Assembly (NCBI GenBank): GCA_021787665.1
Contig: JAJYLN010000006.1
Location: 17,455-81,454, forward strand
Direction of reading: 5' to 3'
Origin: a bacterium
GTDB lineage: Bacteria; JAMCPX01
Length of the DNA stretch: 64,000 nt
This document shows, in pieces, positions 1-64,000 of this stretch (position 1 is the stretch's first letter; every line of letters begins with the position of its first letter). The position numbers and the translations under genes are program-made. Below the pieces are notes generated by a model. That model was not told where the DNA came from, ran no database searches, and saw only the letters and a program-made list of their open reading frames with translations.

Positions 1-599
1 TCATCGTCGAAAAGGGCACAAAAGGATTTTCTCAGGGAAAGTCCTTCGACAAGCTCGGTGTAAGGGGCTCACCGACTTCCGATCTATCCTTCGAAGACTG
101 CGAAGTCCCGGAGAAAAATCTGATCGGAGAAATCAATAAGGGCTTCGTTCAGCTCGCGCAGATACTCTCGCATGGCAGGATTGGTATGGCGGTCTACAGC
201 CTCGGCATCGCCCAGGCATGCCTCGAGGAGTCTATATCCTACGTTCAGGAAAGGACAGCGTTCGGAAAAAAGCTCGCTTATTTTCAGGACGTACACTTCA
301 AGATCGCAGATATGAAGATGTACATAGACGTGGGCAGGGAGCTCATCTACAAGGCAGCGTGGATGCTCGATCAGAACGACACGCAGTCTATCCTGTTTGC
401 GTCCATTGCCAAGCTGTTTATGTCGGAACATGCGACCAAGATAGCGAGCGACGCGGTTCAGATATTTGGGGGATACGGGTTTATTAAGGGCTACAAGGTC
501 GAGAGACTTTACAGAGATTCCAAGCTCGGTGAGATAGGTGAAGGTACCTCGGAGATCCAGAGAACGATAATAACGAAGCTTATAGAAGACCAGTACTGA
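1..599 (+). CDS. Acyl-CoA dehydrogenase, C-terminal part (5' end outside window)
   Basis: This is the C-terminal ~198 residues of a flavin acyl-CoA dehydrogenase, which oxidises an acyl-CoA to the 2-enoyl-CoA and passes electrons to ETF. The frame is open from base 3. It shows the ACAD all-helical C-terminal domain: RTAFGKKLAYFQ, the QIFGGYGF motif, and the ending GEGTSEIQR. In that ending the Glu before GTSEIQR sits where short/medium-chain family members have their catalytic base. The substrate cannot be told from this portion. It ends 12 bp from the convergent lpxC gene, and no clear terminator separates them. Confidence 0.93.
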   Translation, partial: IVEKGTKGFSQGKSFDKLGVRGSPTSDLSFEDCEVPEKNLIGEINKGFVQLAQILSHGRIGMAVYSLGIAQACLEESISYVQERTAFGKKLAYFQDVHFKIADMKMYIDVGRELIYKAAWMLDQNDTQSILFASIAKLFMSEHATKIASDAVQIFGGYGFIKGYKVERLYRDSKLGEIGEGTSEIQRTIITKLIEDQY

Positions 600-611
600 G
601 CTGTTTGTACA

Positions 612-1496
612 TTATACCGTAAATACGAGAGCGGGCTGCAACGTCTGCGGAGCAACGATCGCCTTTTTCTCCATGAAGGAGGCGATCTTATTTACAAACA
701 TATGGTTGAGCGAATGACCACTCTTGTAGCTTGTTATATGACCTTTCAACGAGCCGCCGAGCGTATACAGGTCTCCCAGCATATCGAGGATCTTATGTCG
801 AACAAACTCATCCCTGAACCGCAAGCCGTCGGTATTCATAACGTCCTTCTCGTCGAGTACCACGGTATTTTCCATGGATGAGCCTCGTGCAAGCCCGAGG
901 GCCTGCATCGTGGTATAGTCCTTCAGAAAACCGAACGTCCTCGCCTTTGCAAGTTCGGAATAAAAATGTTCCGGAGAGTTGTGGTACGTATACTGCTGTC
1001 TGCGTATCCTGGGGTGATTAAAGTCTATGACGCCGTCTATGATAAGGGTACTCGCCGGCGTGTATTCTATGTACCCCGTATTGTGCTCGACTCTTACGGT
1101 ATTATCTAGAAGGATATTTTCTTTTTGGGCGGTGAGCGTGAATATACCCGCGTCGAGTATTGCGTCCGCAAACAGAGACGCACTGCCATCCCCGCCAGGG
1201 ACCTCGTCTCCTTCGACCTCGATTATCGCGCTGTCCACACCAAAGCCATGCAAGGTACTGAGGAGGTGTTCTACCGTAAAGACTACGAAGTCGTCGTTCC
1301 CAATCGTCGTAGCGAACATCGTGCTTTTGACCTTGCTGGAACTCAGCGGAAGGTACCTCAGGACGTTCCCGACTTTCTTGACGAATAATATACCATCCTT
1401 CTCCGAGGCTGGATGTATTATTATTCTCGAAAATTCGCCGGTATGCAGCCCATACCCCGCACACACAATCCTTTTTTTCAATGTCCTCTTAAACAT
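612..1496 (-). CDS. lpxC: UDP-3-O-acyl-N-acetylglucosamine deacetylase LpxC
   Basis: Zinc deacetylase that performs the committed step of lipid A synthesis in the cytoplasm. At 294 residues it has the usual length. Family motifs are visible: GLHTG near the N-terminus, the VEHLLS zinc histidine, PGGDGSA, and near the C-terminus the KILD(M)LGDL helix followed by GHSLNH. The ATG at 1496 is preferred over an upstream in-frame TTG at 1514, because a TATTTT -10-like box ends exactly 6 nt before this ATG, as at other leaderless candidates here; its -35 is poor. It begins a minus-strand group of envelope and signalling genes and is convergent with the acyl-CoA dehydrogenase. Confidence 0.95.
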   Translation of the reverse strand: MFKRTLKKRIVCAGYGLHTGEFSRIIIHPASEKDGILFVKKVGNVLRYLPLSSSKVKSTMFATTIGNDDFVVFTVEHLLSTLHGFGVDSAIIEVEGDEVPGGDGSASLFADAILDAGIFTLTAQKENILLDNTVRVEHNTGYIEYTPASTLIIDGVIDFNHPRIRRQQYTYHNSPEHFYSELAKARTFGFLKDYTTMQALGLARGSSMENTVVLDEKDVMNTDGLRFRDEFVRHKILDMLGDLYTLGGSLKGHITSYKSGHSLNHMFVNKIASFMEKKAIVAPQTLQPALVFTV

Positions 1497-1661
1497 CGGA
1501 CAAAAATAAAGCAATCATCATGCCAATTAAAGTGTTACTATATATCAATCAGTTAACTCGATAGGCCGATTCAGATTGTGATGCTAAAATCACACCTTTT
1601 ACCGATATATTTGATACGGGGGGGGCAGTTCGTAAACCGCTCCTGCTTTTCGATCGTGGTA

Positions 1662-2009
1662 TTATGCCACATGAATATGCAACGGAGCTCCGCCCACAAC
1701 ATGGAGGTGGATGTGGTATATGCTCTGGCCTCCCCATTGCTTAACATTAAACACGGCCTTAAAGCCTTTTTCTGAGATGCCCGTCTTGTCTGCCATCTCT
1801 TTAGCCACCAGCATAATTTTCCCCAGTAGTACCTGATCCTGCGGTGTTATGTCGGTAAGCGTGGGAATGTGCTTCTTGGGGATTATCAAAAGGTGCACCG
1901 GAGCGACCGGGTGAAGGTCCTCTATCACGACGACATCGCTGTCTTCGTATACTTTCTTGGAGGGTATTTTCCCTCCTATGACCTGGCAGAATATGCACGT
2001 GTCCATCAT
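1662..2009 (-). CDS. HIT-family (HINT-type) nucleotide-binding protein
   Basis: A 115-residue histidine-triad protein, probably an AMP-lysine or nucleoside phosphoramidate hydrolase of the HINT branch. The N-terminus has the CIFCQVI/GKIPS signature, and the C-terminus holds the triad HIHLHVVGG. A strong Shine-Dalgarno (AAGGAG) lies 6 nt before the ATG at 2009, so unlike several neighbours it is clearly leadered. It ends with a short tail after the triad, typical of the branch. The 147 bp between it and lpxC hold nothing recognisable. Confidence 0.92.
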   Translation of the reverse strand: MMDTCIFCQVIGGKIPSKKVYEDSDVVVIEDLHPVAPVHLLIIPKKHIPTLTDITPQDQVLLGKIMLVAKEMADKTGISEKGFKAVFNVKQWGGQSIYHIHLHVVGGAPLHIHVA

Positions 2010-2071
2010 TATTCTCCTTTCAAGGTTTGGTATCAGGACATGGGTCTGTAACCGAGAGGCTTATGGTACCG

Positions 2072-2734
2072 TTACAAGGACTGGAACGGGAACGCCTGAA
2101 TATCTTTTTTTGCCGCGACCCCCATGGTAAGGATAAGTTTGAATGCCTCCTCAATGGATATATTGAGCTCGAACAGGTTTTGCTTTTGTACAAAAAGGAA
2201 GAAGCCCGAGGTAGGGTTCGGTACTGTCGGGACAAACACGGTAATGCTCTCTCGATCCTGGGCCGGGCCATTGATCTCGGCCTTACCTACGACGAAACCT
2301 ACGGCATAGCTGCCCGCCCTCGGGAACTCCACGAGCACCACATGGTTGAATTGCCTCCTGTTCTCGGTGAAGGCGTCCGTGATCTGCTTTGCTCCATGAT
2401 AGATGCCTTTAATGAAGGGAATATTCGAAAATACATCCCCCATCAAGTTCAATAGCTTCTGCCCCATATAGTTATAGGTCATCAGCCCCATGATGAAGAT
2501 CAGAACAATGGCAATGACAACGCTTATGCCCTTTATCGGTATGTATGTCTGGGGGTTTATGACACTCGGCAGTATGTTCAGCAGGCTGTCAGACCACGAA
2601 ACCACGATCTTGAGGATAAAAATCGTGATGATTATGGGGATATAGACAGCTATGCCGGCTATAAAGATGTTCCGTATCCTGACACTGAGCTTTTTTTTGA
2701 TCCGGCTTATCTGTGGGATTGAACTATTCAGCAA
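2072..2734 (-). CDS. DUF502 family inner-membrane protein
   Basis: A 220-residue membrane protein with two N-terminal hydrophobic segments (about residues 23-47 and 70-90) and a soluble C-terminal part. Residues such as FIKGIYHGAKQ and the PNPTSGF(FL)F stretch are characteristic of DUF502, a conserved family of unknown function. It overlaps the upstream PilZ gene by 11 bp, which indicates translational coupling. The biochemical role is unknown. Confidence 0.85.
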   Translation of the reverse strand: MLNSSIPQISRIKKKLSVRIRNIFIAGIAVYIPIIITIFILKIVVSWSDSLLNILPSVINPQTYIPIKGISVVIAIVLIFIMGLMTYNYMGQKLLNLMGDVFSNIPFIKGIYHGAKQITDAFTENRRQFNHVVLVEFPRAGSYAVGFVVGKAEINGPAQDRESITVFVPTVPNPTSGFFLFVQKQNLFELNISIEEAFKLILTMGVAAKKDIQAFPFQSL

Positions 2735-3122
2735 AGATGTCCTCTTCTATGGAGCCTTTCTCGTTTTCTATATATGATACCAGATAAGTTCTGCTTTGCT
2801 CGTCGAGTTTCAGGAACTTTATACCCATTCCCGGGAGGGCATTGCTGGTTGGCTCTGTACCGGGCACATACCGGTGCGACCATATGACCTCTCCCTTTGT
2901 CTCGATAAGCTTTATCGCCCCCGGTAACCTGAACCGTATGTCGAGCAGCAGGCCTTTTTCGAGAGGTGCTTCCGTTTGAATGAGAAAACCGCCTACACTT
3001 ATATCGGTAGTATAATCTATCTTAAAATTATTGCCTCCTTCTATCGATAGGAGCACCGGTATGCATATCAGTTTTCTTTGACGCTTCCTTGCCCGATGTA
3101 ACAGATTCAACTCATCGTTCAT
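2724..3122 (-). CDS. PilZ domain protein (probable c-di-GMP receptor)
   Basis: A 132-residue single-domain PilZ protein. It carries both parts of the cyclic-di-GMP binding signature: an arginine-rich RARKRQR segment near residue 12 (RxxxR) and D-I-S-x-G-G near residue 41 (D/NxSxxG). It probably senses c-di-GMP and signals to an envelope or motility target. Its reading frame overlaps the 3' end of yjbQ and the 5' end of the DUF502 gene, so the three are likely co-transcribed and the DUF502 protein is a candidate partner (inference). Confidence 0.85.
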   Translation of the reverse strand: MNDELNLLHRARKRQRKLICIPVLLSIEGGNNFKIDYTTDISVGGFLIQTEAPLEKGLLLDIRFRLPGAIKLIETKGEVIWSHRYVPGTEPTSNALPGMGIKFLKLDEQSRTYLVSYIENEKGSIEEDIFAE

Positions 3123-3513
3123 ACGGTGTGACTTCTAAGAGCAGGCTCCTTGTTCGTGGACCGTCGAACTCGCAGAAGAAGACGGACTGCCACGTACCGA
3201 GCACAAGCCTGCTGTTTTCAACAAACAACGACAGGGTTACGCCTATCATACTCGACTTGATATGGGCGTCAGCGTTGCCTTCCTTGTGATTGTAAGCTCT
3301 ATTGACTGGCGCTATTCTTTCGAGTGTATCCAGTATGTCCTGCTTTACGGCAGGGTCTGCGTTCTCGTTAATCGTAATACCGCTGGTCGTATGCGGTACA
3401 AACAGATAACAAATGCCTCTCACAATACCCAGCTTTCTGAGCATACCGTTGATCTCCGGCGTAACGTCGATCAACTCTATCCTTTTTTTTGTAGCAACGG
3501 ATATATGTTTCAT
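3112..3513 (-). CDS. YjbQ/UPF0047 family protein (secondary thiamine-phosphate synthase-like)
   Basis: A 133-residue UPF0047/YjbQ protein with the family residues FVPHTTSGI and NENADPAV, an HxEGNADAHI block, LGTWQ, and the terminal EFDGPRxR. E. coli YjbQ has weak thiamine-phosphate synthase activity, but the physiological role is uncertain. In-frame ATGs occur at 3513 and 3525, neither with a strong ribosome site; the shorter form is reported because MKHISV aligns with the usual family start. It follows the terminator of the upstream lipoprotein gene, so it probably heads the yjbQ-pilZ-DUF502 unit. Confidence 0.85.
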   Translation of the reverse strand: MKHISVATKKRIELIDVTPEINGMLRKLGIVRGICYLFVPHTTSGITINENADPAVKQDILDTLERIAPVNRAYNHKEGNADAHIKSSMIGVTLSLFVENSRLVLGTWQSVFFCEFDGPRTRSLLLEVTPYER

Positions 3514-3528
3514 GGGTAAAACCATCTT

Positions 3529-3558
3529 AAAAAACAAGCCCCTGTGTCACAGGGGCTT
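3529..3558 (-). terminator. Rho-independent terminator after lipoprotein gene
   Basis: Perfect inverted repeat AAGCCCCTGTG / CACAGGGGCTT separated by one base (positions 3536-3558), followed on the minus strand by a run of six T. It lies about 45 bp past the stop of the 3604-4566 lipoprotein gene and just before the yjbQ start. Confidence 0.85.
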
Positions 3559-3603
3559 GCCAACGAAGACACATACATGGGGCAACCTCTTCCATCGGGT
3601 GTG

Positions 3604-4566
3604 TTAGGGTGCCGTGGGCGGTTGAATATTGGATATGCTTACAGAATTTGTGATTGATTCCGCATAGCTCTGTCCAAGCACGGTCGTAGTGGTATCACCA
3701 GCAGACAGCACGCCCGTAGCAACCAGGTAATAATCCCCCGGGGGTGTATTCAGTGAAACGAATATCCCATCGTTCGATGTCATCGTGAGCGTGGGATCCG
3801 GGATGTCTCCCAGCCCCGCCGCAGTCTTGAAGTAAATCATATTGGTGGCAACAGTCTTGCCCGTATTTTTATCGACGACCGAGACGGTAGCATTCTCTAT
3901 GGGGTTGCCGTTGCAGTCCCACACGGTGCCGGCTATGGCGCCGTTCGACCAGTTCTGCGTAGCATGTGCCAGCGCGCTGACGAGGCTTACCGTGCCGGAC
4001 GATATGATCAGAACTTGAAAGAGTGAACCCGCATCGGCCGCAGAGAGGATATCGCCAAACTGGTATGTGTCCTGATAGTTCGTCATGGACGCCTTTGCCA
4101 CAAACGGGATCCCCGTCGGAAGTGTGACGGTAACCGTTCCATCCGCGCCGGTCGTATCTACTATAGTGGGCGTAGCGCTACCGACCGTATTCGACGTCAT
4201 CGTAAAGAACGATACCTCCGCCCCTCCGACTGCAGCTTTGGTCTGGAAGTCCGTTGCGGTCACATCAACGCTGATCGGGCCCGTAGCAGCGATGGTGGAA
4301 CAGGAGTAGTACGAGCCACCGTTCGCTATTACGATAGGTGGTGGTAGAGGCTGTTGTTTCGGCGATGGTGTCTGTGACGACGTTGGACCGGAGGGACAGC
4401 CGAGCAGCTTCTTCATATCGGAAGACAGACTCTGTGAACAGGTAGCACTGTTTACCCCGGCGGGCACATAGCCCGGTCCTCCGCTGCAACCACTAAAGAC
4501 CATTGTCAAATAAATAAGCGCTGATAGTGCAAAAAGTCTCGTCAACTTTCTGGTTACAAGCTTCAT
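3604..4566 (-). CDS. Lipoprotein with carboxypeptidase-regulatory-like domains
   Basis: A 320-residue predicted lipoprotein. The signal peptide has a basic n-region (MKLVTRKLTR), a hydrophobic core and a lipobox-like F-S-G-C near residue 27. The rest is low in charge and rich in Thr/Ser/Val, with a proline-rich segment near residue 65. Two beta-sandwich-like repeats follow, one with TTGADGTVTVTL and one with GTVWDCNGNPIENATVSV, resembling CarboxypepD_reg or Big-like folds. It probably sits on the periplasmic face or cell surface; no catalytic residues are apparent. It has its own canonical promoter, an AAAGGAGG ribosome site and a strong terminator, so it is monocistronic. Confidence 0.75.
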   Translation of the reverse strand: MKLVTRKLTRLFALSALIYLTMVFSGCSGGPGYVPAGVNSATCSQSLSSDMKKLLGCPSGPTSSQTPSPKQQPLPPPIVIANGGSYYSCSTIAATGPISVDVTATDFQTKAAVGGAEVSFFTMTSNTVGSATPTIVDTTGADGTVTVTLPTGIPFVAKASMTNYQDTYQFGDILSAADAGSLFQVLIISSGTVSLVSALAHATQNWSNGAIAGTVWDCNGNPIENATVSVVDKNTGKTVATNMIYFKTAAGLGDIPDPTLTMTSNDGIFVSLNTPPGDYYLVATGVLSAGDTTTTVLGQSYAESITNSVSISNIQPPTAP

Positions 4567-4590
4567 AGAGAGCCTCCTTTTATTTTTTTA

Positions 4591-4619
4591 AATATACAGA
4601 AGCATTTATGGTATGTCAA
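4591..4619 (-). promoter_or_regulatory. Sigma-70 promoter of the lipoprotein gene
   Basis: TTGACA (4614-4619), 17-bp spacer, TATATT (4591-4596), followed by a short leader with AAAGGAGG before the ATG at 4566. This is the clearest leadered promoter in the window and a useful contrast to the leaderless candidates. Confidence 0.8.
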
Positions 4620-4648
4620 GAACATGTAAAGACTGATCCCGCGGGTAA

Positions 4649-4924
4649 CTATTCTTTTATTACCTCGAGCACTATCTTCGATGCCACCCCCTTCCCTATT
4701 GCTGCCTTCGTCCCTTCTGCCGCTACAATTAAGGGACCGGCCGACGTATTTAAGACCCTGACCGTACTCCCCGTGCGGATACCGATATTGAGAAGCTTCT
4801 TGAGGACCCCCATACCGCCTGAGATATGTCTGACAACTCCTTTCTCTCCCGCTTTAAGGTCAGAGAGCGGCAGCAGAACACCGGACTGCGCCTTATCGTC
4901 TTCCCTGCTGTATGTCGCTTCCAT
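4649..4924 (-). CDS. feoA: FeoA-domain protein
   Basis: A 91-residue FeoA (SH3-like) protein associated with ferrous iron transport by FeoB. The domain covers LPLSDLKAGEKGVV through GPLIVAAEGTKAAIG, with the family's GMGVLKKLLNIGI segment. The start is taken as the ATG at 4924 because a complete TTGACA-17-TATCAA promoter ends 7 nt before it; the frame is open further upstream from a TTG at 4990, but that would lie upstream of the promoter. No feoB lies next to it, so it may act as a stand-alone FeoA or work with a distant FeoB. Confidence 0.82.
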   Translation of the reverse strand: MEATYSREDDKAQSGVLLPLSDLKAGEKGVVRHISGGMGVLKKLLNIGIRTGSTVRVLNTSAGPLIVAAEGTKAAIGKGVASKIVLEVIKE

Positions 4925-4931
4925 GCTTTTA

Positions 4932-4960
4932 TTGATAATGATTTTCAACAGCGTTGTCAA
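4932..4960 (-). promoter_or_regulatory. Candidate leaderless promoter of feoA
   Basis: TTGACA (4955-4960), 17-bp spacer, TATCAA (4932-4937), then only 7 nt to the ATG at 4924 and no Shine-Dalgarno. Transcription is predicted to start at, or one base before, the start codon. Confidence 0.6.
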
Positions 4961-4990
4961 CAATTGTTTGATGTGGCCGGCATTGAACAA

Positions 4991-5336
4991 AAGCGATGCT
5001 TCATCGTTATGAAGAGTAAAAAGGACTATCTCTCATAAGGGCTTATAAAAAAGCATGGCCCCTACGGAATGCCGATGCGGTCGAGGTAGGTTATCAGGAT
5101 AGTTGTACTATCGGGGGAAACCCCATCAGGGAAATATCGCTGCGACAGACTCAGCTCACAACAGAGAGAAGGGGACCGTCCACTTTAGCATTGCTCCCTT
5201 CCTAAAGAACAGGAAAATCGGTGCACAGGTCGGTAAGGTAAATGTATTACGTAGGCACGGCTCACCCCGATGTTCCCTTTGCCTTTGCCACGCTTAAAAG
5301 CAAATCGTGGATGACAAGATAAGGATACAAACCTAT
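4991..5336 (-). other. Unassigned intergenic region, possible structured RNA on the minus strand
   Basis: About 350 bp without a convincing protein gene. On the minus strand it follows the stop of the 45-codon ORF at 5337-5474 and runs into a terminator at 5045-5078, so it is probably transcribed. It has short self-complementary elements, for example CCACG..CGTGG near 5288-5310. It did not match the landmark sequences of tmRNA, RNase P, SRP or 6S RNA, or of the common riboswitches as I know them. It may be a 3' untranslated region or a small RNA gene. Confidence 0.35.
5045..5078 (-). terminator. Rho-independent terminator (minus strand)
   Basis: On the minus strand a stem of GCAT plus GGC paired with GCC plus ATGC (one bulged C) encloses an 11-nt loop at 5053-5078 and is followed by six T. 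It ends a transcript that includes the 45-residue ORF and the structured stretch, upstream of feoA. Confidence 0.65.
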
Positions 5337-5474
5337 CTATGCTTGCCCTTTATTCGGCTTATAGAGATACGCGGATACTTTTCTGCTCACACCATTATAC
5401 ATGGTTGTCACGGCGTAGTGCAATAACTCGTACATCACACCTAACGCTATAAAAGTAAACTTTAAGAACCACAT
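5337..5474 (-). CDS. Small membrane protein, 45 residues, unknown
   Basis: A short ORF supported by a strong ribosome site: GGGAGG 9 nt before the ATG at 5474. The product begins MWFLKFTFIALGVMYELL, giving one hydrophobic segment of about 17 residues, and has a basic C-terminal half (SRKVSAYLYKPNKGQA). That pattern suggests a single-pass small membrane protein. I recognise no family. It is followed by about 260 nt of non-coding sequence and a terminator. The good ribosome site and the downstream terminator make it more credible than a chance ORF. Confidence 0.55.
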   Translation of the reverse strand: MWFLKFTFIALGVMYELLHYAVTTMYNGVSRKVSAYLYKPNKGQA

Positions 5475-5657
5475 AGCCTTTGCCTCCCTTATATTCACAA
5501 TCGTCAGTAGGATGCATTTTATGTGCCAGCAACCATTCGTTATATTTCAGATAGTTATCATGTTCGATCGTGATTTATTTGTAGAGCGATCGTTAGAATA
5601 ATATCACAATAGTCACGCAAGGAGACCTGTCCGTCTACGGGTATGTTCTGTTTCTGC

Positions 5658-5686
5658 TTGACTTAAAAAGCTTTTGAAGCTACCAG
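5658..5686 (+). promoter_or_regulatory. Candidate promoter of the exchanger-hppA operon
   Basis: TTGACT (5658-5663), 17-bp spacer, TACCAG (5681-5686), then 6 nt to the ATG at 5693. The -10 is a poor match, but the geometry equals that of the other leaderless candidates and no ribosome site is present. Confidence 0.4.
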
Positions 5687-5692
5687 ATTTCT

Positions 5693-6868
5693 ATGCATTG
5701 GCTTTTCGGCCTTATCCCGAATCTTATAAACACTATATACCCTAGCAGTTCAGGTGCGATACATGCACTGTGGACGTTCCCTGCAATCGTGCTGCTCGCC
5801 CTCGTGATCTCCTTGGGGGCAGACTCTGCACAATATTATATATCCCAGGGACTCGCGCTTGCCATACTTGCATGGATGCAAACGGCGCCGGAATTCATGG
5901 TCGAAGCAGACCTTGCATGGCACAAAGAGGTACACCTGCTGCTCGCCAACCTCACGGGATCGTTACGGCTCCTTACCGGCCTCGGGCTTCCCCTCGTATT
6001 CTTCGTATCCTACCTCTACCATGGTAGGGGCGGAAAGAATACAACCATCCATATAGACTCGGCACATTCCATAGAGGTGGTCTCCTTTACGGCAGGGGTT
6101 TTGTATCTTGTTGTCGTTTATGTGAAGGGCAGCTTGACCATGCTCGACGGCATACTATTGCTGTTGCTCTACCTTATCTATCTGTTCTTCCTAACCAGGT
6201 TGCCTTCACGGGAGAAAGGGGAGCCGGCGAAGATGGAATATGTTCCGGGCAAGATTATGCATATGAGCAGATGGTACAGATCAGCATCGATCCTCGCCTT
6301 ATTCGTCATAGGAGGGGTCGGGCTCATTCTCGTGGTCGGTCCCTTTATAAACAGCATGAAAGGCGTTGCCGTGGCCGTGGGCGTCTCGGATTTTGTTTTT
6401 ATCCAATGGTTATCACCGTTCCTTTCGGAGTTCCCGGAGAAGTTGAGCGCGTTCATGTGGACAAAAAAGGAAGAGGGCACGACGATGGGTCTTATGAATA
6501 TTGTGTCTTCGACCGTGAACCAGCTCACTCTATTGCCGGCGCTCCTCCCCTTCATCTATGCTTACGCTGTCGGAAGCGTGACTCCGATCCAGTTCGGTGC
6601 CCATCAAAGATCGGAGATACTCCTCACGATTGCCCAATGCAGCACCACCATAGTACTTTTGGTTGACATGAAATTCAGTTCGTATGAAGCAGGCGGTTTG
6701 TTTATTATATGGTGTATACAATTCTTTGTACCCGCAGCGAGGACTATCGTAACGATGATCTTTTTTCTATGGACGTTGACGGAAATAGGTTTGATAGTGT
6801 TAAAGGTTAAGGGAGTGGATTCGGTAGAGAATTTTATCGGCACCTATAAAAGGTATATTAAAACTTAA
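5693..6868 (+). CDS. Sodium/calcium exchanger-like integral membrane protein
   Basis: A 391-residue protein with about ten hydrophobic segments. Two internally related blocks, one with MQTAPEFMVE (near residue 62) and one with SPFLSEFPEKLSAF followed by MNIVSSTVNQ (near residues 247-280), look like the acidic alpha-repeats of the CaCA cation/Ca2+ exchanger superfamily (Pro-Glu plus a downstream Asn/Ser-rich helix). The transported ion is not known. It ends 14 bp before hppA and probably shares its transcript, which suggests coupling of the exchanger to the ion gradient made by the pyrophosphatase (inference). No Shine-Dalgarno precedes the start. Confidence 0.72.
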   Translation: MHWLFGLIPNLINTIYPSSSGAIHALWTFPAIVLLALVISLGADSAQYYISQGLALAILAWMQTAPEFMVEADLAWHKEVHLLLANLTGSLRLLTGLGLPLVFFVSYLYHGRGGKNTTIHIDSAHSIEVVSFTAGVLYLVVVYVKGSLTMLDGILLLLLYLIYLFFLTRLPSREKGEPAKMEYVPGKIMHMSRWYRSASILALFVIGGVGLILVVGPFINSMKGVAVAVGVSDFVFIQWLSPFLSEFPEKLSAFMWTKKEEGTTMGLMNIVSSTVNQLTLLPALLPFIYAYAVGSVTPIQFGAHQRSEILLTIAQCSTTIVLLVDMKFSSYEAGGLFIIWCIQFFVPAARTIVTMIFFLWTLTEIGLIVLKVKGVDSVENFIGTYKRYIKT

Positions 6869-6882
6869 AGAAGGAGGAACAT

Positions 6883-9036
6883 ATGGCAGGTCAAACGTTG
6901 AGTCCGGAGTTAATCCTGACTTTCATTATCGTGGTCAGTCTCGTATCATTGGGATACGCGGGCTGGCTGGCTAGGTGGGTCCTGAAAAAAGACATGGGAA
7001 CACCAAAGATGCAGGAGATCAGCAATGCGATCAAGGAAGGAGCCGTGGCATTTTTGAACAGACAGTACAAAACGATCATCGGCCTCGCCGTCCTTACCGC
7101 GATTATCATCTTCGCCATTTATCTTGGTGTACAGCACAATACGGGACTTGCGGTAAAAACAGGTATTGCCTTCATATTCGGTTCTTTTTCATCTGCGATT
7201 GCGGGATATGTCGGCATGCACATCTCTATCAGATCGAATATCAGAACGGCAGCGGCATCAACGAGGAGCCTGGATGAGGCACTGAAGGTATCGCTCCGCG
7301 GCGGGGCTGTCTCAGGTATGACGATAGTTGCAATGAGCTTGCTCGGTATCGCGTTACTGTTTCTGATATACGGAGGTCTTAGTAATCCGCAGCACGTTCC
7401 CTACATGATCGTCGGATACGGGTTCGGCGCAAGCTTCGTGGCATTGTTTGCTCAGCTCGGCGGCGGTATCTATACCAAGGCCGCCGATGTCGGCGCGGAT
7501 CTCGTCGGTAAGGTGGAGGCAGGCATCCCTGAAGATGACCCGCGCAACCCTGCCGTTATAGCTGACCTCGTCGGAGACAATGTCGGTGACTGTGCAGGAA
7601 GGGGAGCTGACCTCTTTGAATCAACGGCTGCTGAGAACATCGGTGCAATGATCCTCGGTATAGCCCTGTACCCGTACTTCCACATATACGGCATCCTGTT
7701 TCCTCTCCTGGCGAGGGCCTTCGGCCTTATCGCCGCTGCGTTCGGGATCCTCGTCGTGAGGACAAAGGAAGACGGAGATCCGATGCAGGCATTAAACAGA
7801 GGTTATTACCTGACCAGTTTCCTGGCCGCAATCGGTTTTTTAATTGCAACAGAGACTATGCTTCAGGGAAATATGTGGTATTTCGGTGCAGGACTGGTGG
7901 GCATTCTGACCAGTGTTGCGTTTGTATATATCACGCAGTACTACACGGAATATAAATACAGACCCGTAAAAGAGATCGCCGAGGCTGCAAAAACGGGCCC
8001 TGCCACGGTCATTATCACCGGTATTGCCGTTGCATTCGAGAATACCGTGCTGCCCGCAATCGTCATTGGCATCGCCCTGCTAATCTCCTACTACTTCGGG
8101 GTAAAGGGCAGTGCTGATCTGCACGGTGTGACCGGGGGCGGATTCTTCGGTACGGCTATAGCGACTATGGGTATGCTTTCTACATCTGCTTACATTCTTG
8201 CTATGGATACCTTCGGACCGATAACCGACAATGCAGGAGGTATTATCGAGATGTCGCAGGCGCCTGAAGAGATCAGAAAGAAGACGGACAGACTCGATGC
8301 CGTAGGCAATACGACCAAGGCATTGACCAAAGGCTATGCGATCGGTAGCGCTGCACTCGCAGCCTTTCTGCTGTTCAATGCGTATCTTGATACGGTCGGT
8401 CAGTTAATGGCGAAATCTGGTCAATACTTATCGCAGACAGCGCAGCAGATCTATAACCGTGCACATACCATTAATCTCGCGGATGTCCATGTATTCGTTG
8501 CCGCTTTACTCGGAGCTATGCTGGTGTTCATATTTGCGGCGCTGGCGATATCGGCCGTCGGTAAGGCTGCCTACTCCGTCATAGGCGATGTCAGGGACCA
8601 GTTTAAAGAAAACCCGGGCATCATGAAGGGGACTGCAAAGCCCGACTACGGACGTACCGTCGACATCGTAACGAGGACGGCATTGAAGAAGATGGTACTC
8701 CCGGGGATTCTGCCGATACTGGCACCTATTGCGATAGGCTTGCTATTCAAACAGTTCGGCTTCGGAGCACAGGCGGTTGCCGGTTTCCTGATGGTTGCAA
8801 CGATTACAGGCGTACTCCTTGCGATTGTTCTGAATAACGGCGGTGGTGCATGGGACAATGCGAAGAAGTACATCGAGACCGGCGCATTCGGTGGCAAGAA
8901 ATCAGATGCACACAAGGCAGCAGTCGTGGGAGACACGGTAGGAGACCCGTTCAAAGACACAGCAGGACCATCTATCCACGTTCTCATCAAGCTGCTCGCA
9001 ACGGTGACCCTTGTCATGGCCCCGCTGTTCCTGTAA
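6883..9036 (+). CDS. hppA: Membrane-bound ion-translocating pyrophosphatase (K+-independent type)
   Basis: A 717-residue integral membrane pyrophosphatase with about 16 helices that couples PPi hydrolysis to ion export. The hallmark acidic motifs are present: [36 protein letters not shown] and [15 protein letters not shown]. The subtype-determining segment reads [16 protein letters not shown]. Lys and Thr at these positions mark the K+-independent, H+-pumping class, whereas K+-dependent enzymes, including Na+ pumps, have Ala there. This assignment uses known family rules. A strong AAGGAGG lies 6 nt before the ATG, and a textbook terminator follows. Confidence 0.96.
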
Positions 9037-9064
9037 GCTGTAAAGAGTTTACATCGATACGCTC

Positions 9065-9094
9065 AAGTCCCGCTGAAAACAGCGGGACTTTTTT
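9065..9094 (+). terminator. Rho-independent terminator after hppA
   Basis: AAGTCCCGCTG / CAGCGGGACTT stem of 11 bp with an AAAA loop (9065-9090), followed by six T. It lies 28 bp past the hppA stop. Confidence 0.92.
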
Positions 9095-9096
9095 AT

Positions 9097-9125
9097 TTGC
9101 ATTTATTTTATTTACACCCTACATA
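9097..9125 (+). promoter_or_regulatory. Candidate leaderless promoter of fmt
   Basis: TTGCAT (9097-9102), 17-bp spacer, TACATA (9120-9125), then 7 nt to the fmt ATG at 9133. No Shine-Dalgarno is present. The promoter begins directly after the hppA terminator. Confidence 0.6.
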
Positions 9126-9132
9126 CTATTTC

Positions 9133-10065
9133 ATGAAGATTGTATTCATGGGTAGTGCCCGGTTCAGTGTACCGGCGCTTGAGGCCATTCTACGATCGGC
9201 CCACCTCCTCACGGGCGTGATAACAAACCCGGAAGAGCCCGCAGGCCGGGGGCTCAACGTCAGGCAAACACCCGTTGCGGAGATAGCCAAAACACAGGGA
9301 ATCGATCTGCTGACGCCTGGTACCCTGAAAAATAACAGGGATGTGATTGATTGGATAAAGGCGTACAAGCCGGACGCAATTGCGGTTGTCGCCTACGGCA
9401 AGTTTATACCCTCCGCTATCCTGAACATACCGGTGCACGGCTGTTTGAACCTGCACCCTTCTCTGCTGCCAAAATACCGGGGGGCAGCACCCATTCAGAG
9501 GGCCATCATGAACAACGAGAAAGAAACAGGCGTAACAGTCATGCGTTTGGACGAAGGTATGGACAGCGGACCCGTTTTTATCCAGGAAAAGGTTGGAATC
9601 GATACGACTGATAATGCGGCGACGCTCGGGGAAAAGCTATCGAAGCTCGGCGCCGATTTGCTTATAAGAACGCTCGATCTCATCGAACAAAAACACATCT
9701 CGCCCCTCGCCCAAAAGCACGGACTTGCTACCCTTGCTCCCAAAATAAGCAAGGAAGAGGGCAGACTCGATTTTCTCAAGCCCGCGCTGTTACTCAATAA
9801 CATCGTCAGGGCACTAATCGAGTGGCCAACAGCGTGGACCACCTGGAAAAACAACCCTGTTCAGGTGCTGAGCACGGGATACACTGCCGGGGCGAACACC
9901 GATCCTCCGGGGACAATCGTTGCGATAGACAGGGTCGGTGTCCACGTCGCGACCGGCGACGGCACGCTTATTATAACAGCGGTAAGGCCTGCCGGCGGCA
10001 GATCTATGGACGCATTGAGCTATGCAAACGGAAGAAGGATCATGATCGGGGATACACTTGGATAA
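9133..10065 (+). CDS. fmt: Methionyl-tRNA formyltransferase
   Basis: A 310-residue enzyme that formylates Met-tRNAfMet with 10-formyl-THF to make initiator tRNA. The N-terminal Rossmann-type formyltransferase domain shows KIVFMGS, the folate-site LNLHPSLLPKYRGAAPIQ and the catalytic-region LDEGMDSG. A C-terminal OB-like domain follows from about residue 205. The ATG at 9133 (KIVFMGS) aligns with the family start and lies 7 nt after a -10 box. Upstream in-frame codons fall inside the promoter and are rejected. Confidence 0.95.
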   Translation: MKIVFMGSARFSVPALEAILRSAHLLTGVITNPEEPAGRGLNVRQTPVAEIAKTQGIDLLTPGTLKNNRDVIDWIKAYKPDAIAVVAYGKFIPSAILNIPVHGCLNLHPSLLPKYRGAAPIQRAIMNNEKETGVTVMRLDEGMDSGPVFIQEKVGIDTTDNAATLGEKLSKLGADLLIRTLDLIEQKHISPLAQKHGLATLAPKISKEEGRLDFLKPALLLNNIVRALIEWPTAWTTWKNNPVQVLSTGYTAGANTDPPGTIVAIDRVGVHVATGDGTLIITAVRPAGGRSMDALSYANGRRIMIGDTLG

Positions 10066-10083
10066 ACTACAAACGGAGGGTGC

Positions 10084-10122
10084 GGTCCGCAGACCGGACG
10101 TTCGTCCGCCTGGCCGGACGGA
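10084..10122. repeat. Tandem GTCCG/CGGAC hairpins between convergent genes
   Basis: Two adjacent small inverted repeats, GTCCG..CGGAC and CGTCCG..CGGACG, lie between the convergent ends of fmt and the cytochrome gene. They lack a long T run but may act as a bidirectional terminator. Confidence 0.4.
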
Positions 10123-10177
10123 CGATTTCTCCCCTCAATAAATCCCGGCCCCCTCGATCGACTGGTCATCCAATCAT

Positions 10178-11677
10178 TTATCTCGTCTTCTCGAGCTCTT
10201 TGACCTGTGCCGGCGAATATCCCAGTGCCTTAAAGTCCATGACACCCCGTGGTGAATGACACTGGTTGCAGGAAAGGCCTATTTTCTTTATGGCGTGGTT
10301 TACGGATATATACGATGTACCCGGGATCTGCATGGCCATCCATGCACCGCTCCAGGTAAAGCCACTGGACTCCAGTGGCCTCATACCAGCATCTATGGCT
10401 TCCTGGATATCGCCCGTTTTATTGTAAACCTCCCTGTTCGGAGCGAGCAAGGCCGGGAAGTTTGCCATGTGAGGGTTATCTTTCAAAAAGCCCATGCCCG
10501 GTTCCTGCCACATCTTCAGCTTTTTATCGAACAGTAGTATCTGTGTTAACCCTCTCACCGGGTATATCTTTGCCCCCGGCGTTTTGATGCCTGATATCTG
10601 GAACGCCATCCAGCTCTGCACGTTCATACGTGTCTTCTTGTTCGCAACCCGCCAGATATAGTCTGGGTGGCCCATCGTTATTTTTACCGTCGGCACATAG
10701 AGACCCTTGATAGAAGGGATCTTATCGTATTTTGAGAGCTCGCTGTATCTGCCGTGGCTATCATCCTTAACAGGCTCCCCCCAGTTTTCATACGAAATGC
10801 CGGCTACGACCGGTATATGGCAGGTCTGACAGGCGATCATGGCAATGTGTTTGTTTATAACTTTGCCTATGTTCCCCCGGTGGGGCTCATCGCCATGACA
10901 ATTCGAGCAGGTAACTGTGACGTCCGGCAGATCGTTTGCGGCCATGTCCGATTCGTATTGTCCCTTGGGCATCTTATGATGTTCTGTGACATGACAGGTT
11001 ATGCATTGTATCCCTGCCTGTGCATGGACATCGGTATGCGGCGTATAGGGAGTACCCCTCTTGTAATCATAGGAAAAAGCATGCTCATGGCACCTCAGGC
11101 ATGCCTCATTTGTCGGGACCTTCGTTATGCTGAGTGCCGCTTTCAAGGACGTGTCCACCCCCCAGTGCATACCGGTAGCATCTATAACGAGGGTTTTCCG
11201 GTCATGCATGGCATAATCCTTTGCGTGACATACCAGACAGTCTACAGTATTTGCCTGTGCTTCCGTAGCCGATGCCCCCGAAGGAAAGGGCGGCCTGGGC
11301 AGACTGCCTATGTGACATGCGCCGCACCCTGCCGCCTGGACCGTAGCATGACCGTCTGTAGAAGCTGTCCAGTTGGAAATAGTCAGGGAACCCGCGAGGG
11401 CACATTCCCTGTTGAGCATACCCCACCACGAGCCGTCCGGCAGTCCCTGAACATTCCTGATAGGGGTGGCCATATACCAATGCACCGTCTGTGTAATTTC
11501 CTGGAGTGCATCCGGGTGACACATGGCGCACGTCTGCGCACCCTGGTAGCCATTCTCCTTGAGGAACTCATAGCCGGGATGAACCCATCCTCTCAGTGCT
11601 CCAAAGTCGTCTTTTGCGAAGGCCGTACCAGTCAGGGGAAGCAGGGCAAAAACCGCCATAATCACTTTTCTTCTCAT
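10178..11677 (-). CDS. Periplasmic octaheme c-type cytochrome
   Basis: A 499-residue secreted protein with a Sec signal peptide (about residues 1-21, cut after AFA) and eight CxxCH heme-binding motifs at residues 50, 118, 147, 193, 225, 257, 283 and 470. A spacing of about 190 residues before the last heme resembles octaheme reductases of the tetrathionate-reductase (Otr) family. A role in periplasmic reduction of a sulfur or nitrogen oxyanion is therefore possible but not shown. Histidines that could be distal heme ligands are abundant. The start has an AGGAAG-type ribosome site. No partner quinol dehydrogenase or maturation gene lies beside it. Confidence 0.88.
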   Translation of the reverse strand: MRRKVIMAVFALLPLTGTAFAKDDFGALRGWVHPGYEFLKENGYQGAQTCAMCHPDALQEITQTVHWYMATPIRNVQGLPDGSWWGMLNRECALAGSLTISNWTASTDGHATVQAAGCGACHIGSLPRPPFPSGASATEAQANTVDCLVCHAKDYAMHDRKTLVIDATGMHWGVDTSLKAALSITKVPTNEACLRCHEHAFSYDYKRGTPYTPHTDVHAQAGIQCITCHVTEHHKMPKGQYESDMAANDLPDVTVTCSNCHGDEPHRGNIGKVINKHIAMIACQTCHIPVVAGISYENWGEPVKDDSHGRYSELSKYDKIPSIKGLYVPTVKITMGHPDYIWRVANKKTRMNVQSWMAFQISGIKTPGAKIYPVRGLTQILLFDKKLKMWQEPGMGFLKDNPHMANFPALLAPNREVYNKTGDIQEAIDAGMRPLESSGFTWSGAWMAMQIPGTSYISVNHAIKKIGLSCNQCHSPRGVMDFKALGYSPAQVKELEKTR

Positions 11678-11880
11678 ACTTCCTATCCCCCTATATTTTT
11701 AAATATAAGATATATTTTACTTGTTTTAAAATTCTGTCAAGCTAATAGTTTCGTAATGTATTTTTAACCAAACCCGCCATCTTTTCTGCTGGATCGCCCC
11801 GATGCGCGCCGTTGTGCTTGCATTATTCGTCATGAAGTATTAAGACAGGGATTATGGTATCTGTAAAAAAGGAGAGCACT

Positions 11881-12084
11881 ATGGAGATAGATAAGGTCAA
11901 CGAACTGGAAAACAAGATCGGCGCGCTCATAGACAAGTGTGTCTCATTGAAGGAGGAGAACAACGCCTTGAGAATAAAAGTGGACGAGATGAGGAAAGAA
12001 AGAGATGAGCTGGTACAGTTCAAGCAGGAGGCGATTGCGAAGGTAGACAGGCTTATCAATACGCTTGACGAAGTGAGCCTGTAA
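11881..12084 (+). CDS. Small coiled-coil protein, ZapB-like
   Basis: A 67-residue protein, almost entirely coiled coil: NELENKIGALIDKC, LKEENNALRIKV and MRKERDEL. It resembles ZapB-type Z-ring-associated factors. The start at 11881 is chosen because AAGGAG lies 6 nt upstream; an in-frame ATG at 11854 lacks a ribosome site. It is immediately upstream of zapA, which supports a cell-division role. Confidence 0.68.
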   Translation: MEIDKVNELENKIGALIDKCVSLKEENNALRIKVDEMRKERDELVQFKQEAIAKVDRLINTLDEVSL

Positions 12085-12096
12085 AGGCCGGCATTA

Positions 12097-12381
12097 TTGA
12101 AGAAGCCTTACTCAATAAACATCCTCGGCATCGAGCTCACCGTGATGAGCGATGACGAGCAGGAGTATGTAGACAGGGTCGCCTCATTCGTGGAGAACAA
12201 ACTCAAAGCAACGATGGGGGATGCCCATATCTCAGACACCTCGATACTTTCTATACTGACATCGATGAATATAGCAGACGAACTCTTCAAGGCTGAAATC
12301 AAGTATAAAGAAAGAATACAATATCTCGAGACCAAGATCGAAGAGTTGATCAAGATGATTGAAACCAAGGTCTCGTTATGA
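12097..12381 (+). CDS. zapA: Cell division protein ZapA
   Basis: A 94-residue ZapA homologue that binds and bundles FtsZ. The N-terminal globular part (INILGIELTVMSDDEQEYVDRV) matches the family, and the C-terminal helix is a dimerising coiled coil. The start is a TTG 13 bp after the zapB-like stop. The gene order zapB-like, zapA, ygfA, rny is a common bacterial arrangement. Confidence 0.85.
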   Translation: MKKPYSINILGIELTVMSDDEQEYVDRVASFVENKLKATMGDAHISDTSILSILTSMNIADELFKAEIKYKERIQYLETKIEELIKMIETKVSL

Positions 12382-12422
12382 TACGACGTTTATTGTAGGG
12401 CGTTTATTTCAATAACGGTACC

Positions 12423-13001
12423 ATGCCAGAGCCGAACAACAAGTCCATCATCAGGAGCAGCATGCTGGAGTGCAGGAAAACAATGGACGCTGATGATTAC
12501 AGGAAACTGAGCAAAAGGGTGCAGTCGTTATTCCTCCAGTCTGCTGTTTACAAGGAATCGCGAACGATTATGTGTTACCTGCCCGTGAGCAACGAACCTG
12601 ACACGACTCTGGTGATAGCGGACGCATTCGATAGTGAAAGGACCGTACTGCTTCCGCACATGCAAGGGGACCATATCTACCCGGTGCTGTATGCAAAGGG
12701 CATGCCTCTGAAACGCGGGAGATACGGCGTACAGGAGCCGTCAGGACCTGAATTCCTTCCAGACCATCGGATAGATGTCGTGATCGTACCCGGTATCGCA
12801 TTCGATCTCCACGGGAACAGAATAGGATACGGGAAAGGATACTATGACAGGTTCCTGTGCACGCTCGACAAAAAAACGGTAAAGGCAGGTTTTTCTTTTA
12901 AAAGGTGTATCGTGGATACCATAAATAATAATGATTGGGATATCTCTGTCGATATGATCGTTACAGAGACGGATATCCTCACCAAGGAGCAAAGAGTATG
13001 A
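12423..13001 (+). CDS. ygfA: 5-formyltetrahydrofolate cyclo-ligase
   Basis: A 192-residue enzyme that converts 5-formyl-THF to 5,10-methenyl-THF with ATP hydrolysis, recycling an inhibitory folate. The motif DVVIVPGIAFD, followed by G-NRIGYGKGYYDRFL near residues 118-142, is diagnostic. An N-terminal basic helix (SMLECRKTM) contributes to ATP binding. It lies 41 bp after zapA and overlaps rny by 4 bp. Confidence 0.92.
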   Translation: MPEPNNKSIIRSSMLECRKTMDADDYRKLSKRVQSLFLQSAVYKESRTIMCYLPVSNEPDTTLVIADAFDSERTVLLPHMQGDHIYPVLYAKGMPLKRGRYGVQEPSGPEFLPDHRIDVVIVPGIAFDLHGNRIGYGKGYYDRFLCTLDKKTVKAGFSFKRCIVDTINNNDWDISVDMIVTETDILTKEQRV

Positions 13002-14560
13002 TAAACATAATGGAAGCCATCGGCATCGGGCTCACCGGCACCGTGACAGGCTATGTTATAGCGAAGTATCTTGATCGCGTTATCAGCATATCAAAGATAA
13101 AGCAGTCAGAACAGAAGGCCGGGGAGATCCTCGATTCCGCAAATAAACAGGCAGAGTACATAAAGAAAGAGGCAGCGCTCCATGCGCGAAACAACCTCCT
13201 CGAACTGAAGGCTGAGTTTGAAAAAGAAACCAAAGACAGGAGACAGGCGCTCGTCATACTTGAAAAGAGACTGCTGCAAAAAGAGGAGTACCTTGAGAAG
13301 AAGGAAGACATCATAAGCAAAAAAGAGGCCGACCTCCTGAGGAGGGAAAAGAACGCCAACGCGGCAGAGCACAGCCTCTCCGCAAAAGAAGAAGAATACA
13401 AAAAGAAATTCAACGAGATCAATAGCGAGCTCCAGCGTGTATCCGGACTCACGACGGATCAGGCAAAGCAGCTCCTCATGGACAGCGTGCGGGACCAGGC
13501 GAAACTCGACATAGGAAGGATGCTGAAGCAGATCGAAGAAGAGGCGCAGCAGACCGCAGAGGCCAAAGCAAAAGATATCATCTCGGTCGCCATTCAAAGA
13601 TATTCCGGCGAATATGCGCAGGAACATACGGTCACGACCGTCGGTCTTCCGAACGACGATCTCAAGGGCAGGATCATCGGCAGGGAAGGCAGGAACATAC
13701 GGGCGATAGAAGCAGCAACCGGCGTCGATATAATCGTCGACGATACACCGCAGGCGATCGTGATCTCCGGGCACGACCCGGTGAAAAGGGAGATAGCGAG
13801 ACAGTCGATAGAGAAGCTCATCGCAGACGGCAGGATCCATCCCGGCAGGATAGAGGACATCGTGAACAAGACGTCCCAGGAAATAGAGAAAAGCATGAAG
13901 GAAGCCGGCGAACGTGCGCTGTTCGATCTCGGGCTGCACGGCATACACAACGAGCTCGTGAAGCTCATCGGGAGATTGAAGTACAGGACGAGCTATGCCC
14001 AGAATGTATACCAGCACTCGATGGAGGTCGCATTCATACTCAGCATCATGTCGGCGGAGCTCGGACTGAACGTCAAGCACGCCAAGAGGGCGGGCATACT
14101 GCACGACATCGGTAAGGCCGTGGACCACGAAGTGGAGGGCTCACACGCGGTGATCGGCGCCAACCTTGCCAAGAAGTACGGCGAGCCCCCCAGGGTCATC
14201 GAGGCAATCGAGCAACACCATAACGATACGCCGACGGGCCTCCTCGGTATACTCCTTCAATCGGCGGACGCCCTGTCCGCGGCGCGGCCCGGGGCACGAA
14301 GAGAGATGTACGAGGCCTATGTCAAAAGACTGCAGGACCTTGAGAGGCTATCGACCTCGTTCGACGGGATTGACAAGGCCTATGCCATCCAGGCGGGCAG
14401 GGAGATACGGATCATAGTCGCGCCCGACAAGGTAAGCGACGACGAGATACCACTGCTGAGCAAACAGATAGCCGACAGGATCGAAAAGGAAATGAGCTAT
14501 CCGGGCACGATCAAGGTGACCGTCCTACGGGAGACCCGGGCATCCGTATACGCGAAATAA
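12998..14560 (+). CDS. rny: Ribonuclease Y
   Basis: A 520-residue membrane-anchored endoribonuclease that initiates mRNA decay. It has an N-terminal transmembrane segment (about residues 4-24) and a long coiled coil to about residue 200. The KH domain contains GRIIGREGRNIRAIE, and the HD domain contains HSMEVAF and HDIGKAVDHE. The ATG at 12998 overlaps the ygfA stop (ATGA) and has AAGGAG about 8 nt upstream. The frame extends further upstream only through ygfA. Confidence 0.95.
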   Translation: MINIMEAIGIGLTGTVTGYVIAKYLDRVISISKIKQSEQKAGEILDSANKQAEYIKKEAALHARNNLLELKAEFEKETKDRRQALVILEKRLLQKEEYLEKKEDIISKKEADLLRREKNANAAEHSLSAKEEEYKKKFNEINSELQRVSGLTTDQAKQLLMDSVRDQAKLDIGRMLKQIEEEAQQTAEAKAKDIISVAIQRYSGEYAQEHTVTTVGLPNDDLKGRIIGREGRNIRAIEAATGVDIIVDDTPQAIVISGHDPVKREIARQSIEKLIADGRIHPGRIEDIVNKTSQEIEKSMKEAGERALFDLGLHGIHNELVKLIGRLKYRTSYAQNVYQHSMEVAFILSIMSAELGLNVKHAKRAGILHDIGKAVDHEVEGSHAVIGANLAKKYGEPPRVIEAIEQHHNDTPTGLLGILLQSADALSAARPGARREMYEAYVKRLQDLERLSTSFDGIDKAYAIQAGREIRIIVAPDKVSDDEIPLLSKQIADRIEKEMSYPGTIKVTVLRETRASVYAK

Positions 14561-14630
14561 GAAGACTTTATGCCGCGCATGGACCAACAGTTTCACCATG
14601 GCATCCGGATATGGTTTGATTTTAGAAATG

Positions 14631-14658
14631 TTGACACCGGGAAGGCGTATGGTAAAGA
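14631..14658 (+). promoter_or_regulatory. Candidate leaderless promoter of the Nudix gene
   Basis: TTGACA (14631-14636), 16-bp spacer, TAAAGA (14653-14658), then exactly 6 nt to the ATG at 14665. No ribosome site. Confidence 0.6.
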
Positions 14659-14664
14659 CGCACT

Positions 14665-15102
14665 ATGACTGCTTACAGGAACCCTATTCCGACGGTGGAC
14701 ATCATCGTTGAGATCGGCGATACGATCGTCCTCATAGAGAGGAAAAATCCTCCTCACGGATGGGCCATACCGGGGGGATTTGTCGACTACGGTGAATCGC
14801 TCGAAGACGCCGCTGTCCGTGAGGCACGCGAGGAGACATCGCTCGACGTGGAGCTCTGCGAGCAGTTGCACACCTACTCGAGACCGCAGCGCGATCCGCG
14901 CCACCACACCATAACAACCGTCTATATTGCCCGTATACAGCGAGGCAGGCCGGCAGCAGGGGATGACGCAAAGTCGCTTGACCTGTTTACGTTCAATTCG
15001 TTACCCGATAGAATCGCATTCGATCACAGGGATATCCTGATGGACTATTTCGCCTACAGGAAAACGGGCAGGAGACCGCCACCGGTACCATGTCGAAGCT
15101 GA
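14665..15102 (+). CDS. Nudix hydrolase
   Basis: A 145-residue Nudix protein that hydrolyses a nucleoside diphosphate linked to X. The Nudix box [20 protein letters not shown] is intact through the metal-binding REaREE, but the conserved Gly after EE is replaced (T-S-L). ADP-ribose or a related nucleotide is a common substrate of this branch; the true substrate is unknown. It overlaps the AMMECR1 gene by 13 bp, so the two are coupled. Transcription probably starts at its ATG. Confidence 0.88.
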
Positions 15103-15662
15103 GTCTTCAGGAACAAAAAGAGCTCCTGGCCCTTGCACGCACAACGATCGAGTCATATCTGAGAGACGGCTCCATGCCTGAATTTAAAACGGAATCTCCC
15201 AACCTCCTGAAGAAGTTAGGGGTATTCGTGACCCTGAACAAGCACAACATGCTCCGGGGCTGCATAGGGAACTTCTCTGCACGGGGGCCGCTGTACCATA
15301 ATGTCCAGATGATGGCAATCGCCGCGGCCGTCGAGGATCCACGGTTCAGGCAGGTGACGCTCGGCGAGCTCAAGGATATAGGAATCGAGATTTCCGTACT
15401 GTCGGATCTGGTACCGGTGGATTCCATCGATGGCATATGCGTGGGCGAGCACGGCCTGTACGTCACGAAAGGCCTCTCCCGGGGCGTCCTTCTGCCCCAG
15501 GTCGCCACCGAGTACGGCTGGGACACGGACACCTTTCTGTGCGAGACCTGCGAGAAGGCCGGCATGGACCCCGACGAGTGGAGGGACGGAAGCGTGAAGA
15601 TTGAAAAGTTCAGTGCCCAGATCTTCAGCGAGGCAGGGACATTTAAAACGGGTACACCGTGA
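15090..15662 (+). CDS. AMMECR1 domain protein
   Basis: A 190-residue AMMECR1-family protein with the invariant LRGCIGNF motif (near residue 54), the EDPRF segment and GVLLPQVA. The function is unknown; bacterial homologues often neighbour Memo or radical SAM genes, and none is seen here. It is translationally coupled to the Nudix gene. Its 3' end overlaps the convergent beta-barrel gene by 20 bp. Confidence 0.88.
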
Positions 15663-16521
15663 AAGAGATGAGCTGGGTGTTGCCATACGGGCCGTTCCCG
15701 CTGCCGCCGATGAAGGCGTACGAGAGCGAAAAGCGCTGCACCTTCCATGCGATGCCTGCTGAAACGTCATTTATTTTCGTTGCCACATGCCATACATATC
15801 CAGCGCGCAGGGCTATCTGGTTGATGATCATAACCTCCCCGCCCAGGTGGTAATCGATGTTCTTGTTCGTCGTTATATCGAGGTCCTTAACGGCATCGAA
15901 GGCGACGGTAACCGTTCCCTGCAGGAGCAGCGATATGCCCGCATCGATGAGCCTGGGCGGGAGTTGCCCCCGGTTGCCCTTCACCCTCGTCAGATTGAGG
16001 GCCGCCAGCGAGATGTTCAAGAACGGCAGGTCCGGGGAAAATAGGATTCCATAACCGAGTGTGCCGGAACTCCCTGAGAGGCCCTGCGAAAACTGATCCA
16101 GCCTGCCGGTAACGCCGGCACTGAATAAACCTGGCTCCCCCATCGACAGGGCAAGCGCGTACGTGTCCCTGTGTACCGAGAGAGAGGAGAGATGGTACTT
16201 ATCCCTGTAATAGCCGAAACCGACCCCCAACGAGGACGTAACGCTGTCGATGACCGAGAGGTCTATCCTGCTCTCGCTATACGGGTTGTTGAACAGATAA
16301 GCGGCACCAGCACCGTACCTTCTCGTTGCGCTCATGCCCGCCGGGTTTAAAAGGATCGCACCGTTGTCGGCCGCGACCGCCCCATAGGCACCGCCCATGG
16401 CGGCCGATGCCGGTGTCGTTGCATCGAGGAGAGAGTCCGCCCGGGAGGGAGACGCTACCGCCGTAACTATCGCTATCAGCGTAGCTATGTACAATGACCT
16501 TTTACTAACCATGCGCCTCAC
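15643..16521 (-). CDS. PorV/UPF0164-like outer-membrane beta-barrel protein
   Basis: About 290 residues with a Sec signal peptide (to SRADS). The N-terminus after cleavage, ASAAMGGAYGAVAADNGAILLNPAG, is typical of PorV/PorQ and FadL-like barrels. Alternating beta-strand sequence follows and ends in a C-terminal aromatic beta-signal (SFTVYPF). A GTG at 16521 overlaps the OsmC stop (GTGA) and an ATG follows at 16512; either may be used. It probably sits in the outer membrane. Its place at the end of a redox operon is unexplained. Confidence 0.72.
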   Translation of the reverse strand: MRRMVSKRSLYIATLIAIVTAVASPSRADSLLDATTPASAAMGGAYGAVAADNGAILLNPAGMSATRRYGAGAAYLFNNPYSESRIDLSVIDSVTSSLGVGFGYYRDKYHLSSLSVHRDTYALALSMGEPGLFSAGVTGRLDQFSQGLSGSSGTLGYGILFSPDLPFLNISLAALNLTRVKGNRGQLPPRLIDAGISLLLQGTVTVAFDAVKDLDITTNKNIDYHLGGEVMIINQIALRAGYVWHVATKINDVSAGIAWKVQRFSLSYAFIGGSGNGPYGNTQLISFTVYPF

Positions 16522-16949
16522 GGTCTCTTGCCTACCGTTTTCAGGAGCTTAAAGGTGTAGGTGATCTCCGCGGACTTGCCGAGCATCGCCGAGGCAGAAC
16601 AGAATTTGTCCTGAGAAAGCTCTATGGCCCTCTTGACGTCCCCGTCTTCCATGTCTCCCTCGATCCGGTACTCCAGGCCTATCTTCGTATATACTTTCGG
16701 ATGCTCAGAAGACCGTTCCGCACGGACGATCAGCTTGAAGGACACGATGTTCTTCCGCATCTTCCTGAGGATGGACACGACATCCATACCCGTGCATCCG
16801 CCGAGGCCTATGAGCAGGAGTTCCATCGGCCGTGCGCCGACATCGTTTCCGTTCTGCTCCCTCCCCGCGTCCATAACGATCACATGTCCTGAGTCCGGCG
16901 TCCCTTCGAAACGCATACCCTCCTTCCATACTATCTCCACCCCGGGCAT
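16518..16949 (-). CDS. OsmC/Ohr family protein
   Basis: A 143-residue OsmC-fold protein. The two redox cysteines are present, in GGCTGMDV near residue 52 and FCSASAML near residue 117, as in peroxidases that reduce organic hydroperoxides with dihydrolipoamide or thiols. It starts 1 bp after the flavoprotein gene upstream and fits the thiol-redox character of the operon. Confidence 0.87.
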   Translation of the reverse strand: MPGVEIVWKEGMRFEGTPDSGHVIVMDAGREQNGNDVGARPMELLLIGLGGCTGMDVVSILRKMRKNIVSFKLIVRAERSSEHPKVYTKIGLEYRIEGDMEDGDVKRAIELSQDKFCSASAMLGKSAEITYTFKLLKTVGKRP

Positions 16950-16950
16950 A

Positions 16951-18303
16951 TCAGACCTTCTTCATCGCATCGTTTGCTGCAACAAGCAACGGGTCCCACA
17001 CCGGGGCAAAGGACGGTGCATAACTCAGATCGAGCCTGGAGAGATCATCGATCGTCATACCCTTATAGAGTCCGGCAACAACGATATCGATTCTTTTGGA
17101 CACCCCTTCACCTCCGACCATCTGCGCCCCCAGTAATCTCCTGCTCTTCTTCTCGATAACGAGTTTCACCGTTATGGGCCGTGATCCAGGATAATAGTGA
17201 GCCCTGGTCCTCGAGGTTATGGTGGTCGTCACAGCGTTGAGCTTGCTGTCCCTGACCTCCCTCTCCGTCAACCCGGTCCTCGCCACCTCAAGATCAAACA
17301 CCTTTACGACGGCCGTCCCTGCTGCTCCTTTGAACGTCTCACTCGCACCGGCTATATTGGCTCCGGCAATCCTGCCTTGCTTGTTTGCAGTCGTGCCCAT
17401 CGGGACAAAGAGGTCCTTTTTCAACAGGATGTGCCGTGCTGTCGCACAGTCCCCGGCAGCGTAGACGTGGGGTAGATTTGTCTCCATCTTCTCATTCACG
17501 AGTATCGCGTCACGCTCTCCGGTTACGACGCCGGCAGCCTTCGCTAACTCCGAGTTCGGCCGTACACCGATGCCGAGTATCACCATGTCGACGTCAAAGC
17601 TACCCGCCGTCGTCTCGATGCGAATCAGACCGTTGTCCTTCTGGTCAAACGACTTTACCTCTGAAGACTTCAGCAGCCTGACACCATTGCTCTCGAGCGT
17701 CTTCTCGACAACGGACGTGATCTCGGTGTCCATCCCCCCGAGAATATTCGGTAATTTCTCGATCACAATGACCTCGAACCCCAGTCCTTTCAGGGCCTCG
17801 GCCATCTCCATACCAAGGTACCCTGCCCCGATAATAGCGGTCCTCTTCACATGGCTGGATTTTATGTATCCTTTGATGGCGAGCCCGTCATCGAGCGTTC
17901 TGAGTTGGAATATCGCACGATTATCGATGCCCGGTATGGGCGGCCGTATCGCTGAAGCACCAGTCGTGATCGCGAGGTAATCGTACGGCAGTACCACGTC
18001 CTTCTTCTCGTTCTGGTCTACTGCATGGACCTTCCCCTCTCTCGGATCGATGCCGACGACCTCCATCCTCGTCAGGACGTTGATGTCTCTCTCGGACTTG
18101 AACCTCTCTTTTGTTATGGCGATGAGGTCCGTATGCTTCTTGACGACGTCCATGATGTAGTACGGCAGACCGCACGAGCCGTAGGAGACAAACTCGCTCT
18201 TCTCGAGCACAGTGACATTGAGCGATGGCCTTCTCCTCTTTGCCTGGCTCGCAGCGCTCATGCCCGCGGCCACTCCGCCTACAACAACGAGGTTCTCAGC
18301 CAT
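16951..18303 (-). CDS. CoA-disulfide reductase-like flavoprotein
   Basis: A 450-residue FAD/NAD(P)H oxidoreductase of the single-cysteine class (CoA-disulfide reductase, NADH oxidase and persulfide reductase). It has an N-terminal FAD site (VVVGGVAAGMSAA), the active-site Cys in SYGSCGLPYY near residue 44, an NAD(P) site (AIIGAGYLGMEMAE), and HVYAAGDCA. A C-terminal dimerisation domain follows, but there is no fused rhodanese domain. It probably reduces CoA disulfide, CoA persulfide or O2. It lies in a thiol-redox operon with a good GAGGAG site upstream. Confidence 0.87.
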   Translation of the reverse strand: MAENLVVVGGVAAGMSAASQAKRRRPSLNVTVLEKSEFVSYGSCGLPYYIMDVVKKHTDLIAITKERFKSERDINVLTRMEVVGIDPREGKVHAVDQNEKKDVVLPYDYLAITTGASAIRPPIPGIDNRAIFQLRTLDDGLAIKGYIKSSHVKRTAIIGAGYLGMEMAEALKGLGFEVIVIEKLPNILGGMDTEITSVVEKTLESNGVRLLKSSEVKSFDQKDNGLIRIETTAGSFDVDMVILGIGVRPNSELAKAAGVVTGERDAILVNEKMETNLPHVYAAGDCATARHILLKKDLFVPMGTTANKQGRIAGANIAGASETFKGAAGTAVVKVFDLEVARTGLTEREVRDSKLNAVTTTITSRTRAHYYPGSRPITVKLVIEKKSRRLLGAQMVGGEGVSKRIDIVVAGLYKGMTIDDLSRLDLSYAPSFAPVWDPLLVAANDAMKKV

Positions 18304-18326
18304 ATAGCAATGCTCCTCGATCGCGC

Positions 18327-18974
18327 TCAGCGCTGTTCAAGGGCTGAAAGGACACCGTCGACGAACTGGTCCTCCGGGAGCGCCCCGACGAACTCGACGT
18401 TATCGTTTACGACGATCTTCGGGACCGACTGCACGCTGTACTTGTTGCTCACGACCGGGAACTCCGTTGCCTCCACCATGTCGGCGGTGACAAACTCGTT
18501 TTCTATGGCTATCTTGTGAGCCGTCCTGACAGCCTTGGGGCAATACGGGCAACTCGGCGTCACGAAAACCTGTATCTTCACGGGTCTGTCTATCGTCTTT
18601 AGCCGCGTTTTCGAGCTGTCCGACAGGTTCGTGGCACCCTGGGACACGTCCATGATGTCCTCTATGACCGAGGCAAACTCATAGCCCGCCGGGATGCCGT
18701 AATATCTGATGCCGTAGTCCCTGGCTCCTTCGATGATGAGGGCCGGGAACTTGTCTATCTTGTATTGTTCCTTCTTGTCGGCCTGTCCCGCATAGTCATA
18801 GAACTCCACCTTTATCTTCGGTGAGAGCGAGCCGATCTCGTCCATGAGCATCTTCTCGTCGTTGCAGTATGTGCACCCCTCTTCCTGCGTGAAGAGGATC
18901 AGCTTGACGTCGTTCTTTAATTTCGAGAACTCGTTCTTCAAATACTCTTTATCTTTCTCCTGCAGTAAACCCAT
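18327..18974 (-). CDS. Two-domain glutaredoxin-like protein disulfide oxidoreductase
   Basis: A 215-residue protein made of two thioredoxin folds, each with a CxxC: C-T-Y-C near residue 35 and C-P-Y-C near residue 142. It ends with SVPKIVVND containing the cis-Pro. This is the PDO layout known from thermophiles and from some anaerobic bacteria. It probably transfers electrons from the adjacent thioredoxin reductase to cytoplasmic disulfides. Confidence 0.9.
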   Translation of the reverse strand: MGLLQEKDKEYLKNEFSKLKNDVKLILFTQEEGCTYCNDEKMLMDEIGSLSPKIKVEFYDYAGQADKKEQYKIDKFPALIIEGARDYGIRYYGIPAGYEFASVIEDIMDVSQGATNLSDSSKTRLKTIDRPVKIQVFVTPSCPYCPKAVRTAHKIAIENEFVTADMVEATEFPVVSNKYSVQSVPKIVVNDNVEFVGALPEDQFVDGVLSALEQR

Positions 18975-18986
18975 GGCTTCTCTCCT

Positions 18987-19970
18987 TTATTTCCTGACCG
19001 TTTCCCGTTGTTCGATATACCTCTGTACTGCTGCACCTGCAGTGGCGCCATCGCCGACCGCTGTGGAGACCTGTCGTACCGTCTTCGCCCGCACATCGCC
19101 CGCTGCGAACACCCCGGGCACATTGGTCTCCATCTCGGGCGTCGTGACGATATAGCCGTTCCCGTCCAACGTTACGAGGCCTTTTACAAACGGCGTATTC
19201 GGCCTTGTCCCGATAAAGATAAACACGCCATCTATCGCCTTGGCCGAAGTAGCGCCGCTCTTCAGGTCCTTTATGTCGACGGACTCGACGGTCTTTGTCC
19301 CCCTGATCTCCGTTACAACGGAGTCCCACAGAAATTCTATGATAGGGATACCGAAGGCCTTCTCCTGCAGTATCTTCTCGGCCCTCAGCTTGTTCCTGCG
19401 GTGCACCACGTAAAGCTTCTTTACAAACCGGGTCAGAAAGATAGCGTCGCCTATCGCGGTGTCGCCTCCTCCGATCACGATCACTTCTTTATCCCTGAAG
19501 AACGCTCCGTCGCACTGGGCGCAGTACGAGACACCTCGTCCGGTAAATTGTTTCTCGCCTTTCACGTTCAGTTTGATGCTCTCCGTACCCGCAGCTATGA
19601 TAACAGCCTTAGCGACGATCCGCCGGTCGTCCGTCGTATTGACGACCCTGTCGTCTCCTTCGACAACGATACGGTGCGCACCCACCTCGCATATCTCCAC
19701 ACCAAACGACCTGGCCTGCTCTTCTATGGCTGACGTGAGGTCGGAGCCTGAGATCCCTTTCGGAAAGCCCGGGTAATTCTCCACGATATCGGCGACCACG
19801 ATCTCCCCGCCGACTGCCTTCTCTTCCAGAAGCAGGGTCTTCAGCCTCGCCCGTGCCGTATATATCCCTGCTGTAAGCCCCGCTGGGCCGCCCCCTATGA
19901 TGACACAATCGTAGCTATCGCAGGACGGCTTCTCTTCGGTCTTCTCAATTGTTAAGTCTGATAATAGCAT
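18987..19970 (-). CDS. trxB: Thioredoxin reductase
   Basis: A 327-residue low-molecular-weight thioredoxin reductase. FAD motif VIIGGGPAGLTAG begins near residue 25, so there is an extra N-terminal extension of about 20 residues. The redox centre is C-A-Q-C followed by DGAFF, where CATC or CAVC is usual. The NADPH site shows VIVIGGGDTAIGDA, and the C-terminus has PGVFAAGDVR. Its 5' end overlaps the atypical thioredoxin gene by 26 bp, so the pair is translationally coupled. Confidence 0.93.
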   Translation of the reverse strand: MLLSDLTIEKTEEKPSCDSYDCVIIGGGPAGLTAGIYTARARLKTLLLEEKAVGGEIVVADIVENYPGFPKGISGSDLTSAIEEQARSFGVEICEVGAHRIVVEGDDRVVNTTDDRRIVAKAVIIAAGTESIKLNVKGEKQFTGRGVSYCAQCDGAFFRDKEVIVIGGGDTAIGDAIFLTRFVKKLYVVHRRNKLRAEKILQEKAFGIPIIEFLWDSVVTEIRGTKTVESVDIKDLKSGATSAKAIDGVFIFIGTRPNTPFVKGLVTLDGNGYIVTTPEMETNVPGVFAAGDVRAKTVRQVSTAVGDGATAGAAVQRYIEQRETVRK

Positions 19971-20328
19971 TGTCGATAAAGTTTTCGTAGTCCGCCATCT
20001 TACTCTCCCCGACGAGCCTCTCCACGGAGTTGCCCTGATAGTATATGATGAGCGTCGGCAGACTGGTCACCTGGTACGTCGATGCTATGTTCTGGCACGC
20101 ATCGGCGTTGACGTTGTAGAAGGTTATGTGCTCCCGGTACTTCGATGCAAGCTTTTTCAATAGGGGCTTTACGGTATGACATGCCGCACACCAGTCTGCC
20201 CAGAAAGTGACGATGACGGGCCTCCTGGACTTCAGGACGAGGCTATAAAACTCTTCACAATTGATATCGGCGACAGGCGTAGGGCCTGCTCTCAGCTTCT
20301 TACCCTTTATCGTCTCAGGTTTTATCAT
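19945..20328 (-). CDS. Thioredoxin-like protein with atypical WCAAC site
   Basis: A 127-residue thioredoxin fold with an N-terminal extension of about 20 residues. The active site is W-C-A-A-C-H instead of WCGPC, and the cis-Pro is present in SLPTLI. Loss of the Gly-Pro pair should change the redox potential. It overlaps trxB and is probably its dedicated partner (inference). Confidence 0.88.
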   Translation of the reverse strand: MIKPETIKGKKLRAGPTPVADINCEEFYSLVLKSRRPVIVTFWADWCAACHTVKPLLKKLASKYREHITFYNVNADACQNIASTYQVTSLPTLIIYYQGNSVERLVGESKMADYENFIDNAIIRLNN

Positions 20329-20346
20329 AGGCCGGCCGATGTACTC

Positions 20347-20673
20347 CTATAATACTTTATTGACCATCTTCTCGATGTTCGATTTCGGGACCGCCCCCAC
20401 GATCTGATCCACGATCTTGCCGTCCTTAAAGAGGATTATCGTCGGTATCCCCATGATGTTGTACTGCGTAGGCGTGCGGGGGTTATCGTCCGTGTTGAGC
20501 CTGGCAAACTTCACCTTGCTTTCGTACAGCTCGGACAATGCTCTGAAAGACGGCTCTATCATCTTGCACGGCATACACCAATCGGCCCAGAAGTCCAGTA
20601 AGACCGGCTTGTCCGCCTTCAGCACCTCTGTTTCAAAGTTATCATCGGTTACGGTGAGCATCGTATCACCCAT
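20347..20673 (-). CDS. trxA: Thioredoxin
   Basis: A 108-residue thioredoxin with active site W-C-M-P-C-K near residue 33 and cis-Pro in GIPTIILF. It has a GGGAGG ribosome site and begins the minus-strand redox operon that continues through trxB, the two-domain protein, the flavoprotein and OsmC. TATAAA about 22 nt upstream of the start may be its -10. Confidence 0.92.
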   Translation of the reverse strand: MGDTMLTVTDDNFETEVLKADKPVLLDFWADWCMPCKMIEPSFRALSELYESKVKFARLNTDDNPRTPTQYNIMGIPTIILFKDGKIVDQIVGAVPKSNIEKMVNKVL

Positions 20674-20740
20674 GTCTATCCTCCCTTTTTATAGTGCAGC
20701 CTATGCCGCCTTCACCCACAACATCTCCTCGCAACAAGAG

Positions 20741-21640
20741 CTACAAGGAGCCATCGAAGAACCACTGGTACGTCATCGCTACCCCATCCTCTATGCCGAC
20801 AACAGGTTTCCAGCCGAGTGCTGCTGCTTTTGTATTTGATAATATATCAATTTGATCATCTCGTTTCAATATTTCAAGAGGGATGTCCTGCCTGCCGGCG
20901 ATGCGTTTGAATATATCGAACAGCTCCGATACGCTCGTCCCGACCCCGGAGCTTATATTCACGATCTCGTTGTCCCATCTCCGGTCCAGCGATGCGATGA
21001 GGGCGCGCACGGCATCGTCTACATGGAGAAAATCGTACAGGGAGCCCGGGCTGTCATAGAGCGTTACCCTGCCCTTCTTCAGTATACCGTTTGCCATGTC
21101 GAACACCGGGTTGCGCTCCATAAAGGGACCGTACAGCCGGGAGAACCTCAGTATCGTATACGGCACCGAGAACGTATCGCGATAAAGCCGAATCATGTTT
21201 TCCGCCTGCCATTTCGTGGTCCCATAGTAGGTGTTCTTGGGTACCGGATCCTCCTCCGTGGCGTGGTCAGTTGTCTTGTAAACCGCTGCGGACGACGAGA
21301 AAACGACTTTACCGAGCCGGGCCCTCCTTGCCATCTCGAGCACATTGACCGTTCCGAGTACATTGACCTTGAAGCAGCCTAAAGGCTCCTCTGTGGCCTT
21401 GCGCTCGGATGAGACGCCCGCAAGGTGCAAGACGCAGTCCACGTCCCGGAACGGGTGCTCCAGATCTTCGAATTTCGTGACGTCACCCGGAAAAAATCTG
21501 AATTGCTTCCTGCGCATCAGATTATCGAGCGAGGGCCTCTTCGCCCGCGCCAAGCCGTGGACCTCATGACCGAGGTCAACCATGGCCGCAGCGACACGAC
21601 ACCCCAGCAAGCTCGTCACTCCGGTTATACCTATCTTCAT
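20741..21640 (-). CDS. NAD-dependent epimerase/dehydratase (extended SDR)
   Basis: A 299-residue extended short-chain dehydrogenase. The nucleotide-binding site is GITGVTSLLG, a modified GxxGxxG. The catalytic Ser is in FSSSAAVY, and Y-x-x-x-K is in YYGTTKW near residue 140. SRLYGP and FLHVDDAV match sugar-nucleotide epimerases. It probably acts on a UDP- or GDP-sugar. It starts 10 bp after the deoxyhypusine-synthase-like gene. Confidence 0.88.
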   Translation of the reverse strand: MKIGITGVTSLLGCRVAAAMVDLGHEVHGLARAKRPSLDNLMRRKQFRFFPGDVTKFEDLEHPFRDVDCVLHLAGVSSERKATEEPLGCFKVNVLGTVNVLEMARRARLGKVVFSSSAAVYKTTDHATEEDPVPKNTYYGTTKWQAENMIRLYRDTFSVPYTILRFSRLYGPFMERNPVFDMANGILKKGRVTLYDSPGSLYDFLHVDDAVRALIASLDRRWDNEIVNISSGVGTSVSELFDIFKRIAGRQDIPLEILKRDDQIDILSNTKAAALGWKPVVGIEDGVAMTYQWFFDGSL

Positions 21641-21650
21641 CCCGATCTTC

Positions 21651-22589
21651 TCACAGCAATTCCAGGGCCCACGCCGCGAGGATCGGGAACATGATCTCGT
21701 GGTGTCCGGTTATGGCGAACCCCTGTCCGCCTGTCTTCGTTGGTCTCTCGACCACGTTCTTCAAAGGCCTGTAGTGCTGTATCATGTCCATGTTTATCGC
21801 CGTAAAGTTCTTCACGTCGCAGCCGATGTTCCGCGCAACCGAGAGCGCCTTCAGAAACACCTCCGGCAGGATTACGGCAGAGCCGATGTTCAGGACAACG
21901 CCGTTCTCGAGCATGGAAATTATCGTCACGAACTTCCTGAAGTCTATCTCCGTGCCCTTTCCTATCGCTGCACCGTCTGCCCGGGGGTGCATGTGGATGA
22001 TGTCTGTCCCATACGCGACATGCACGGTCAGGGGCACACCAAGCCTGTAGGCGTTGTAGGTCACGCTCATATCCTTGAACGGCGCATCGATGGTCGACAG
22101 GACCTGCCCGGCGGCCTCGCCGATGCCCACCCCCTTGTCGGCCCCTGACTTGATGGCGTCGTTCAGCAGGGAGCCGGTCTCTTCTGCCATACCGAAGCTG
22201 CCGTCCTTGATGGTGACTGCCACGTCCTCGGAGGTCTCGCCGATGAGCGCTATTTCCGTGTCGTGTATCACGCCGGCGCCCTGCATGGCGATCGCCGTTA
22301 TTAGTCCGCTCTCCATCAACTGGATGACGAGCGGCGATAGGCCGACCTTTATGACACTGTCTCCCATTGCGAGGACGATCTGCTTTTTGCCCTTCTTCGC
22401 CGCGACGATCGCCTCTGCAGAAGCTCTCAGCTCCTCGGTCTTCAGTATCCTGGGGAGACCGTCCAGAAACTGCCTGACCGTCCACCCCTTCTTATACGGC
22501 TGCGAGAAGTCAGCGATTTTGACTTTGTTCTTCCGCGTTTTTATCGAGCTTGTCTTTACCCTCTTCAGGTCTATCGGCTCTATATTCAT
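21651..22589 (-). CDS. Deoxyhypusine-synthase-like NAD-binding protein
   Basis: A 312-residue protein whose central region (MGDSVIKVGLSPLVIQLMES, then AMQGAGVIHDTEIALIG) resembles the Rossmann part of deoxyhypusine synthase. Other striking segments are VAYGTDIIHMHPRADG and a C-terminal GGQGFAITGHHEIMFP. Bacteria lack hypusinated eIF5A, so a bacterial relative may make homospermidine or modify another substrate. This family call is from memory of the fold and is moderate. A GGGGAGG site precedes the ATG at 22589, which is preferred to an upstream TTG. Confidence 0.55.
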   Translation of the reverse strand: MNIEPIDLKRVKTSSIKTRKNKVKIADFSQPYKKGWTVRQFLDGLPRILKTEELRASAEAIVAAKKGKKQIVLAMGDSVIKVGLSPLVIQLMESGLITAIAMQGAGVIHDTEIALIGETSEDVAVTIKDGSFGMAEETGSLLNDAIKSGADKGVGIGEAAGQVLSTIDAPFKDMSVTYNAYRLGVPLTVHVAYGTDIIHMHPRADGAAIGKGTEIDFRKFVTIISMLENGVVLNIGSAVILPEVFLKALSVARNIGCDVKNFTAINMDMIQHYRPLKNVVERPTKTGGQGFAITGHHEIMFPILAAWALELL

Positions 22590-22642
22590 CGCCCCCTCCC
22601 CGTCGCTGTCGGACAACAACCTGTCCTTGCAAAAAGTCCCAT

Positions 22643-23212
22643 CTATCCTCCTTCTTCTGATTTGAATGTAAACCGAATCTCGGTACAGGGATCACCATAG
22701 CACGGGCACTTTTCGATCCCGGACTTTACGTTCTGGAACTTGCACATAACGAGAAATTGTTCAAGCCATCCCTGCGCATTCTTGACATGCGCTATGTCTA
22801 TGTCCGGGAACTCCTTTATCGTTACCACTATCCCATGGTCCGGAAGCATGCTTGCCTCAACCTTGCCGACATCGTAGCAGCTGTACCCTATGCTCATCGC
22901 CTTGTTGATGATCATGTTCGGACTGATGAAATTCAAAAAAATCCTGTATACGGTCGAGAGGTCGTGCTGGGCAGAGAGCTTTCCCTGCTCGATGCAGTAT
23001 GAGAGGTCCCCTCTGCCCACGACCCTGTCCATCATCTTGAGCAGGTCGGTGTAGAGCGTGTAGGGGTACCACTCAGTAAGCAGGATGTGCTCGCCCACAT
23101 ACTTCCTCGTCTCTGGCGGCAGGGAAGCGATAATCTTCGGGAGATCGTCTTTCATGTTCTTTTTGATAAACTTTATCAGGCCAAGGATCGCTATGCCCTT
23201 TACCTGTGCCAT
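22643..23212 (-). CDS. Conserved hypothetical protein, heme-NO-binding/V4R-like in character
   Basis: A 189-residue protein without signal or membrane segments. Its layout, helical with PETRKYVGEHILLTEWYP and a C-terminal CPCYGDPC segment, recalls the DUF2378 and heme-NO/V4R-like sensing folds, but I cannot assign a family with certainty. AAAGGAG about 9 nt before the ATG at 23212 decides the start; an in-frame ATG at 23233 lies upstream of that site. A TTGACT-18-TAACAA promoter lies upstream. It sits before the deoxyhypusine-synthase-like gene. Confidence 0.5.
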   Translation of the reverse strand: MAQVKGIAILGLIKFIKKNMKDDLPKIIASLPPETRKYVGEHILLTEWYPYTLYTDLLKMMDRVVGRGDLSYCIEQGKLSAQHDLSTVYRIFLNFISPNMIINKAMSIGYSCYDVGKVEASMLPDHGIVVTIKEFPDIDIAHVKNAQGWLEQFLVMCKFQNVKSGIEKCPCYGDPCTEIRFTFKSEEGG

Positions 23213-23232
23213 GCCTTTCTCTCCTTTCTTCA

Positions 23233-23262
23233 TTGTTACTGTATAAGTTTCTCATAAGTCAA
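23233..23262 (-). promoter_or_regulatory. Promoter of the 22643-23212 gene
   Basis: TTGACT (23257-23262), 18-bp spacer, TAACAA (23233-23238), followed by a leader with AAAGGAG. It is divergent from the DUF268-gene promoter, 24 bp away. Confidence 0.55.
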
Positions 23263-23285
23263 CAATTGCAACGACACATTCTTTA

Positions 23286-23314
23286 TTGACAGCACCGATT
23301 CCCGTGAATATAGT
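23286..23314 (+). promoter_or_regulatory. Leaderless promoter of the DUF268 gene
   Basis: TTGACA (23286-23291), 17-bp spacer, TATAGT (23309-23314), then exactly 6 nt (TTTACC) to the ATG at 23321. A near-perfect consensus places +1 on the A of the start codon, and there is no Shine-Dalgarno. This is the best example of the pattern in the window. Confidence 0.75.
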
Positions 23315-23320
23315 TTTACC

Positions 23321-24166
23321 ATGAAGAGGGAGGATCGGCATCCTTTGCGTTTTGAAGGAACGGAGCGCTATGGTAAAAAGATCTTAAAAAGCATACTCAA
23401 TGTACTGATTTCCTGCGGCATTAATCCGATACTATTGCTTCAAAGTTTTAGAGGAATCCCTATTTTCCTGAGAGATCTGATCAGTTTTGAAAAAAAAGTA
23501 TGCCGTGTTGCCAAACCAAGTTTTACCATTACTACGTTATACCCGATATTTAACGATCGATTCGTAGAAAGCGGTATCGCATCAGGCCATTACTTTCATC
23601 AGGATCTGCTCATTGCCAGAAGAATTTTCTTCAATACCCCAACCAAACATGTGGATATAGGCTCGAGGATAGATGGTTTTGTAGCCCATGTTGCAGCTTT
23701 CAGAGAGATAGAAGTTTTTGATATCAGGCCCTTACCCAGAAGAATTGAAAATGTTACATTTACAAGAATAGATATCATGAGGGACGATCTGGATATGCTT
23801 GATTACACAGATTCACTTTCTTCTTTACATGCCGTTGAGCATTTTGGATTAGGAAGATACGGAGATCCAATCGATCCGGACGGTCACATAAAAGGACTGA
23901 ACAATATGTATAAATTTCTTAAAGCAGGAGGTAAATTCTATCTATCCTTACCTATAGGAAAACAACGAATCGAATTCAACGCACACCGCATTTTCTCCCT
24001 TGAATATATCCTATTCCTGATCGGCGGTAAATACAGAATTGATAGATTTTCCTATGTTGATGATAACGGTGACTTGTTTGACCATGTACCGCTCGCTGAG
24101 AAGGACATTAAGCAGAATTATGGCTGTCATTATGGATGCGGTATCTTTGAATTGACCAAAGAATAA
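23321..24166 (+). CDS. DUF268 family protein, methyltransferase-like
   Basis: A 281-residue protein matching DUF268: HVDIGSRIDGFVAHVA (near residue 107) resembles a class I SAM-binding motif, and SLHAVEHFGLGRYGDPIDPDG is diagnostic. Such genes usually occur in surface-polysaccharide clusters, so a glycan methyltransferase role is possible. The gene is much more AT-rich than its neighbours, with AAA/ATA/TTA codons frequent, and stands alone between a hypothetical gene and a YwiC gene, which suggests acquisition. It is transcribed from a near-consensus leaderless promoter. Confidence 0.75.
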   Translation: MKREDRHPLRFEGTERYGKKILKSILNVLISCGINPILLLQSFRGIPIFLRDLISFEKKVCRVAKPSFTITTLYPIFNDRFVESGIASGHYFHQDLLIARRIFFNTPTKHVDIGSRIDGFVAHVAAFREIEVFDIRPLPRRIENVTFTRIDIMRDDLDMLDYTDSLSSLHAVEHFGLGRYGDPIDPDGHIKGLNNMYKFLKAGGKFYLSLPIGKQRIEFNAHRIFSLEYILFLIGGKYRIDRFSYVDDNGDLFDHVPLAEKDIKQNYGCHYGCGIFELTKE

Positions 24167-24172
24167 AGTTCC

Positions 24173-24937
24173 ATGGAACTTAGAGATATCCCATTTCCGA
24201 GGGAGTACGGCTCGTGGGCGATAGTGCTGACATCGTGCGCCATCGGTGTGTCCCTGCACGTCGCCGGCATCAGGTGGTGGACGCCTGCCGCGCTCGTCGG
24301 CATTGCCCTCCTTTTCATGACCAAGGCATCCATCAGCACGTTTATCAGGAGGCGGAATACTGCCCTCCTGCTGTTCACGGCGCTGTATGCGGCTGCCGGC
24401 ACCGCGCTGCTCATACCTGCGCTCCTCCGCATCGGCGTCCGGTACACTCTTGCACTGTCGGTCATCCCCCTGTGCACGATCGCCGTGTACAGCATGTCGG
24501 TATACGTCCACAGGGAGCGGGCATCGGTAACGGAGTTTTTCGCCATGGGAACGTTGACGATGCCGGTGGTATTTTTCTCCCTGGCGGAACAGGGTGGCCC
24601 GGCTGTCCGCGTCCTCGTCATCTGGGTCTTTACGTTCCTCTATTTCTCGTCGAGTATTTTCAGGGTAAAGATGCTGCTATTCGGGAAGCAGGTGTACCGG
24701 TCTGCGAACATCGTGTATCTTTCGGTGCTGACCGCATTCGTCTCTGCCATGATCCATCTCGGGATAACCAGCCCACTTTCCGCTGCCGCATTCCTGCCGT
24801 TGCTCGAGAATCTTGTCGACACGTTCAGGAGTCCGCAGCGGCCAAACCTCAGAGCAACCGGCATCAAGGAGCTCATCAAGGGCACGGCGTTCGCCTTCAT
24901 CATCGTCCTGTCCGCCCTGTCTTCCGGGCGAGGGTGA
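24173..24937 (+). CDS. YwiC-like integral membrane protein
   Basis: A 254-residue protein with about eight hydrophobic helices. The N-terminus PREYGSWAIV matches the YwiC-like signature (P-x-E-[HY]-G-x-W). Function is unknown. It starts 6 bp after the DUF268 gene without a clear ribosome site, and its last 38 bp overlap the convergent rnr gene. Confidence 0.8.
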   Translation: MELRDIPFPREYGSWAIVLTSCAIGVSLHVAGIRWWTPAALVGIALLFMTKASISTFIRRRNTALLLFTALYAAAGTALLIPALLRIGVRYTLALSVIPLCTIAVYSMSVYVHRERASVTEFFAMGTLTMPVVFFSLAEQGGPAVRVLVIWVFTFLYFSSSIFRVKMLLFGKQVYRSANIVYLSVLTAFVSAMIHLGITSPLSAAAFLPLLENLVDTFRSPQRPNLRATGIKELIKGTAFAFIIVLSALSSGRG

Positions 24938-26852
24938 GCTTTATGTCGCCGGTGAAGCGCTCGATGCTCGCGATTTCCACGCTGACCTTCTGTCCGATCT
25001 TGAACGTACGGTGGGTCCTTCTCCCCGTGGCGATGTGCCGGGCCGTGTCCGTGTAGTAATAATCGCCCGGCATGTTCTCGAAGGCAAGGAAGCCGTCGAT
25101 AAAGAAATCCTCTATTTCGACGAACAGCCCGGAGCCCGTTATACCGCTTATATACCCGGCTATGGGGCTGTCCTGTCTGTCTGCAAGGAGCCTGGCGATG
25201 AGCAGTTTATTGAGGTCTCTCTCCGCATCCATGGCCCTCCGCTCGGTTTCCGAAGAGTGATCCGCGATGTCACGAAGCCTGGCAGCCCACAGTTCGGCGC
25301 GTCCCTTCGACATAGAGCCGGCAAGCAGGTCTTTCAGTATCCTGTGCACGGTGAGGTCCGGGTACCGCCTGATCGGTGAGGTGAAATGCGTGTATAGGTC
25401 GAAGGCGAGCCCGTAATGGCCGATATTCTCGATCGAATACTTCGCCTGCTTCATGGATCTGAGCAGTGTGTAATTGACGACTTTCTCGAGGCCACTGTCC
25501 TTGACCCGGTCGAGTATGCGCTGGATGGATGCCGAATCCATGCTGTCGAAATGCGGGGGCTTCAGCCCGAGGTTATGCATGAACAGGTAGAACTCGTAAA
25601 GCTTGTCCTTGTCCGGCGGCTCATGGACCCTGTAGATGAACGGGTGCGCATTGGACGTGCAATGCGCCGCAACGCACCTGTTGGCCTCGAGCATAAACTC
25701 CTCCACCATCAGGTGCGCGACGTTCCTCTCGATCCGTGTAACGGACTGCAGGTCACCGTACTCATCCATGTTCAGCTCGATATCCGGTAAATCGAAGTCC
25801 AGACTGCCGCTCTGCATCCTGCGCTCCCGGAGGATCAAGGCGAGATCCCGCATGGTCTGCAGGTTTGAAAGCAAGTCCGGCGATGCGTGCTCCGTAGCGG
25901 ACTGCTGCCCCTGCTTGAGCATATCGCTGACGATGGTATAGGTGAGGCGTGCGGAGCTCTTGATGATGCTCGGGTAGATACTGTAGCCGATCCTCCCGCC
26001 AGCCCTGTCGAACCGCATCTCGGCCGTCATGGTCAGCCTGTCCTCGTCCGGCCTCAGGCTGCACAGGTCGTTCGACAGCACCTCCGGAAGCATCGGTATG
26101 GCCTTGTCCGGAAAATACACGCTCGTGCCCCGCGTGTACGCGTCCGCATCGACCGGGTCGTCCATACTCACGTAATGGCCGACGTCAGCGATCGAGACAT
26201 ACAGGGTGTAGCCGTGCCCTGCTCTCCTCACGAACACGGCATCGTCGAAGTCTCTGGCCGTCTCTCCGTCGATCGTCACGATAGGCATGTCGGTGAGATC
26301 GCGCCTCTTCGAACGCTCCACCTGGGGTATCGCATGATGTATCGACGAGGCATGCTCTGTCGTCTTCCGGCTGAAGACCGCGGGTAGTTCGTACTTGGCT
26401 ATGACAATCTTCTGGTCGATGTCCGGCGTACCGCCATCGCCGATCCTCTGGTGCAGCCTCGCCCTGCTCTTGTTTCCGGCATCGGTCGTTATCTCGCACT
26501 TGACCACGTCGCCGGGCTTCAGTCCCTTCGTACCCTTCTCGAACGACAGGTCGAAGTTCATATGTTTGTCGAGCGGTGAGCAGACGAGCTGACCGCTCTG
26601 CCTGGTGACCGTTCCGGTGATATACCGCATGGTCCTTTGCACTATCTTGAGTACCTTTCCCTCATACAGCTTCCCGTCACGCGCGCTCGCATCGACCATG
26701 ACGACATCGCCGTGTATGGCGCCGTTCATGTACTTGGGGGGCACGAATATGTCTTTCGGCAGGTCCGTGCTGACAAAGCCGTAGCCGTCCGGGTGGACGA
26801 ACATCGTGCCCTGCTTCTTAAAGCTCTTGGTTCTTTTTGTTATCATCTTCAT
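24900..26852 (-). CDS. rnr: Ribonuclease R / RNase II family exoribonuclease
   Basis: A 650-residue 3'-5' exoribonuclease. Cold-shock-type OB domains occupy the N-terminus (GTMFVHPDGYGFV). The RNB catalytic domain spans about residues 185-515 with TIDGETARDFDDAV carrying the catalytic aspartates. A C-terminal S1 domain (ISGITGSGLFVEI) is present. It lacks the long basic tail of E. coli RNase R. The ATG at 26852 lies 6 nt after a TAGCAT -10 box, and no ribosome site is seen. It is divergent from maf. Confidence 0.93.
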   Translation of the reverse strand: MKMITKRTKSFKKQGTMFVHPDGYGFVSTDLPKDIFVPPKYMNGAIHGDVVMVDASARDGKLYEGKVLKIVQRTMRYITGTVTRQSGQLVCSPLDKHMNFDLSFEKGTKGLKPGDVVKCEITTDAGNKSRARLHQRIGDGGTPDIDQKIVIAKYELPAVFSRKTTEHASSIHHAIPQVERSKRRDLTDMPIVTIDGETARDFDDAVFVRRAGHGYTLYVSIADVGHYVSMDDPVDADAYTRGTSVYFPDKAIPMLPEVLSNDLCSLRPDEDRLTMTAEMRFDRAGGRIGYSIYPSIIKSSARLTYTIVSDMLKQGQQSATEHASPDLLSNLQTMRDLALILRERRMQSGSLDFDLPDIELNMDEYGDLQSVTRIERNVAHLMVEEFMLEANRCVAAHCTSNAHPFIYRVHEPPDKDKLYEFYLFMHNLGLKPPHFDSMDSASIQRILDRVKDSGLEKVVNYTLLRSMKQAKYSIENIGHYGLAFDLYTHFTSPIRRYPDLTVHRILKDLLAGSMSKGRAELWAARLRDIADHSSETERRAMDAERDLNKLLIARLLADRQDSPIAGYISGITGSGLFVEIEDFFIDGFLAFENMPGDYYYTDTARHIATGRRTHRTFKIGQKVSVEIASIERFTGDIKLTLARKTGRTGR

Positions 26853-26858
26853 CGTTCA

Positions 26859-26887
26859 ATGCTATAGTATGTTGAACAAATGTGCAA
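26859..26887 (-). promoter_or_regulatory. Leaderless promoter of rnr, overlapping the maf start region
   Basis: TTGCAC (26882-26887), 17-bp spacer, TAGCAT (26859-26864), then 6 nt to the rnr ATG at 26852. The -35 abuts the maf ATG at 26888. On the other strand TATAGT (26863-26868) overlaps the rnr -10 and could serve maf. Confidence 0.6.
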
Positions 26888-27499
26888 ATGATACACTCCA
26901 GTACGACAATCATACTCGCCTCGACTTCGCCGAGAAGGAGGGCCCTGCTGAGGAGCACCGGTATGCGGTTCACGGTATCGGAGCCACAACTCGAGGAGGG
27001 CAAGTTTGCGTCGGGACGCGGGCAGAAAAGGCCTTCGGAGCTCGCGGTCTCGCTTGCATGCGCCAAGGCCAGGGACGTTGGCTTGCGGACACGGGGCGAC
27101 CGTATCATCATTGCAGCGGACACGATCGTTGTCATGGGAAGCACGGTCATCGGCAAGCCGGGGAACAAACAGGACGCAGGACGCATCCTGAAGCTCTTGA
27201 GCGGGAAGACCCATAAGGTCATAACCGGCGTGTGCATGCTGGAGCTGCCCGGGGGCGCCTCGCGCAGCTTCCCGGTCACCACGATGGTCTCCATGATCAA
27301 CATGACGAACGCAGATATACGATGGTACATCGGCACCGGAGAGCCTATGGACAAGGCGGGCGCTTATGGCATCCAGGGACTTGGCGGACAATTCGTCAGA
27401 AAGATAAGCGGCTCGTACACGAACGTGGTAGGGCTGCCGATCGCAGAGGTTATCGAGGGGCTGAGAAAGCTCGGCTTACCCTTTCCCTGCTGCACATAG
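26888..27499 (+). CDS. maf: Maf-family nucleotide pyrophosphatase
   Basis: A 203-residue Maf/YhdE-type protein that hydrolyses non-canonical or canonical NTPs (dTTP/UTP class likely). Motifs: LASTSPRRRALL, AADTIVV, GKP and DKAGAYGIQG. The start is ATG 26888 or an in-frame GTG at 26882; the promoter would leave a leader of only 7-13 nt. It is divergent from rnr, with overlapping promoters in a 35-bp gap. Confidence 0.92.
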   Translation: MIHSSTTIILASTSPRRRALLRSTGMRFTVSEPQLEEGKFASGRGQKRPSELAVSLACAKARDVGLRTRGDRIIIAADTIVVMGSTVIGKPGNKQDAGRILKLLSGKTHKVITGVCMLELPGGASRSFPVTTMVSMINMTNADIRWYIGTGEPMDKAGAYGIQGLGGQFVRKISGSYTNVVGLPIAEVIEGLRKLGLPFPCCT

Positions 27500-27596
27500 C
27501 CACGGGTGCCCGTGACTGGATCGCACGAGTCGATTTTTGCAGTATTTTTTATACGCTTTTTAACTAATTCTCGTAATACTCCCTTGCTAATCGCAT

Positions 27597-27627
27597 AAAA
27601 AGGGGGCGCCCGTACGGGTGCCCCCCT
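27597..27627 (-). terminator. Rho-independent terminator of the 27655-29106 lipoprotein
   Basis: GC-rich inverted repeat GGGGGCGCCCG / CGGGTGCCCCC (27602-27626, one mismatch) followed on the minus strand by five T. It lies about 30 bp past the stop. Confidence 0.75.
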
Positions 27628-27654
27628 CAGACACAATACCTCTCCCTGTCCGCC

Positions 27655-29106
27655 CTACTGCTTCGTCATCCTGAACATCATGTGCATGGGATGGCTCAGG
27701 TCCTGGTACACATAGTTGTTCGGTATGGTGTTGTCCGTACACTCTGTCGGGCTACCTCCGCTTAATGTCCTGTACTGGTCAACGGTACCCGTAAGTGTGT
27801 TCGCGTCAAGCTGGGACACCGCAAGCTTCGTCACCTCATTGATGTAGCAGTCATACGAAGTCTTCGATGCCTGGTCCCACACGGTCTCCAGCCTGTAATC
27901 CGTATAAACCTCCGACGCCGCTGTATCGGAAGAATATATGAGCTCTCCGAACATAAGTCGTGCAGCAGGATTGTGGTTCCCGAAGTCTATGAACGATGTG
28001 CTCGTATTGCTATCGTTATTCAGAGGGCCATTCGGTACATTTTGCATACCGGTCATGTCCCATCTGTAGTTCCTGTCTTCCATGCAATACGATGTTGTGT
28101 CCTTGATGTTGACGTTGTAAAAAGCGTCCGCGTAGCACATCTGCTGGCATTGTGGATCTGTCCACGGAGACGACATAGTCCCCGGGGGGCCCCAGCCGTT
28201 GACGTTTGTTACCTGTCCGCAGGTCGCTGCCGACGATCCGCAGGTACTGAACGTGTTCAAAGCAAGACTATTGAGCGCGGGCTGCCATACGCTGTCATAC
28301 GCAAACGTGAACGGCCCATCGGCCCGGTCAAGTATGACCGTCTGCCCTCCGGGCCCCTGTCCCGTTGTCGAACCCGGTGTGGGGCTTATGCCCTCAACCC
28401 TCCCGCATACGGTGTAGTTGGTCTGGGATATCCATACCCCCATGCCGTAGTGTTCTTTACCGTCGGAGGAAAATATGCCGCTGATCCGGTCGAGGTACAG
28501 GGAAGGCGGAATATCCGTCGGACACGAATAGACCGGGTCTCCTACTGGCGATGTACAGGAAAAGCTCCACGCGCCGGTCGGGTCAAACGGCGTACCCGTG
28601 ATGTTGTTGCCTGCCACACCGCCCACGCCCGCCACATTCACGACCGCCTCGCCGGTGCTCGGGTCGACCGTGATTGTCCCGAGGTTGGCATTGCCCGTGA
28701 GCATGATGCTGCCGGAGTACGTGCCGGACGTCGTGCCGAGCCCTGCGAAGAGCAGGTCTGCCACGTGGTTGTCGTTCGAGTCGAGCACAAAGCACCCGAA
28801 GGGTGTGTACGACTTTATGCTCAGCGAGAACTTGCCGGAGCTGTCTGCGGTACCTTTGGCGCCGACAGGCGAGTCCTCGAAGGTGACGCAGTACATCTTG
28901 TAGTTTGCAAGGGCCGTGCCTGACAGATTGAGGCTGTTCCCGTAGGATACAACGCTCATACCCGACAGTGTGCCCTGCTGCATCAGCCCGGTCAGCGTTA
29001 CCTGCTGCCCCGGCTGTATGGTCTGCTTCTGGGACGAGCCCGTGCACCCTGCGAGCCCGATAAGCCCGATTGCCGCTAAAACGATAATGACCTTCTTTGT
29101 GTTCAT
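27655..29106 (-). CDS. Large secreted lipoprotein, unknown function
   Basis: A 483-residue protein with a clear lipoprotein signal (MNTKKVIIV..., lipobox L-A-G-C near residue 21). The mature part is Gly/Ser/Thr/Asn-rich with low Lys content, and contains about 14 cysteines that could form disulfides. Two N-terminal sandwich-like stretches (about residues 30-170) precede a cysteine-rich C-terminal half. I recognise no domain. AAGGAGG precedes the ATG, a TTGACA-type -35 lies upstream, and a terminator follows, so it is monocistronic. Confidence 0.72.
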   Translation of the reverse strand: MNTKKVIIVLAAIGLIGLAGCTGSSQKQTIQPGQQVTLTGLMQQGTLSGMSVVSYGNSLNLSGTALANYKMYCVTFEDSPVGAKGTADSSGKFSLSIKSYTPFGCFVLDSNDNHVADLLFAGLGTTSGTYSGSIMLTGNANLGTITVDPSTGEAVVNVAGVGGVAGNNITGTPFDPTGAWSFSCTSPVGDPVYSCPTDIPPSLYLDRISGIFSSDGKEHYGMGVWISQTNYTVCGRVEGISPTPGSTTGQGPGGQTVILDRADGPFTFAYDSVWQPALNSLALNTFSTCGSSAATCGQVTNVNGWGPPGTMSSPWTDPQCQQMCYADAFYNVNIKDTTSYCMEDRNYRWDMTGMQNVPNGPLNNDSNTSTSFIDFGNHNPAARLMFGELIYSSDTAASEVYTDYRLETVWDQASKTSYDCYINEVTKLAVSQLDANTLTGTVDQYRTLSGGSPTECTDNTIPNNYVYQDLSHPMHMMFRMTKQ

Positions 29107-29188
29107 ACGAACCTCCTTGTTTTATAGGAAGGCTAATAGAGAGATCTCAAGATGTCAATGACGGAGATCACATACACAGGGGAACGGC

Positions 29189-30535
29189 TCAGACGATCTC
29201 GCCGGCGAGGTCCGGGCCGATAGCGTCGGTTATCTTCACTGTTGCGAACCGCCCTTTCTTCGGGACGGTCCGGTCGTGTAGCAGGACGTACCCGTCGATT
29301 TCCGGGGCAAAGAACCATGGCCTCGCAAAGGTGGTCCCGGGGTCAGCCGGGTCCTGGCCCTCGATCAGCATCTCGTAGGTCTTATCGATGAACCCGTCGG
29401 CCATAGCGTGCATGATCCTACCGGCAAGCTCGCTGATCCGGCTGACCCGCTCGGTCAGGCTGCGCTGCGGTACCTGGTTCCTGAGCCTCGATGCAGGCGC
29501 AGGCTCCTCCCGGGAGTAGGGAAATACACCGATACGGTGGAACGGGTACGCGCCAAAGAAGTCGAGGAGCTCCCCGAAGTTTTCCTCCGTTTCCCCGGGA
29601 AAGCCCACGATAACGGTGGTCCTGAGAAACGGGTCCTTTATCCTTTCCCGTATCCTATCGATGACGCCCTTGATGTCGGAAGAGGTCGTCGTCCTGTTCA
29701 TGAGCTTCAGGACATGGTCGGAGATGTGCTGAATCGGCACATCGAAATAGGGGACGATTTTCTCGCTGCCGGCGATGAAATCGAGGAGACGGCCCGTGAT
29801 ATGCGACGGATAGAGATAATTCAGCCGTATCCATTTCAGGTCCCGGATCTTTTCGAGCGCTGACAGGAGCTGGACGATCTCGCTGCCGCCCCGGTCGGTC
29901 CCGTAATTCAGGGTGTCCTGCGCGACGATACAGAGCTCCACCGCACCCCGGTCAACGAGCAGCTTCGCCTCGCTGACGATGTCCCCGGTCCGCCTGCTCT
30001 TCAGCCTGCCTTTGATAAACGGTATCACGCAGTATGAGCAATTGTTGCTGCAACCCTCAGCTATCTTCAGGTAGGCCGAATGGGCGTTTCCGTACCGGTA
30101 CCTCTCTACCGCCTCCGGGTACGCTACAGGGGACCTTCCAGAAGGAACTGCCGATGTCCTGGACGCGAGCGGTATGCCGGCGCCGGTCTGCCGGACAAGT
30201 TCGGGGATGCCCCCGATACCATCGACGCCGGCGAAAATGTCGACCTCGTCGAGCTGGCCGGCGAGCCTGTCTCCGAACCGCTGTGACAGACATCCCGCCA
30301 CCACGATCCTCTTCACCCTGCCCTCCTGCTTCGCCTTTATCGCTTGCATGATCGCATCCAGGGACTCGTCGATAGCGTCCTTGATAAAGCCACAGGTGTT
30401 TATCACGACAGTATCGCAGCTCATCGTGTCCCACTCGACACGGTACCCTTCCTTCCTGAACGAGCCTGCGATGAGCTCGCTGTCAACGTCGTTTTTGGGG
30501 CAGCCGAGTGGAATTATGGAGACACTCTTCATCAC
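29189..30535 (-). CDS. rimO: Ribosomal protein S12 methylthiotransferase RimO
   Basis: A 448-residue radical SAM methylthiotransferase that modifies an Asp of ribosomal protein S12. It has the N-terminal UPF0004 domain with LGCPKNDVDSE and two further cluster cysteines (NTCGF, AGCLSQR). The radical SAM motif C-S-N-N-C-S-Y-C is near residue 162, and a TRAM domain is at the C-terminus. LGCPKNxVDSE separates RimO from MiaB. The ATG overlaps the lolA stop (ATGA). Confidence 0.95.
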   Translation of the reverse strand: MMKSVSIIPLGCPKNDVDSELIAGSFRKEGYRVEWDTMSCDTVVINTCGFIKDAIDESLDAIMQAIKAKQEGRVKRIVVAGCLSQRFGDRLAGQLDEVDIFAGVDGIGGIPELVRQTGAGIPLASRTSAVPSGRSPVAYPEAVERYRYGNAHSAYLKIAEGCSNNCSYCVIPFIKGRLKSRRTGDIVSEAKLLVDRGAVELCIVAQDTLNYGTDRGGSEIVQLLSALEKIRDLKWIRLNYLYPSHITGRLLDFIAGSEKIVPYFDVPIQHISDHVLKLMNRTTTSSDIKGVIDRIRERIKDPFLRTTVIVGFPGETEENFGELLDFFGAYPFHRIGVFPYSREEPAPASRLRNQVPQRSLTERVSRISELAGRIMHAMADGFIDKTYEMLIEGQDPADPGTTFARPWFFAPEIDGYVLLHDRTVPKKGRFATVKITDAIGPDLAGEIV

Positions 30536-31203
30536 GGTACCGGGCTGTGGATGACCTCTGCATCCTTGGGCGGCACGAAGGTAAAGAGGCCGTCCGGCAT
30601 CGCGGTATTCAGCTTTATGTCGCTGAAATCTATCTCGGTCCGGTTGCCGAGTTTATCGATCACCACGCTCCTCGTGATCAGAAAGCCCTTCTTATCGACT
30701 GCGATCAGTATCTTCGCAGGCGCACCCTCCTCCTGCTTCTTCGGGATGAGCTGCAGAATATAGGCGTTTCTCGCGCCCTTGATCGCACTGCCGCTGTCGA
30801 ATTTCACGTTGAACTCGGCGAGGATCCTGCCCATGCCGGTAAGGAAGGTCTGCATGGGCTTGTATTTGAAGGATTGGTCGAAGCTGCCGATGATTACCTG
30901 TTTGTCGGACGGCATGTAAAACCATATCTTCCTGCCGTTGCTTACGATGAGCTGCTCCTTGGGCTTCCGGTACTCCCACCGGATCCTGCCGTCCTTCTTC
31001 ATGTACACCATGCCCTTGTCCTGCTCCGCTATGTCCAGTGCCTTCATCTTCGCCGTCTGAACGAAGTCGGCCTTCAACGAGGAGGTTCTGTCGTAGAGCG
31101 ACTGCACCTTCCTTGCCACGTCGTTCGCCCGCATGCCTGCCATTGCCCCCGTGCACAGCAACAAAACAATGCCCGTTACGGTTAGCGTCCTGATACCCTT
31201 CAT
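30532..31203 (-). CDS. lolA: Outer-membrane lipoprotein carrier LolA
   Basis: A 223-residue periplasmic chaperone that carries lipoproteins from LolCDE to the outer membrane. It has a Sec signal peptide (to AMAG) and a LolA fold with SLKADFVQTA, GRIRWEYRKPKEQLIVSNG and FTFVPPKDAEVI. AAGGAGG lies close to the ATG. It is 25 bp downstream of ftsK and coupled to rimO. Confidence 0.9.
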   Translation of the reverse strand: MKGIRTLTVTGIVLLLCTGAMAGMRANDVARKVQSLYDRTSSLKADFVQTAKMKALDIAEQDKGMVYMKKDGRIRWEYRKPKEQLIVSNGRKIWFYMPSDKQVIIGSFDQSFKYKPMQTFLTGMGRILAEFNVKFDSGSAIKGARNAYILQLIPKKQEEGAPAKILIAVDKKGFLITRSVVIDKLGNRTEIDFSDIKLNTAMPDGLFTFVPPKDAEVIHSPVP

Positions 31204-31228
31204 ATATACCTCCTTCGATCGGCTATTT

Positions 31229-33415
31229 TCACTTCGAAACTATGGTGTTCTTGTTTGCACTGTCCGGCCTCGAGATGATCCCGTCCTTCTCCATCTTCTC
31301 GACCATACGCGCGGCCCTGTTATACCCCACCCTAAGCCTCCTCTGGATCAGGGATATCGACGCAGAGCCGCTCTCCTTTATTATTTCAAGCGCCTTGCCG
31401 TACAGCTCGTCCGCGAGGCCGTCGTCTGCTGCATTGTCCTGCTCCTGCTGCTCCTCTATCCGTATCTCGTACGCCGGCTTGCGCGTCTTCTTGAGGTACT
31501 CCGTCACACGGACCACCTCCGCGTCCGACACATAGACGCCGTGTACCCGCACGGGCTGCGAGCCTCCCGGCGGTATGAACAGCATGTCCCCGGCGCCGAG
31601 CAATTCCTCCGCGCCGGATTGGTCCAGGATTATCCTCGAGTCCGTCTTCTGGGGCACCTTCAGCGCTATCCTCGACGAGAAGTTGGACTTGATCGTCCCG
31701 GTGATCACGTCCACGGACGGCCTCTGGGTCGCAAAGATGATGTGTATGCCGGCAGCACGCGCCTTCTGGGAGAGCCGGATGATGTATTCCTCGACTTCCT
31801 TCGGCGCGGTGAACATAAGGTCGGACAGCTCGTCTATGATAAGCACGATCTTCGGCAGCTCAATCGCCTCGGCGTCGTCCAGCTTTTGTGACCTTACCAT
31901 CTGGTTGTACACTGAAATGTTGCGGGCCCCTGCCCTGTTGATAGTGCTGTACCGTCTGTCCATCTCCTCCGTGACCCACCGGAGAACGGAGGTTGCCTTC
32001 TTCGGCTCTGTTATCACCTCGTGCAACAGGTGCGGTATATCATTGTACGGCGAGAACTCCAGCATCTTCGGATCCACCAGTATGAACTTCAGTTCGTCCG
32101 GGGTTGCCTTGAACAGCAGGCTCATAATGATGGCGTTCATCGTGACACTCTTGCCGGAGTTCGTGGAGCCGCCTATCAGGAGGTGCGGCATCTTCGCGAG
32201 GTCCGCAACCACCGGCTCGCCGGTCGTGTCCACCCCAAGGCAAACCGTGAGCATCGAGGAGCTCTCGCGGAACCGCTTCGACTGGAAGACCTCCTTGAGG
32301 TACACGATCCTCCTCGAGGCGTTCGGCACCTCGATGCCGACGGCCGACTTGTCCACCACGTGCGCCTGGATGCGTACGCTGGGGACCTTCATGGCAAGGG
32401 CGAGATCGTCCGAGAGGTTCATGATCTGGCTCACCTTGACACCGGGTGCCGGCTCAAACTCGTACATCGTGATGACCGGGCCGGGCCGGATATTCGTCAC
32501 CTTGCCGTTCACATTGAAGTCTGCCAGCTTCTTCTCGAGAGTACGGGCATTGAACTGGAGCGTCCCGGTATCGTACTCGATGTCTCTTGCCTCGTAGTCA
32601 TCGAGCAGGGTCAGGGAGGGCTTCTTAAACTCGCCGGGCACAGCCTTGAAAAGCTCCTCCTGAACCGGCTCCGGCGCCCGGTGCTCTTCCTTGGGAAGGG
32701 GCTCCGGTCCTTTCTTCGGCGGCTGGATCACGATGTCGTGCTCCTTGTCCTTGATGCCGAGCCGCTCCCGGATCCTCCTCTGCTTCTCCCTCCATACCAG
32801 AATACCGGTACCCAGCCTCTTTACAGCGCCGGCCACGAACCCCATGCTCAAGGCGAACAGGTGCGTGATGGGCCTCCTGATCAGAAGGACGACAGCTATG
32901 AGCATGAGTGTTACCGCGACCATGATCGTGCCCGTGTTTCCGATGTAAGGATGCAGCTTCAGGGTCAGCAAATAGCCGATCACTCCGCCCGGCCCGGGAT
33001 TACGCAGGCTTGCGGACTGGAACATTGATACCTCCTTGTGAACGGAGACGGGCGTCCGGCTGACGATCGCTGTGACGGTAAATGAAAGCGATACGATAAG
33101 GATCAGCAGCCCGGTAACGTGCGTCCAGCGATGTTCCCATCGGTCCTTCAGGAGCACGGCGAAAAAAACCATAATGCCGGCAATGCCAACCAGGTAGCCC
33201 GACCACCCGAATATCAGGCGCAGCAGGTCGGACAGGTTTGCGCCGATGCGGCCAGCCATGTTGTGGTATACCGACATACCGGTCGCATGGAACATGGTGG
33301 GGTCCCGTACGTCGTAGGAGAACAGACTCAGCAGGACGAATATCGAGAAAGCAAGGATCAGTAAGGCAACGATGTCCTTCCCTATCCCGTTGCTTTTGCT
33401 GTTGGGCGAGGCCAT
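31229..33415 (-). CDS. ftsK: DNA translocase FtsK
   Basis: A 728-residue FtsK/SpoIIIE translocase that pumps DNA at the division septum. Four to five N-terminal transmembrane helices (about residues 14-185) are followed by a short charged/proline linker (to ~265). The motor domain has Walker A GGSTNSGKS at 415-423 and Walker B VLIIDELSDLM. A gamma winged-helix C-terminal domain (SISLIQRRLRVGYNRAARMV) binds KOPS. The ATG at 33415 overlaps the rpoN stop (TAATG). The open frame extends upstream only through rpoN. Confidence 0.95.
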   Translation of the reverse strand: MASPNSKSNGIGKDIVALLILAFSIFVLLSLFSYDVRDPTMFHATGMSVYHNMAGRIGANLSDLLRLIFGWSGYLVGIAGIMVFFAVLLKDRWEHRWTHVTGLLILIVSLSFTVTAIVSRTPVSVHKEVSMFQSASLRNPGPGGVIGYLLTLKLHPYIGNTGTIMVAVTLMLIAVVLLIRRPITHLFALSMGFVAGAVKRLGTGILVWREKQRRIRERLGIKDKEHDIVIQPPKKGPEPLPKEEHRAPEPVQEELFKAVPGEFKKPSLTLLDDYEARDIEYDTGTLQFNARTLEKKLADFNVNGKVTNIRPGPVITMYEFEPAPGVKVSQIMNLSDDLALAMKVPSVRIQAHVVDKSAVGIEVPNASRRIVYLKEVFQSKRFRESSSMLTVCLGVDTTGEPVVADLAKMPHLLIGGSTNSGKSVTMNAIIMSLLFKATPDELKFILVDPKMLEFSPYNDIPHLLHEVITEPKKATSVLRWVTEEMDRRYSTINRAGARNISVYNQMVRSQKLDDAEAIELPKIVLIIDELSDLMFTAPKEVEEYIIRLSQKARAAGIHIIFATQRPSVDVITGTIKSNFSSRIALKVPQKTDSRIILDQSGAEELLGAGDMLFIPPGGSQPVRVHGVYVSDAEVVRVTEYLKKTRKPAYEIRIEEQQEQDNAADDGLADELYGKALEIIKESGSASISLIQRRLRVGYNRAARMVEKMEKDGIISRPDSANKNTIVSK

Positions 33416-34770
33416 TAGGATGCTTTCACCTTGCGGAGGTGAATGGGGGCTATGTTCATGATCTCGCGGTATTTCGCCACCGTCCGTCTCGCTATGTTGA
33501 CGCCGTCCGTCTTCAGTACCCGCACGATGTCCGTGTCCGAAAGAGGTGAACAAGCGTCCTCCTTCTCGATGAGGTCTTTGATCCTCTGCTTCACGATCTT
33601 CGTTGAGAGGAGATCCCCGCTGTCCGTCCTCAGCGAAGGACTGAAGAAGTATTTCAGCTCATAGATGCCCCACGGGGTCTGGACATACTTGCCGTTCGTC
33701 ACCCTGCCCACGGTGGTCTCGTGAATACCGATATCGTCGGCAATATCCTTCAGGACCATCGGCACGATGTACTGCTCTCCGTACTCGAAGAAGTCCCGCT
33801 GCCTGGCCACGATCGCTTCCACCACTTTTCTGATCGTGTTCTTCCTCTGCTCTACGGCCTTGATGAGCCACTTCGCACCCTGCATCTTCTCCCTGATGAA
33901 CCTCTTTGCATCGTCGTCGTTGCTGCACTCGGTAAGCAGCTTCCTCGCGTAATAGTCCGAGGCGGCCAGGCGCGGAATGCCGTCCTCGATCAGGTCAACG
34001 ATCAGACGATCATCGCGCTTCATCACCATGACGTCCGGAATAATGTAGTCGTCCTCCACGGAGCTATAGGTATAGCCGGGCTTGGGGTTCAGATGGGAAA
34101 TGGTGTTCGCAGCCGTGATCACGAGGTCCACGGTAACGGACAGCGCCCTGGCTATCGTCGGGTAGTCCTTTCTCTGGAGGTCGGCAAGGTGGTCCGAGAT
34201 AATGCTGCTTATCACCGGTTCGTCTATCCCAAAATAACGTATCTGGATCAGGAGGCATTCCTTCAAGTCCCGTGCGCCCACGCCGGACGGGTCGAATTCC
34301 TGGACCTTCTTCAGGACGTTCTCCACGCCGTTCGTATCGGCACCGGTAAACGATGCGATGTCTTCCACGGAAGTCGTGAGGTAGCCCTCGTCATTAATGT
34401 TGCCGATTATCGCCTCGCCGATCTGGACCTCCAGGTCCGTGTTCGCGGAAAGGCTGAGCTGCCACAGCAGGTAATCGTGCAGCCCCATGTCCCGGTGCGT
34501 CATGTTTTCGATGGGGTCTTCCTCCCTCCTCGACAGAGACCTGTGCTCTCCGCCCGCCGGTGTGCCGGCGCCCACGGTCACGTTCACGTCTCCCTCTGCC
34601 GTCTCATGTTCAGCCTGCTCTTCCTCAAGAAACGGGTTTGCTTCGAGCTCGGTCTTGAGCTCCTGCTCGAGCTCGAGCCTCGTCAACTGGAGCAGCCGGA
34701 GGGCCTGGATCAACTGAGGCGTCAGCTCGAGCTGCTGCCTCAGGCTGACCTCATGCTTCAGCTCTATCAT
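33415..34770 (-). CDS. rpoN: RNA polymerase sigma-54 factor
   Basis: A 451-residue sigma-54. Region I is Gln/Leu-rich (RQQLELTPQLIQALRLLQL), the core-binding domain is in the middle, and the C-terminus carries the RpoN box ARRTVAKYRE. It directs transcription from -24/-12 promoters with enhancer-binding ATPases. It overlaps lptB by 4 bp, the arrangement common in Proteobacteria and relatives. No -24/-12 promoter was confidently found in this window. Confidence 0.97.
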   Translation of the reverse strand: MIELKHEVSLRQQLELTPQLIQALRLLQLTRLELEQELKTELEANPFLEEEQAEHETAEGDVNVTVGAGTPAGGEHRSLSRREEDPIENMTHRDMGLHDYLLWQLSLSANTDLEVQIGEAIIGNINDEGYLTTSVEDIASFTGADTNGVENVLKKVQEFDPSGVGARDLKECLLIQIRYFGIDEPVISSIISDHLADLQRKDYPTIARALSVTVDLVITAANTISHLNPKPGYTYSSVEDDYIIPDVMVMKRDDRLIVDLIEDGIPRLAASDYYARKLLTECSNDDDAKRFIREKMQGAKWLIKAVEQRKNTIRKVVEAIVARQRDFFEYGEQYIVPMVLKDIADDIGIHETTVGRVTNGKYVQTPWGIYELKYFFSPSLRTDSGDLLSTKIVKQRIKDLIEKEDACSPLSDTDIVRVLKTDGVNIARRTVAKYREIMNIAPIHLRKVKAS

Positions 34771-35492
34771 AGCTTAAAGTCCTCTCCCAAATAAATACGT
34801 CGTGCATTCTCGCTCATCGCTATTTGTTTCGGCTCTCCCTCCTCTATGATCTTGCCGTTATTTATAATATAGGCTTTATCGCAAACATTCAAGGTTTCCC
34901 TGACGTTGTGGTCCGATATGATGATCCCGAGCCCGTTCGCCCGCAGGGATAAAAGAATCTCCCTGAGCTCGTTTACCGCTATGGGGTCGATGCCGGCGAA
35001 GGGTTCGTCGAGCAGCATGAAAAAGGGGCTTGCGGCAAGCGCCCTCGAGATCTCGACCCTCCGCCGCTCTCCCCCTGACAGGGAATAGCCCATGCTCTTC
35101 CTCAGGGGCAGTATGTGCATGCTCCTCATGATGTCTTCCGTCTTCTCATGGGCGACATCGCTCCCCAAGTTCATCGACTCGAACACCATCTTGATGTTGT
35201 CTTCGACCGAAAGCTTCCTGAAGATCGACGGCTCCTGCGGGAGATACGTTATACCCTTCCTTGCCCTTACGAACATCTGGTCCCCGGTGATGTCTCCGCC
35301 GTTCAGTACGATCGTACCCTTATCCGGCCTGTACACGCCGACAATCATGTAGAACGTCGTCGATTTTCCGGCCCCGTTCGGTCCGAGAAGCCCGATGATC
35401 TCGCCGCTCTTCACCGAGAAACTCACATCGGAAACGACCGTCTTCCTGCCAAAAGATTTCTTCAGCCCAACCGCTTCAAGCCGGTAATCCAT
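34767..35492 (-). CDS. lptB: LPS export ABC transporter ATPase LptB
   Basis: A 241-residue ATP-binding subunit that powers LPS extraction with LptFG. Walker A GPNGAGKST, signature LSGGERRR, Walker B FMLLDEPFAGIDP and the H-loop ISDHNV are all present. It lies between lptA (3-bp gap) and rpoN (4-bp overlap). Confidence 0.97.
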   Translation of the reverse strand: MDYRLEAVGLKKSFGRKTVVSDVSFSVKSGEIIGLLGPNGAGKSTTFYMIVGVYRPDKGTIVLNGGDITGDQMFVRARKGITYLPQEPSIFRKLSVEDNIKMVFESMNLGSDVAHEKTEDIMRSMHILPLRKSMGYSLSGGERRRVEISRALAASPFFMLLDEPFAGIDPIAVNELREILLSLRANGLGIIISDHNVRETLNVCDKAYIINNGKIIEEGEPKQIAMSENARRIYLGEDFKL

Positions 35493-35495
35493 ATG

Positions 35496-35996
35496 TCATT
35501 CCTTCCGCCGGGGGGGCTCCGTCGTGCCGGGGGTGTAAAGGGACTTGGCGCCCTCGACGAATATCCTGTCGGTCCCGAGATAGAACACTATCTTCGTGCC
35601 CTCGATGATGTTCTTTGCCTGCCATATCCGCGGGGATCCCGACAATGTGAGGAGCTTGCCCACGTTGTCGAAGACCGCCTTGCCGCCCGTTGCGATCATG
35701 TCTTTCCGTGTGATCTTGACGTCCCCGGTCGCTACGATCTTCGTTATGTCCTTTTCTTTCTCGCCATAGTAGGCCGTAAGCCGGTCGCAATACAGCACCA
35801 CGTTCCCCTGCTTCGCCACAACATCCCCGCTGAAGATGACGATGTGCGACTTGAGGTTCGCCTCGAGACGGGACGAGGTTATATCGATCGGCTTCAGCCT
35901 GGTGCCCGGCTTCTGCACCTCGTGCAGGAGAGTATCAGCAGAGGAGGTACAGACGCTCGCCATAAAAAGGACTATCAGGAAGACCGTCCGTTTCAT
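35496..35996 (-). CDS. lptA: LPS transport periplasmic protein LptA
   Basis: A 166-residue protein with a signal peptide (about residues 1-20) and an OstA-like beta-jellyroll (ITSSRLEANL, FSGDVVAKQGN, KITRKDMIATGGKAVF). It forms the LPS bridge across the periplasm. It overlaps lptC by 4 bp and precedes lptB by 3 bp. Confidence 0.9.
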   Translation of the reverse strand: MKRTVFLIVLFMASVCTSSADTLLHEVQKPGTRLKPIDITSSRLEANLKSHIVIFSGDVVAKQGNVVLYCDRLTAYYGEKEKDITKIVATGDVKITRKDMIATGGKAVFDNVGKLLTLSGSPRIWQAKNIIEGTKIVFYLGTDRIFVEGAKSLYTPGTTEPPRRKE

Positions 35997-36595
35997 TTCA
36001 GACTCATGTGGTAAATCTTTGCACGGATGTTCCCCTGCATCGTGAGCTTGTCTTCAGGGAGATCTATCCTTCCCCTATCGGCATAGAGCTGTAGGTCCTT
36101 GCCGGTGACGGTCACCGGCGCCCGTGCAATGAGGACCTTGTCAGCGATCAGGTAGTCCATCAATTCGCACCGGACATCGTAGTCGTTGTTCAGGTCTGCG
36201 GCTATGTTGTCCTTCAGGGTTATCAGCTTCTTGCTGTCGTCGTAGAACGCACTGTCTGACGATGCCGTAAAGGACACTCCTTCCCTGAGTTCTCCGTTCA
36301 ACCTCGGGTCCACAACGATGCCGGTACGTTGATCATCGTAATATGCTGCGCTGGTCGCAATGCCGGAATATTCGGTCCTGTTTTTTTGGGTCTCCTGGAA
36401 TGTGACGCCGTCGAGCCTAATCGCGGGAATGGGAGCGGCTTTCGGGCCGGACACACCGGGCGCGCCCTTGCCTGCGCTAAACGAAGTACCGACCAGTGCA
36501 ACCAACAGGACAAGGCACACAACGATCCGCTCGGACACAGCCTGCCAGACTGACGCTCCGCATATTGAAAACGCATTCTTTCTCAGCGATCCCAT
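35993..36595 (-). CDS. lptC: LPS export protein LptC
   Basis: A 200-residue protein with one N-terminal membrane anchor (about residues 24-41) and a periplasmic OstA-like domain (ATSAAYYDD, LRNGELREGV-like strands, QLYADRGRIDLPEDKLTMQGNI split over two segments). It contacts LptFG and LptA. An in-frame ATG at 36625 lies upstream, but a TTGTTC-17-TACACT promoter ends 8 nt before the ATG at 36595, so the shorter form is preferred. Confidence 0.82.
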   Translation of the reverse strand: MGSLRKNAFSICGASVWQAVSERIVVCLVLLVALVGTSFSAGKGAPGVSGPKAAPIPAIRLDGVTFQETQKNRTEYSGIATSAAYYDDQRTGIVVDPRLNGELREGVSFTASSDSAFYDDSKKLITLKDNIAADLNNDYDVRCELMDYLIADKVLIARAPVTVTGKDLQLYADRGRIDLPEDKLTMQGNIRAKIYHMSLK

Positions 36596-36603
36596 AGAGA
36601 AAC

Positions 36604-36632
36604 AGTGTATCACAATTCTCCGCATTGAACAA
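36604..36632 (-). promoter_or_regulatory. Candidate promoter of lptC-lptA-lptB-rpoN-ftsK
   Basis: TTGTTC (36627-36632), 17-bp spacer, TACACT (36604-36609), 8 nt before the lptC ATG, giving a 0-2 nt leader. The -35 is imperfect. Confidence 0.4.
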
Positions 36633-36645
36633 AGAAAGTGATGGA

Positions 36646-37557
36646 TCAGCCGTTATGGACTTCAGGCGGCCTCTTGGCCCACCTTGCGTGCATCCACACC
36701 CAGTCAGACGGATGCTGCCGTATGTGCTGCTCGATGCAATACGTCATCGACTGGGTCAGCGAGACGACGTCGTCCTCGTACGAGGACGTCCGCTCGGGCA
36801 CGATCGGGCCATACAGCTTTATGACGTGACGGTTGGGGCCGGTCCTCGTGATAAAGCCGGCCACGACACGGGCACCCGCCTTTAGGGCAAGGTCTGCAGC
36901 GCCCCTCGGGGTAAAGGCGTTATCGTCGAAGAACCTGACAAACACGCCCTGGACGTCCGTATCCTGATCTATCAGCATGCCGAGAATAGCGTTCGATCTG
37001 AGCGCCCTGAGTATCTTCTTCCCTGATCCAGGGCTGCCCCTCAGTATCGGACGCACCCCGTAACTCTCTCGCAGGCCGTTCAGCAGACCGTCCATCCTCG
37101 GGTCATACAGTTCCTTTGCGACCACATACGTAAGGTGTCCCTTCCGCGCGAAGTAGACCGGCATCAGCTCCCAGTTGCCGATGTGCCCGGTGATCCATAC
37201 GACGCCCTTTCCTTCCTTCTCTGCAGCTTCGTACACCTCGAGGCCCTCCACCGTAATGTAATCATCGATACACCCGGCTATCGTGTCCAGCTTTATGAGC
37301 TCCATGACGCTGATACCGAAGCCCTCGAAGCTTAGCTTCAACTGCCGTCGGGCCCAGGTCAGATCTTTTTCAGGGAATGCCTTCCTTAAATTATTGATGC
37401 CTTTCATCCTCTCGCGCGTAAGCACATGATAGGACAGCACGCCGAGCATACCGCCAAGCCATGTGTCGAAGCCCAGAGGAAGCAGCTTGAAAAGGCCTAT
37501 GACCGCCCGCGTTCCGTAATAGATCAACGACCTGATGAACCGCTGCTTCAATTGCAT
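36646..37557 (-). CDS. Lipid A biosynthesis acyltransferase (LpxL/HtrB family)
   Basis: A 303-residue membrane-associated acyltransferase that adds a secondary acyl chain to Kdo-lipid A. It has an N-terminal hydrophobic anchor and the catalytic HxxxxE motif HIGNWE near residue 120. GMLIDQDTDVQGVFVRFF and TPRGAADLALKAGA are also characteristic. The ATG at 37557 follows the kdsC stop by 1 bp. LpxL and LpxM types cannot be told apart here. Confidence 0.9.
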   Translation of the reverse strand: MQLKQRFIRSLIYYGTRAVIGLFKLLPLGFDTWLGGMLGVLSYHVLTRERMKGINNLRKAFPEKDLTWARRQLKLSFEGFGISVMELIKLDTIAGCIDDYITVEGLEVYEAAEKEGKGVVWITGHIGNWELMPVYFARKGHLTYVVAKELYDPRMDGLLNGLRESYGVRPILRGSPGSGKKILRALRSNAILGMLIDQDTDVQGVFVRFFDDNAFTPRGAADLALKAGARVVAGFITRTGPNRHVIKLYGPIVPERTSSYEDDVVSLTQSMTYCIEQHIRQHPSDWVWMHARWAKRPPEVHNG

Positions 37558-37558
37558 C

Positions 37559-38080
37559 TTAGAACAGGGAAACGCCCTTTGCCTGCATGATGAGCTCGGC
37601 GACCTCTCGCACCGCGCCACTGCCGCCGGGTCTTTTCGTAATATAAACTGCACGCTGTCTTACCGCCTCTACCGCATCGCACACGGCGATGGGTACACCG
37701 ACCTGACCGAGCACGCCGAGATCCGGCACGTCGTCTCCTATATAGGCTATCTCCCGATCCCGGAGCCCGTTGATCTTCTTTATCTCGCTGTAAGCAGTAA
37801 GCTTGTCATCGACCTCCTGGTACAGCGTGTCAATCCCGAGGTCCCGTGCCCTTCTCCCGACGATGTCCGACGACTTTGCTGTGATGATGCCGACCCTGAT
37901 ACCGGCCTCCCTCAGTCTCACCAGCCCGTACCCGTCCTTGACATCGAAGGCCTTGAGCTCAATGCCGTCCCCGTTATACAGAAGCTTCCCGTCCGTCAGG
38001 ACCCCGTCGACGTCGAGCAGGAGCATCCTGACTGCCTTCAGCCTATCTCTCAATGCAGCTTTGTTGTCCTTCCCGGCCAT
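37559..38080 (-). CDS. kdsC: 3-deoxy-D-manno-octulosonate 8-phosphate phosphatase KdsC
   Basis: A 173-residue HAD phosphatase that makes Kdo for LPS. Catalytic DVDGVLTDG lies near residue 23, ITAKSS is the motif II threonine/serine region, and IGDDVPDL is motif IV. The start ATG at 38080 lies inside the preceding glycosyltransferase gene (31-bp overlap). The frame is open further upstream but only within that gene. Confidence 0.93.
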   Translation of the reverse strand: MAGKDNKAALRDRLKAVRMLLLDVDGVLTDGKLLYNGDGIELKAFDVKDGYGLVRLREAGIRVGIITAKSSDIVGRRARDLGIDTLYQEVDDKLTAYSEIKKINGLRDREIAYIGDDVPDLGVLGQVGVPIAVCDAVEAVRQRAVYITKRPGGSGAVREVAELIMQAKGVSLF

Positions 38081-38778
38081 ATTTTGTCTATAACCCCGTA
38101 CCTGATGATTGTCCACACGGTAGACATACCGTCCCACCAGCTTATCTTCTTGCCTTCCCTTCGTGTCCTGCCCCGGTACGAGATCCGGACCTCCCGGACA
38201 CGGCATTTCATCCGTGCAATCCTGGCAGTCACTTCAGGCTCGAACCCGAACCGGTCAGACTCGATTGGGATCCTGCCGAATACATCGGACCTGAATGCCT
38301 TGTAGCATGTCTCCATATCGGTAAGCGCGAGGCCGTTGAAGCGGTTCGACAGGAACGTGAGGAAGCGATTGGCCATGGTATGCACGGACGTCAGGGGGCA
38401 ATGCGCAGGATCAGAAAACCGTGATCCGTACACCACGTCCGCGTCGCCCCTTACGATGGGCGCCACGAGCCCCGGATACTCCGCAGGGTCGTACTCGAGA
38501 TCGCCGTCCTGGATAATCACGATGTCACCCTCGACGTGCGACTGCGCGGTCCGTATCGCAGCACCCTTGCCCCGGTTGCGGCCGTGATAGAGGAAAAGAA
38601 AGCCGTTCTCATAGCCCTCTTCCCGCTCGAGGGACTTCAACACCTCTGTGGTACCGTCTGTGGAGCAGTCATCGATAATGATGATCTGCTTCGACAGAGG
38701 CACCGCTGCCACCCGCTCGAGCAGCTCACGCACGGTATTCTTTTCGTTATATAGAGGGATAATCACGGAGAGCTTCAT
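38050..38778 (-). CDS. Family 2 glycosyltransferase, polyprenyl-phosphate sugar synthase type
   Basis: A 242-residue GT-A enzyme without membrane helices. SVIIPLYNEKNTV, IIIDDCSTDGT, NRGKGAAIRTA and QDGDLEYDP with the metal-binding aspartates resemble dolichyl-phosphate-mannose synthase-type enzymes (DPM1). It probably charges a polyprenyl phosphate with a hexose for later glycosylation by a GT-C enzyme. It overlaps kdsC. Confidence 0.88.
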   Translation of the reverse strand: MKLSVIIPLYNEKNTVRELLERVAAVPLSKQIIIIDDCSTDGTTEVLKSLEREEGYENGFLFLYHGRNRGKGAAIRTAQSHVEGDIVIIQDGDLEYDPAEYPGLVAPIVRGDADVVYGSRFSDPAHCPLTSVHTMANRFLTFLSNRFNGLALTDMETCYKAFRSDVFGRIPIESDRFGFEPEVTARIARMKCRVREVRISYRGRTRREGKKISWWDGMSTVWTIIRYGVIDKIWPGRTTKLH

Positions 38779-38810
38779 GCCTTCATCCTCGAGCGGTCCT
38801 TACGTGACGA

Positions 38811-39527
38811 TCACGCGGCCTCGTACACTCCATAGATCGTCGTTCCCACGGGCAGACGGACCCCGCGGCCTATAAGACGGTTCTCCAGCATCAACAGCCG
38901 GTAGAACAGACCATTGAGGGATTTGCCCAATGCCGGGGAATGGATCGAAGTGTTGTCCTCATGCCGCTTTGCTATCCGTGCAACGGCGACCGGCAAGAAG
39001 AGCGAGCAGACCCAATAGCCTGTCTCCACACACCGGAAGTCGCGCAGAAGATCCTTCAGCATCCTCCTGTTGTATCGTCTCCGGTGCTGGAGCGCCCTGT
39101 CGTGGCCGCTGAAGAGGAATTGGAATGCAGGGACGGTAAAAAGGAAAGTGCCTCCAGGCTTCAGCACCCTGTGGATCTCGCCGACGACAAAACTATCTTT
39201 CTCCAGATGTTCCAGGACATCGAAGGTGACCACCATGTCGAACGACGCATCCGGATAGGGGACACCGTCGCAGACGTCGCAGAGCCTTTTCTCGGCACAC
39301 AGATCGTCCCGGACCAATGCAAGCGCCTTCGGCTCGATATCGACCACATATACCTCGCCGCGTCGCTTCAATATCTCCAGCTCCTTGCTGACCCCACAGC
39401 CTATGCTCAGTATCTTGCCACGCCCCCGGCCCCTGACTTTCTGCAAAAGGACATCGATGAGCTCCGCCTTTGCCTTGAACCAGAAGAAATCCTCGGTCGC
39501 GCCTGTCTCCAGATCTCTGTAATCCAT
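38811..39527 (-). CDS. Class I SAM-dependent methyltransferase
   Basis: A 238-residue methyltransferase of the UbiE/SAM type: motif I ILSIGCGVS near residue 40, VDIEPKAL, DMVVTFDVLEHL and VLKPGGTFLFTVP. The C-terminal basic region (RRRYNRRMLKDLL) is typical of enzymes in lipid-sugar clusters. It is 3 bp downstream of the second glycosyltransferase. Confidence 0.85.
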   Translation of the reverse strand: MDYRDLETGATEDFFWFKAKAELIDVLLQKVRGRGRGKILSIGCGVSKELEILKRRGEVYVVDIEPKALALVRDDLCAEKRLCDVCDGVPYPDASFDMVVTFDVLEHLEKDSFVVGEIHRVLKPGGTFLFTVPAFQFLFSGHDRALQHRRRYNRRMLKDLLRDFRCVETGYWVCSLFLPVAVARIAKRHEDNTSIHSPALGKSLNGLFYRLLMLENRLIGRGVRLPVGTTIYGVYEAA

Positions 39528-39530
39528 ACC

Positions 39531-40526
39531 TCAGAGATCCCGGACCGTGGGGCTTGTCCCCTGCTCCAGGGGGCCATCGAACCCGACCGCTTCACGGACT
39601 ATGTAGATAGGCCTCCTTTTCACCTCGCTGTAGATTCTCCCTATATACTCGCCAAGGACCCCTATGGTAAAAAGCTGGACTCCTCCGAGAAACAGCACGA
39701 CAGAGAGCAGCGAAGGATAGCCCGGGACCGGGTTCCCCCGCACCAACGTATCCACGATAATGAAAATGGCATACATGAATGCAAGCAGCGCAATGAAAAG
39801 TCCGATATACGTGGCAAACTGAAGGGGAACAGAGCTAAAAGAGGTTATCCCATCTATGGCAAAGTTCCAAAGCTTCCAGTAATTCCACGCGGTCTTGCCG
39901 GCATTCCGTGACTCTCTGTGGTAAAACACAGCGGTCTGTTTATAGCCGACCCACTGAAACAGGCCTTTCATGAAGCGATTCCTCTCCTGGAGCCTTTTCA
40001 GCGATTCTACCGCGGGCCGGCTGATGAGTCGGAAGTCCCCTGTATCTTTGGGGATCTCTATATTCGTGACCCTGTTTGCAAGCCGATAGAAGCTATGGGC
40101 GGTCCACCGCTTGAACCAGCTCTCCCCTTCCCTCGACCTTCGTGTTGCATACACGATGTCGTACCCTTCCCTCCACTTCGCGATGAGCGCCGGGATCGTC
40201 TCGGGAGGGTCCTGGAGGTCGGCGTCTATGGGTATGACGCACGCCCCTGATGAAAAATCGATGCCCGCGGTCAGGGCAGCCTCTTTCCCGAAGTTCCGTG
40301 CAAAGCTGATGACCTTCACGTTCGGGTCCCTCTTGCGCAGGGCCAGCAAGAGCTCCAGCGTGTCATCTGTAGAGCCGTCATTCACACAGATGAGCTCATA
40401 GCTTACACCGACACCATCGATGACCTTCTTTGCCCTCGAATAGAAAGCGGTAATATTCCCGGCCTCGTTGTGCATGGGCACGACGAGCGACAAAACTATC
40501 TTTTTCTCCCTGTCCGCTTCCAGCAA
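39531..40526 (-). CDS. Membrane-anchored family 2 glycosyltransferase (GtrB/ArnC-like)
   Basis: A 331-residue polyprenyl-phosphate glycosyltransferase: SLVVPMHNEAGNI, NDGSTDDT, DADLQDPPE, then two C-terminal transmembrane helices (about residues 235-260 and 272-297) and a cytoplasmic tail. It transfers a sugar to undecaprenyl phosphate. The start is probably TTG at 40526, with GGAGG 10 nt upstream; the next ATG would remove the first strand of the fold. Confidence 0.88.
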   Translation of the reverse strand: MLEADREKKIVLSLVVPMHNEAGNITAFYSRAKKVIDGVGVSYELICVNDGSTDDTLELLLALRKRDPNVKVISFARNFGKEAALTAGIDFSSGACVIPIDADLQDPPETIPALIAKWREGYDIVYATRRSREGESWFKRWTAHSFYRLANRVTNIEIPKDTGDFRLISRPAVESLKRLQERNRFMKGLFQWVGYKQTAVFYHRESRNAGKTAWNYWKLWNFAIDGITSFSSVPLQFATYIGLFIALLAFMYAIFIIVDTLVRGNPVPGYPSLLSVVLFLGGVQLFTIGVLGEYIGRIYSEVKRRPIYIVREAVGFDGPLEQGTSPTVRDL

Positions 40527-40716
40527 ATCTACTCCGCCTCCTCAAGATCGGTGCTATCGCATTAACCCATACTTCCCGGGAAGAGTCAATTCTTAGCTCA
40601 GGCGGCCTTACCCTTGCCATTTCTGCTGTTTGAATATACAAAATTCGAATAACCATGCGGGCCGGCACGGAGATCGACCCATGGTTTACGCTGTAGAGCT
40701 ACAGTGTTTTTAGCTT
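40527..40716. other. Intergenic segment at the left edge of the glycan island
   Basis: No gene is supported here. It contains a small palindromic stem CTGTAG-AG-CTACAG at 40691-40704 followed on the plus strand by TGTTTTTAG, which could terminate plus-strand transcription, although no plus-strand gene leads into it. Confidence 0.3.
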
Positions 40717-40887
40717 TCATTCAATCTCTTCTATAAAGGTGTATAAGTCTTTAGCTCCGGATCGAAGATTTGCAAGAATCAACCCGTCGTCCATTGTCCA
40801 ATATCCGTGAACAAGTGCATGGCGGAACTTAAAGAAAGGCTGAAGATTGGCAAATACCCGGTCGGAAATGTTCCCTTCTTTGATCAC
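40717..40887 (-). pseudogene. HepT-like HEPN toxin remnant (C-terminal part)
   Basis: About 56 codons on the minus strand encode a HepT C-terminus. It has KFRHALVHGYW, matching the RX4HXY active-site motif of HEPN RNases, then MDDGLILANL and LYTFIEEIE. An in-frame TAG sits four codons before the first possible start (GTG at 40887), so the N-terminal half is missing. No adjacent MntA-type partner remains. It marks the left edge of the low-GC island. Confidence 0.65.
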
Positions 40888-41115
40888 TGTCTTTGTCTAC
40901 AATAAGTCTCCCATTCAACACATGCTGCAAATATAGGCAAAAATAACCCTTTCCTCTCTTTCTAAAACATTTTTTTATAGAGCCTACAATATCCATACCT
41001 CTTTCCCTTTGTCAATTGTGTAGCCCTGACCCCAGTCTTTTCCCTCTTTTAATTACACGTGGTTACTTCTACATAAGAGGTCTTTTTTACCCACTCACTT
41101 TGGAGAAGAGCCAAT
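40888..41115. other. AT-rich intergenic segment with a possible mobile-element scar
   Basis: No intact gene. A minus-strand frame of about 57 codons starting near 40996 has a weak ribosome site but no recognisable family. The minus-strand stretch GGGGTCAGGGCTACACAATT (around 41017-41036) resembles the GGGGTCAGG-type edges seen near REP-associated transposase genes in some genomes. This is suggestive only. Confidence 0.3.
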
Positions 41116-42927
41116 TTATTGAGCTGTCCATATTAGTGTACCATTAATAACCGTCCTTTTCAAGGAATGAAGTTTGTCAATTATGATAGGTTCTTTAGCA
41201 TACGGCTCATGCCAAATTCGCATGAATTTTATATATATTTTAGATTTATTTATATTTGTATCGTCGACTTTTATATAATTTATTTTTCCTAACATAACAT
41301 ATCCCTCCTTATTTTGATTATAACAGTATTCAGGATATGATTCAATATCCAAAAGAAATATATTTTTATTAACCAAATCAATTTTATCTGATTGTTTCTC
41401 GGGCTTTATATCAACAAATTGAGAAATGTGCTGAACTATATTTACCATCTTCTGAGAATGGAGATAAAACAAAAATTTATTATCCCAATCATATCCCTTT
41501 AGCCAGCCTCTCAGCCCATTAAACACAAATGCTGGATAGGGATCATATTTATAGTTATATTTTACTAATATCGTTGAATTTTCCGGAATATTTTTAAGAA
41601 TGTTATTCTCTAATGCTTTTTCCAAAGTCTCTCTTCCATAGTAAAGATCTGTATTGGCTTTATCAACTACGGCTCTATTACAGTTTAAATTTATTAATAT
41701 TATTAAACTTATACCCGTCGTCAAAATAAGCTGTAGTATTATTTTGTTATTAGCCTTAATTATTTTGTTTATTAAAACTACTATCCCTGCAAGAATCATT
41801 AATGAACCATAATATTGAATATAAACTGGAAGATATCCCACCCCCCAGCCACCATACCAATTCAATTCTTGTTGATATTTAGCCGATAACGAAATTGGTA
41901 AAGCTGGAAGTACTACTAAACTGACCCCTAATAAAAGAATTTTATGCCAATTTATCATGTTGAAATCAATTTTTTTCATTAAACTCCAATAGATAACGTT
42001 GAATATAACTACGCTCATCATATCTGTGCTTTTAATATTTCTAAATACATATAAAATATTATGATTAAATAAATGAGCAGGATTATTTATATAGTAACTT
42101 AAAGGTATTGAAGAAAATGATTGCATAAATAAAGTCTTTACAATCAACACCAGATTAAAATTAAAAGTTATACCACTATACTCTTTATTGACCGCAAAGC
42201 GAACCACTAAATTAATAATTATTGATATAAAAATAGAATATATAAAAGGTAAGTACCTTCTTAAGGATAATTTTAGATTTTTAAAATGGTCGAATATTAG
42301 GATAAAAATCAATAAAGCCAAAGGAACACTTATTTCATACGCATATAACGAAACGTTGAATAAAATAAGACTTATCACTAAATATAATCTATCATTATGA
42401 TCTAAATACTTCTGCAAAAATATTAACGAGCACATTAGATAACAGAAAAAAAACTGTAAATGACCTGCAAATGATAATATAGGATCGTGGTATAGTCTAA
42501 ATTGAAAACATATCGGAGCGCATAACATTAAAATATACGCAAAATATATTTCTTTAAAAACTATTTTAATGAAGTAACCAAATAAATAAATATTAATAAT
42601 TATCAGAACAAGGATTAGTGCTTTGTATAAAAATAAATTATAAAAATAATATGAAACAGCAACTAGCGTAAATATACTTACTGGAATAAACCTGCCTTGA
42701 TCTTTAAACATATATATAACGAAATTAATCCAGTAGTGCACAAAAGATATGTTCTCTAATAAGATTTGCCCTCTTATGGACGAATTCACCATATCATCAG
42801 AATAATAGCCACTATGAAGAAGTGGAAGCATAGACAATATAATATATAAACTCATCAAACTATAAATTATGATTGTTGTTATAATATTTATTCGTGAGTA
42901 ATTTTTTATATTATTAATTCTCATCAT
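41116..42927 (-). CDS. Polytopic membrane protein, probable GT-C-type glycosyltransferase
   Basis: A 603-residue protein with about 11-13 transmembrane helices and a soluble C-terminal domain from about residue 435. An acidic pair after the first helix (GYYSDDMVNS) fits the GT-C signature, in which such enzymes take sugars from polyprenyl phosphates. It may act with the polyprenyl-phosphate glycosyltransferases at 38-40 kb. Codon use is extremely AT-rich (ATA, AAT, TTA abundant), unlike the rest of the window, which indicates horizontal origin. Tandem ATGs at 42927/42924 are possible starts. Confidence 0.6.
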   Translation of the reverse strand: MMRINNIKNYSRINIITTIIIYSLMSLYIILSMLPLLHSGYYSDDMVNSSIRGQILLENISFVHYWINFVIYMFKDQGRFIPVSIFTLVAVSYYFYNLFLYKALILVLIIINIYLFGYFIKIVFKEIYFAYILMLCAPICFQFRLYHDPILSFAGHLQFFFCYLMCSLIFLQKYLDHNDRLYLVISLILFNVSLYAYEISVPLALLIFILIFDHFKNLKLSLRRYLPFIYSIFISIIINLVVRFAVNKEYSGITFNFNLVLIVKTLFMQSFSSIPLSYYINNPAHLFNHNILYVFRNIKSTDMMSVVIFNVIYWSLMKKIDFNMINWHKILLLGVSLVVLPALPISLSAKYQQELNWYGGWGVGYLPVYIQYYGSLMILAGIVVLINKIIKANNKIILQLILTTGISLIILINLNCNRAVVDKANTDLYYGRETLEKALENNILKNIPENSTILVKYNYKYDPYPAFVFNGLRGWLKGYDWDNKFLFYLHSQKMVNIVQHISQFVDIKPEKQSDKIDLVNKNIFLLDIESYPEYCYNQNKEGYVMLGKINYIKVDDTNINKSKIYIKFMRIWHEPYAKEPIIIDKLHSLKRTVINGTLIWTAQ

Positions 42928-42934
42928 TCTATTT

Positions 42935-44128
42935 TTACATTTCTTTGAAAGAATCAATTAATCCATTCCCTATATGTTCCCATGAGTAATTCAATGTTAC
43001 CGTTCTTCTTGCTTCTTCGCCAATCGTTTTTCTCCTGGAATTATTTTTCAGGAGATCTATAACTGCTCTCGCAAAAGCTTTTGGATGGTCTTCAATACAA
43101 ATGTCTTTGCCGTTTGTGACCTTCAGCCCATCTGCTCCACGGGAGGTTGCAACCACCGGTTTTTTTAGCGCCATGGCTTCGAGGATCTTTGTCCGTGTTC
43201 CGCTACCCTGCAAAAACGGTGCAACCATCAGAGCATGTCTTGTCATAAATTGAACAGCATCGGGGACATACCCGGTTATAATTATGTTTTTACCGTCCGA
43301 AAATCGCCGGAGATCTCCGGCAGGGTCTTTCCCGGCAATATAAAACTTCACGCCCGGGACAGCCTGCTTTACCGAAGGGAATATCTTTTCAAGAAAATAA
43401 GAAACAGCCTGCACATTGGGAGGATACCGCATAAGCCCGATAAAATAAACAGAGTTTTGTTCCTCAGGTTCATTGGAAACAAATCTGTCTAGATCTACCC
43501 CATTGGGAATGACTGCTCTCTGCACATTCGGCGCTATCTCTTTTATTTTTGTATCTTCTGACTCGGATGTGGAGACTATAAGGTCAAAATACGGCATGAA
43601 CCTCTTCTCATTGATAACCATCGATTTCCAGAACACATAATAAGGAGATCGCTTCAACAGGTTGCTGTCATTGTAAAACTGTTTCCAGAGGTCTGCCTCG
43701 ATATTGTGCGCATCAAGGACGGTTTTTATACCCGAAGTGTTGAACATGGGAACGTACGGAGCAAGCCATGAATGTTCAATGATGGCAAAATCCGGTCTCA
43801 CTGCTTTTATGTAATCTGCAAGAATGTTTCTCGCCGCTGCGTAAAGGAAGGTGTCAACCGACGGATTTTTCAAAAACAGCATCCTCCTGCCATTTCTCAG
43901 CAGTTTACTGACAATATCTTTCCTGTGCTTCGGGACGTTTATGGTGATGCAATTCTTGCAGTATTTCATGAGTTCTGATGTTTCTAGGGCTCGCTGTTCA
44001 ACGAGAAAAGAAAAAAGATAGATCTCAAACTTTTTACTGAGCGCTTTTATTATATTGAATGTCCGTATGTGACCACCTTCATCAAGCGGCCAGGGGAAAT
44101 AGGGAGAAAGGACAAGGAGTTTCTTCAT
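42935..44128 (-). CDS. Family 4 glycosyltransferase (GT-B fold)
   Basis: A 397-residue GT-B glycosyltransferase. SPYFPWPLDEGGHIRTFNI lines the acceptor side, VLDAHNIEADLW is in the linker region, AVIPNGVDLDRF follows, and the C-terminal nucleotide-sugar site reads GSGTRTKILEAMALKKPVVA with the Glu of the EX7E motif. It probably adds a sugar to the island's glycan. Confidence 0.88.
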   Translation of the reverse strand: MKKLLVLSPYFPWPLDEGGHIRTFNIIKALSKKFEIYLFSFLVEQRALETSELMKYCKNCITINVPKHRKDIVSKLLRNGRRMLFLKNPSVDTFLYAAARNILADYIKAVRPDFAIIEHSWLAPYVPMFNTSGIKTVLDAHNIEADLWKQFYNDSNLLKRSPYYVFWKSMVINEKRFMPYFDLIVSTSESEDTKIKEIAPNVQRAVIPNGVDLDRFVSNEPEEQNSVYFIGLMRYPPNVQAVSYFLEKIFPSVKQAVPGVKFYIAGKDPAGDLRRFSDGKNIIITGYVPDAVQFMTRHALMVAPFLQGSGTRTKILEAMALKKPVVATSRGADGLKVTNGKDICIEDHPKAFARAVIDLLKNNSRRKTIGEEARRTVTLNYSWEHIGNGLIDSFKEM

Positions 44129-44178
44129 GTCTGTAACAGTTTAATCCGAAGACTTAAACACTGATGCACGCATGTTCT

Positions 44179-47163
44179 CTAACTTTTTTCTGCCTTGGCA
44201 AATATCGTATTCAAGAAAAGTGGTCGGGCTGCTGTGATAGCAGGTATTTCTGCCAGGAGCTTAATGGTCAGATCCGCAGTTTTAGTGTTCCAGTTTGAAG
44301 GCGTATTGAGATAGCCTATTTTTATGTTCTGAAAACCGGAGCCTTTCAATAGAGAAAAGACTTCTCCCGGGGTATATTCACGATTATGTCTGTCTGTACT
44401 GCCGTAGAATATCGGTGGATCCCAAAAAATATTTTCCCCCCGCATAAGTGCAAAAACATTGCTGATATTGGATACATTGGGTGTAGACATGATCAGTATC
44501 CCGCCTGGTGACAACACCCTGTTTATTTCTTCCAATACCTTTGCAGGATGTTGGATTGCTATATGCTCGAGGACTTCGGTGAAAACGATACAATCGAAGG
44601 TATTATCAGCATAGGGAATCTTTTCATTTTCAAAGTTACATTGTTTGATATGCAGTCTTTCGACAAATGATTTCGGATATTTATAAAGGTATTCGCTATT
44701 TAAATCGATACCATAAACATCCATACCCATCGCATCCAGAGCCATGCCGAGATGTCCCGGAGAACAACCGAGTTCCAGCACCTTTCGAATCGCTTTTTTC
44801 TTGTGTTCAAGGATTACCTGGAGGGTAAAGATATAACGTTGCCTTGATGTATCAAAATATGTTTTTACATCATCGGACTGCCCGGATAGCTTGCCCTTTA
44901 ATGTGTTCAGCAATTTTATTGCTTCTTTTTTTGTGGAAAATGTCACCGATAATGTCGGCGGAGGGAAATATTTTGTATCATCCTCGATTAATTCCTCGAC
45001 CATAGTCATAAGCTGTTTATCTGTCTTATGGTACGCACTATTACTTTCGAGATGAGTGGTTTTGTTTGCAGGATCCGGCAGCGGAGTACTATGGCCCTCT
45101 ATTACGGTCGCTTTGCCGTTCATGATAACTTGTTTGTAAAGATCTTTATAAAACTCCGGGAGCTCAACCCCGTATTTCTGTAAGCCTTTAAGAAAATTCC
45201 CCCAGAATCCTTCGGTGTTCTTCCAGTGTCCTTCTTTAAGAAAGAGTTCTTTATACTTCTCCGGATGTTTTTTTAGTAATAAAGCATCTTTCTCAAAAAA
45301 TTTGTTTCTCTCACCAACGGATTCTCTTTCTATAGCGCGCTTATGCGGGGGATGGAAAACCTCCACATCTTTGGCAAAGGGTATTGCCCCGTATGCTAAG
45401 GCGCGCCATCCAAAATCAGTATCTTCTCGGAAGTGTGGGTTGTCAAAGTTTTCATCGAACCCATTGAGTCTGTTAAAAGTATCAACTTTAACAAAAAGGT
45501 TTGCAGTCATAAAACCAATGCCTTCAAACCCTTCATTGGTTACTATTCTATAATCCGGACTGTCCGTTGCATTGGATTTTATAATGCCCTCTACACCGAC
45601 AACATCGGTCCTGTTAAAATAAGCGCTTGCTTTCTCCAGCCAGGTATCGGAAGGCAGGCAGTCATCATCGACAAAAGCCAGAATAGAACCTTGGGCATAA
45701 AATGCTCCCCTATTCCTGGCTTTGGTTGCTCCAATAATATTCGTATGGATATAGAATAATTGGAAATCAAAGTCTTGGGCCTTGTATGACCATATATCTT
45801 TACTTTGATCAACGACGATAACCTCAAAATTGCGATATGTTTGTCTTGATAGCTTATCCATTACCTTGAACAGGAGCGCATGTCTTTCATAGGTCGGGAT
45901 TATGACGGAAAACAAAGGTCTCCCTGCAGGAAGAGCATCGCGGAACTTAAGAAACAAGGTACCAAGCATGGGGGAGATGCGTTCCCATGAATATTTCTCT
46001 TCTACTGTCTTCCTTGCGCACGCACCCACAAGCAGCCTCTCGGCCTTGTTTTCTATAATTTCTTTTATCCTCGGAACAAACTCTTCTTTTCCATAAATTT
46101 TAAATGCATCAGGGAAAGAAGGTTCGATACCCCGTGCCCCGACAGCGGTAGTCAGAACGGGCAGTCCCGCCGCCATGAAATCAAACATCTTGATGTTTGT
46201 ACCAGATCCGCTAAACATGGGGTTTATGGCAAAATCAGCCGCCTGAAGGTAGCGGAGCTTATCCCGCTCTTCAAGGAAGCCGGTAATCTTTAGATTGTTG
46301 GCATGTTCAGAGTTCTCCTTGTCGATGCCCTCACTAACACCGCCTGCAATTACGAACGTTACGTCAGGCAACTGCGGACACAGGACCTTACGTATATAGT
46401 TTGCTGCCTCTGCATTGGGCGGATAGTTGCTACCTATAAAGATAGCTACCTTTTGTTTTCCCAATCCGATCTCTTGCTTTACCCTTTCCTTCTCATCCTG
46501 AGAAACGGGCTTTATTTTCTCAGTGAAAACACCGTTGGGAACAATTTTTATTTTTTCAAAAGATACATCGTATAATCTGTTGAACAATTCCCTATCTGTA
46601 GCTGAACACGCGAGTACCGTGTCAGCGGTATGGCATAGCTCATATTCCACTTTTATCACTTCTTTGACAAGATCTGTGCCGGTGCCGCCATCGTCAAGAA
46701 GCGTTGTGCGTAATAAGCCCTCCACATTATGAGTGTCATATACAACGAGTTGTATGCCCTTCTTAAGCAGATCTTTTACAAGCGGATAGATCCATGGATG
46801 GGAGAAAATCAGTATATCCGCATTGACGACCTCCTTTCTAACAAAGTTTACATAGTCGGATGAAAGATAGGCAAACTGATGAAACGTTGAATCTATGATT
46901 GTTTTCCCGTCGACCTTATCCTGCAGTTTTTGGCACTCATAAAAATGCGCTTCGCTTAAAGGGATATCGATTTCTCTGAGAGACTTGCTTAAGTTATGGT
47001 CCCGGTACTTTTCACCGGGCCAATCATACGTGCCAACGTAAGTTGTCTGCATGCCCTTCCCAAGATTATGATAGAGCCCAAGGAGACGTAACCTTCCACC
47101 TCCTATAGGTGGATCTATGGGCTGCATATCAAGTACTAAAACATTATACTGTTTGTCTGTCAT
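44179..47163 (-). CDS. Trifunctional GT4 - GT2 - methyltransferase fusion
   Basis: A 994-residue cytoplasmic protein with three domains. Residues ~1-395 form a GT4 fold (VYDTHNVEGLLR, IVPNGVF and GSGTNIKMFDFMAAGLPVL). Residues ~400-640 form a GT2 domain (FSVIIPTYERHALL, FVDDDCLPSDTWLEKA, HFREDTDFGWRA). After a ~110-residue linker, residues ~765-990 form a class I methyltransferase (VLELGCSPGHLGMALDAMGM, FDCIVFTEVLEHI, LSPGGILIMSTPN). Such a fusion could extend a glycan with two sugars and cap it by methylation. The ATG at 47163 overlaps the upstream GT4 gene by 20 bp. Confidence 0.88.
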   Translation of the reverse strand: MTDKQYNVLVLDMQPIDPPIGGGRLRLLGLYHNLGKGMQTTYVGTYDWPGEKYRDHNLSKSLREIDIPLSEAHFYECQKLQDKVDGKTIIDSTFHQFAYLSSDYVNFVRKEVVNADILIFSHPWIYPLVKDLLKKGIQLVVYDTHNVEGLLRTTLLDDGGTGTDLVKEVIKVEYELCHTADTVLACSATDRELFNRLYDVSFEKIKIVPNGVFTEKIKPVSQDEKERVKQEIGLGKQKVAIFIGSNYPPNAEAANYIRKVLCPQLPDVTFVIAGGVSEGIDKENSEHANNLKITGFLEERDKLRYLQAADFAINPMFSGSGTNIKMFDFMAAGLPVLTTAVGARGIEPSFPDAFKIYGKEEFVPRIKEIIENKAERLLVGACARKTVEEKYSWERISPMLGTLFLKFRDALPAGRPLFSVIIPTYERHALLFKVMDKLSRQTYRNFEVIVVDQSKDIWSYKAQDFDFQLFYIHTNIIGATKARNRGAFYAQGSILAFVDDDCLPSDTWLEKASAYFNRTDVVGVEGIIKSNATDSPDYRIVTNEGFEGIGFMTANLFVKVDTFNRLNGFDENFDNPHFREDTDFGWRALAYGAIPFAKDVEVFHPPHKRAIERESVGERNKFFEKDALLLKKHPEKYKELFLKEGHWKNTEGFWGNFLKGLQKYGVELPEFYKDLYKQVIMNGKATVIEGHSTPLPDPANKTTHLESNSAYHKTDKQLMTMVEELIEDDTKYFPPPTLSVTFSTKKEAIKLLNTLKGKLSGQSDDVKTYFDTSRQRYIFTLQVILEHKKKAIRKVLELGCSPGHLGMALDAMGMDVYGIDLNSEYLYKYPKSFVERLHIKQCNFENEKIPYADNTFDCIVFTEVLEHIAIQHPAKVLEEINRVLSPGGILIMSTPNVSNISNVFALMRGENIFWDPPIFYGSTDRHNREYTPGEVFSLLKGSGFQNIKIGYLNTPSNWNTKTADLTIKLLAEIPAITAARPLFLNTIFAKAEKS

Positions 47164-48184
47164 ATAGGAGACCCAAGGCATTGAGTAATGTTTGGGCAAT
47201 AGCATCCCACGTTATCCCGGCAATCGATTCCTTGCCATTCTTTCCCATCGTTGAAGCTTTTTCAGGATTGTTGTACAAAAAAGCAATTTTCTCTGCAATG
47301 AGCCTTGGATCGGGTTCGCAGACAAAGCCGCTTCGATTATCTTGAACAAAATGTGCAGGTTCTCCAGAATCAGAACAGGTTAAAACAGGTTTTTCGCTTT
47401 TGAACGCTTCGAGTGTTATATAACCATAGTCCTCATGGATTGGAACAAAAGGTACTGCCAGTGCATTCGAATATAAATCGACGAGTTCTTCATCGCTGAC
47501 CCTTCCCAGGAACTCTATCCTTTTATCCTTTTCTGCCAGCGCATAGAGTTTTTCTTCATCTTCGCCGACGCCCGCTATCTTGAGGCGTACAGACTCTCTG
47601 ACATATTTCATGGATTGTATAATTAAATCCACCCGCTTCCACCGATGCAGCCTGCCCGGAAGGAAAAGGTATTCCTGGTATTTCCCCGGCTTGAAATTAT
47701 CATACGCCAACGCAGGATGCAACACTTCACTTTTCAGGCCATTATACCGAAGCAACCTATTTGAAACGGTGTTCCCAATGGTGAACACCTTTTTGACGCG
47801 TGGATAATGTAATGCGGCCGTATCAAGCATAGTAATAAATTTTCTCTGTTCCAATAATTCGGGAGTCGGACAGAGAAATTCATTCTCAAACATATCATAA
47901 AAAACCCGCATGGTATGTACCAGATAACAAATATGATTCTTATGCCTGATAAGATAGGAAGGTGCTTTTGTAGAGATGACACCATCATAATCAGAAAGAT
48001 CTGTATCATAAAAATTCAGCAAGGACTCTTTGATCCTGTCGAAGTTTGACTCGTCGCCCACCAAGCCGATCATATCCGTTTGGATATCCCATGCCTTAAG
48101 AGCGGCCACGAGACCGTCATAAAAACGTTCTGCCCCTCCCCTTTCTTTGTTCTTCGATGTTACCGTGACAACAGCGACCTTCAT
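47144..48184 (-). CDS. Family 4 glycosyltransferase
   Basis: A 346-residue GT-B enzyme: KNKERGGAERFYDGLV near the N-terminus, FLPGRLHRWKRVDLIIQSM, FVPIHEDYGYITLEAFKSEKPVL split over the C-terminal site, and SGFVCEPDP. It overlaps the preceding methyltransferase gene by 4 bp and the fusion gene by 20 bp, so the three are translationally coupled. Confidence 0.88.
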   Translation of the reverse strand: MKVAVVTVTSKNKERGGAERFYDGLVAALKAWDIQTDMIGLVGDESNFDRIKESLLNFYDTDLSDYDGVISTKAPSYLIRHKNHICYLVHTMRVFYDMFENEFLCPTPELLEQRKFITMLDTAALHYPRVKKVFTIGNTVSNRLLRYNGLKSEVLHPALAYDNFKPGKYQEYLFLPGRLHRWKRVDLIIQSMKYVRESVRLKIAGVGEDEEKLYALAEKDKRIEFLGRVSDEELVDLYSNALAVPFVPIHEDYGYITLEAFKSEKPVLTCSDSGEPAHFVQDNRSGFVCEPDPRLIAEKIAFLYNNPEKASTMGKNGKESIAGITWDAIAQTLLNALGLLYDRQTV

Positions 48185-49821
48185 CCTTTGTAACCTATTA
48201 TTGAAAAGTCCTGCTCCATGTTCATTCTATACAAGACTTCATCGACAAACTTTTGATTTGTATAGTCTGGTTCTTTGATTTTATGGAGTTTTAATATCTC
48301 TGTGTTTAAGAACCCTCTTTGCCTCGCGAGAAATCGCAGGGTTTCTGGTGGGAGTGGGTGAAGATGGGTGGGATCTACATAAAAATTACATGCCCCCACT
48401 ATCAGATTTTCAGGATTTGGCGTTTCAAATAGTATCATACCGCCGGCTTTTAAGGTTCGAAAGCATTCATCAAGCAGGCGAATCAAAATTGTAAACGGTA
48501 TATGCTCAACAATATGATACCCGGTGATTATATCCAATGAATCCGATTTTTGTTCTCTCAGATATTGTATGACATCTGCCTCCGTAGCATCAAGGCCAAG
48601 CTCGCCGCATTGTTGGACCATCATTCTATTTATATCTATGCCTTTTGCATGGTATCCGTTTTCTTCCAGCAACTCCAGCCATTCCCCCCTACCGCAGCCG
48701 ATGTCCACTATGCTGGCTTCAGCTCTATCAGGCTTCATCTTCTCAACGGTCGGCAGATAAACTTTTAATCTTTCCTTGATATCGGCACGCGCACCCCTGA
48801 ATTGATTCTCAAATGCAACATACAGGGCGTCAAGAATATGACTTTCAGTTTTTACGATATTCTCTGCCGGCCCTTTCGTGACCTGTTCCGGCAGTTTCAT
48901 TTTTACCTGTTCCAGCAACGCGGTAATGGTTCTTTGTTGATTCAGGATATCTAATTTGTTCTCTTCAACTTTATTTGCATCAGCTTTGCGCGACAATTCA
49001 TTCTTAATATCACCAACCACTTGAACATCGGCTTTATTCTTTAATTCATTTTTTACTTCATCTACTGCTTGAACATCGGCCTTATTCCCTAATTGATTTA
49101 TTACTTCATGCACTGCTTGAACATCGGCTTTATCCGTTAATCCATTTTTTACTTCATCTACCGCTTGAATATCGGCTTTATCCTTTAATTCATTTTTTAC
49201 TATATCTACCGCTTGGACATCGGCTTTTGCTGACAGGCCCTTGCTTACTTGAGCAAATTGCTGATCAGTATACACTTGAGATTGTTCAATGTTTGTTACT
49301 ATCTTGGGTAATTGTACTATTGCTGTTGTAACCCGCAGCATGTATCCAAACAATGGTATGCGATAGGATACATTAACGAAGTATCTAAGAAATAAACCCT
49401 TTATTTTTACCCCCTGTTCCCTGCCCTCCTTTGAGTATCTCAGAATGCCAAGTATCTGGAGTTTATTGAGTTTATTTGCTTTTAATTGAGACACATAAAG
49501 ATTAAACCCAGCTTCATCAGGTATCCTTTTAAGGATACCTGAATAGGCATGTGTAATGAAATCTTCACCATTATCTTTTAAGAGGTCTTCCAGGGAGGCA
49601 TAGTCTTTATACTTGGAAATATGTTTTTTAAACTTAAAAGCAATCTTATAGACAACGTTATAAAATGGATACTCTTGTAATTTATGTTGGGCCTTCTTGA
49701 TAAAAGTCCAGGTCCTTGCTTCACTCGCCTGAGGCTTTCCTTTCAAGGATTTTTCTGCTTTCTTTTTAGACAATTCTTCCCTGATCTTCTCCATGATTGC
49801 ATCTACATTAATTTCTGGCAT
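48181..49821 (-). CDS. DUF4214 / 16-residue-repeat / methyltransferase protein
   Basis: A 546-residue protein with an unusual layout. A short helix (MPEINVDAIMEKIREELSKKK) is followed by a DUF4214 domain (residues ~70-135: ITHAYSGILKRIPDEAGFNLYV). Next come six tandem 16-residue units starting KAD[VI]QAV (residues ~199-285), predicted coiled coil. The C-terminal class I methyltransferase has VDIGCGRGEWLELLEENGYHAK split at ~371-393 and DIITGYHIVEHI. The layout recalls chain-length-controlling O-antigen methyltransferases such as WbdD. The ATG at 49821 has AAAGGA upstream and is preferred to an ATG 15 nt earlier. Confidence 0.85.
   Translation of the reverse strand: MPEINVDAIMEKIREELSKKKAEKSLKGKPQASEARTWTFIKKAQHKLQEYPFYNVVYKIAFKFKKHISKYKDYASLEDLLKDNGEDFITHAYSGILKRIPDEAGFNLYVSQLKANKLNKLQILGILRYSKEGREQGVKIKGLFLRYFVNVSYRIPLFGYMLRVTTAIVQLPKIVTNIEQSQVYTDQQFAQVSKGLSAKADVQAVDIVKNELKDKADIQAVDEVKNGLTDKADVQAVHEVINQLGNKADVQAVDEVKNELKNKADVQVVGDIKNELSRKADANKVEENKLDILNQQRTITALLEQVKMKLPEQVTKGPAENIVKTESHILDALYVAFENQFRGARADIKERLKVYLPTVEKMKPDRAEASIVDIGCGRGEWLELLEENGYHAKGIDINRMMVQQCGELGLDATEADVIQYLREQKSDSLDIITGYHIVEHIPFTILIRLLDECFRTLKAGGMILFETPNPENLIVGACNFYVDPTHLHPLPPETLRFLARQRGFLNTEILKLHKIKEPDYTNQKFVDEVLYRMNMEQDFSIIGYKG
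48939..49227 (-). repeat. Six 48-bp coding repeats
   Basis: The coding sequence for the KADVQAVDEVKNEL-type units repeats with an exact 48-bp period (six units, the last degenerate). The DNA units remain similar (for example ACATCGGC/TTTA/TCATTTTTTAC blocks), so unit number could change by slippage or recombination and alter the predicted coiled-coil length. Confidence 0.85.
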
Positions 49822-49883
49822 GTTATTCCTTTCCATGACAACTCCATAAATAGTTATTGTGTAGCTTTATGGTGCTGCTGCAT

Positions 49884-51479
49884 TTAAAAATACCCAAGGG
49901 CTTTCAATTGCTTCACAATCTTTTCTTTTTCGCCGGCTACGGCATGGTTTTCTGCGAAAATACGTTCGCCAGCAGTGGCTTCCTTTTCGATTTCCGATAC
50001 GGTGCCCAGAACTTGGTGAAAGTCACGCAAAACATGTATGTCAGAAGCTGCGGTTATGGGTGTTTCCTCATAAGGATCTGCTTGTAAATCAAAGGCGAAA
50101 TAATTTGGATTTGTTCTTGCTTCTTCGGAAGATAAGAACTCTTTCCATTTTTCCCTGCGTGTAAAGAGTCTGTTTTTTAACGTCTTAACATGGTATTCAA
50201 GTCCTTCCGGTTCCTCCCATCGTCCAAGAACTTTCCTGTAGAGCGTTTTAATGAATTGCTCGTCGTCAAGTATTGTATCATCTAACGCCACATCTTCTTG
50301 TTTGCCCCTCATAACGAATTTCCTGTCTGCCGTCCTGATGGACCTTTGACTGAGCAACCACTCATTATCGTCCATAAATTGATGCGGAATTAATGGATTT
50401 CCACGCTGATCCTCCGATAGGTCAGCATTTCTTCGTGGCGACCATTTTTCCGAGAAGGCCTCTTTTCTGACCTGGTGGACAGGTACGGCATCAAGGGCAT
50501 GTTCCGGTTTAAAAGATATACTTGAGAGTTCCAGAATGAGTACGAATATATCGCAGACAGACAATAACCTGTGGTCTGTTGAAGGCTGTACATCCCTGTG
50601 GAGGATAAACAGCGGCACCCTCAATACGTTGTCGTAAAGGTCTCCGCCGTGAGAAAAGAAGTCAGGGTTGTAGCGGTCGCATTTTCCCTCGCCATGATCT
50701 GAAAATATAACAATAAGACCGGTATCGAAGAAGTCCATTCTGGTGAGCACTTCCGTAAAAAGTTTGAACCTTCCGTAATCGAATTTTGTAACCCCCTTTA
50801 CATATATCGGCAGCATATGCTGCACATGCCTATGGGTGCTATCAGAAAACTCTCGCCACAGCGTGTGAGGCCTCCTATCCTTAATTTCTATACCCTGCTG
50901 TTTGTAAAGAGTTTCCATTAAAACAAAATAATCATTATTATAGTCTTTGGAGCTTGGTGTTTCGCTGAATAAATAGGGTTCGTGTATATCAAAAAAATGT
51001 ACAAACACAAACAACTTATCTTTTTTATGGTTTGCCATAAAAGTATATAACCCTTCATCGTCTCTTTCGAAAAGATGATCGAATCCCCTTGTCAGGTCCA
51101 AGGGTTTAAATAATGCCATGACGTCTGTAGCAAACACCGTTATGTACCCGTTATCTTTAAAGATCTCTGCAAGCGTCTTTATATTTCTGTTGAGCTTGGT
51201 GTCATAAAAAGCCCTTACGCCGTGGTGCGGAGGATAAAGACCTGTAAAAACGGAAGTATGTGCCGAAGTTGTATAGGTGTTTGTACTGAAACACTGGGTA
51301 AAGCAGAGTGCCTTTGCAGAAAGTTTGTCTAACGTCGGAGTCTCAAGGAGAGACGTAACATTATATTTATCCAGTTCTTTCTTGTCCGGTTGATAACCCA
51401 CACAATCAAATCTCAGGTTATCGATCGATATAAGTATGACTTTGTCCGGAGTGGATCTTTTAACGTTAAACATGGTCAT
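49884..51479 (-). CDS. Alkaline-phosphatase-superfamily (sulfatase-fold) protein with DUF4214
   Basis: A 531-residue protein. The N-terminal sulfatase-like fold has ILISIDNLRFDC (metal ligands, D20/N21), VFTGLYPPHHGV and FSDHGEGK. At the nucleophile site the sulfatase C-x-P-x-R is replaced by Thr70 with His74, so it cannot carry formylglycine; phosphodiester or phosphotransfer chemistry is more likely. Near residues 400-455 a DUF4214-type segment (FIKTLYRKVLGRWEEPEGLE, then FLSSEEAR) is inserted or appended, the same domain as in the neighbouring methyltransferase. It overlaps the APS-kinase-like gene by 14 bp. Confidence 0.8.
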   Translation of the reverse strand: MTMFNVKRSTPDKVILISIDNLRFDCVGYQPDKKELDKYNVTSLLETPTLDKLSAKALCFTQCFSTNTYTTSAHTSVFTGLYPPHHGVRAFYDTKLNRNIKTLAEIFKDNGYITVFATDVMALFKPLDLTRGFDHLFERDDEGLYTFMANHKKDKLFVFVHFFDIHEPYLFSETPSSKDYNNDYFVLMETLYKQQGIEIKDRRPHTLWREFSDSTHRHVQHMLPIYVKGVTKFDYGRFKLFTEVLTRMDFFDTGLIVIFSDHGEGKCDRYNPDFFSHGGDLYDNVLRVPLFILHRDVQPSTDHRLLSVCDIFVLILELSSISFKPEHALDAVPVHQVRKEAFSEKWSPRRNADLSEDQRGNPLIPHQFMDDNEWLLSQRSIRTADRKFVMRGKQEDVALDDTILDDEQFIKTLYRKVLGRWEEPEGLEYHVKTLKNRLFTRREKWKEFLSSEEARTNPNYFAFDLQADPYEETPITAASDIHVLRDFHQVLGTVSEIEKEATAGERIFAENHAVAGEKEKIVKQLKALGYF

Positions 51480-52017
51480 ATTCCCCTGATTTAACCAAAA
51501 TCTTTTTTTCTAACAAAGAAGTCTGCAATGCCATGAAACTTTCATCTATAGTACATGTATCCGTTTCAATAGCGAGGTCTGGGGTTAACGGCTCCTCATA
51601 AGGATCATCTACGCCGGTGAAGTGCTGCATGAGCCCCCGTCGTGCCTTTTTATACATGCCTTTGACGTCCCTTCTTTCGCAAATAGCAACGGGGCATTTT
51701 ACATATACCTCAAAAAAAATATCGGCGAGCTTCTTTTGCTCTTCTCTGACCGCTCTATAAGGGGAGATAGCCGCAACGATGACGTTTATGCCGTGTTTGT
51801 TCAACAGCCTGCTCAGCCAGCCTATTCGCCTGATATTTTCATCCCTGTCCTCCTTGGTGAATCCAAGTCCCCGCGTGAGATACTGTCTGACGACGTCGCC
51901 ATCGAGGAGTTCAACATTCATCATGCCGCCTTTCTGTACATGGTCATACAAAAGGGTAGCCAGGGTCGTCTTGCCAGAACAGGGCAGACCTGTGAACCAT
52001 ATTGTAAAGCCCTTCAT
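51466..52017 (-). CDS. cysC: Adenylylsulfate kinase-like protein (CysC family)
   Basis: A 183-residue P-loop kinase matching APS kinase throughout: GLPCSGKTTLA, ELLDGDVVRQYLTRGLGFTKEDR split after LGF, ISPYRAVREEQ and FTGVDDPYEEP. The family makes PAPS from APS. In glycan loci, CysC relatives can also phosphorylate other nucleotide intermediates (for example in phosphoramidate capsule modification). No sulfotransferase or CysND is seen here. It overlaps both flanking sulfatase-fold genes. Confidence 0.85.
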   Translation of the reverse strand: MKGFTIWFTGLPCSGKTTLATLLYDHVQKGGMMNVELLDGDVVRQYLTRGLGFTKEDRDENIRRIGWLSRLLNKHGINVIVAAISPYRAVREEQKKLADIFFEVYVKCPVAICERRDVKGMYKKARRGLMQHFTGVDDPYEEPLTPDLAIETDTCTIDESFMALQTSLLEKKILVKSGEYDHV

Positions 52018-52856
52018 TTCAGCGGCCCCTCAACAAAGGGTACTTCAAAAACCTTTTCATGCATGATGGGACCATGACCAAAGAACCCTCGTTCTCCAAA
52101 GAGTTCACCGTGGTCTGCGGTAACGATAACATAGGTATTTGAGGGACATTTATCTAACAGTTTTCCCATCACCCCATCGATATATTCGATACATTCGATC
52201 TGCTTCTTCTTGAACCGCTTCAACATACTCCTGTTAAAAAAAGCGGGAGGCTTGTCGGCTTGGGTCGGGTCCTCCTCGGTAGCATTCATGAGATCATCCA
52301 TGTGTTTGAATACGCCGTGAAGGCCGTGCATCTTGGGGTAAACTACAGGGTCTTCCCCGGGGAGGACATACGGGTAATGTGCCTCGCCCACATTAAGGAA
52401 ATAGAAACAGGGCCGGGAACCATCAAATGTAATTTCATCGACCATACCGGAAAAGTCGTTGTGATGGTCCATAAGCTTGTAATCATCGAAAAATGCAGAA
52501 AAGCCGGTAAACTTATTGAGCACCGGCAGGGATACCTTTGCAATCGTTTTATAGCCGAGAATCTTGAGCACCTTGGGAAGACTCAATTCAGGAACAAAAT
52601 TTTTAAATGTCAGCTCGGTCCCGATCCGCTGGGTCCACAATCCAAGCTCTTTTTTATATACTTCTGAGGCAAATATGCGCGCGGGGTTACGGTGGGGCAT
52701 AAGTCCCATGAGATAGACGTAATGGGAAGGCGATGTCCAGCTTGCATAGCTGTACCGTTTTTGCACCGCGCCCAATTTCTTTATATTGCTGGTTTCCGCA
52801 TTTATAAAGTTATCGTACCGTGCGCTATCGATGATAAGAAAGATGATATTGTTCAT
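52014..52856 (-). CDS. Short alkaline-phosphatase-superfamily (sulfatase-fold) protein
   Basis: A 280-residue protein, much shorter than typical sulfatases (~450). Metal-site features are IIFLIIDSARYD (D10) and VTADHGELFGERGFFGHG. The nucleophile region reads W-T-S-P-S-H-Y, so Thr41 stands in for the formylglycine cysteine and His45 for the Arg. It is therefore unlikely to be a sulfatase and may be a phosphodiesterase or phosphotransferase acting on the glycan. It overlaps the CysC-like gene by 4 bp and appears to lead the cassette. Confidence 0.78.
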   Translation of the reverse strand: MNNIIFLIIDSARYDNFINAETSNIKKLGAVQKRYSYASWTSPSHYVYLMGLMPHRNPARIFASEVYKKELGLWTQRIGTELTFKNFVPELSLPKVLKILGYKTIAKVSLPVLNKFTGFSAFFDDYKLMDHHNDFSGMVDEITFDGSRPCFYFLNVGEAHYPYVLPGEDPVVYPKMHGLHGVFKHMDDLMNATEEDPTQADKPPAFFNRSMLKRFKKKQIECIEYIDGVMGKLLDKCPSNTYVIVTADHGELFGERGFFGHGPIMHEKVFEVPFVEGPLK

Positions 52857-52881
52857 GCTAAATAATTCCGCTATCCTTAAA

Positions 52882-53256
52882 CTATTTTTCCACTTTTTTT
52901 ACAAATATTGCCAAATCACTGAGTATTTTCTCTGCAACTTCTTTTTTAATATCGCTAAACTTGTAATCAGAATCCTCTCTTTGTTTTCTTAAGAATTTAT
53001 AGATCTTTCCATATTCTTTTGGAAAGATCTCTGCTTTCACGAAAAATTGATTAAAAGCTGACTCTACCCCTGAGTGCTTTACCCTCTCACCATCTTTTGT
53101 AAGCAGCATTGCGTTGGTAATGGCGAAGATAGAATAGTACGCCCTGTTTGCCAATGCTCGGTATCTTTTAGATTTAAAAAGTTCCCGTGCAGTTTCAAGA
53201 TCTTCTTGAGCTTTTTCTAAACGTTTTTTGACAAGAACCTTTACGTTTTTGTCCAT
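52882..53256 (-). CDS. HEPN domain protein (partner of MNT nucleotidyltransferase)
   Basis: A 124-residue all-helical HEPN protein: EKAQEDLETARELF, then RALANRAYYSIFAITNAML and HSGVESAF. It lacks the RX4HXY RNase motif, so it belongs to the non-toxic or accessory HEPN branch that pairs with minimal nucleotidyltransferases. It overlaps the MNT gene by 16 bp, a typical MNT/HEPN two-gene module. Confidence 0.85.
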   Translation of the reverse strand: MDKNVKVLVKKRLEKAQEDLETARELFKSKRYRALANRAYYSIFAITNAMLLTKDGERVKHSGVESAFNQFFVKAEIFPKEYGKIYKFLRKQREDSDYKFSDIKKEVAEKILSDLAIFVKKVEK

Positions 53257-53597
53257 AAATCAGTTCCATATTTTTCTATCTGGTTGTAGAGAGGATCTCT
53301 GTACTCTTTGTACCAGTTAAATTCTCTCCTATCCATAACTAATGGAGAGAGGACTACAAGGTTTTTCAACTCAGGATCAAAAGAAAGCATAGCAACCTTG
53401 CTTTTGAATTTCCAATCATTCTTTTTTACAACTACCAGGATATCTACATCAGATTCGCTGTCATAGTCGCCTCGCACAAAAGAACCAAACAACCTTACAT
53501 TGAGTATGTCGTTTTTAAATCTTTTTCTTAATACTTCCAAATACTGTGTCATCGCTCTTTTAACCTTTAAAGGTATTGGTTTATTTTTGGATTTCAT
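53241..53597 (-). CDS. Minimal nucleotidyltransferase (MNT domain)
   Basis: A 118-residue nucleotidyltransferase with G-S-F-V-R-G-D-Y-D-S-E-S-D-V-D-I-L (the GSx10DxD catalytic motif) near residue 38. MNT proteins of this kind can AMPylate their HEPN partners. The gene begins inside the reading frame of a broken PIN-type fragment. Confidence 0.85.
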   Translation of the reverse strand: MKSKNKPIPLKVKRAMTQYLEVLRKRFKNDILNVRLFGSFVRGDYDSESDVDILVVVKKNDWKFKSKVAMLSFDPELKNLVVLSPLVMDRREFNWYKEYRDPLYNQIEKYGTDLWTKT

Positions 53598-53652
53598 ATT
53601 CTATTGATGCAACAATGACAGAAGTATCTACCGTTATTTCTTCGATCATCAT
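53581..53652 (-). pseudogene. PIN/VapC-type toxin N-terminal remnant
   Basis: A 23-codon frame begins with ATG at 53652, overlapping the stop of the 90-residue ORF (ATGA), and reads MMIEEITVDTSVIVASIEYE before a stop. The ITVDTSVIVAS core is the first strand of a PIN domain with its catalytic Asp. The rest of the domain is gone, and the MNT gene starts within it. Confidence 0.5.
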
Positions 53653-53921
53653 TTTTCTTTTAGCTGTCTCATTTCTTCTACGGCCGTGTACCCTTTCCCT
53701 TGAGCAGATACATCTTTCATAAGAAGCGTCCATCCAGAAATCTGTCTATCTGTAGTCTTCCCATTTTTAATTTTTGGGAGCATACTATCCTTTTGTATTT
53801 CTTTACTGTCATGAAGCATGTGATTTAATTTTGTAGATAGCTTATCTCTTAAGATCGCCCTATAACCTCCTTGATAACGATGATAGTATAATACGTTATT
53901 GAAATCAAGACATGCTATCAT
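53649..53921 (-). CDS. Hypothetical protein, possible degraded VapB-type antitoxin
   Basis: A 90-residue frame. The first ~20 codons overlap what looks like a promoter (TTGATT..TATACTATCAT) and an AAGGAGG ribosome site (around 53857-53863), so the true product would start near codon 23 (AILRDKL...), where no ATG remains. The C-terminal SAQGKGYTAVEEMRQLKEK resembles small antitoxins. The overlap with the PIN fragment suggests a former VapBC pair whose antitoxin start has decayed. Confidence 0.35.
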   Translation of the reverse strand: MIACLDFNNVLYYHRYQGGYRAILRDKLSTKLNHMLHDSKEIQKDSMLPKIKNGKTTDRQISGWTLLMKDVSAQGKGYTAVEEMRQLKEK

Positions 53922-54009
53922 GTTAAAATTGATGGCCAGTCAGCACATTTGGAACAGAGCTGTACCCTTCCTTGCGTTGAAAATAAAAGCGGTTTCCGGC
54001 ACCAAATCC

Positions 54010-54807
54010 TCAGGCGCCCTTGCCCTGGCTCCCGATGAGCTGTACGAACCTGTTTACGAACGCCAGGACCTTTGCTGCGTGCCCGGGGTACACGATCAGC
54101 TTCCCCCTGCGTATACCACGTATGGATTCCCTGACCACGTCCGCCGGACTATCCACGAGTGCCCGGATCACCCGCCTCGTCGGTCTGCTACCGTAGTCGG
54201 TCGACCGGAGGAGGGGGGTGTTTGCCCAAAACGGCAGTATGATGGTCACATCGATACCGCTGGAGTGTACTTCCCCGTACAGGGACAGCCCGAACCCCCG
54301 CATACCGAACTTGGAAGCGGCGTACGCCGCGCTCTGCCTTGTTGCGATGACCCCGGCAAGCGACGAGACGAGCACGATGTGCCCCCGGCGTCTCTTCAGC
54401 ATAGCGGGCAAAAACAGATACGTGAGTCTCATGGCCGAGAGCAGGTTTACCTCCATGAGCTGCTGCCACCGCGCCATGGGCACCTCATGGAAGTCGCCGT
54501 ACGTGATGACGCCTGCGTTGTACATGAGGACGTCGATGTCCGGTACGAGCGCCGTACATCCGGCGTGGAGCGCCTCGCAGCCTTTCTCGTCGGACAGGTC
54601 CGCACTGACCGAGCCGATGACCCTGGCACCGCTTTCGCCGGGAGCGACGGCATAGTCATGGGCCATCTCGTCGAGCATCGATGCGTCCCTCCCGGAAAGG
54701 ATGACGTGCGCTCCCGCCTGCAGGAGCTGCCGCGTAAACTCCCGGCCGAAGCCGCCGGTCGCGCCGGTGATGAGTATTGTTTTCCCGCTCAGATCGCTCT
54801 TCGGCAT
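54010..54807 (-). CDS. Short-chain dehydrogenase/reductase
   Basis: A 265-residue classical SDR: ITGATGGFGREF near the N-terminus, NAG in MYNAGVI, Ser in VSSLAGV and Y-A-A-S-K near residue 166. The C-terminus (RRGKLIVYPG) matches SDRs acting on lipids or acyl chains. GGAGGG precedes the ATG. It lies 9 bp downstream of the Na/Pi transporter gene. Confidence 0.9.
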   Translation of the reverse strand: MPKSDLSGKTILITGATGGFGREFTRQLLQAGAHVILSGRDASMLDEMAHDYAVAPGESGARVIGSVSADLSDEKGCEALHAGCTALVPDIDVLMYNAGVITYGDFHEVPMARWQQLMEVNLLSAMRLTYLFLPAMLKRRRGHIVLVSSLAGVIATRQSAAYAASKFGMRGFGLSLYGEVHSSGIDVTIILPFWANTPLLRSTDYGSRPTRRVIRALVDSPADVVRESIRGIRRGKLIVYPGHAAKVLAFVNRFVQLIGSQGKGA

Positions 54808-54816
54808 ACGTCCCTC

Positions 54817-56412
54817 CTATGGGCTCATCGTCTCTATCATGGAGGATAGCTGGGACACGATGCGCCTGAGGTTGCTCACGATCTCAATGTGCAAGGCGCT
54901 CGTCTCCAGGGACTCCCGGTACCCTTTATTCAGCCTCTCGAGGTGGTGCTTCAGCAGGACCAGCTCTGCCCGGGAGAGCTCGCCCCTCTTGGCCGCGACG
55001 ATCGTCGTGTCCCTGCTGCCGCTCTCTATCACGGTCATCACCTCCCGATAAAACGTCATGACCTCCTGATAGTAGTGCCTGATCTCGGCCCACCCCTCCT
55101 CGGACAGCCTGTGCTGCTCTATCGTCTTCTTCTCGATTTCCGAAGACATGTTCTGACATATAATGTCCGATATGACCTCGAAATTTTTCAGGTATCGCAC
55201 AAGCTCGAACTGCTGGGCCGCGAACTCCTCAGTAAGGCCCTTCGACGCCGAGACGCGCACGAGGTACAGCTTGATGGCTGAAGCCAGCCTTTCGACCGCG
55301 CCGTTCATCGCGTCCAGCTCGTTGATGCTCCAGAGCACGTTGTGCGCTATGGAGGTGTACGATATCTCGAACATCCGGTACACGTACTCCCCGAGCCTTA
55401 CGATCTCCTTCAGGGCGTAGTGGAACGCGATCGGCGGCGTGGTCACGACGGACTCGTCGAGGAATTGGGGCCTGTCCGGCAATGACAGCTCCCTGCCCGT
55501 TTTTATGTGTGCCTCGAAAAAGCGTGCTGCGGTGGATGCAAAGGGCGCAAAGATCAGGGTTATGAGGACGTTGAAGAGGGTGTGCGCGTTCGCTATCTGG
55601 TGTGCGACACCGGAGGCCGTGAAAGAGATAAGCTGGATAAAGGGCTTGAAGAGCACCACGACTACAACGACCCCGGCAACCTTGAAAAGGAGGTGGATGA
55701 TTGCTACCCTCCTTCCTGCCTGGTCCGCCCTGGACATCGCGAACAGGGCAGTCGAGCATGTACCGATATTGGCCCCGAGGATGATGGGCATCGCGCCGTT
55801 CAGACCTATGAGACCGGCGTTCGCAAGGGATATCGCTATACCGATGGTGGCTGCGCTGCTTTGGACCACTGAGGTGAGGAGAAGCGACACCGTGAAGCTC
55901 AGATACGGGTCGTGCAACACCAGCACGAGCAGCCCGCCATCCCGGGACCTGACGCCGGCAAGGATGCCGTTGAGCATATCCATGCTGAAGAGTATGAAGC
56001 CGAGACCGGTGAGGAAGCCCGATACGGCCTTGACCTTGCTGTCCCTCGCAAAGACACCGATCAGGAAGCCCGATGCGATGAGGACCAGACCGAGCTCATA
56101 GAGGTTGAACGAAATCAGTTGGACAGTCAGCGTAGAGCCTATATCTGCGCCAAGGATTATCCCCATCGCGCCCTTCAGGTCTATCAGCCGTGAGGTCGCA
56201 AACCCCATCAGCATGACAACCGGGGTATTGCTGTTCTGGATGAGGACGGTCACCACGGTCCCTATGATGATGGCCCAGAGCACACTCTTCGATGCGACGC
56301 TCAGGAACCTCTTTATCTGCTCGCTGAAGAGCTTGCTCAGCCCGGCGTTGATGAGATCTATGCCGTAGAGGAAGATCCCGAGCGCTGCTATCGAGGTTAT
56401 GAGAAATATCAT
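54817..56412 (-). CDS. Na/Pi cotransporter family protein with PhoU-like C-terminus
   Basis: A 531-residue NptA/YjbB-type transporter. Two inverted Na/Pi repeats contain LIQNSNTPVVML and VVQSSAATIG with GADIGST and GANIGTC. A cytoplasmic PhoU-like helical domain runs from about residue 335. It may export or import phosphate in step with sugar-phosphate metabolism next door. The start ATG has no strong ribosome site. Confidence 0.9.
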   Translation of the reverse strand: MIFLITSIAALGIFLYGIDLINAGLSKLFSEQIKRFLSVASKSVLWAIIIGTVVTVLIQNSNTPVVMLMGFATSRLIDLKGAMGIILGADIGSTLTVQLISFNLYELGLVLIASGFLIGVFARDSKVKAVSGFLTGLGFILFSMDMLNGILAGVRSRDGGLLVLVLHDPYLSFTVSLLLTSVVQSSAATIGIAISLANAGLIGLNGAMPIILGANIGTCSTALFAMSRADQAGRRVAIIHLLFKVAGVVVVVVLFKPFIQLISFTASGVAHQIANAHTLFNVLITLIFAPFASTAARFFEAHIKTGRELSLPDRPQFLDESVVTTPPIAFHYALKEIVRLGEYVYRMFEISYTSIAHNVLWSINELDAMNGAVERLASAIKLYLVRVSASKGLTEEFAAQQFELVRYLKNFEVISDIICQNMSSEIEKKTIEQHRLSEEGWAEIRHYYQEVMTFYREVMTVIESGSRDTTIVAAKRGELSRAELVLLKHHLERLNKGYRESLETSALHIEIVSNLRRIVSQLSSMIETMSP

Positions 56413-56440
56413 AGAGGCCTGTAGTCTTCAGTCCGACCGA

Positions 56441-57364
56441 TCAGCCCCTGCCCGCGGACCCGAACGCCCCTATCCTGCCCGCTACCATATCTTTTACCGC
56501 CTGACGAGCAGGCCCGAGGATGTGCCGTATATCGAAGACGCCCGGCTCGGCGGCGAAGCGCTCCCGTATACCTGCCGTGAACGCGAGCCTCAGATCGGTG
56601 TCCGTATTGACCTTGCAGATGCCTGCGCCGATCGCCTGCTGCAGGATGTCGTCCGGCACGCCTGCAGCACCCTCGATGCGGGCGCCGTACCTGTTTGCCT
56701 TCTCTATCACCTTGGCCGGCACACTCGATGCGCCGTGCAGCACGAGCGGGATGCCGGTTAGATCAGCCACCCGTCGGAGCCGGTCGATATCGAGTCTCGG
56801 TGTGCCCTTGAATTTGAAGGCGCCGTGCGACGTGCCGATGGCCGGCGCGAGTGCGTCGATGCCCGAGGCCCTGACAAAGGCACCTGCCTGTTCCGGGTCC
56901 ACGAGACTGGCCCCGGCCTCGCCGACACGCACGTTGTCCTCTATGCCCCGGAGCCGCCCGAGCTCGGCCTCCACGGACACGCCGAGCGGGTGGGCGAGCT
57001 TCACCACTTCCTTCGCCAGAGCGAGGTTCTCCTCGTAGGGCCTGTCCGACGCGTCTATCATGACGGAGGTATAGCCATAGCGTAGCGCAAGCATGACTGC
57101 TTCGAGGTGCTTCCCGTGATCGAGATGCAGCACGATGTCCACGTCGGCCCTCTCTGCGGCGATCCGCGCCATCGCCGCGAGGTACGCGATGCCCGCGTAC
57201 TCGATGGCGCCCTCTGTCGTCTGGACGATGACCGGTGCGTGCGCCTCCACGGCCGCATCCACGATACCCTGGAGCACCTCCATATCGACGAAGTTGAACG
57301 CACCCACGGCATAGCCATGCTCCCGTGCCTTCAGCAGCACCCTGTTCAGATTGACCAGCCCCAT
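56441..57364 (-). CDS. fba: Class II fructose-bisphosphate aldolase family protein
   Basis: A 307-residue zinc aldolase. HLDHGKHLE holds the catalytic Asp and a zinc His, VEAELGRLRG and AIGTSHGAFKFKG follow, LHGASS and KVNTDTDLR bind phosphate. It could be fructose-bisphosphate or tagatose-bisphosphate aldolase. It lies 9 bp after the GH57 gene, consistent with a carbohydrate operon. Confidence 0.9.
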   Translation of the reverse strand: MGLVNLNRVLLKAREHGYAVGAFNFVDMEVLQGIVDAAVEAHAPVIVQTTEGAIEYAGIAYLAAMARIAAERADVDIVLHLDHGKHLEAVMLALRYGYTSVMIDASDRPYEENLALAKEVVKLAHPLGVSVEAELGRLRGIEDNVRVGEAGASLVDPEQAGAFVRASGIDALAPAIGTSHGAFKFKGTPRLDIDRLRRVADLTGIPLVLHGASSVPAKVIEKANRYGARIEGAAGVPDDILQQAIGAGICKVNTDTDLRLAFTAGIRERFAAEPGVFDIRHILGPARQAVKDMVAGRIGAFGSAGRG

Positions 57365-57373
57365 CGTCCCTCC

Positions 57374-59497
57374 CTATATATCACGAACATCCACGGAAAT
57401 GCTCACAGCCCTTGCGGCCCCGGGTACGAGGCTGAGCTCATAGACGAGCATGAAGCACGTGCCCTGATACGTTCTCTCGAAGCCGCTCTCGGATGACGAT
57501 ATCGTCTCCACCGGGTAGGCGAATAGCGAGGAGGTCCCCGGCGCCGCGATCCCGATGCGGAGCTTCTGCCACTCGTCCGTCAGCTCGAAGCCCGTAGCGT
57601 TTCTGCAGGATATGTAGTCCGCCATCCCCTTTACCTCTTTCCCGTGCGCACTGATGATCGCTAAGCGGCGCAGATCGTCCGTGCCGAGCAGGGACAGATT
57701 CATCTCGACAAGCATCGCCACGTCGATCTGCCGCCCGGAGGCGTTCATGAGCCGGTACCCTGCCTCCATCCCGCTCTCGATCAGCCGGTAGTCCTTCTCC
57801 ATCCTGAGCGGCAGCCTTTCACCGCCGACGGTCAGGTGCCCGTCCCGCACGAGCGATACGGCATCGTCACGGTGACCCGCGAGCGTGAACGGCTCGATGG
57901 TAAAATCGCCGAGATCTATGTACGGCGTCCTGTACAGCATCTCAAGATCCACCTGGTCGAGAGGCAGGAAGTGCTCGACGAAGTTGTACCTCGCATGCCA
58001 GTCGTACACGAGCTTCTGGTCGAGCCCGGACTCTTTTACCGTTACCAGGTTGTGTATGGTAACGGGCGCATTCGCTGCCTGCGGCTGAACACGGTTCTCC
58101 CGTATGAGCATGTGATAGGTTTCTTTCCGGCGTGCCATGACGTTGGTGGCATTGAAGTGATGGTCCCTCACGTCCATCTCCACTACCGCACCCCCGCTGG
58201 ACGGGGCCACGTAGAGCGACAGGTGCCTGTTCTTCAGGACGACCTCCTGCATGCCGTCGAGGTCGATGTCCTGCACCAGGCAGGACGCGCTACGCACGCC
58301 AGGACGTCGCGCGTCCACGAGCTCCTCGGCCCTGAGGAGGTGCTCATACACCGCATGCCTCAGGTAGTTCAGGTACACGCCGCCGAACAGCCCGTGCCAG
58401 TACGCGCAGTTTGACTGGGACTTGAAGAGCTCGATCCTCGCGTCCTCCAGCCGTACGCCGGTCCCTGCCTCCATGTCCGCGATCATGGCACTCACCGAAA
58501 GCATCCTCTTATGCATCCAGTTGCTCTCCGGGTACTTGACGAGGAAGTTGTCCCAGAACCCTCCCCTGACAAAGGACTTGTAGGACGCCCAAAAACCTGC
58601 GGTGTCCAGCAATGCCTCGAAGTCCTTGAAATGCTGGGCTATGCCCGTCGGCAGGGCCCACTCGAGTAGCTCCTCGTAGGCCGCCGAGGGTATGTAGACC
58701 CTGCCGGTGGGTCGGTGCGACGATAGATACCCTGCCTGTGTCGTTATGTCGAGCCAGTCTGCGTTCTTCTCGATCTCGGTGAAGAAGCGCTCGAGCCAGC
58801 CGTCCCTAAAGACCCAGTCGTACGTACCGGGCCAGAGACCGAACTTCTCGCCGTCGTCCGCATACGTGACCGAGTCGAAATGCAAGGTATCCCGGTAGTA
58901 CTTCAGGAGGTCCATCACCTGGGTCGGCTCCTTGAAGGGTATCGCGTACCGCAGCTTTTTCTGGATGGGAAAGATGCTGAGCGCATGGCCCGCGCGCTCG
59001 GTCATGAAGTAGCCATGCGCGTCCTTCTCTTCCAGCCCGGCGTAGTAAAAATGGGTATCGTCCACGGTCGTGTACTTTATGCCGAGTCCGGCGAGCAGGA
59101 CCGGGAGAGAGGGGTCCCACACCCTTTCCGTGAGCCATATCCCCCGGGGGGCCTGCCCGAACCTCTTCCGCAGGAACCCGTTCATCATCTCGACCTGGCC
59201 TATAGCGTCCCGTGTTGCTAGGACCTCGAGTATGGGCTCGTAGTAACCGCCTGAGATCATCTCGATCTGGCCCCTCTCGACGAGCCTCTCTATGACGGAC
59301 ATAAACCGGGGCTCATGGGCATCTATCCAGTCCCAGATGGGCCCGGATATATGGAGGCCGATCATTATGGCAGGGTGCCGCATGACTGTCTCGATAAAGG
59401 GCTTATAGCTCCTCTCATAGGCCTGCCCGAACACACTCTCGAAGTTCCCCACCGGCTGGTGACAGTGGATCACGAAGTGAAAGCCGAGCCTGTCCAT
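57374..59497 (-). CDS. GH57 4-alpha-glucanotransferase/alpha-amylase
   Basis: A 707-residue GH57 enzyme. Motif 1 is H-C-H-Q-P. The nucleophile motif is GIWLTERVWDP with the catalytic Glu near residue 124, and the acid/base lies in the TYADDGEKFGLWPGT region (Asp ~214/215), as in Thermococcus litoralis 4-alpha-glucanotransferase. C-terminal beta domains of the DUF1925/DUF1926 type follow. It acts on alpha-1,4-glucans (glycogen or maltodextrins). The ATG at 59497 overlaps the upstream stop (TGATG); a GTG 12 nt earlier is less likely. Confidence 0.93.
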   Translation of the reverse strand: MDRLGFHFVIHCHQPVGNFESVFGQAYERSYKPFIETVMRHPAIMIGLHISGPIWDWIDAHEPRFMSVIERLVERGQIEMISGGYYEPILEVLATRDAIGQVEMMNGFLRKRFGQAPRGIWLTERVWDPSLPVLLAGLGIKYTTVDDTHFYYAGLEEKDAHGYFMTERAGHALSIFPIQKKLRYAIPFKEPTQVMDLLKYYRDTLHFDSVTYADDGEKFGLWPGTYDWVFRDGWLERFFTEIEKNADWLDITTQAGYLSSHRPTGRVYIPSAAYEELLEWALPTGIAQHFKDFEALLDTAGFWASYKSFVRGGFWDNFLVKYPESNWMHKRMLSVSAMIADMEAGTGVRLEDARIELFKSQSNCAYWHGLFGGVYLNYLRHAVYEHLLRAEELVDARRPGVRSASCLVQDIDLDGMQEVVLKNRHLSLYVAPSSGGAVVEMDVRDHHFNATNVMARRKETYHMLIRENRVQPQAANAPVTIHNLVTVKESGLDQKLVYDWHARYNFVEHFLPLDQVDLEMLYRTPYIDLGDFTIEPFTLAGHRDDAVSLVRDGHLTVGGERLPLRMEKDYRLIESGMEAGYRLMNASGRQIDVAMLVEMNLSLLGTDDLRRLAIISAHGKEVKGMADYISCRNATGFELTDEWQKLRIGIAAPGTSSLFAYPVETISSSESGFERTYQGTCFMLVYELSLVPGAARAVSISVDVRDI

Positions 59498-61674
59498 CAC
59501 ACGCTCCACATCTTTTTTGTATAGTCCTTGCCCGGCACCACGATGCTGATGATGCCCTTAGCCGGATATTTCTCGATCTCCACGTCCCCGTCTCTCGCAC
59601 TCACGATCATGTTCAGCCTCATGTCGGGAGACGCGCCGATGTCGCTGAACGGTACACCCAGCTCGATGATCTTCTTGATCGCTATGGACTCGCTCGTCTT
59701 CTTGAATTCGAAGATCATCTGATCTTTCGAGTCGTGGAGCTCGTAGTAGGGCTTCGTGTCGAGTACGTGCTTGATAGGAATGACGATACGGTATTCAAAC
59801 TCGTGATCGAAGATGTTTATCGCGAAATATATATTGTACTTCGCTTCCCGTATCTTCTCCACGTTGTGGTCGAGCCTCACATAGAGGTTGTCCAGGTCAA
59901 ACCCGTAATATATTCTGGATATGAACGGATCCGGGTTGTGCCTCCCGGCAGTCGAGGTGTGATAGCAGACTGCACCGCCCTCCCATTCGTAGTAGTCGGT
60001 AGGCACGCCGTCGAGTACGGGCGTCATGAAGTCGTGAGGCTGTGCGCTGAGCTGCGTCCCTGAAAGGGCCGTGACCGGCGTGTGGAGGAAATCGAGCATC
60101 GGCTTTTTCATGATCTCTATCACCTTCTTCAGGTTTTTCCTGAACAGCCGGTCGAACTCCTCTTCGTTGACCGTATAGAAGGTGTCCCCGTACCACCAGA
60201 ACCAGTCGCTTCCTTCCGCAACATACAGGTACTTCAGCGCGGCATCGAGCTGCACCTGCGTAAGTCCGCCGGCGTTCTGCTTGAGGTACTCGCGCGTGGA
60301 GCCGAGGTAGTCCCACGCGCGGTTCTTCTCCTCCTGTCCTATCCATATATCGAAGCGCTTGTTGATCCATGAGCCCGTGTAGATGTTGTCGATGGTGTCG
60401 ATAGGCCTGTGGTCCCTGAGGTAGGCGGAGATCGTTGTCGTCCGGATTTCCCGGTCCCTACTGAGGGCACCGTACAGGTCGTTCAGGAACCTCTTGCCGC
60501 TGTACGTATAGTATTCCCACGGGTTCTCTCCATCGAGCGCTATCACCACGATACCCTCCCTATGCCTGTCAGAAAGGTACCTCCTGATGCTCGATACCTG
60601 TCTCATAAACTCGTTCACCGCCTCCTCCCGCAGTGCGTACCGTGCGCAGTCGAAGCTTATAAAGTTCGAGATGCCCTTGTCCCTGAAAAGGACATCGATG
60701 CTGCTCCCCCTGGAGCTTGCCGTGTACGGTCTGTACAGCAGTTCCCCGGACCGCTCCCTGTTGATCGAGGCGAACAGTATCTCTTCGTCCGTCACCATCC
60801 ATTCGAAGCCAGCCTCCCGTATGAGCGGTATAATTTCCGGAGAGACCGATCCCTCGGACGGCCAGAGACCTTTCGGCGCCACGCCGAGGTGGTCTGCTAT
60901 GAACTGCCTGCCGGACTTCAACTGTGCAAGCACATCCTCCGGGAAGCCGACCCTCTGGGGAAGTACCGCCCGCGGCATCGACCTGCGTGCCGTGTCCGAG
61001 TCGTACAAAAGCGGCAGGATGGTATGATAGAATGGGCTCGTCGTTATCTCTATCTGTCCGCTGCTGCTCAGCTCCCGGTACAGGGGAAGCAGCTTCTCCA
61101 TGATGGCCATCTGGGTGCCGAGCACGAGCCCCTTGTCCTGCTCCGTGAACCCCCGCTGCTTCTTCCTCAGCTCGGCGAGGCCCGGGTACTCGTCGAGCGC
61201 CGTGAAGCCGAACCATGAGAGGTTGAACCACACCTGGAGATCCAGAAAGTCCTGCTTGTTGAAGGTGTTTACCACGTCGTCTATGCCTGCGTCGCTCACG
61301 GTCTTGCCCCGCTTGAGCATGAGCTCGAGGTACCGCGGATACGGCTTAATCATCGTCTCCCAGTTGCCCATGAAGAAGTATTTGAGGATGAACGCCCTGT
61401 CCTCGGCTGTGAGCTCGGACGACGGCCTTGCCGAATACTCGTAGAACACGTCCACGGCATTCCCGGACGCATAGGCCTCGATCTGCTCCACGAGCGACGG
61501 GACGAGGTTGATGGTGATTTTTATCTCCGGATAGCTCCTCAGTATCGCGGGCATGTCGTAGTAGGCCTTTATCCCGTGGAGCCTCACCCAGGGCAGCGTG
61601 TATTTCCCGGTAAACGGGTCCTTGTAGGAGGGCTGGTGCATGTGCCACAGGAAGGAGAGTGAGAGCCCGGGCAT
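59497..61674 (-). CDS. GH57 alpha-amylase/amylopullulanase-type enzyme
   Basis: A 725-residue GH57 protein: LWHMHQPSY (motif 1), GLWPSEGSVSPE with the nucleophile Glu near residue 277, and VIALDGENPWEYY with the acid Asp near residue 378. A C-terminal beta-domain of ~200 residues follows (DUF1957-unlike, carbohydrate-binding in character). It lacks a signal peptide, so it acts on intracellular glycogen. It sits between glgC and the second GH57 gene with overlaps or 1-bp gaps. Confidence 0.93.
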   Translation of the reverse strand: MPGLSLSFLWHMHQPSYKDPFTGKYTLPWVRLHGIKAYYDMPAILRSYPEIKITINLVPSLVEQIEAYASGNAVDVFYEYSARPSSELTAEDRAFILKYFFMGNWETMIKPYPRYLELMLKRGKTVSDAGIDDVVNTFNKQDFLDLQVWFNLSWFGFTALDEYPGLAELRKKQRGFTEQDKGLVLGTQMAIMEKLLPLYRELSSSGQIEITTSPFYHTILPLLYDSDTARRSMPRAVLPQRVGFPEDVLAQLKSGRQFIADHLGVAPKGLWPSEGSVSPEIIPLIREAGFEWMVTDEEILFASINRERSGELLYRPYTASSRGSSIDVLFRDKGISNFISFDCARYALREEAVNEFMRQVSSIRRYLSDRHREGIVVIALDGENPWEYYTYSGKRFLNDLYGALSRDREIRTTTISAYLRDHRPIDTIDNIYTGSWINKRFDIWIGQEEKNRAWDYLGSTREYLKQNAGGLTQVQLDAALKYLYVAEGSDWFWWYGDTFYTVNEEEFDRLFRKNLKKVIEIMKKPMLDFLHTPVTALSGTQLSAQPHDFMTPVLDGVPTDYYEWEGGAVCYHTSTAGRHNPDPFISRIYYGFDLDNLYVRLDHNVEKIREAKYNIYFAINIFDHEFEYRIVIPIKHVLDTKPYYELHDSKDQMIFEFKKTSESIAIKKIIELGVPFSDIGASPDMRLNMIVSARDGDVEIEKYPAKGIISIVVPGKDYTKKMWSV

Positions 61675-61675
61675 A

Positions 61676-62908
61676 TCAGTCCACGACCGCTCCCTTCGGT
61701 ATGACTACGATGCCCTTGTCCGATACGGTGAGCCTTTTCCTGTCTTTTTCGAGGTTATAGCCGATGACCGCATGGGGCATGATCCTGACATCCTTGTCGA
61801 TTATCGCACGCTTGATCTTCGCGTATCTGCCGACATCTACCCGCTCGAACAGGACCGAGTCCTCCACGGTGGAAAACGAGTTTATCCGTACCCCCGGGGA
61901 GAGTATGCTCCGGCTTATCCGGCCGCCGCTGATGATACACCCCTCGGAGACCATGGAGTCTGTCGCGAGCCCGATCCTCTTCGTCTCCTCGTCTGCAAAT
62001 ACGAACTTCGCCGGCGGGTACGGGGGATAGAAGGTCCTTATGGGCCATTCGAAGTTATAGAGGTTAAGCATCGGCGTCACGGACACGAGGTCCATGTTCG
62101 CCTGCCAGTAGCTGTCGATCTCGCCCACGTCCCTCCAGTAACCCGCAGCACCCTTCTGCTCGCCGGGCACCATGTTCTTCGAGAAGTCATAGGCCTTTAC
62201 GGCGTATCTTTTTACAGCCGCTGGGATCAGATCGCGGCCGAAGTCGTGGCCGGACTCGTTCTTCGCGTCCCGCTCGAGCAGCTCGATCAGGACGTCTGTA
62301 TCGAACAGGTAGTTGCCCATCGAACACAAGGCCATGCCTGCCCTGCCCGGGATAGGTCTCGGGTCCGACGGCTTCTCCTTGAAACCGGTAATGCTCCCGT
62401 TTCTGTCGACCTCTATGACCCCGTATGAGCCGGCCTCCCTGAGGGGATACGGTACGGCCCCGACCGTGACTTGGGACGATTTTTTTACGTGGAAGTCTAT
62501 CATCTGTCGGATGTCCATCTTGTAGATGTGGTCACCGCCGAACACGCATACGAGGTCCGGGCCCTCGTCATGGACGAGGTTCAGGTTCTGATAAACCGCG
62601 TCAGCAGTGCCCCGGTACCAGTCTTTCCCGATACGCATCTGTGCCGGGACCATGTCGATGGAGTGGCCTATGGAGGGAGAGAGGTGCCATGCCCTCGCAA
62701 CGTGGGAATTGAGCGACTCGGACTTGTACTGGGTAAGCACCTTAATCCTGTAGAGGCCGGCGTTGATGAAATTGCTGAGCACGAAATCGATGATCCTGTA
62801 TCTCCCGCCGAACGGTACGGCAGGCTTGGCCCTGTCCTTCGTGAGGGGATGCAGTCTCTTCCCCTCCCCGCCTGCAAGGACCATGACCAGTATCTTCTTA
62901 CTTATCAT
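61676..62908 (-). CDS. glgC: Glucose-1-phosphate adenylyltransferase
   Basis: A 410-residue ADP-glucose pyrophosphorylase that starts glycogen synthesis. The N-terminal GGEGKRLHPLTKDRAKPAVPFG split after RLHPL is the nucleotidyl site. FGGDHIYKMD, FKEKP and WRDVGEIDSYWQAN are catalytic and substrate segments, and a C-terminal beta-helix completes it. It leads the glgC-GH57-GH57-fba-nptA-SDR run and has a promoter 6 nt before its ATG. Confidence 0.95.
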   Translation of the reverse strand: MISKKILVMVLAGGEGKRLHPLTKDRAKPAVPFGGRYRIIDFVLSNFINAGLYRIKVLTQYKSESLNSHVARAWHLSPSIGHSIDMVPAQMRIGKDWYRGTADAVYQNLNLVHDEGPDLVCVFGGDHIYKMDIRQMIDFHVKKSSQVTVGAVPYPLREAGSYGVIEVDRNGSITGFKEKPSDPRPIPGRAGMALCSMGNYLFDTDVLIELLERDAKNESGHDFGRDLIPAAVKRYAVKAYDFSKNMVPGEQKGAAGYWRDVGEIDSYWQANMDLVSVTPMLNLYNFEWPIRTFYPPYPPAKFVFADEETKRIGLATDSMVSEGCIISGGRISRSILSPGVRINSFSTVEDSVLFERVDVGRYAKIKRAIIDKDVRIMPHAVIGYNLEKDRKRLTVSDKGIVVIPKGAVVD

Positions 62909-62914
62909 ACGGGT

Positions 62915-62944
62915 ATACTATCATCGATGCGCGCCGGCAGTCAA
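62915..62944 (-). promoter_or_regulatory. Leaderless promoter of glgC
   Basis: TTGACT (62939-62944), 18-bp spacer, TAGTAT (62915-62920), then exactly 6 nt to the glgC ATG at 62908. No Shine-Dalgarno. Confidence 0.62.
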
Positions 62945-63058
62945 TCGGACCTATGGACATCCCGCACACGGACGTCGAGAGGACCGTCCGGCTGCATGCT
63001 TACACCTACCCCCCTAAAGCATCCCAAGACCCGAATCTCCGGAACGGAGGGACGGGCC

Positions 63059-63142
63059 ATGACAGGGAAATTGACGGACAAAGGAACACAGAAAAAGCTG
63101 ACTGCTATGGTAACCAGTTTTATCGGGATTGAAAAAAGGTAA
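63059..63142 (+). CDS. Possible 27-residue small protein
   Basis: ATG at 63059 preceded by GGAGG with 8-nt spacing. It encodes MTGKLTDKGTQKKLTAMVTS and seven more residues: basic, no membrane segment. Nothing else supports it, and the frame is also open upstream. The surrounding 62945-63168 holds no other recognisable feature. Confidence 0.3.
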   Translation: MTGKLTDKGTQKKLTAMVTSFIGIEKR

Positions 63143-63170
63143 AAAGGGTTTACGGCTCAGGTTCCCTTTT
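63142..63170 (-). terminator. Weak terminator of the 63169-63513 gene
   Basis: AAAAGGG / CCCTTTT stem of 7 bp with a 15-nt loop just past the stop, ending on the minus strand in a T run. Confidence 0.4.
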
Positions 63171-63513
63171 AATTGATCTGGTCCTTGGGGGGCGCAGCAA
63201 CTTCCCCCCCCTCTGCTTTCAACACTTTGCCATCGACGGTCAGGACAAGCCTGCCCGATCTGTAGTCATGCACGATCCGTCGTATCGTCATATTTTCCCG
63301 CTGGGCGTACTCCTTGAGATCGACGAGGGCCATAGCAAGGTCAAAATTCTCATCGATGTGGTCCGCAAGCTCGTCATCGGTCAGATAAGCTGCGTCTGCC
63401 ATAAAGTCGTCCAGACAACCCGGACAGACCTCAATCAGCTTTTGTTCTTCAGCGTTCCCGTCCGTAGGTTCAGGAGCATCGATGTCTTTTAGTTCTTTGT
63501 GTTTAGAGCTCAT
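63169..63513 (-). CDS. Hypothetical acidic protein, 114 residues
   Basis: A soluble acidic protein with a strong GGGGAGG ribosome site. A CPGC motif near residue 30 and a helical middle (LTDDELADHIDENFDLAMAL) are followed by a C-terminal strand pair (GRLVLTVDGKVLKAEGG). I do not recognise a family. It is transcribed alone, toward glgC. Confidence 0.6.
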   Translation of the reverse strand: MSSKHKELKDIDAPEPTDGNAEEQKLIEVCPGCLDDFMADAAYLTDDELADHIDENFDLAMALVDLKEYAQRENMTIRRIVHDYRSGRLVLTVDGKVLKAEGGEVAAPPKDQIN

Positions 63514-63648
63514 CCCAAATCCTCCCCTTTCGGAATATATATACCGGTGAACCCGTGAAGATCAAGCAAACAGATCGAAGCATGAAACATCTAACCAAAA
63601 AGTGCAGTTCATCTGTCACATGGGTAGCCCTGCCCACGACTCATCATT

Positions 63649-63795
63649 TTACCATCCTGCCGGGAAATCAACACGGAATATGCCATTATCAAGGTTTTGT
63701 GGATAATATTCTATATAACGATTATAAACAAAAAAACTACCATCAGAAGAAACTGCTACTGGAATTGAAGCACTATTGTCATCTACTCCATGAGC
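63649..63795 (-). pseudogene. Possible degraded C-terminal gene fragment
   Basis: A minus-strand frame of about 48 codons between an in-frame TAG (63796-63798) and TAA reads as an ordinary beta-rich protein end (VDDNSASIPVAVSSDGSFFV ... RVDFPAGW). The frame continues sensibly upstream of the TAG, which suggests a mutated secreted-protein gene. A 90-codon plus-strand frame at 63555-63827 overlaps it antisense and looks less protein-like. Confidence 0.3.
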
Positions 63796-63883
63796 CTAAA
63801 CACTGCCATCAATTAAACCTGAAATGATCGTATCCAATATTTTCTTGCCTTTTCAGCCTTAATGTGAAGAAAATACTGAATGA

Positions 63884-64000
63884 CTACCGCCTTGAAGGCG
63901 GTAGGTTCGGAGACCCGTCAATTTGAAATTGACTGTCATCGGCAACCTGCTCCCCTTCCTGCTGCTTGATATATTCCTGTATCGCTTCATCGGTGATCGT
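63884..64000 (-). mobile_element. tnpA: IS200/IS605-type transposase, C-terminal end (continues past window)
   Basis: The minus-strand frame, open from the window edge, reads ITDEAIQEYIKQQEGEQVAD and then DSQFQID, the C-terminal helix of Y1-type (HUH) TnpA transposases. The stop codon lies inside a perfect hairpin, CTACCGCCTT-G-AAGGCGGTAG (63884-63904), typical of IS200/IS605 ends. Only the 3' end of the element is in view. Confidence 0.6.

Follow-up and report, generated by a model that had tools for sequence, protein, structure and literature searches.

Translation without an untranslated leader is widespread among bacteria, and several well-described systems bear directly on the DNA considered here. 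In the genomic survey of Zheng et al. 2011, a TANNNT motif about 12 bp before the start codon was found in 207 of 953 bacterial genomes from many phyla, including 8 of 33 delta-proteobacterial genomes with an average of 15.8% of genes, and with a figure of 26.5% for Aquificae (PMC3160421). Throughout Deinococcus-Thermus, a -10 box lying directly upstream of the open reading frame gives rise to leaderless mRNA as a common mode of expression (Zhong et al. 2025, PMC12340547). In Caulobacter crescentus, 375 leaderless mRNAs were identified by 5′-end mapping and ribosome profiling (PMC4117421), and 5′-end mapping in Sinorhizobium meliloti identified 171, with ATG starts (PMC3616915). A sequence-only reading of a 64,000-nucleotide stretch of bacterial DNA (the window) proposed that complete promoters recur immediately before start codons lacking a Shine-Dalgarno (SD) site, and described such transcripts as less documented in diderms bearing lipopolysaccharide (LPS). 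The survey figures for delta-proteobacteria and Aquificae, and the mapped mRNAs of Caulobacter and Sinorhizobium, make that last statement too strong. Here we compare the promoters of the window with the remainder of the genome and with related genomes.

Promoters adjacent to start codons in the window

Promoter strength was evaluated using a composite -35/-10 score based on approximate E. coli matrices, with spacers of 15-19 nt and every gap before the start considered, and a score >8 counted as a match; the composite was adopted because TANNNT alone at starts peaked weakly. Six -35/-10 pairs are present exactly as originally described, and the Pfam domains agree with the gene identities assigned to them (FeoA, Formyl_trans_N/C, NUDIX, DUF268, RNB and NTP_transferase).

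4932..4960 (-): feoA promoter; -35 TTGACA at 4960-4955, 17-nt spacer, -10 TATCAA at 4937-4932, 7 nt to the ATG at 4924
4933..4947 (-): Fur-box-like sequence TGAAAATCATTATCA (TGATAATGATTTTCA on the + strand), covering the spacer and -10 of the feoA promoter
4649..4924 (-): feoA; Pfam FeoA, 2.4e-16
9097..9125 (+): fmt promoter; -35 TTGCAT at 9097-9102, 17 nt, -10 TACATA at 9120-9125, 7 nt to the ATG at 9133
9133..10065 (+): fmt (methionyl-tRNA formyltransferase); Pfam Formyl_trans_N/C
14631..14658 (+): Nudix promoter; TTGACA at 14631-14636, 16 nt, TAAAGA at 14653-14658, 6 nt to the ATG at 14665
14665..15102 (+): Nudix hydrolase gene; Pfam NUDIX, 8.5e-22
23286..23314 (+): DUF268 promoter; TTGACA at 23286-23291, 17 nt, TATAGT at 23309-23314, 6 nt to the ATG at 23321
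23321..24166 (+): DUF268-domain gene; Pfam DUF268, 1.8e-16
26859..26887 (-): rnr promoter; TTGCAC at 26887-26882, 17 nt, TAGCAT at 26864-26859, 6 nt to the ATG at 26852
24900..26852 (-): rnr (RNase R); Pfam RNB, 4.8e-111, with OB_RNB from residue 15
62915..62944 (-): glgC promoter; TTGACT at 62944-62939, 18 nt, TAGTAT at 62920-62915, 6 nt to the ATG at 62908
61676..62908 (-): glgC-type nucleotidyltransferase gene; Pfam NTP_transferase, 2.6e-63

The gap between the -10 and the ATG is 7 nt at feoA and fmt and 6 nt at the other four genes, which agrees with the proposed range of 6-8 nt and makes 6 the commonest value. None of the six starts has an SD, sought as GGAG, GAGG or AGGA within -18 to -4. 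The DUF268 promoter has the highest score of the window's set (15.7), and those of glgC (12.1 at gap 6) and feoA (11.4 at gap 7) also exceed the threshold; the -10 of fmt is weak by score. The Fur-box-like sequence at feoA differs at two positions from TGATAATCATTATCA, and both it (locus L229) and the promoter layout recur at feoA in the relative G004, the only one read for this gene. Because this sequence lies over the -10, iron control of feoA by promoter blocking is plausible, with presumed binding of Fur to a putative box.

Three weaker cases had been put forward alongside these six, and their fates differ.

1503..1531 (-): lpxC promoter-like pair; TTTAAT, 17 nt, TATTTT, 6 nt to the ATG at 1496
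5658..5686 (+): promoter of a Na/Ca exchanger-family gene; TTGACT, 17 nt, TACCAG (a weak -10), 6 nt to the ATG at 5693
36604..36632 (-): weak lptC promoter-like pair; TTGTTC, 17 nt, TACACT, 8 nt to the ATG at 36595
6870..6882 (+): for contrast, the SD-led start AGAAGGAGG...ATG of the operon-internal gene at 6883, read from the sequence

The lpxC pair holds up well, with a good score of 10.6 at gap 6. The exchanger promoter has a moderate score of 5.8 at gap 6, but its spacing is conserved in the relative G003 (TTGACT-17-TACCGA-6-ATG). The lptC pair scores 9.4 at gap 8 only if translation begins at the downstream ATG 36595 rather than at 36625, and so stands only with that choice of start. Taken singly, the exchanger, lptC and the -10 of fmt (by score) are weak cases.

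The organism is identified as an LPS-making diderm because LpxC, LptA, LptB and LptC are encoded. Within the window, a region of low GC content at 40500-54000 (0.40, versus 0.50-0.58 in its flanks) carries genes of glycosyltransferase and methyltransferase type and is possibly an acquired polysaccharide cluster. An Rfam scan of the window returned no RNA families, and a viral-contig search with an FtsK-like protein returned no matches.

Genome-wide distribution of promoter-to-start gaps

The analysis was extended to 1.61 Mb of the 2.25-Mb genome, sampled as stretches and containing 542 unit-leading and 445 operon-internal genes called with a purpose-built codon-usage model, with start codons predicted. 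The null was provided by 200 dinucleotide shuffles, and 350 kb of E. coli K-12 with 166 unit-leading genes was taken through the same pipeline as a control. Among the unit-leading genes, matches number 25 of 542 at gap 6 and 14 of 542 at gap 7, compared to 4.9 +/- 2.3 at other gaps (Poisson p of 1e-10 and 6e-4, respectively), and gaps 0-5 yield 1-4 matches each. The count against shuffled upstream regions that had been suggested as a check gives 38 of 542 genes with a match at gap 6 or 7 versus 5.1 +/- 2.4 in shuffles (maximum 13); for any single gap, a gene reaches a score >8 by chance in 0.9% of cases. The peak withstands four variants of gene calling, comprising three other caller settings and a plain most-upstream-ATG rule.

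Chance occurrence of -10-like hexamers in A+T-rich DNA near starts is expected to contribute about five of the 38 genome-wide matches, and single cases of the lptC type fall within its reach. The shuffles and gap profile rule it out as an explanation for the whole set, those weak single cases excepted, and we give it almost no credence: the peak is confined to gaps 6 and 7 rather than spread over 0-12, orthologous promoters are retained in position, none of the 445 operon-internal genes has a match at gap 6, and the 166 unit-leading genes of E. coli K-12 have none at gaps 1-12.

The genes with adjacent promoters also differ in their translation signals. An SD is found in 8% of the gap-6/7 genes, compared to 34% of all unit-leading genes and 55% of those with a promoter at gap 18-39. 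Considering the -10 motif alone, TANNNT occurs at gap 6 in 21 of 435 SD-less genes (7.3 expected) versus 1 of 229 genes with an SD. The start codons of the matches are ATG in 38, GTG in 2 and TTG in none, versus 508, 92 and 24 in the remainder. Most gap-6 cases have C or T at -1 and A at +1, like a normal transcription start. This last feature bears on the alternative that the promoters are real but the mRNAs carry leaders of 1-5 nt or have multiple starts, and so are not strictly leaderless. Transcription does not always start exactly 7 nt after the -10, the +1 shifting by one or two bases, and the 14 matches at gap 7, the few at gap 8 and the variation from 6 to 8 nt among fmt orthologues could all reflect such leaders. 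However, the commonest gap of 6 places +1 on the A of the ATG, and a pyrimidine at -1 with A at +1 suits a start at the ATG. We regard short leaders as a serious but less likely reading, and one of little translational consequence, since 1-5 nt cannot hold an SD.

Relative to the operon-internal background, gaps 6-8 show an excess of about 41 genes and gaps 10-49 one of about 142, so the majority of detectable promoters sit further upstream. From these counts, leaderless starts are predicted for roughly 6-8% of unit-leading genes, and they would account for about a fifth of the promoters that can be detected. This share is probably a lower bound, because some starts will have been wrongly called. 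The association with unit-leading genes in the sequence-only reading thus survives in part: at gap 6 the signal is confined to such genes, but it marks a minority of them and is not their rule. Its label of housekeeping fits several of the examples.

Conservation and exchange within the family

For comparison, eight further genomes of the family were examined together with that of the window (G000), making nine. The relatives are metagenome-assembled genomes labelled 'bacterium' or 'Deltaproteobacteria', for which the isolate names suggest an acid-mine origin; among the genomes compared, the next relatives beyond the family share only the rank of domain. Eight of the nine retain the fmt promoter: the -35 resembles TTGCAT, the -10 resembles TACAxA, and 6-8 nt separate the latter from the start codon, in genomes whose Fmt proteins are 58-68% identical. 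G004, the most distant (Fmt identity 51%), does not keep the exact spacing and has a TATAAT 10 nt upstream of the ATG, and the block was not seen at fmt in genomes outside the family. At rnr, seven genomes share TTTGCAC...TATAGCAT with a 6-nt gap before the ATG, the exact spacing not being retained in G002 and G004. The core of this promoter, ATnCTATAGCAT / ATGCTATAGCAT, forms a near-palindrome in the -10 region (26859-26870, - strand). As a separate observation, ATGCTATAGCAT is nearly invariant across the seven family genomes, and the element could serve as an operator in addition to a promoter. Further leaderless candidates keep their promoters in G003 or G004; among them are a Fur-family regulator and a CoaE-like kinase, the latter named solely on the basis of its N-terminal sequence. 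Samples of about 0.5 Mb from G003 and G004 show a gap-6/7 excess in the same direction, although small (5 versus 2.4 and 4 versus 1.9). For the DUF268-domain gene, a homologue was sought in the eight relatives and none was found.

Homologues also address the concern that start codons have been misplaced, such that translation truly begins further downstream, behind an SD, and the promoters drive ordinary leadered mRNAs. The lptC pair fits only one of several candidate starts, and some of the matches rest on automatic start choice. Yet Formyl_trans_N begins at residue 13 of a longer TTG-initiated frame, which is the called ATG 9133; because the domain begins exactly there, the longer frame is not the fmt start. 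Similarly, alignments with homologues begin at residue 1 for Nudix wherever the gene is present, for GlgC in 7 of 8 relatives and for LpxC in nearly all, and the peak remains under the most-upstream-ATG rule. On these three grounds misplaced starts are rejected as a general account, and we consider them highly improbable. The genome-wide peak, the contrast between leading and internal genes, the exclusion of SD sites and conservation in the family together uphold the original proposal that leaderless starts on unit-leading genes coexist with SD-led ones.

The Nudix gene (loci L269, L271 and L273, near position 1500) provides an instance in which the two arrangements replace one another. A promoter of the form TTGACAC...TATGGTA, with the -10 at gap 6, precedes the gene in G000, G001, G003 and G007, the block in the last three reading TTGACAC...TATGGTA(A/G). 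In G007 an interval of 51 nt separates the upstream gene from the Nudix ATG, and the promoter sits within it. In G002 and G005 an upstream gene with the same C-terminal sequence as that of G007 stops only 7 and 9 nt short of the ATG; these two genomes lack the promoter and instead carry an SD there, GGAG or GAGGTGAG. This pattern is as expected if a gene heading a unit can be leaderless and would need an SD once inside a unit. More tentatively, from this one locus so far, whether a gene of the family is leaderless or SD-led might follow its operon position in evolution, with unit-heading genes long keeping a promoter that abuts the ATG and genes that come to lie directly behind an upstream gene exchanging that promoter for an SD, even between species of one genus. 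If general, gene order and not gene function would decide between the two initiation modes, and a gene could pass freely from one to the other. The locus also offers a natural comparison of one gene that appears leaderless or SD-led depending on the species, in which the costs and benefits of each mode are testable.

Probable leaderless initiation and its relation to known systems

The placement of the promoters, their statistical excess, the exclusion of SD sites, conservation and the exchange with SD in relatives are direct observations. They are best explained by leaderless initiation, which for roughly 6-8% of unit-leading genes is very probably the correct account, with +1 assigned from promoter position. 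In this mechanism promoters of sigma-70 (RpoD) type would be placed so that transcription begins at, or 1-2 bases from, the A of the ATG, and the resulting mRNA would have neither leader nor SD. The ribosome would then take the 5′-terminal AUG directly. Direct recognition of a 5′ AUG occurs via the 70S ribosome or a route assisted by IF2 and initiator tRNA. A minority of unit-leading genes would use this mode, while operon-internal genes and most others would use SD sites or longer leaders. The genome encodes RpoD, IF3 and a six-domain S1 protein. With RpoD encoded, a TTGACA-like -35 and a TATAAT-like -10 about 17 nt apart correspond to sigma-70 promoters; a TANNNT-type box at a fixed distance of about 12 bp, the lack of an SD, an ATG start and the first position in a unit correspond to the TA-led genes of the survey.

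These results extend mixed initiation modes in bacteria to an LPS-making lineage that is uncultured, show orthologous leaderless promoters kept in position family-wide, and provide a practical rule for start-codon placement in genomes of the family. The leaderless mode described here is real and statistically strong, but already known from many bacterial phyla. As in the TA-led genes of Zheng et al. 2011, a TANNNT about 12 bp upstream replaces the SD in a minority of genes (PMC3160421); the present family is not matched to a surveyed group, and a clear -35 and conservation among orthologs are examined here in addition. The -10 box abuts the open reading frame as in Deinococcus-Thermus (PMC12340547), although here leaderless initiation is a minority mode beside abundant SD sites in an LPS-making diderm. 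Caulobacter and Sinorhizobium are likewise LPS-bearing diderms in which leaderless genes coexist with leadered ones; their transcripts were mapped experimentally, whereas those described here are inferred from sequence.
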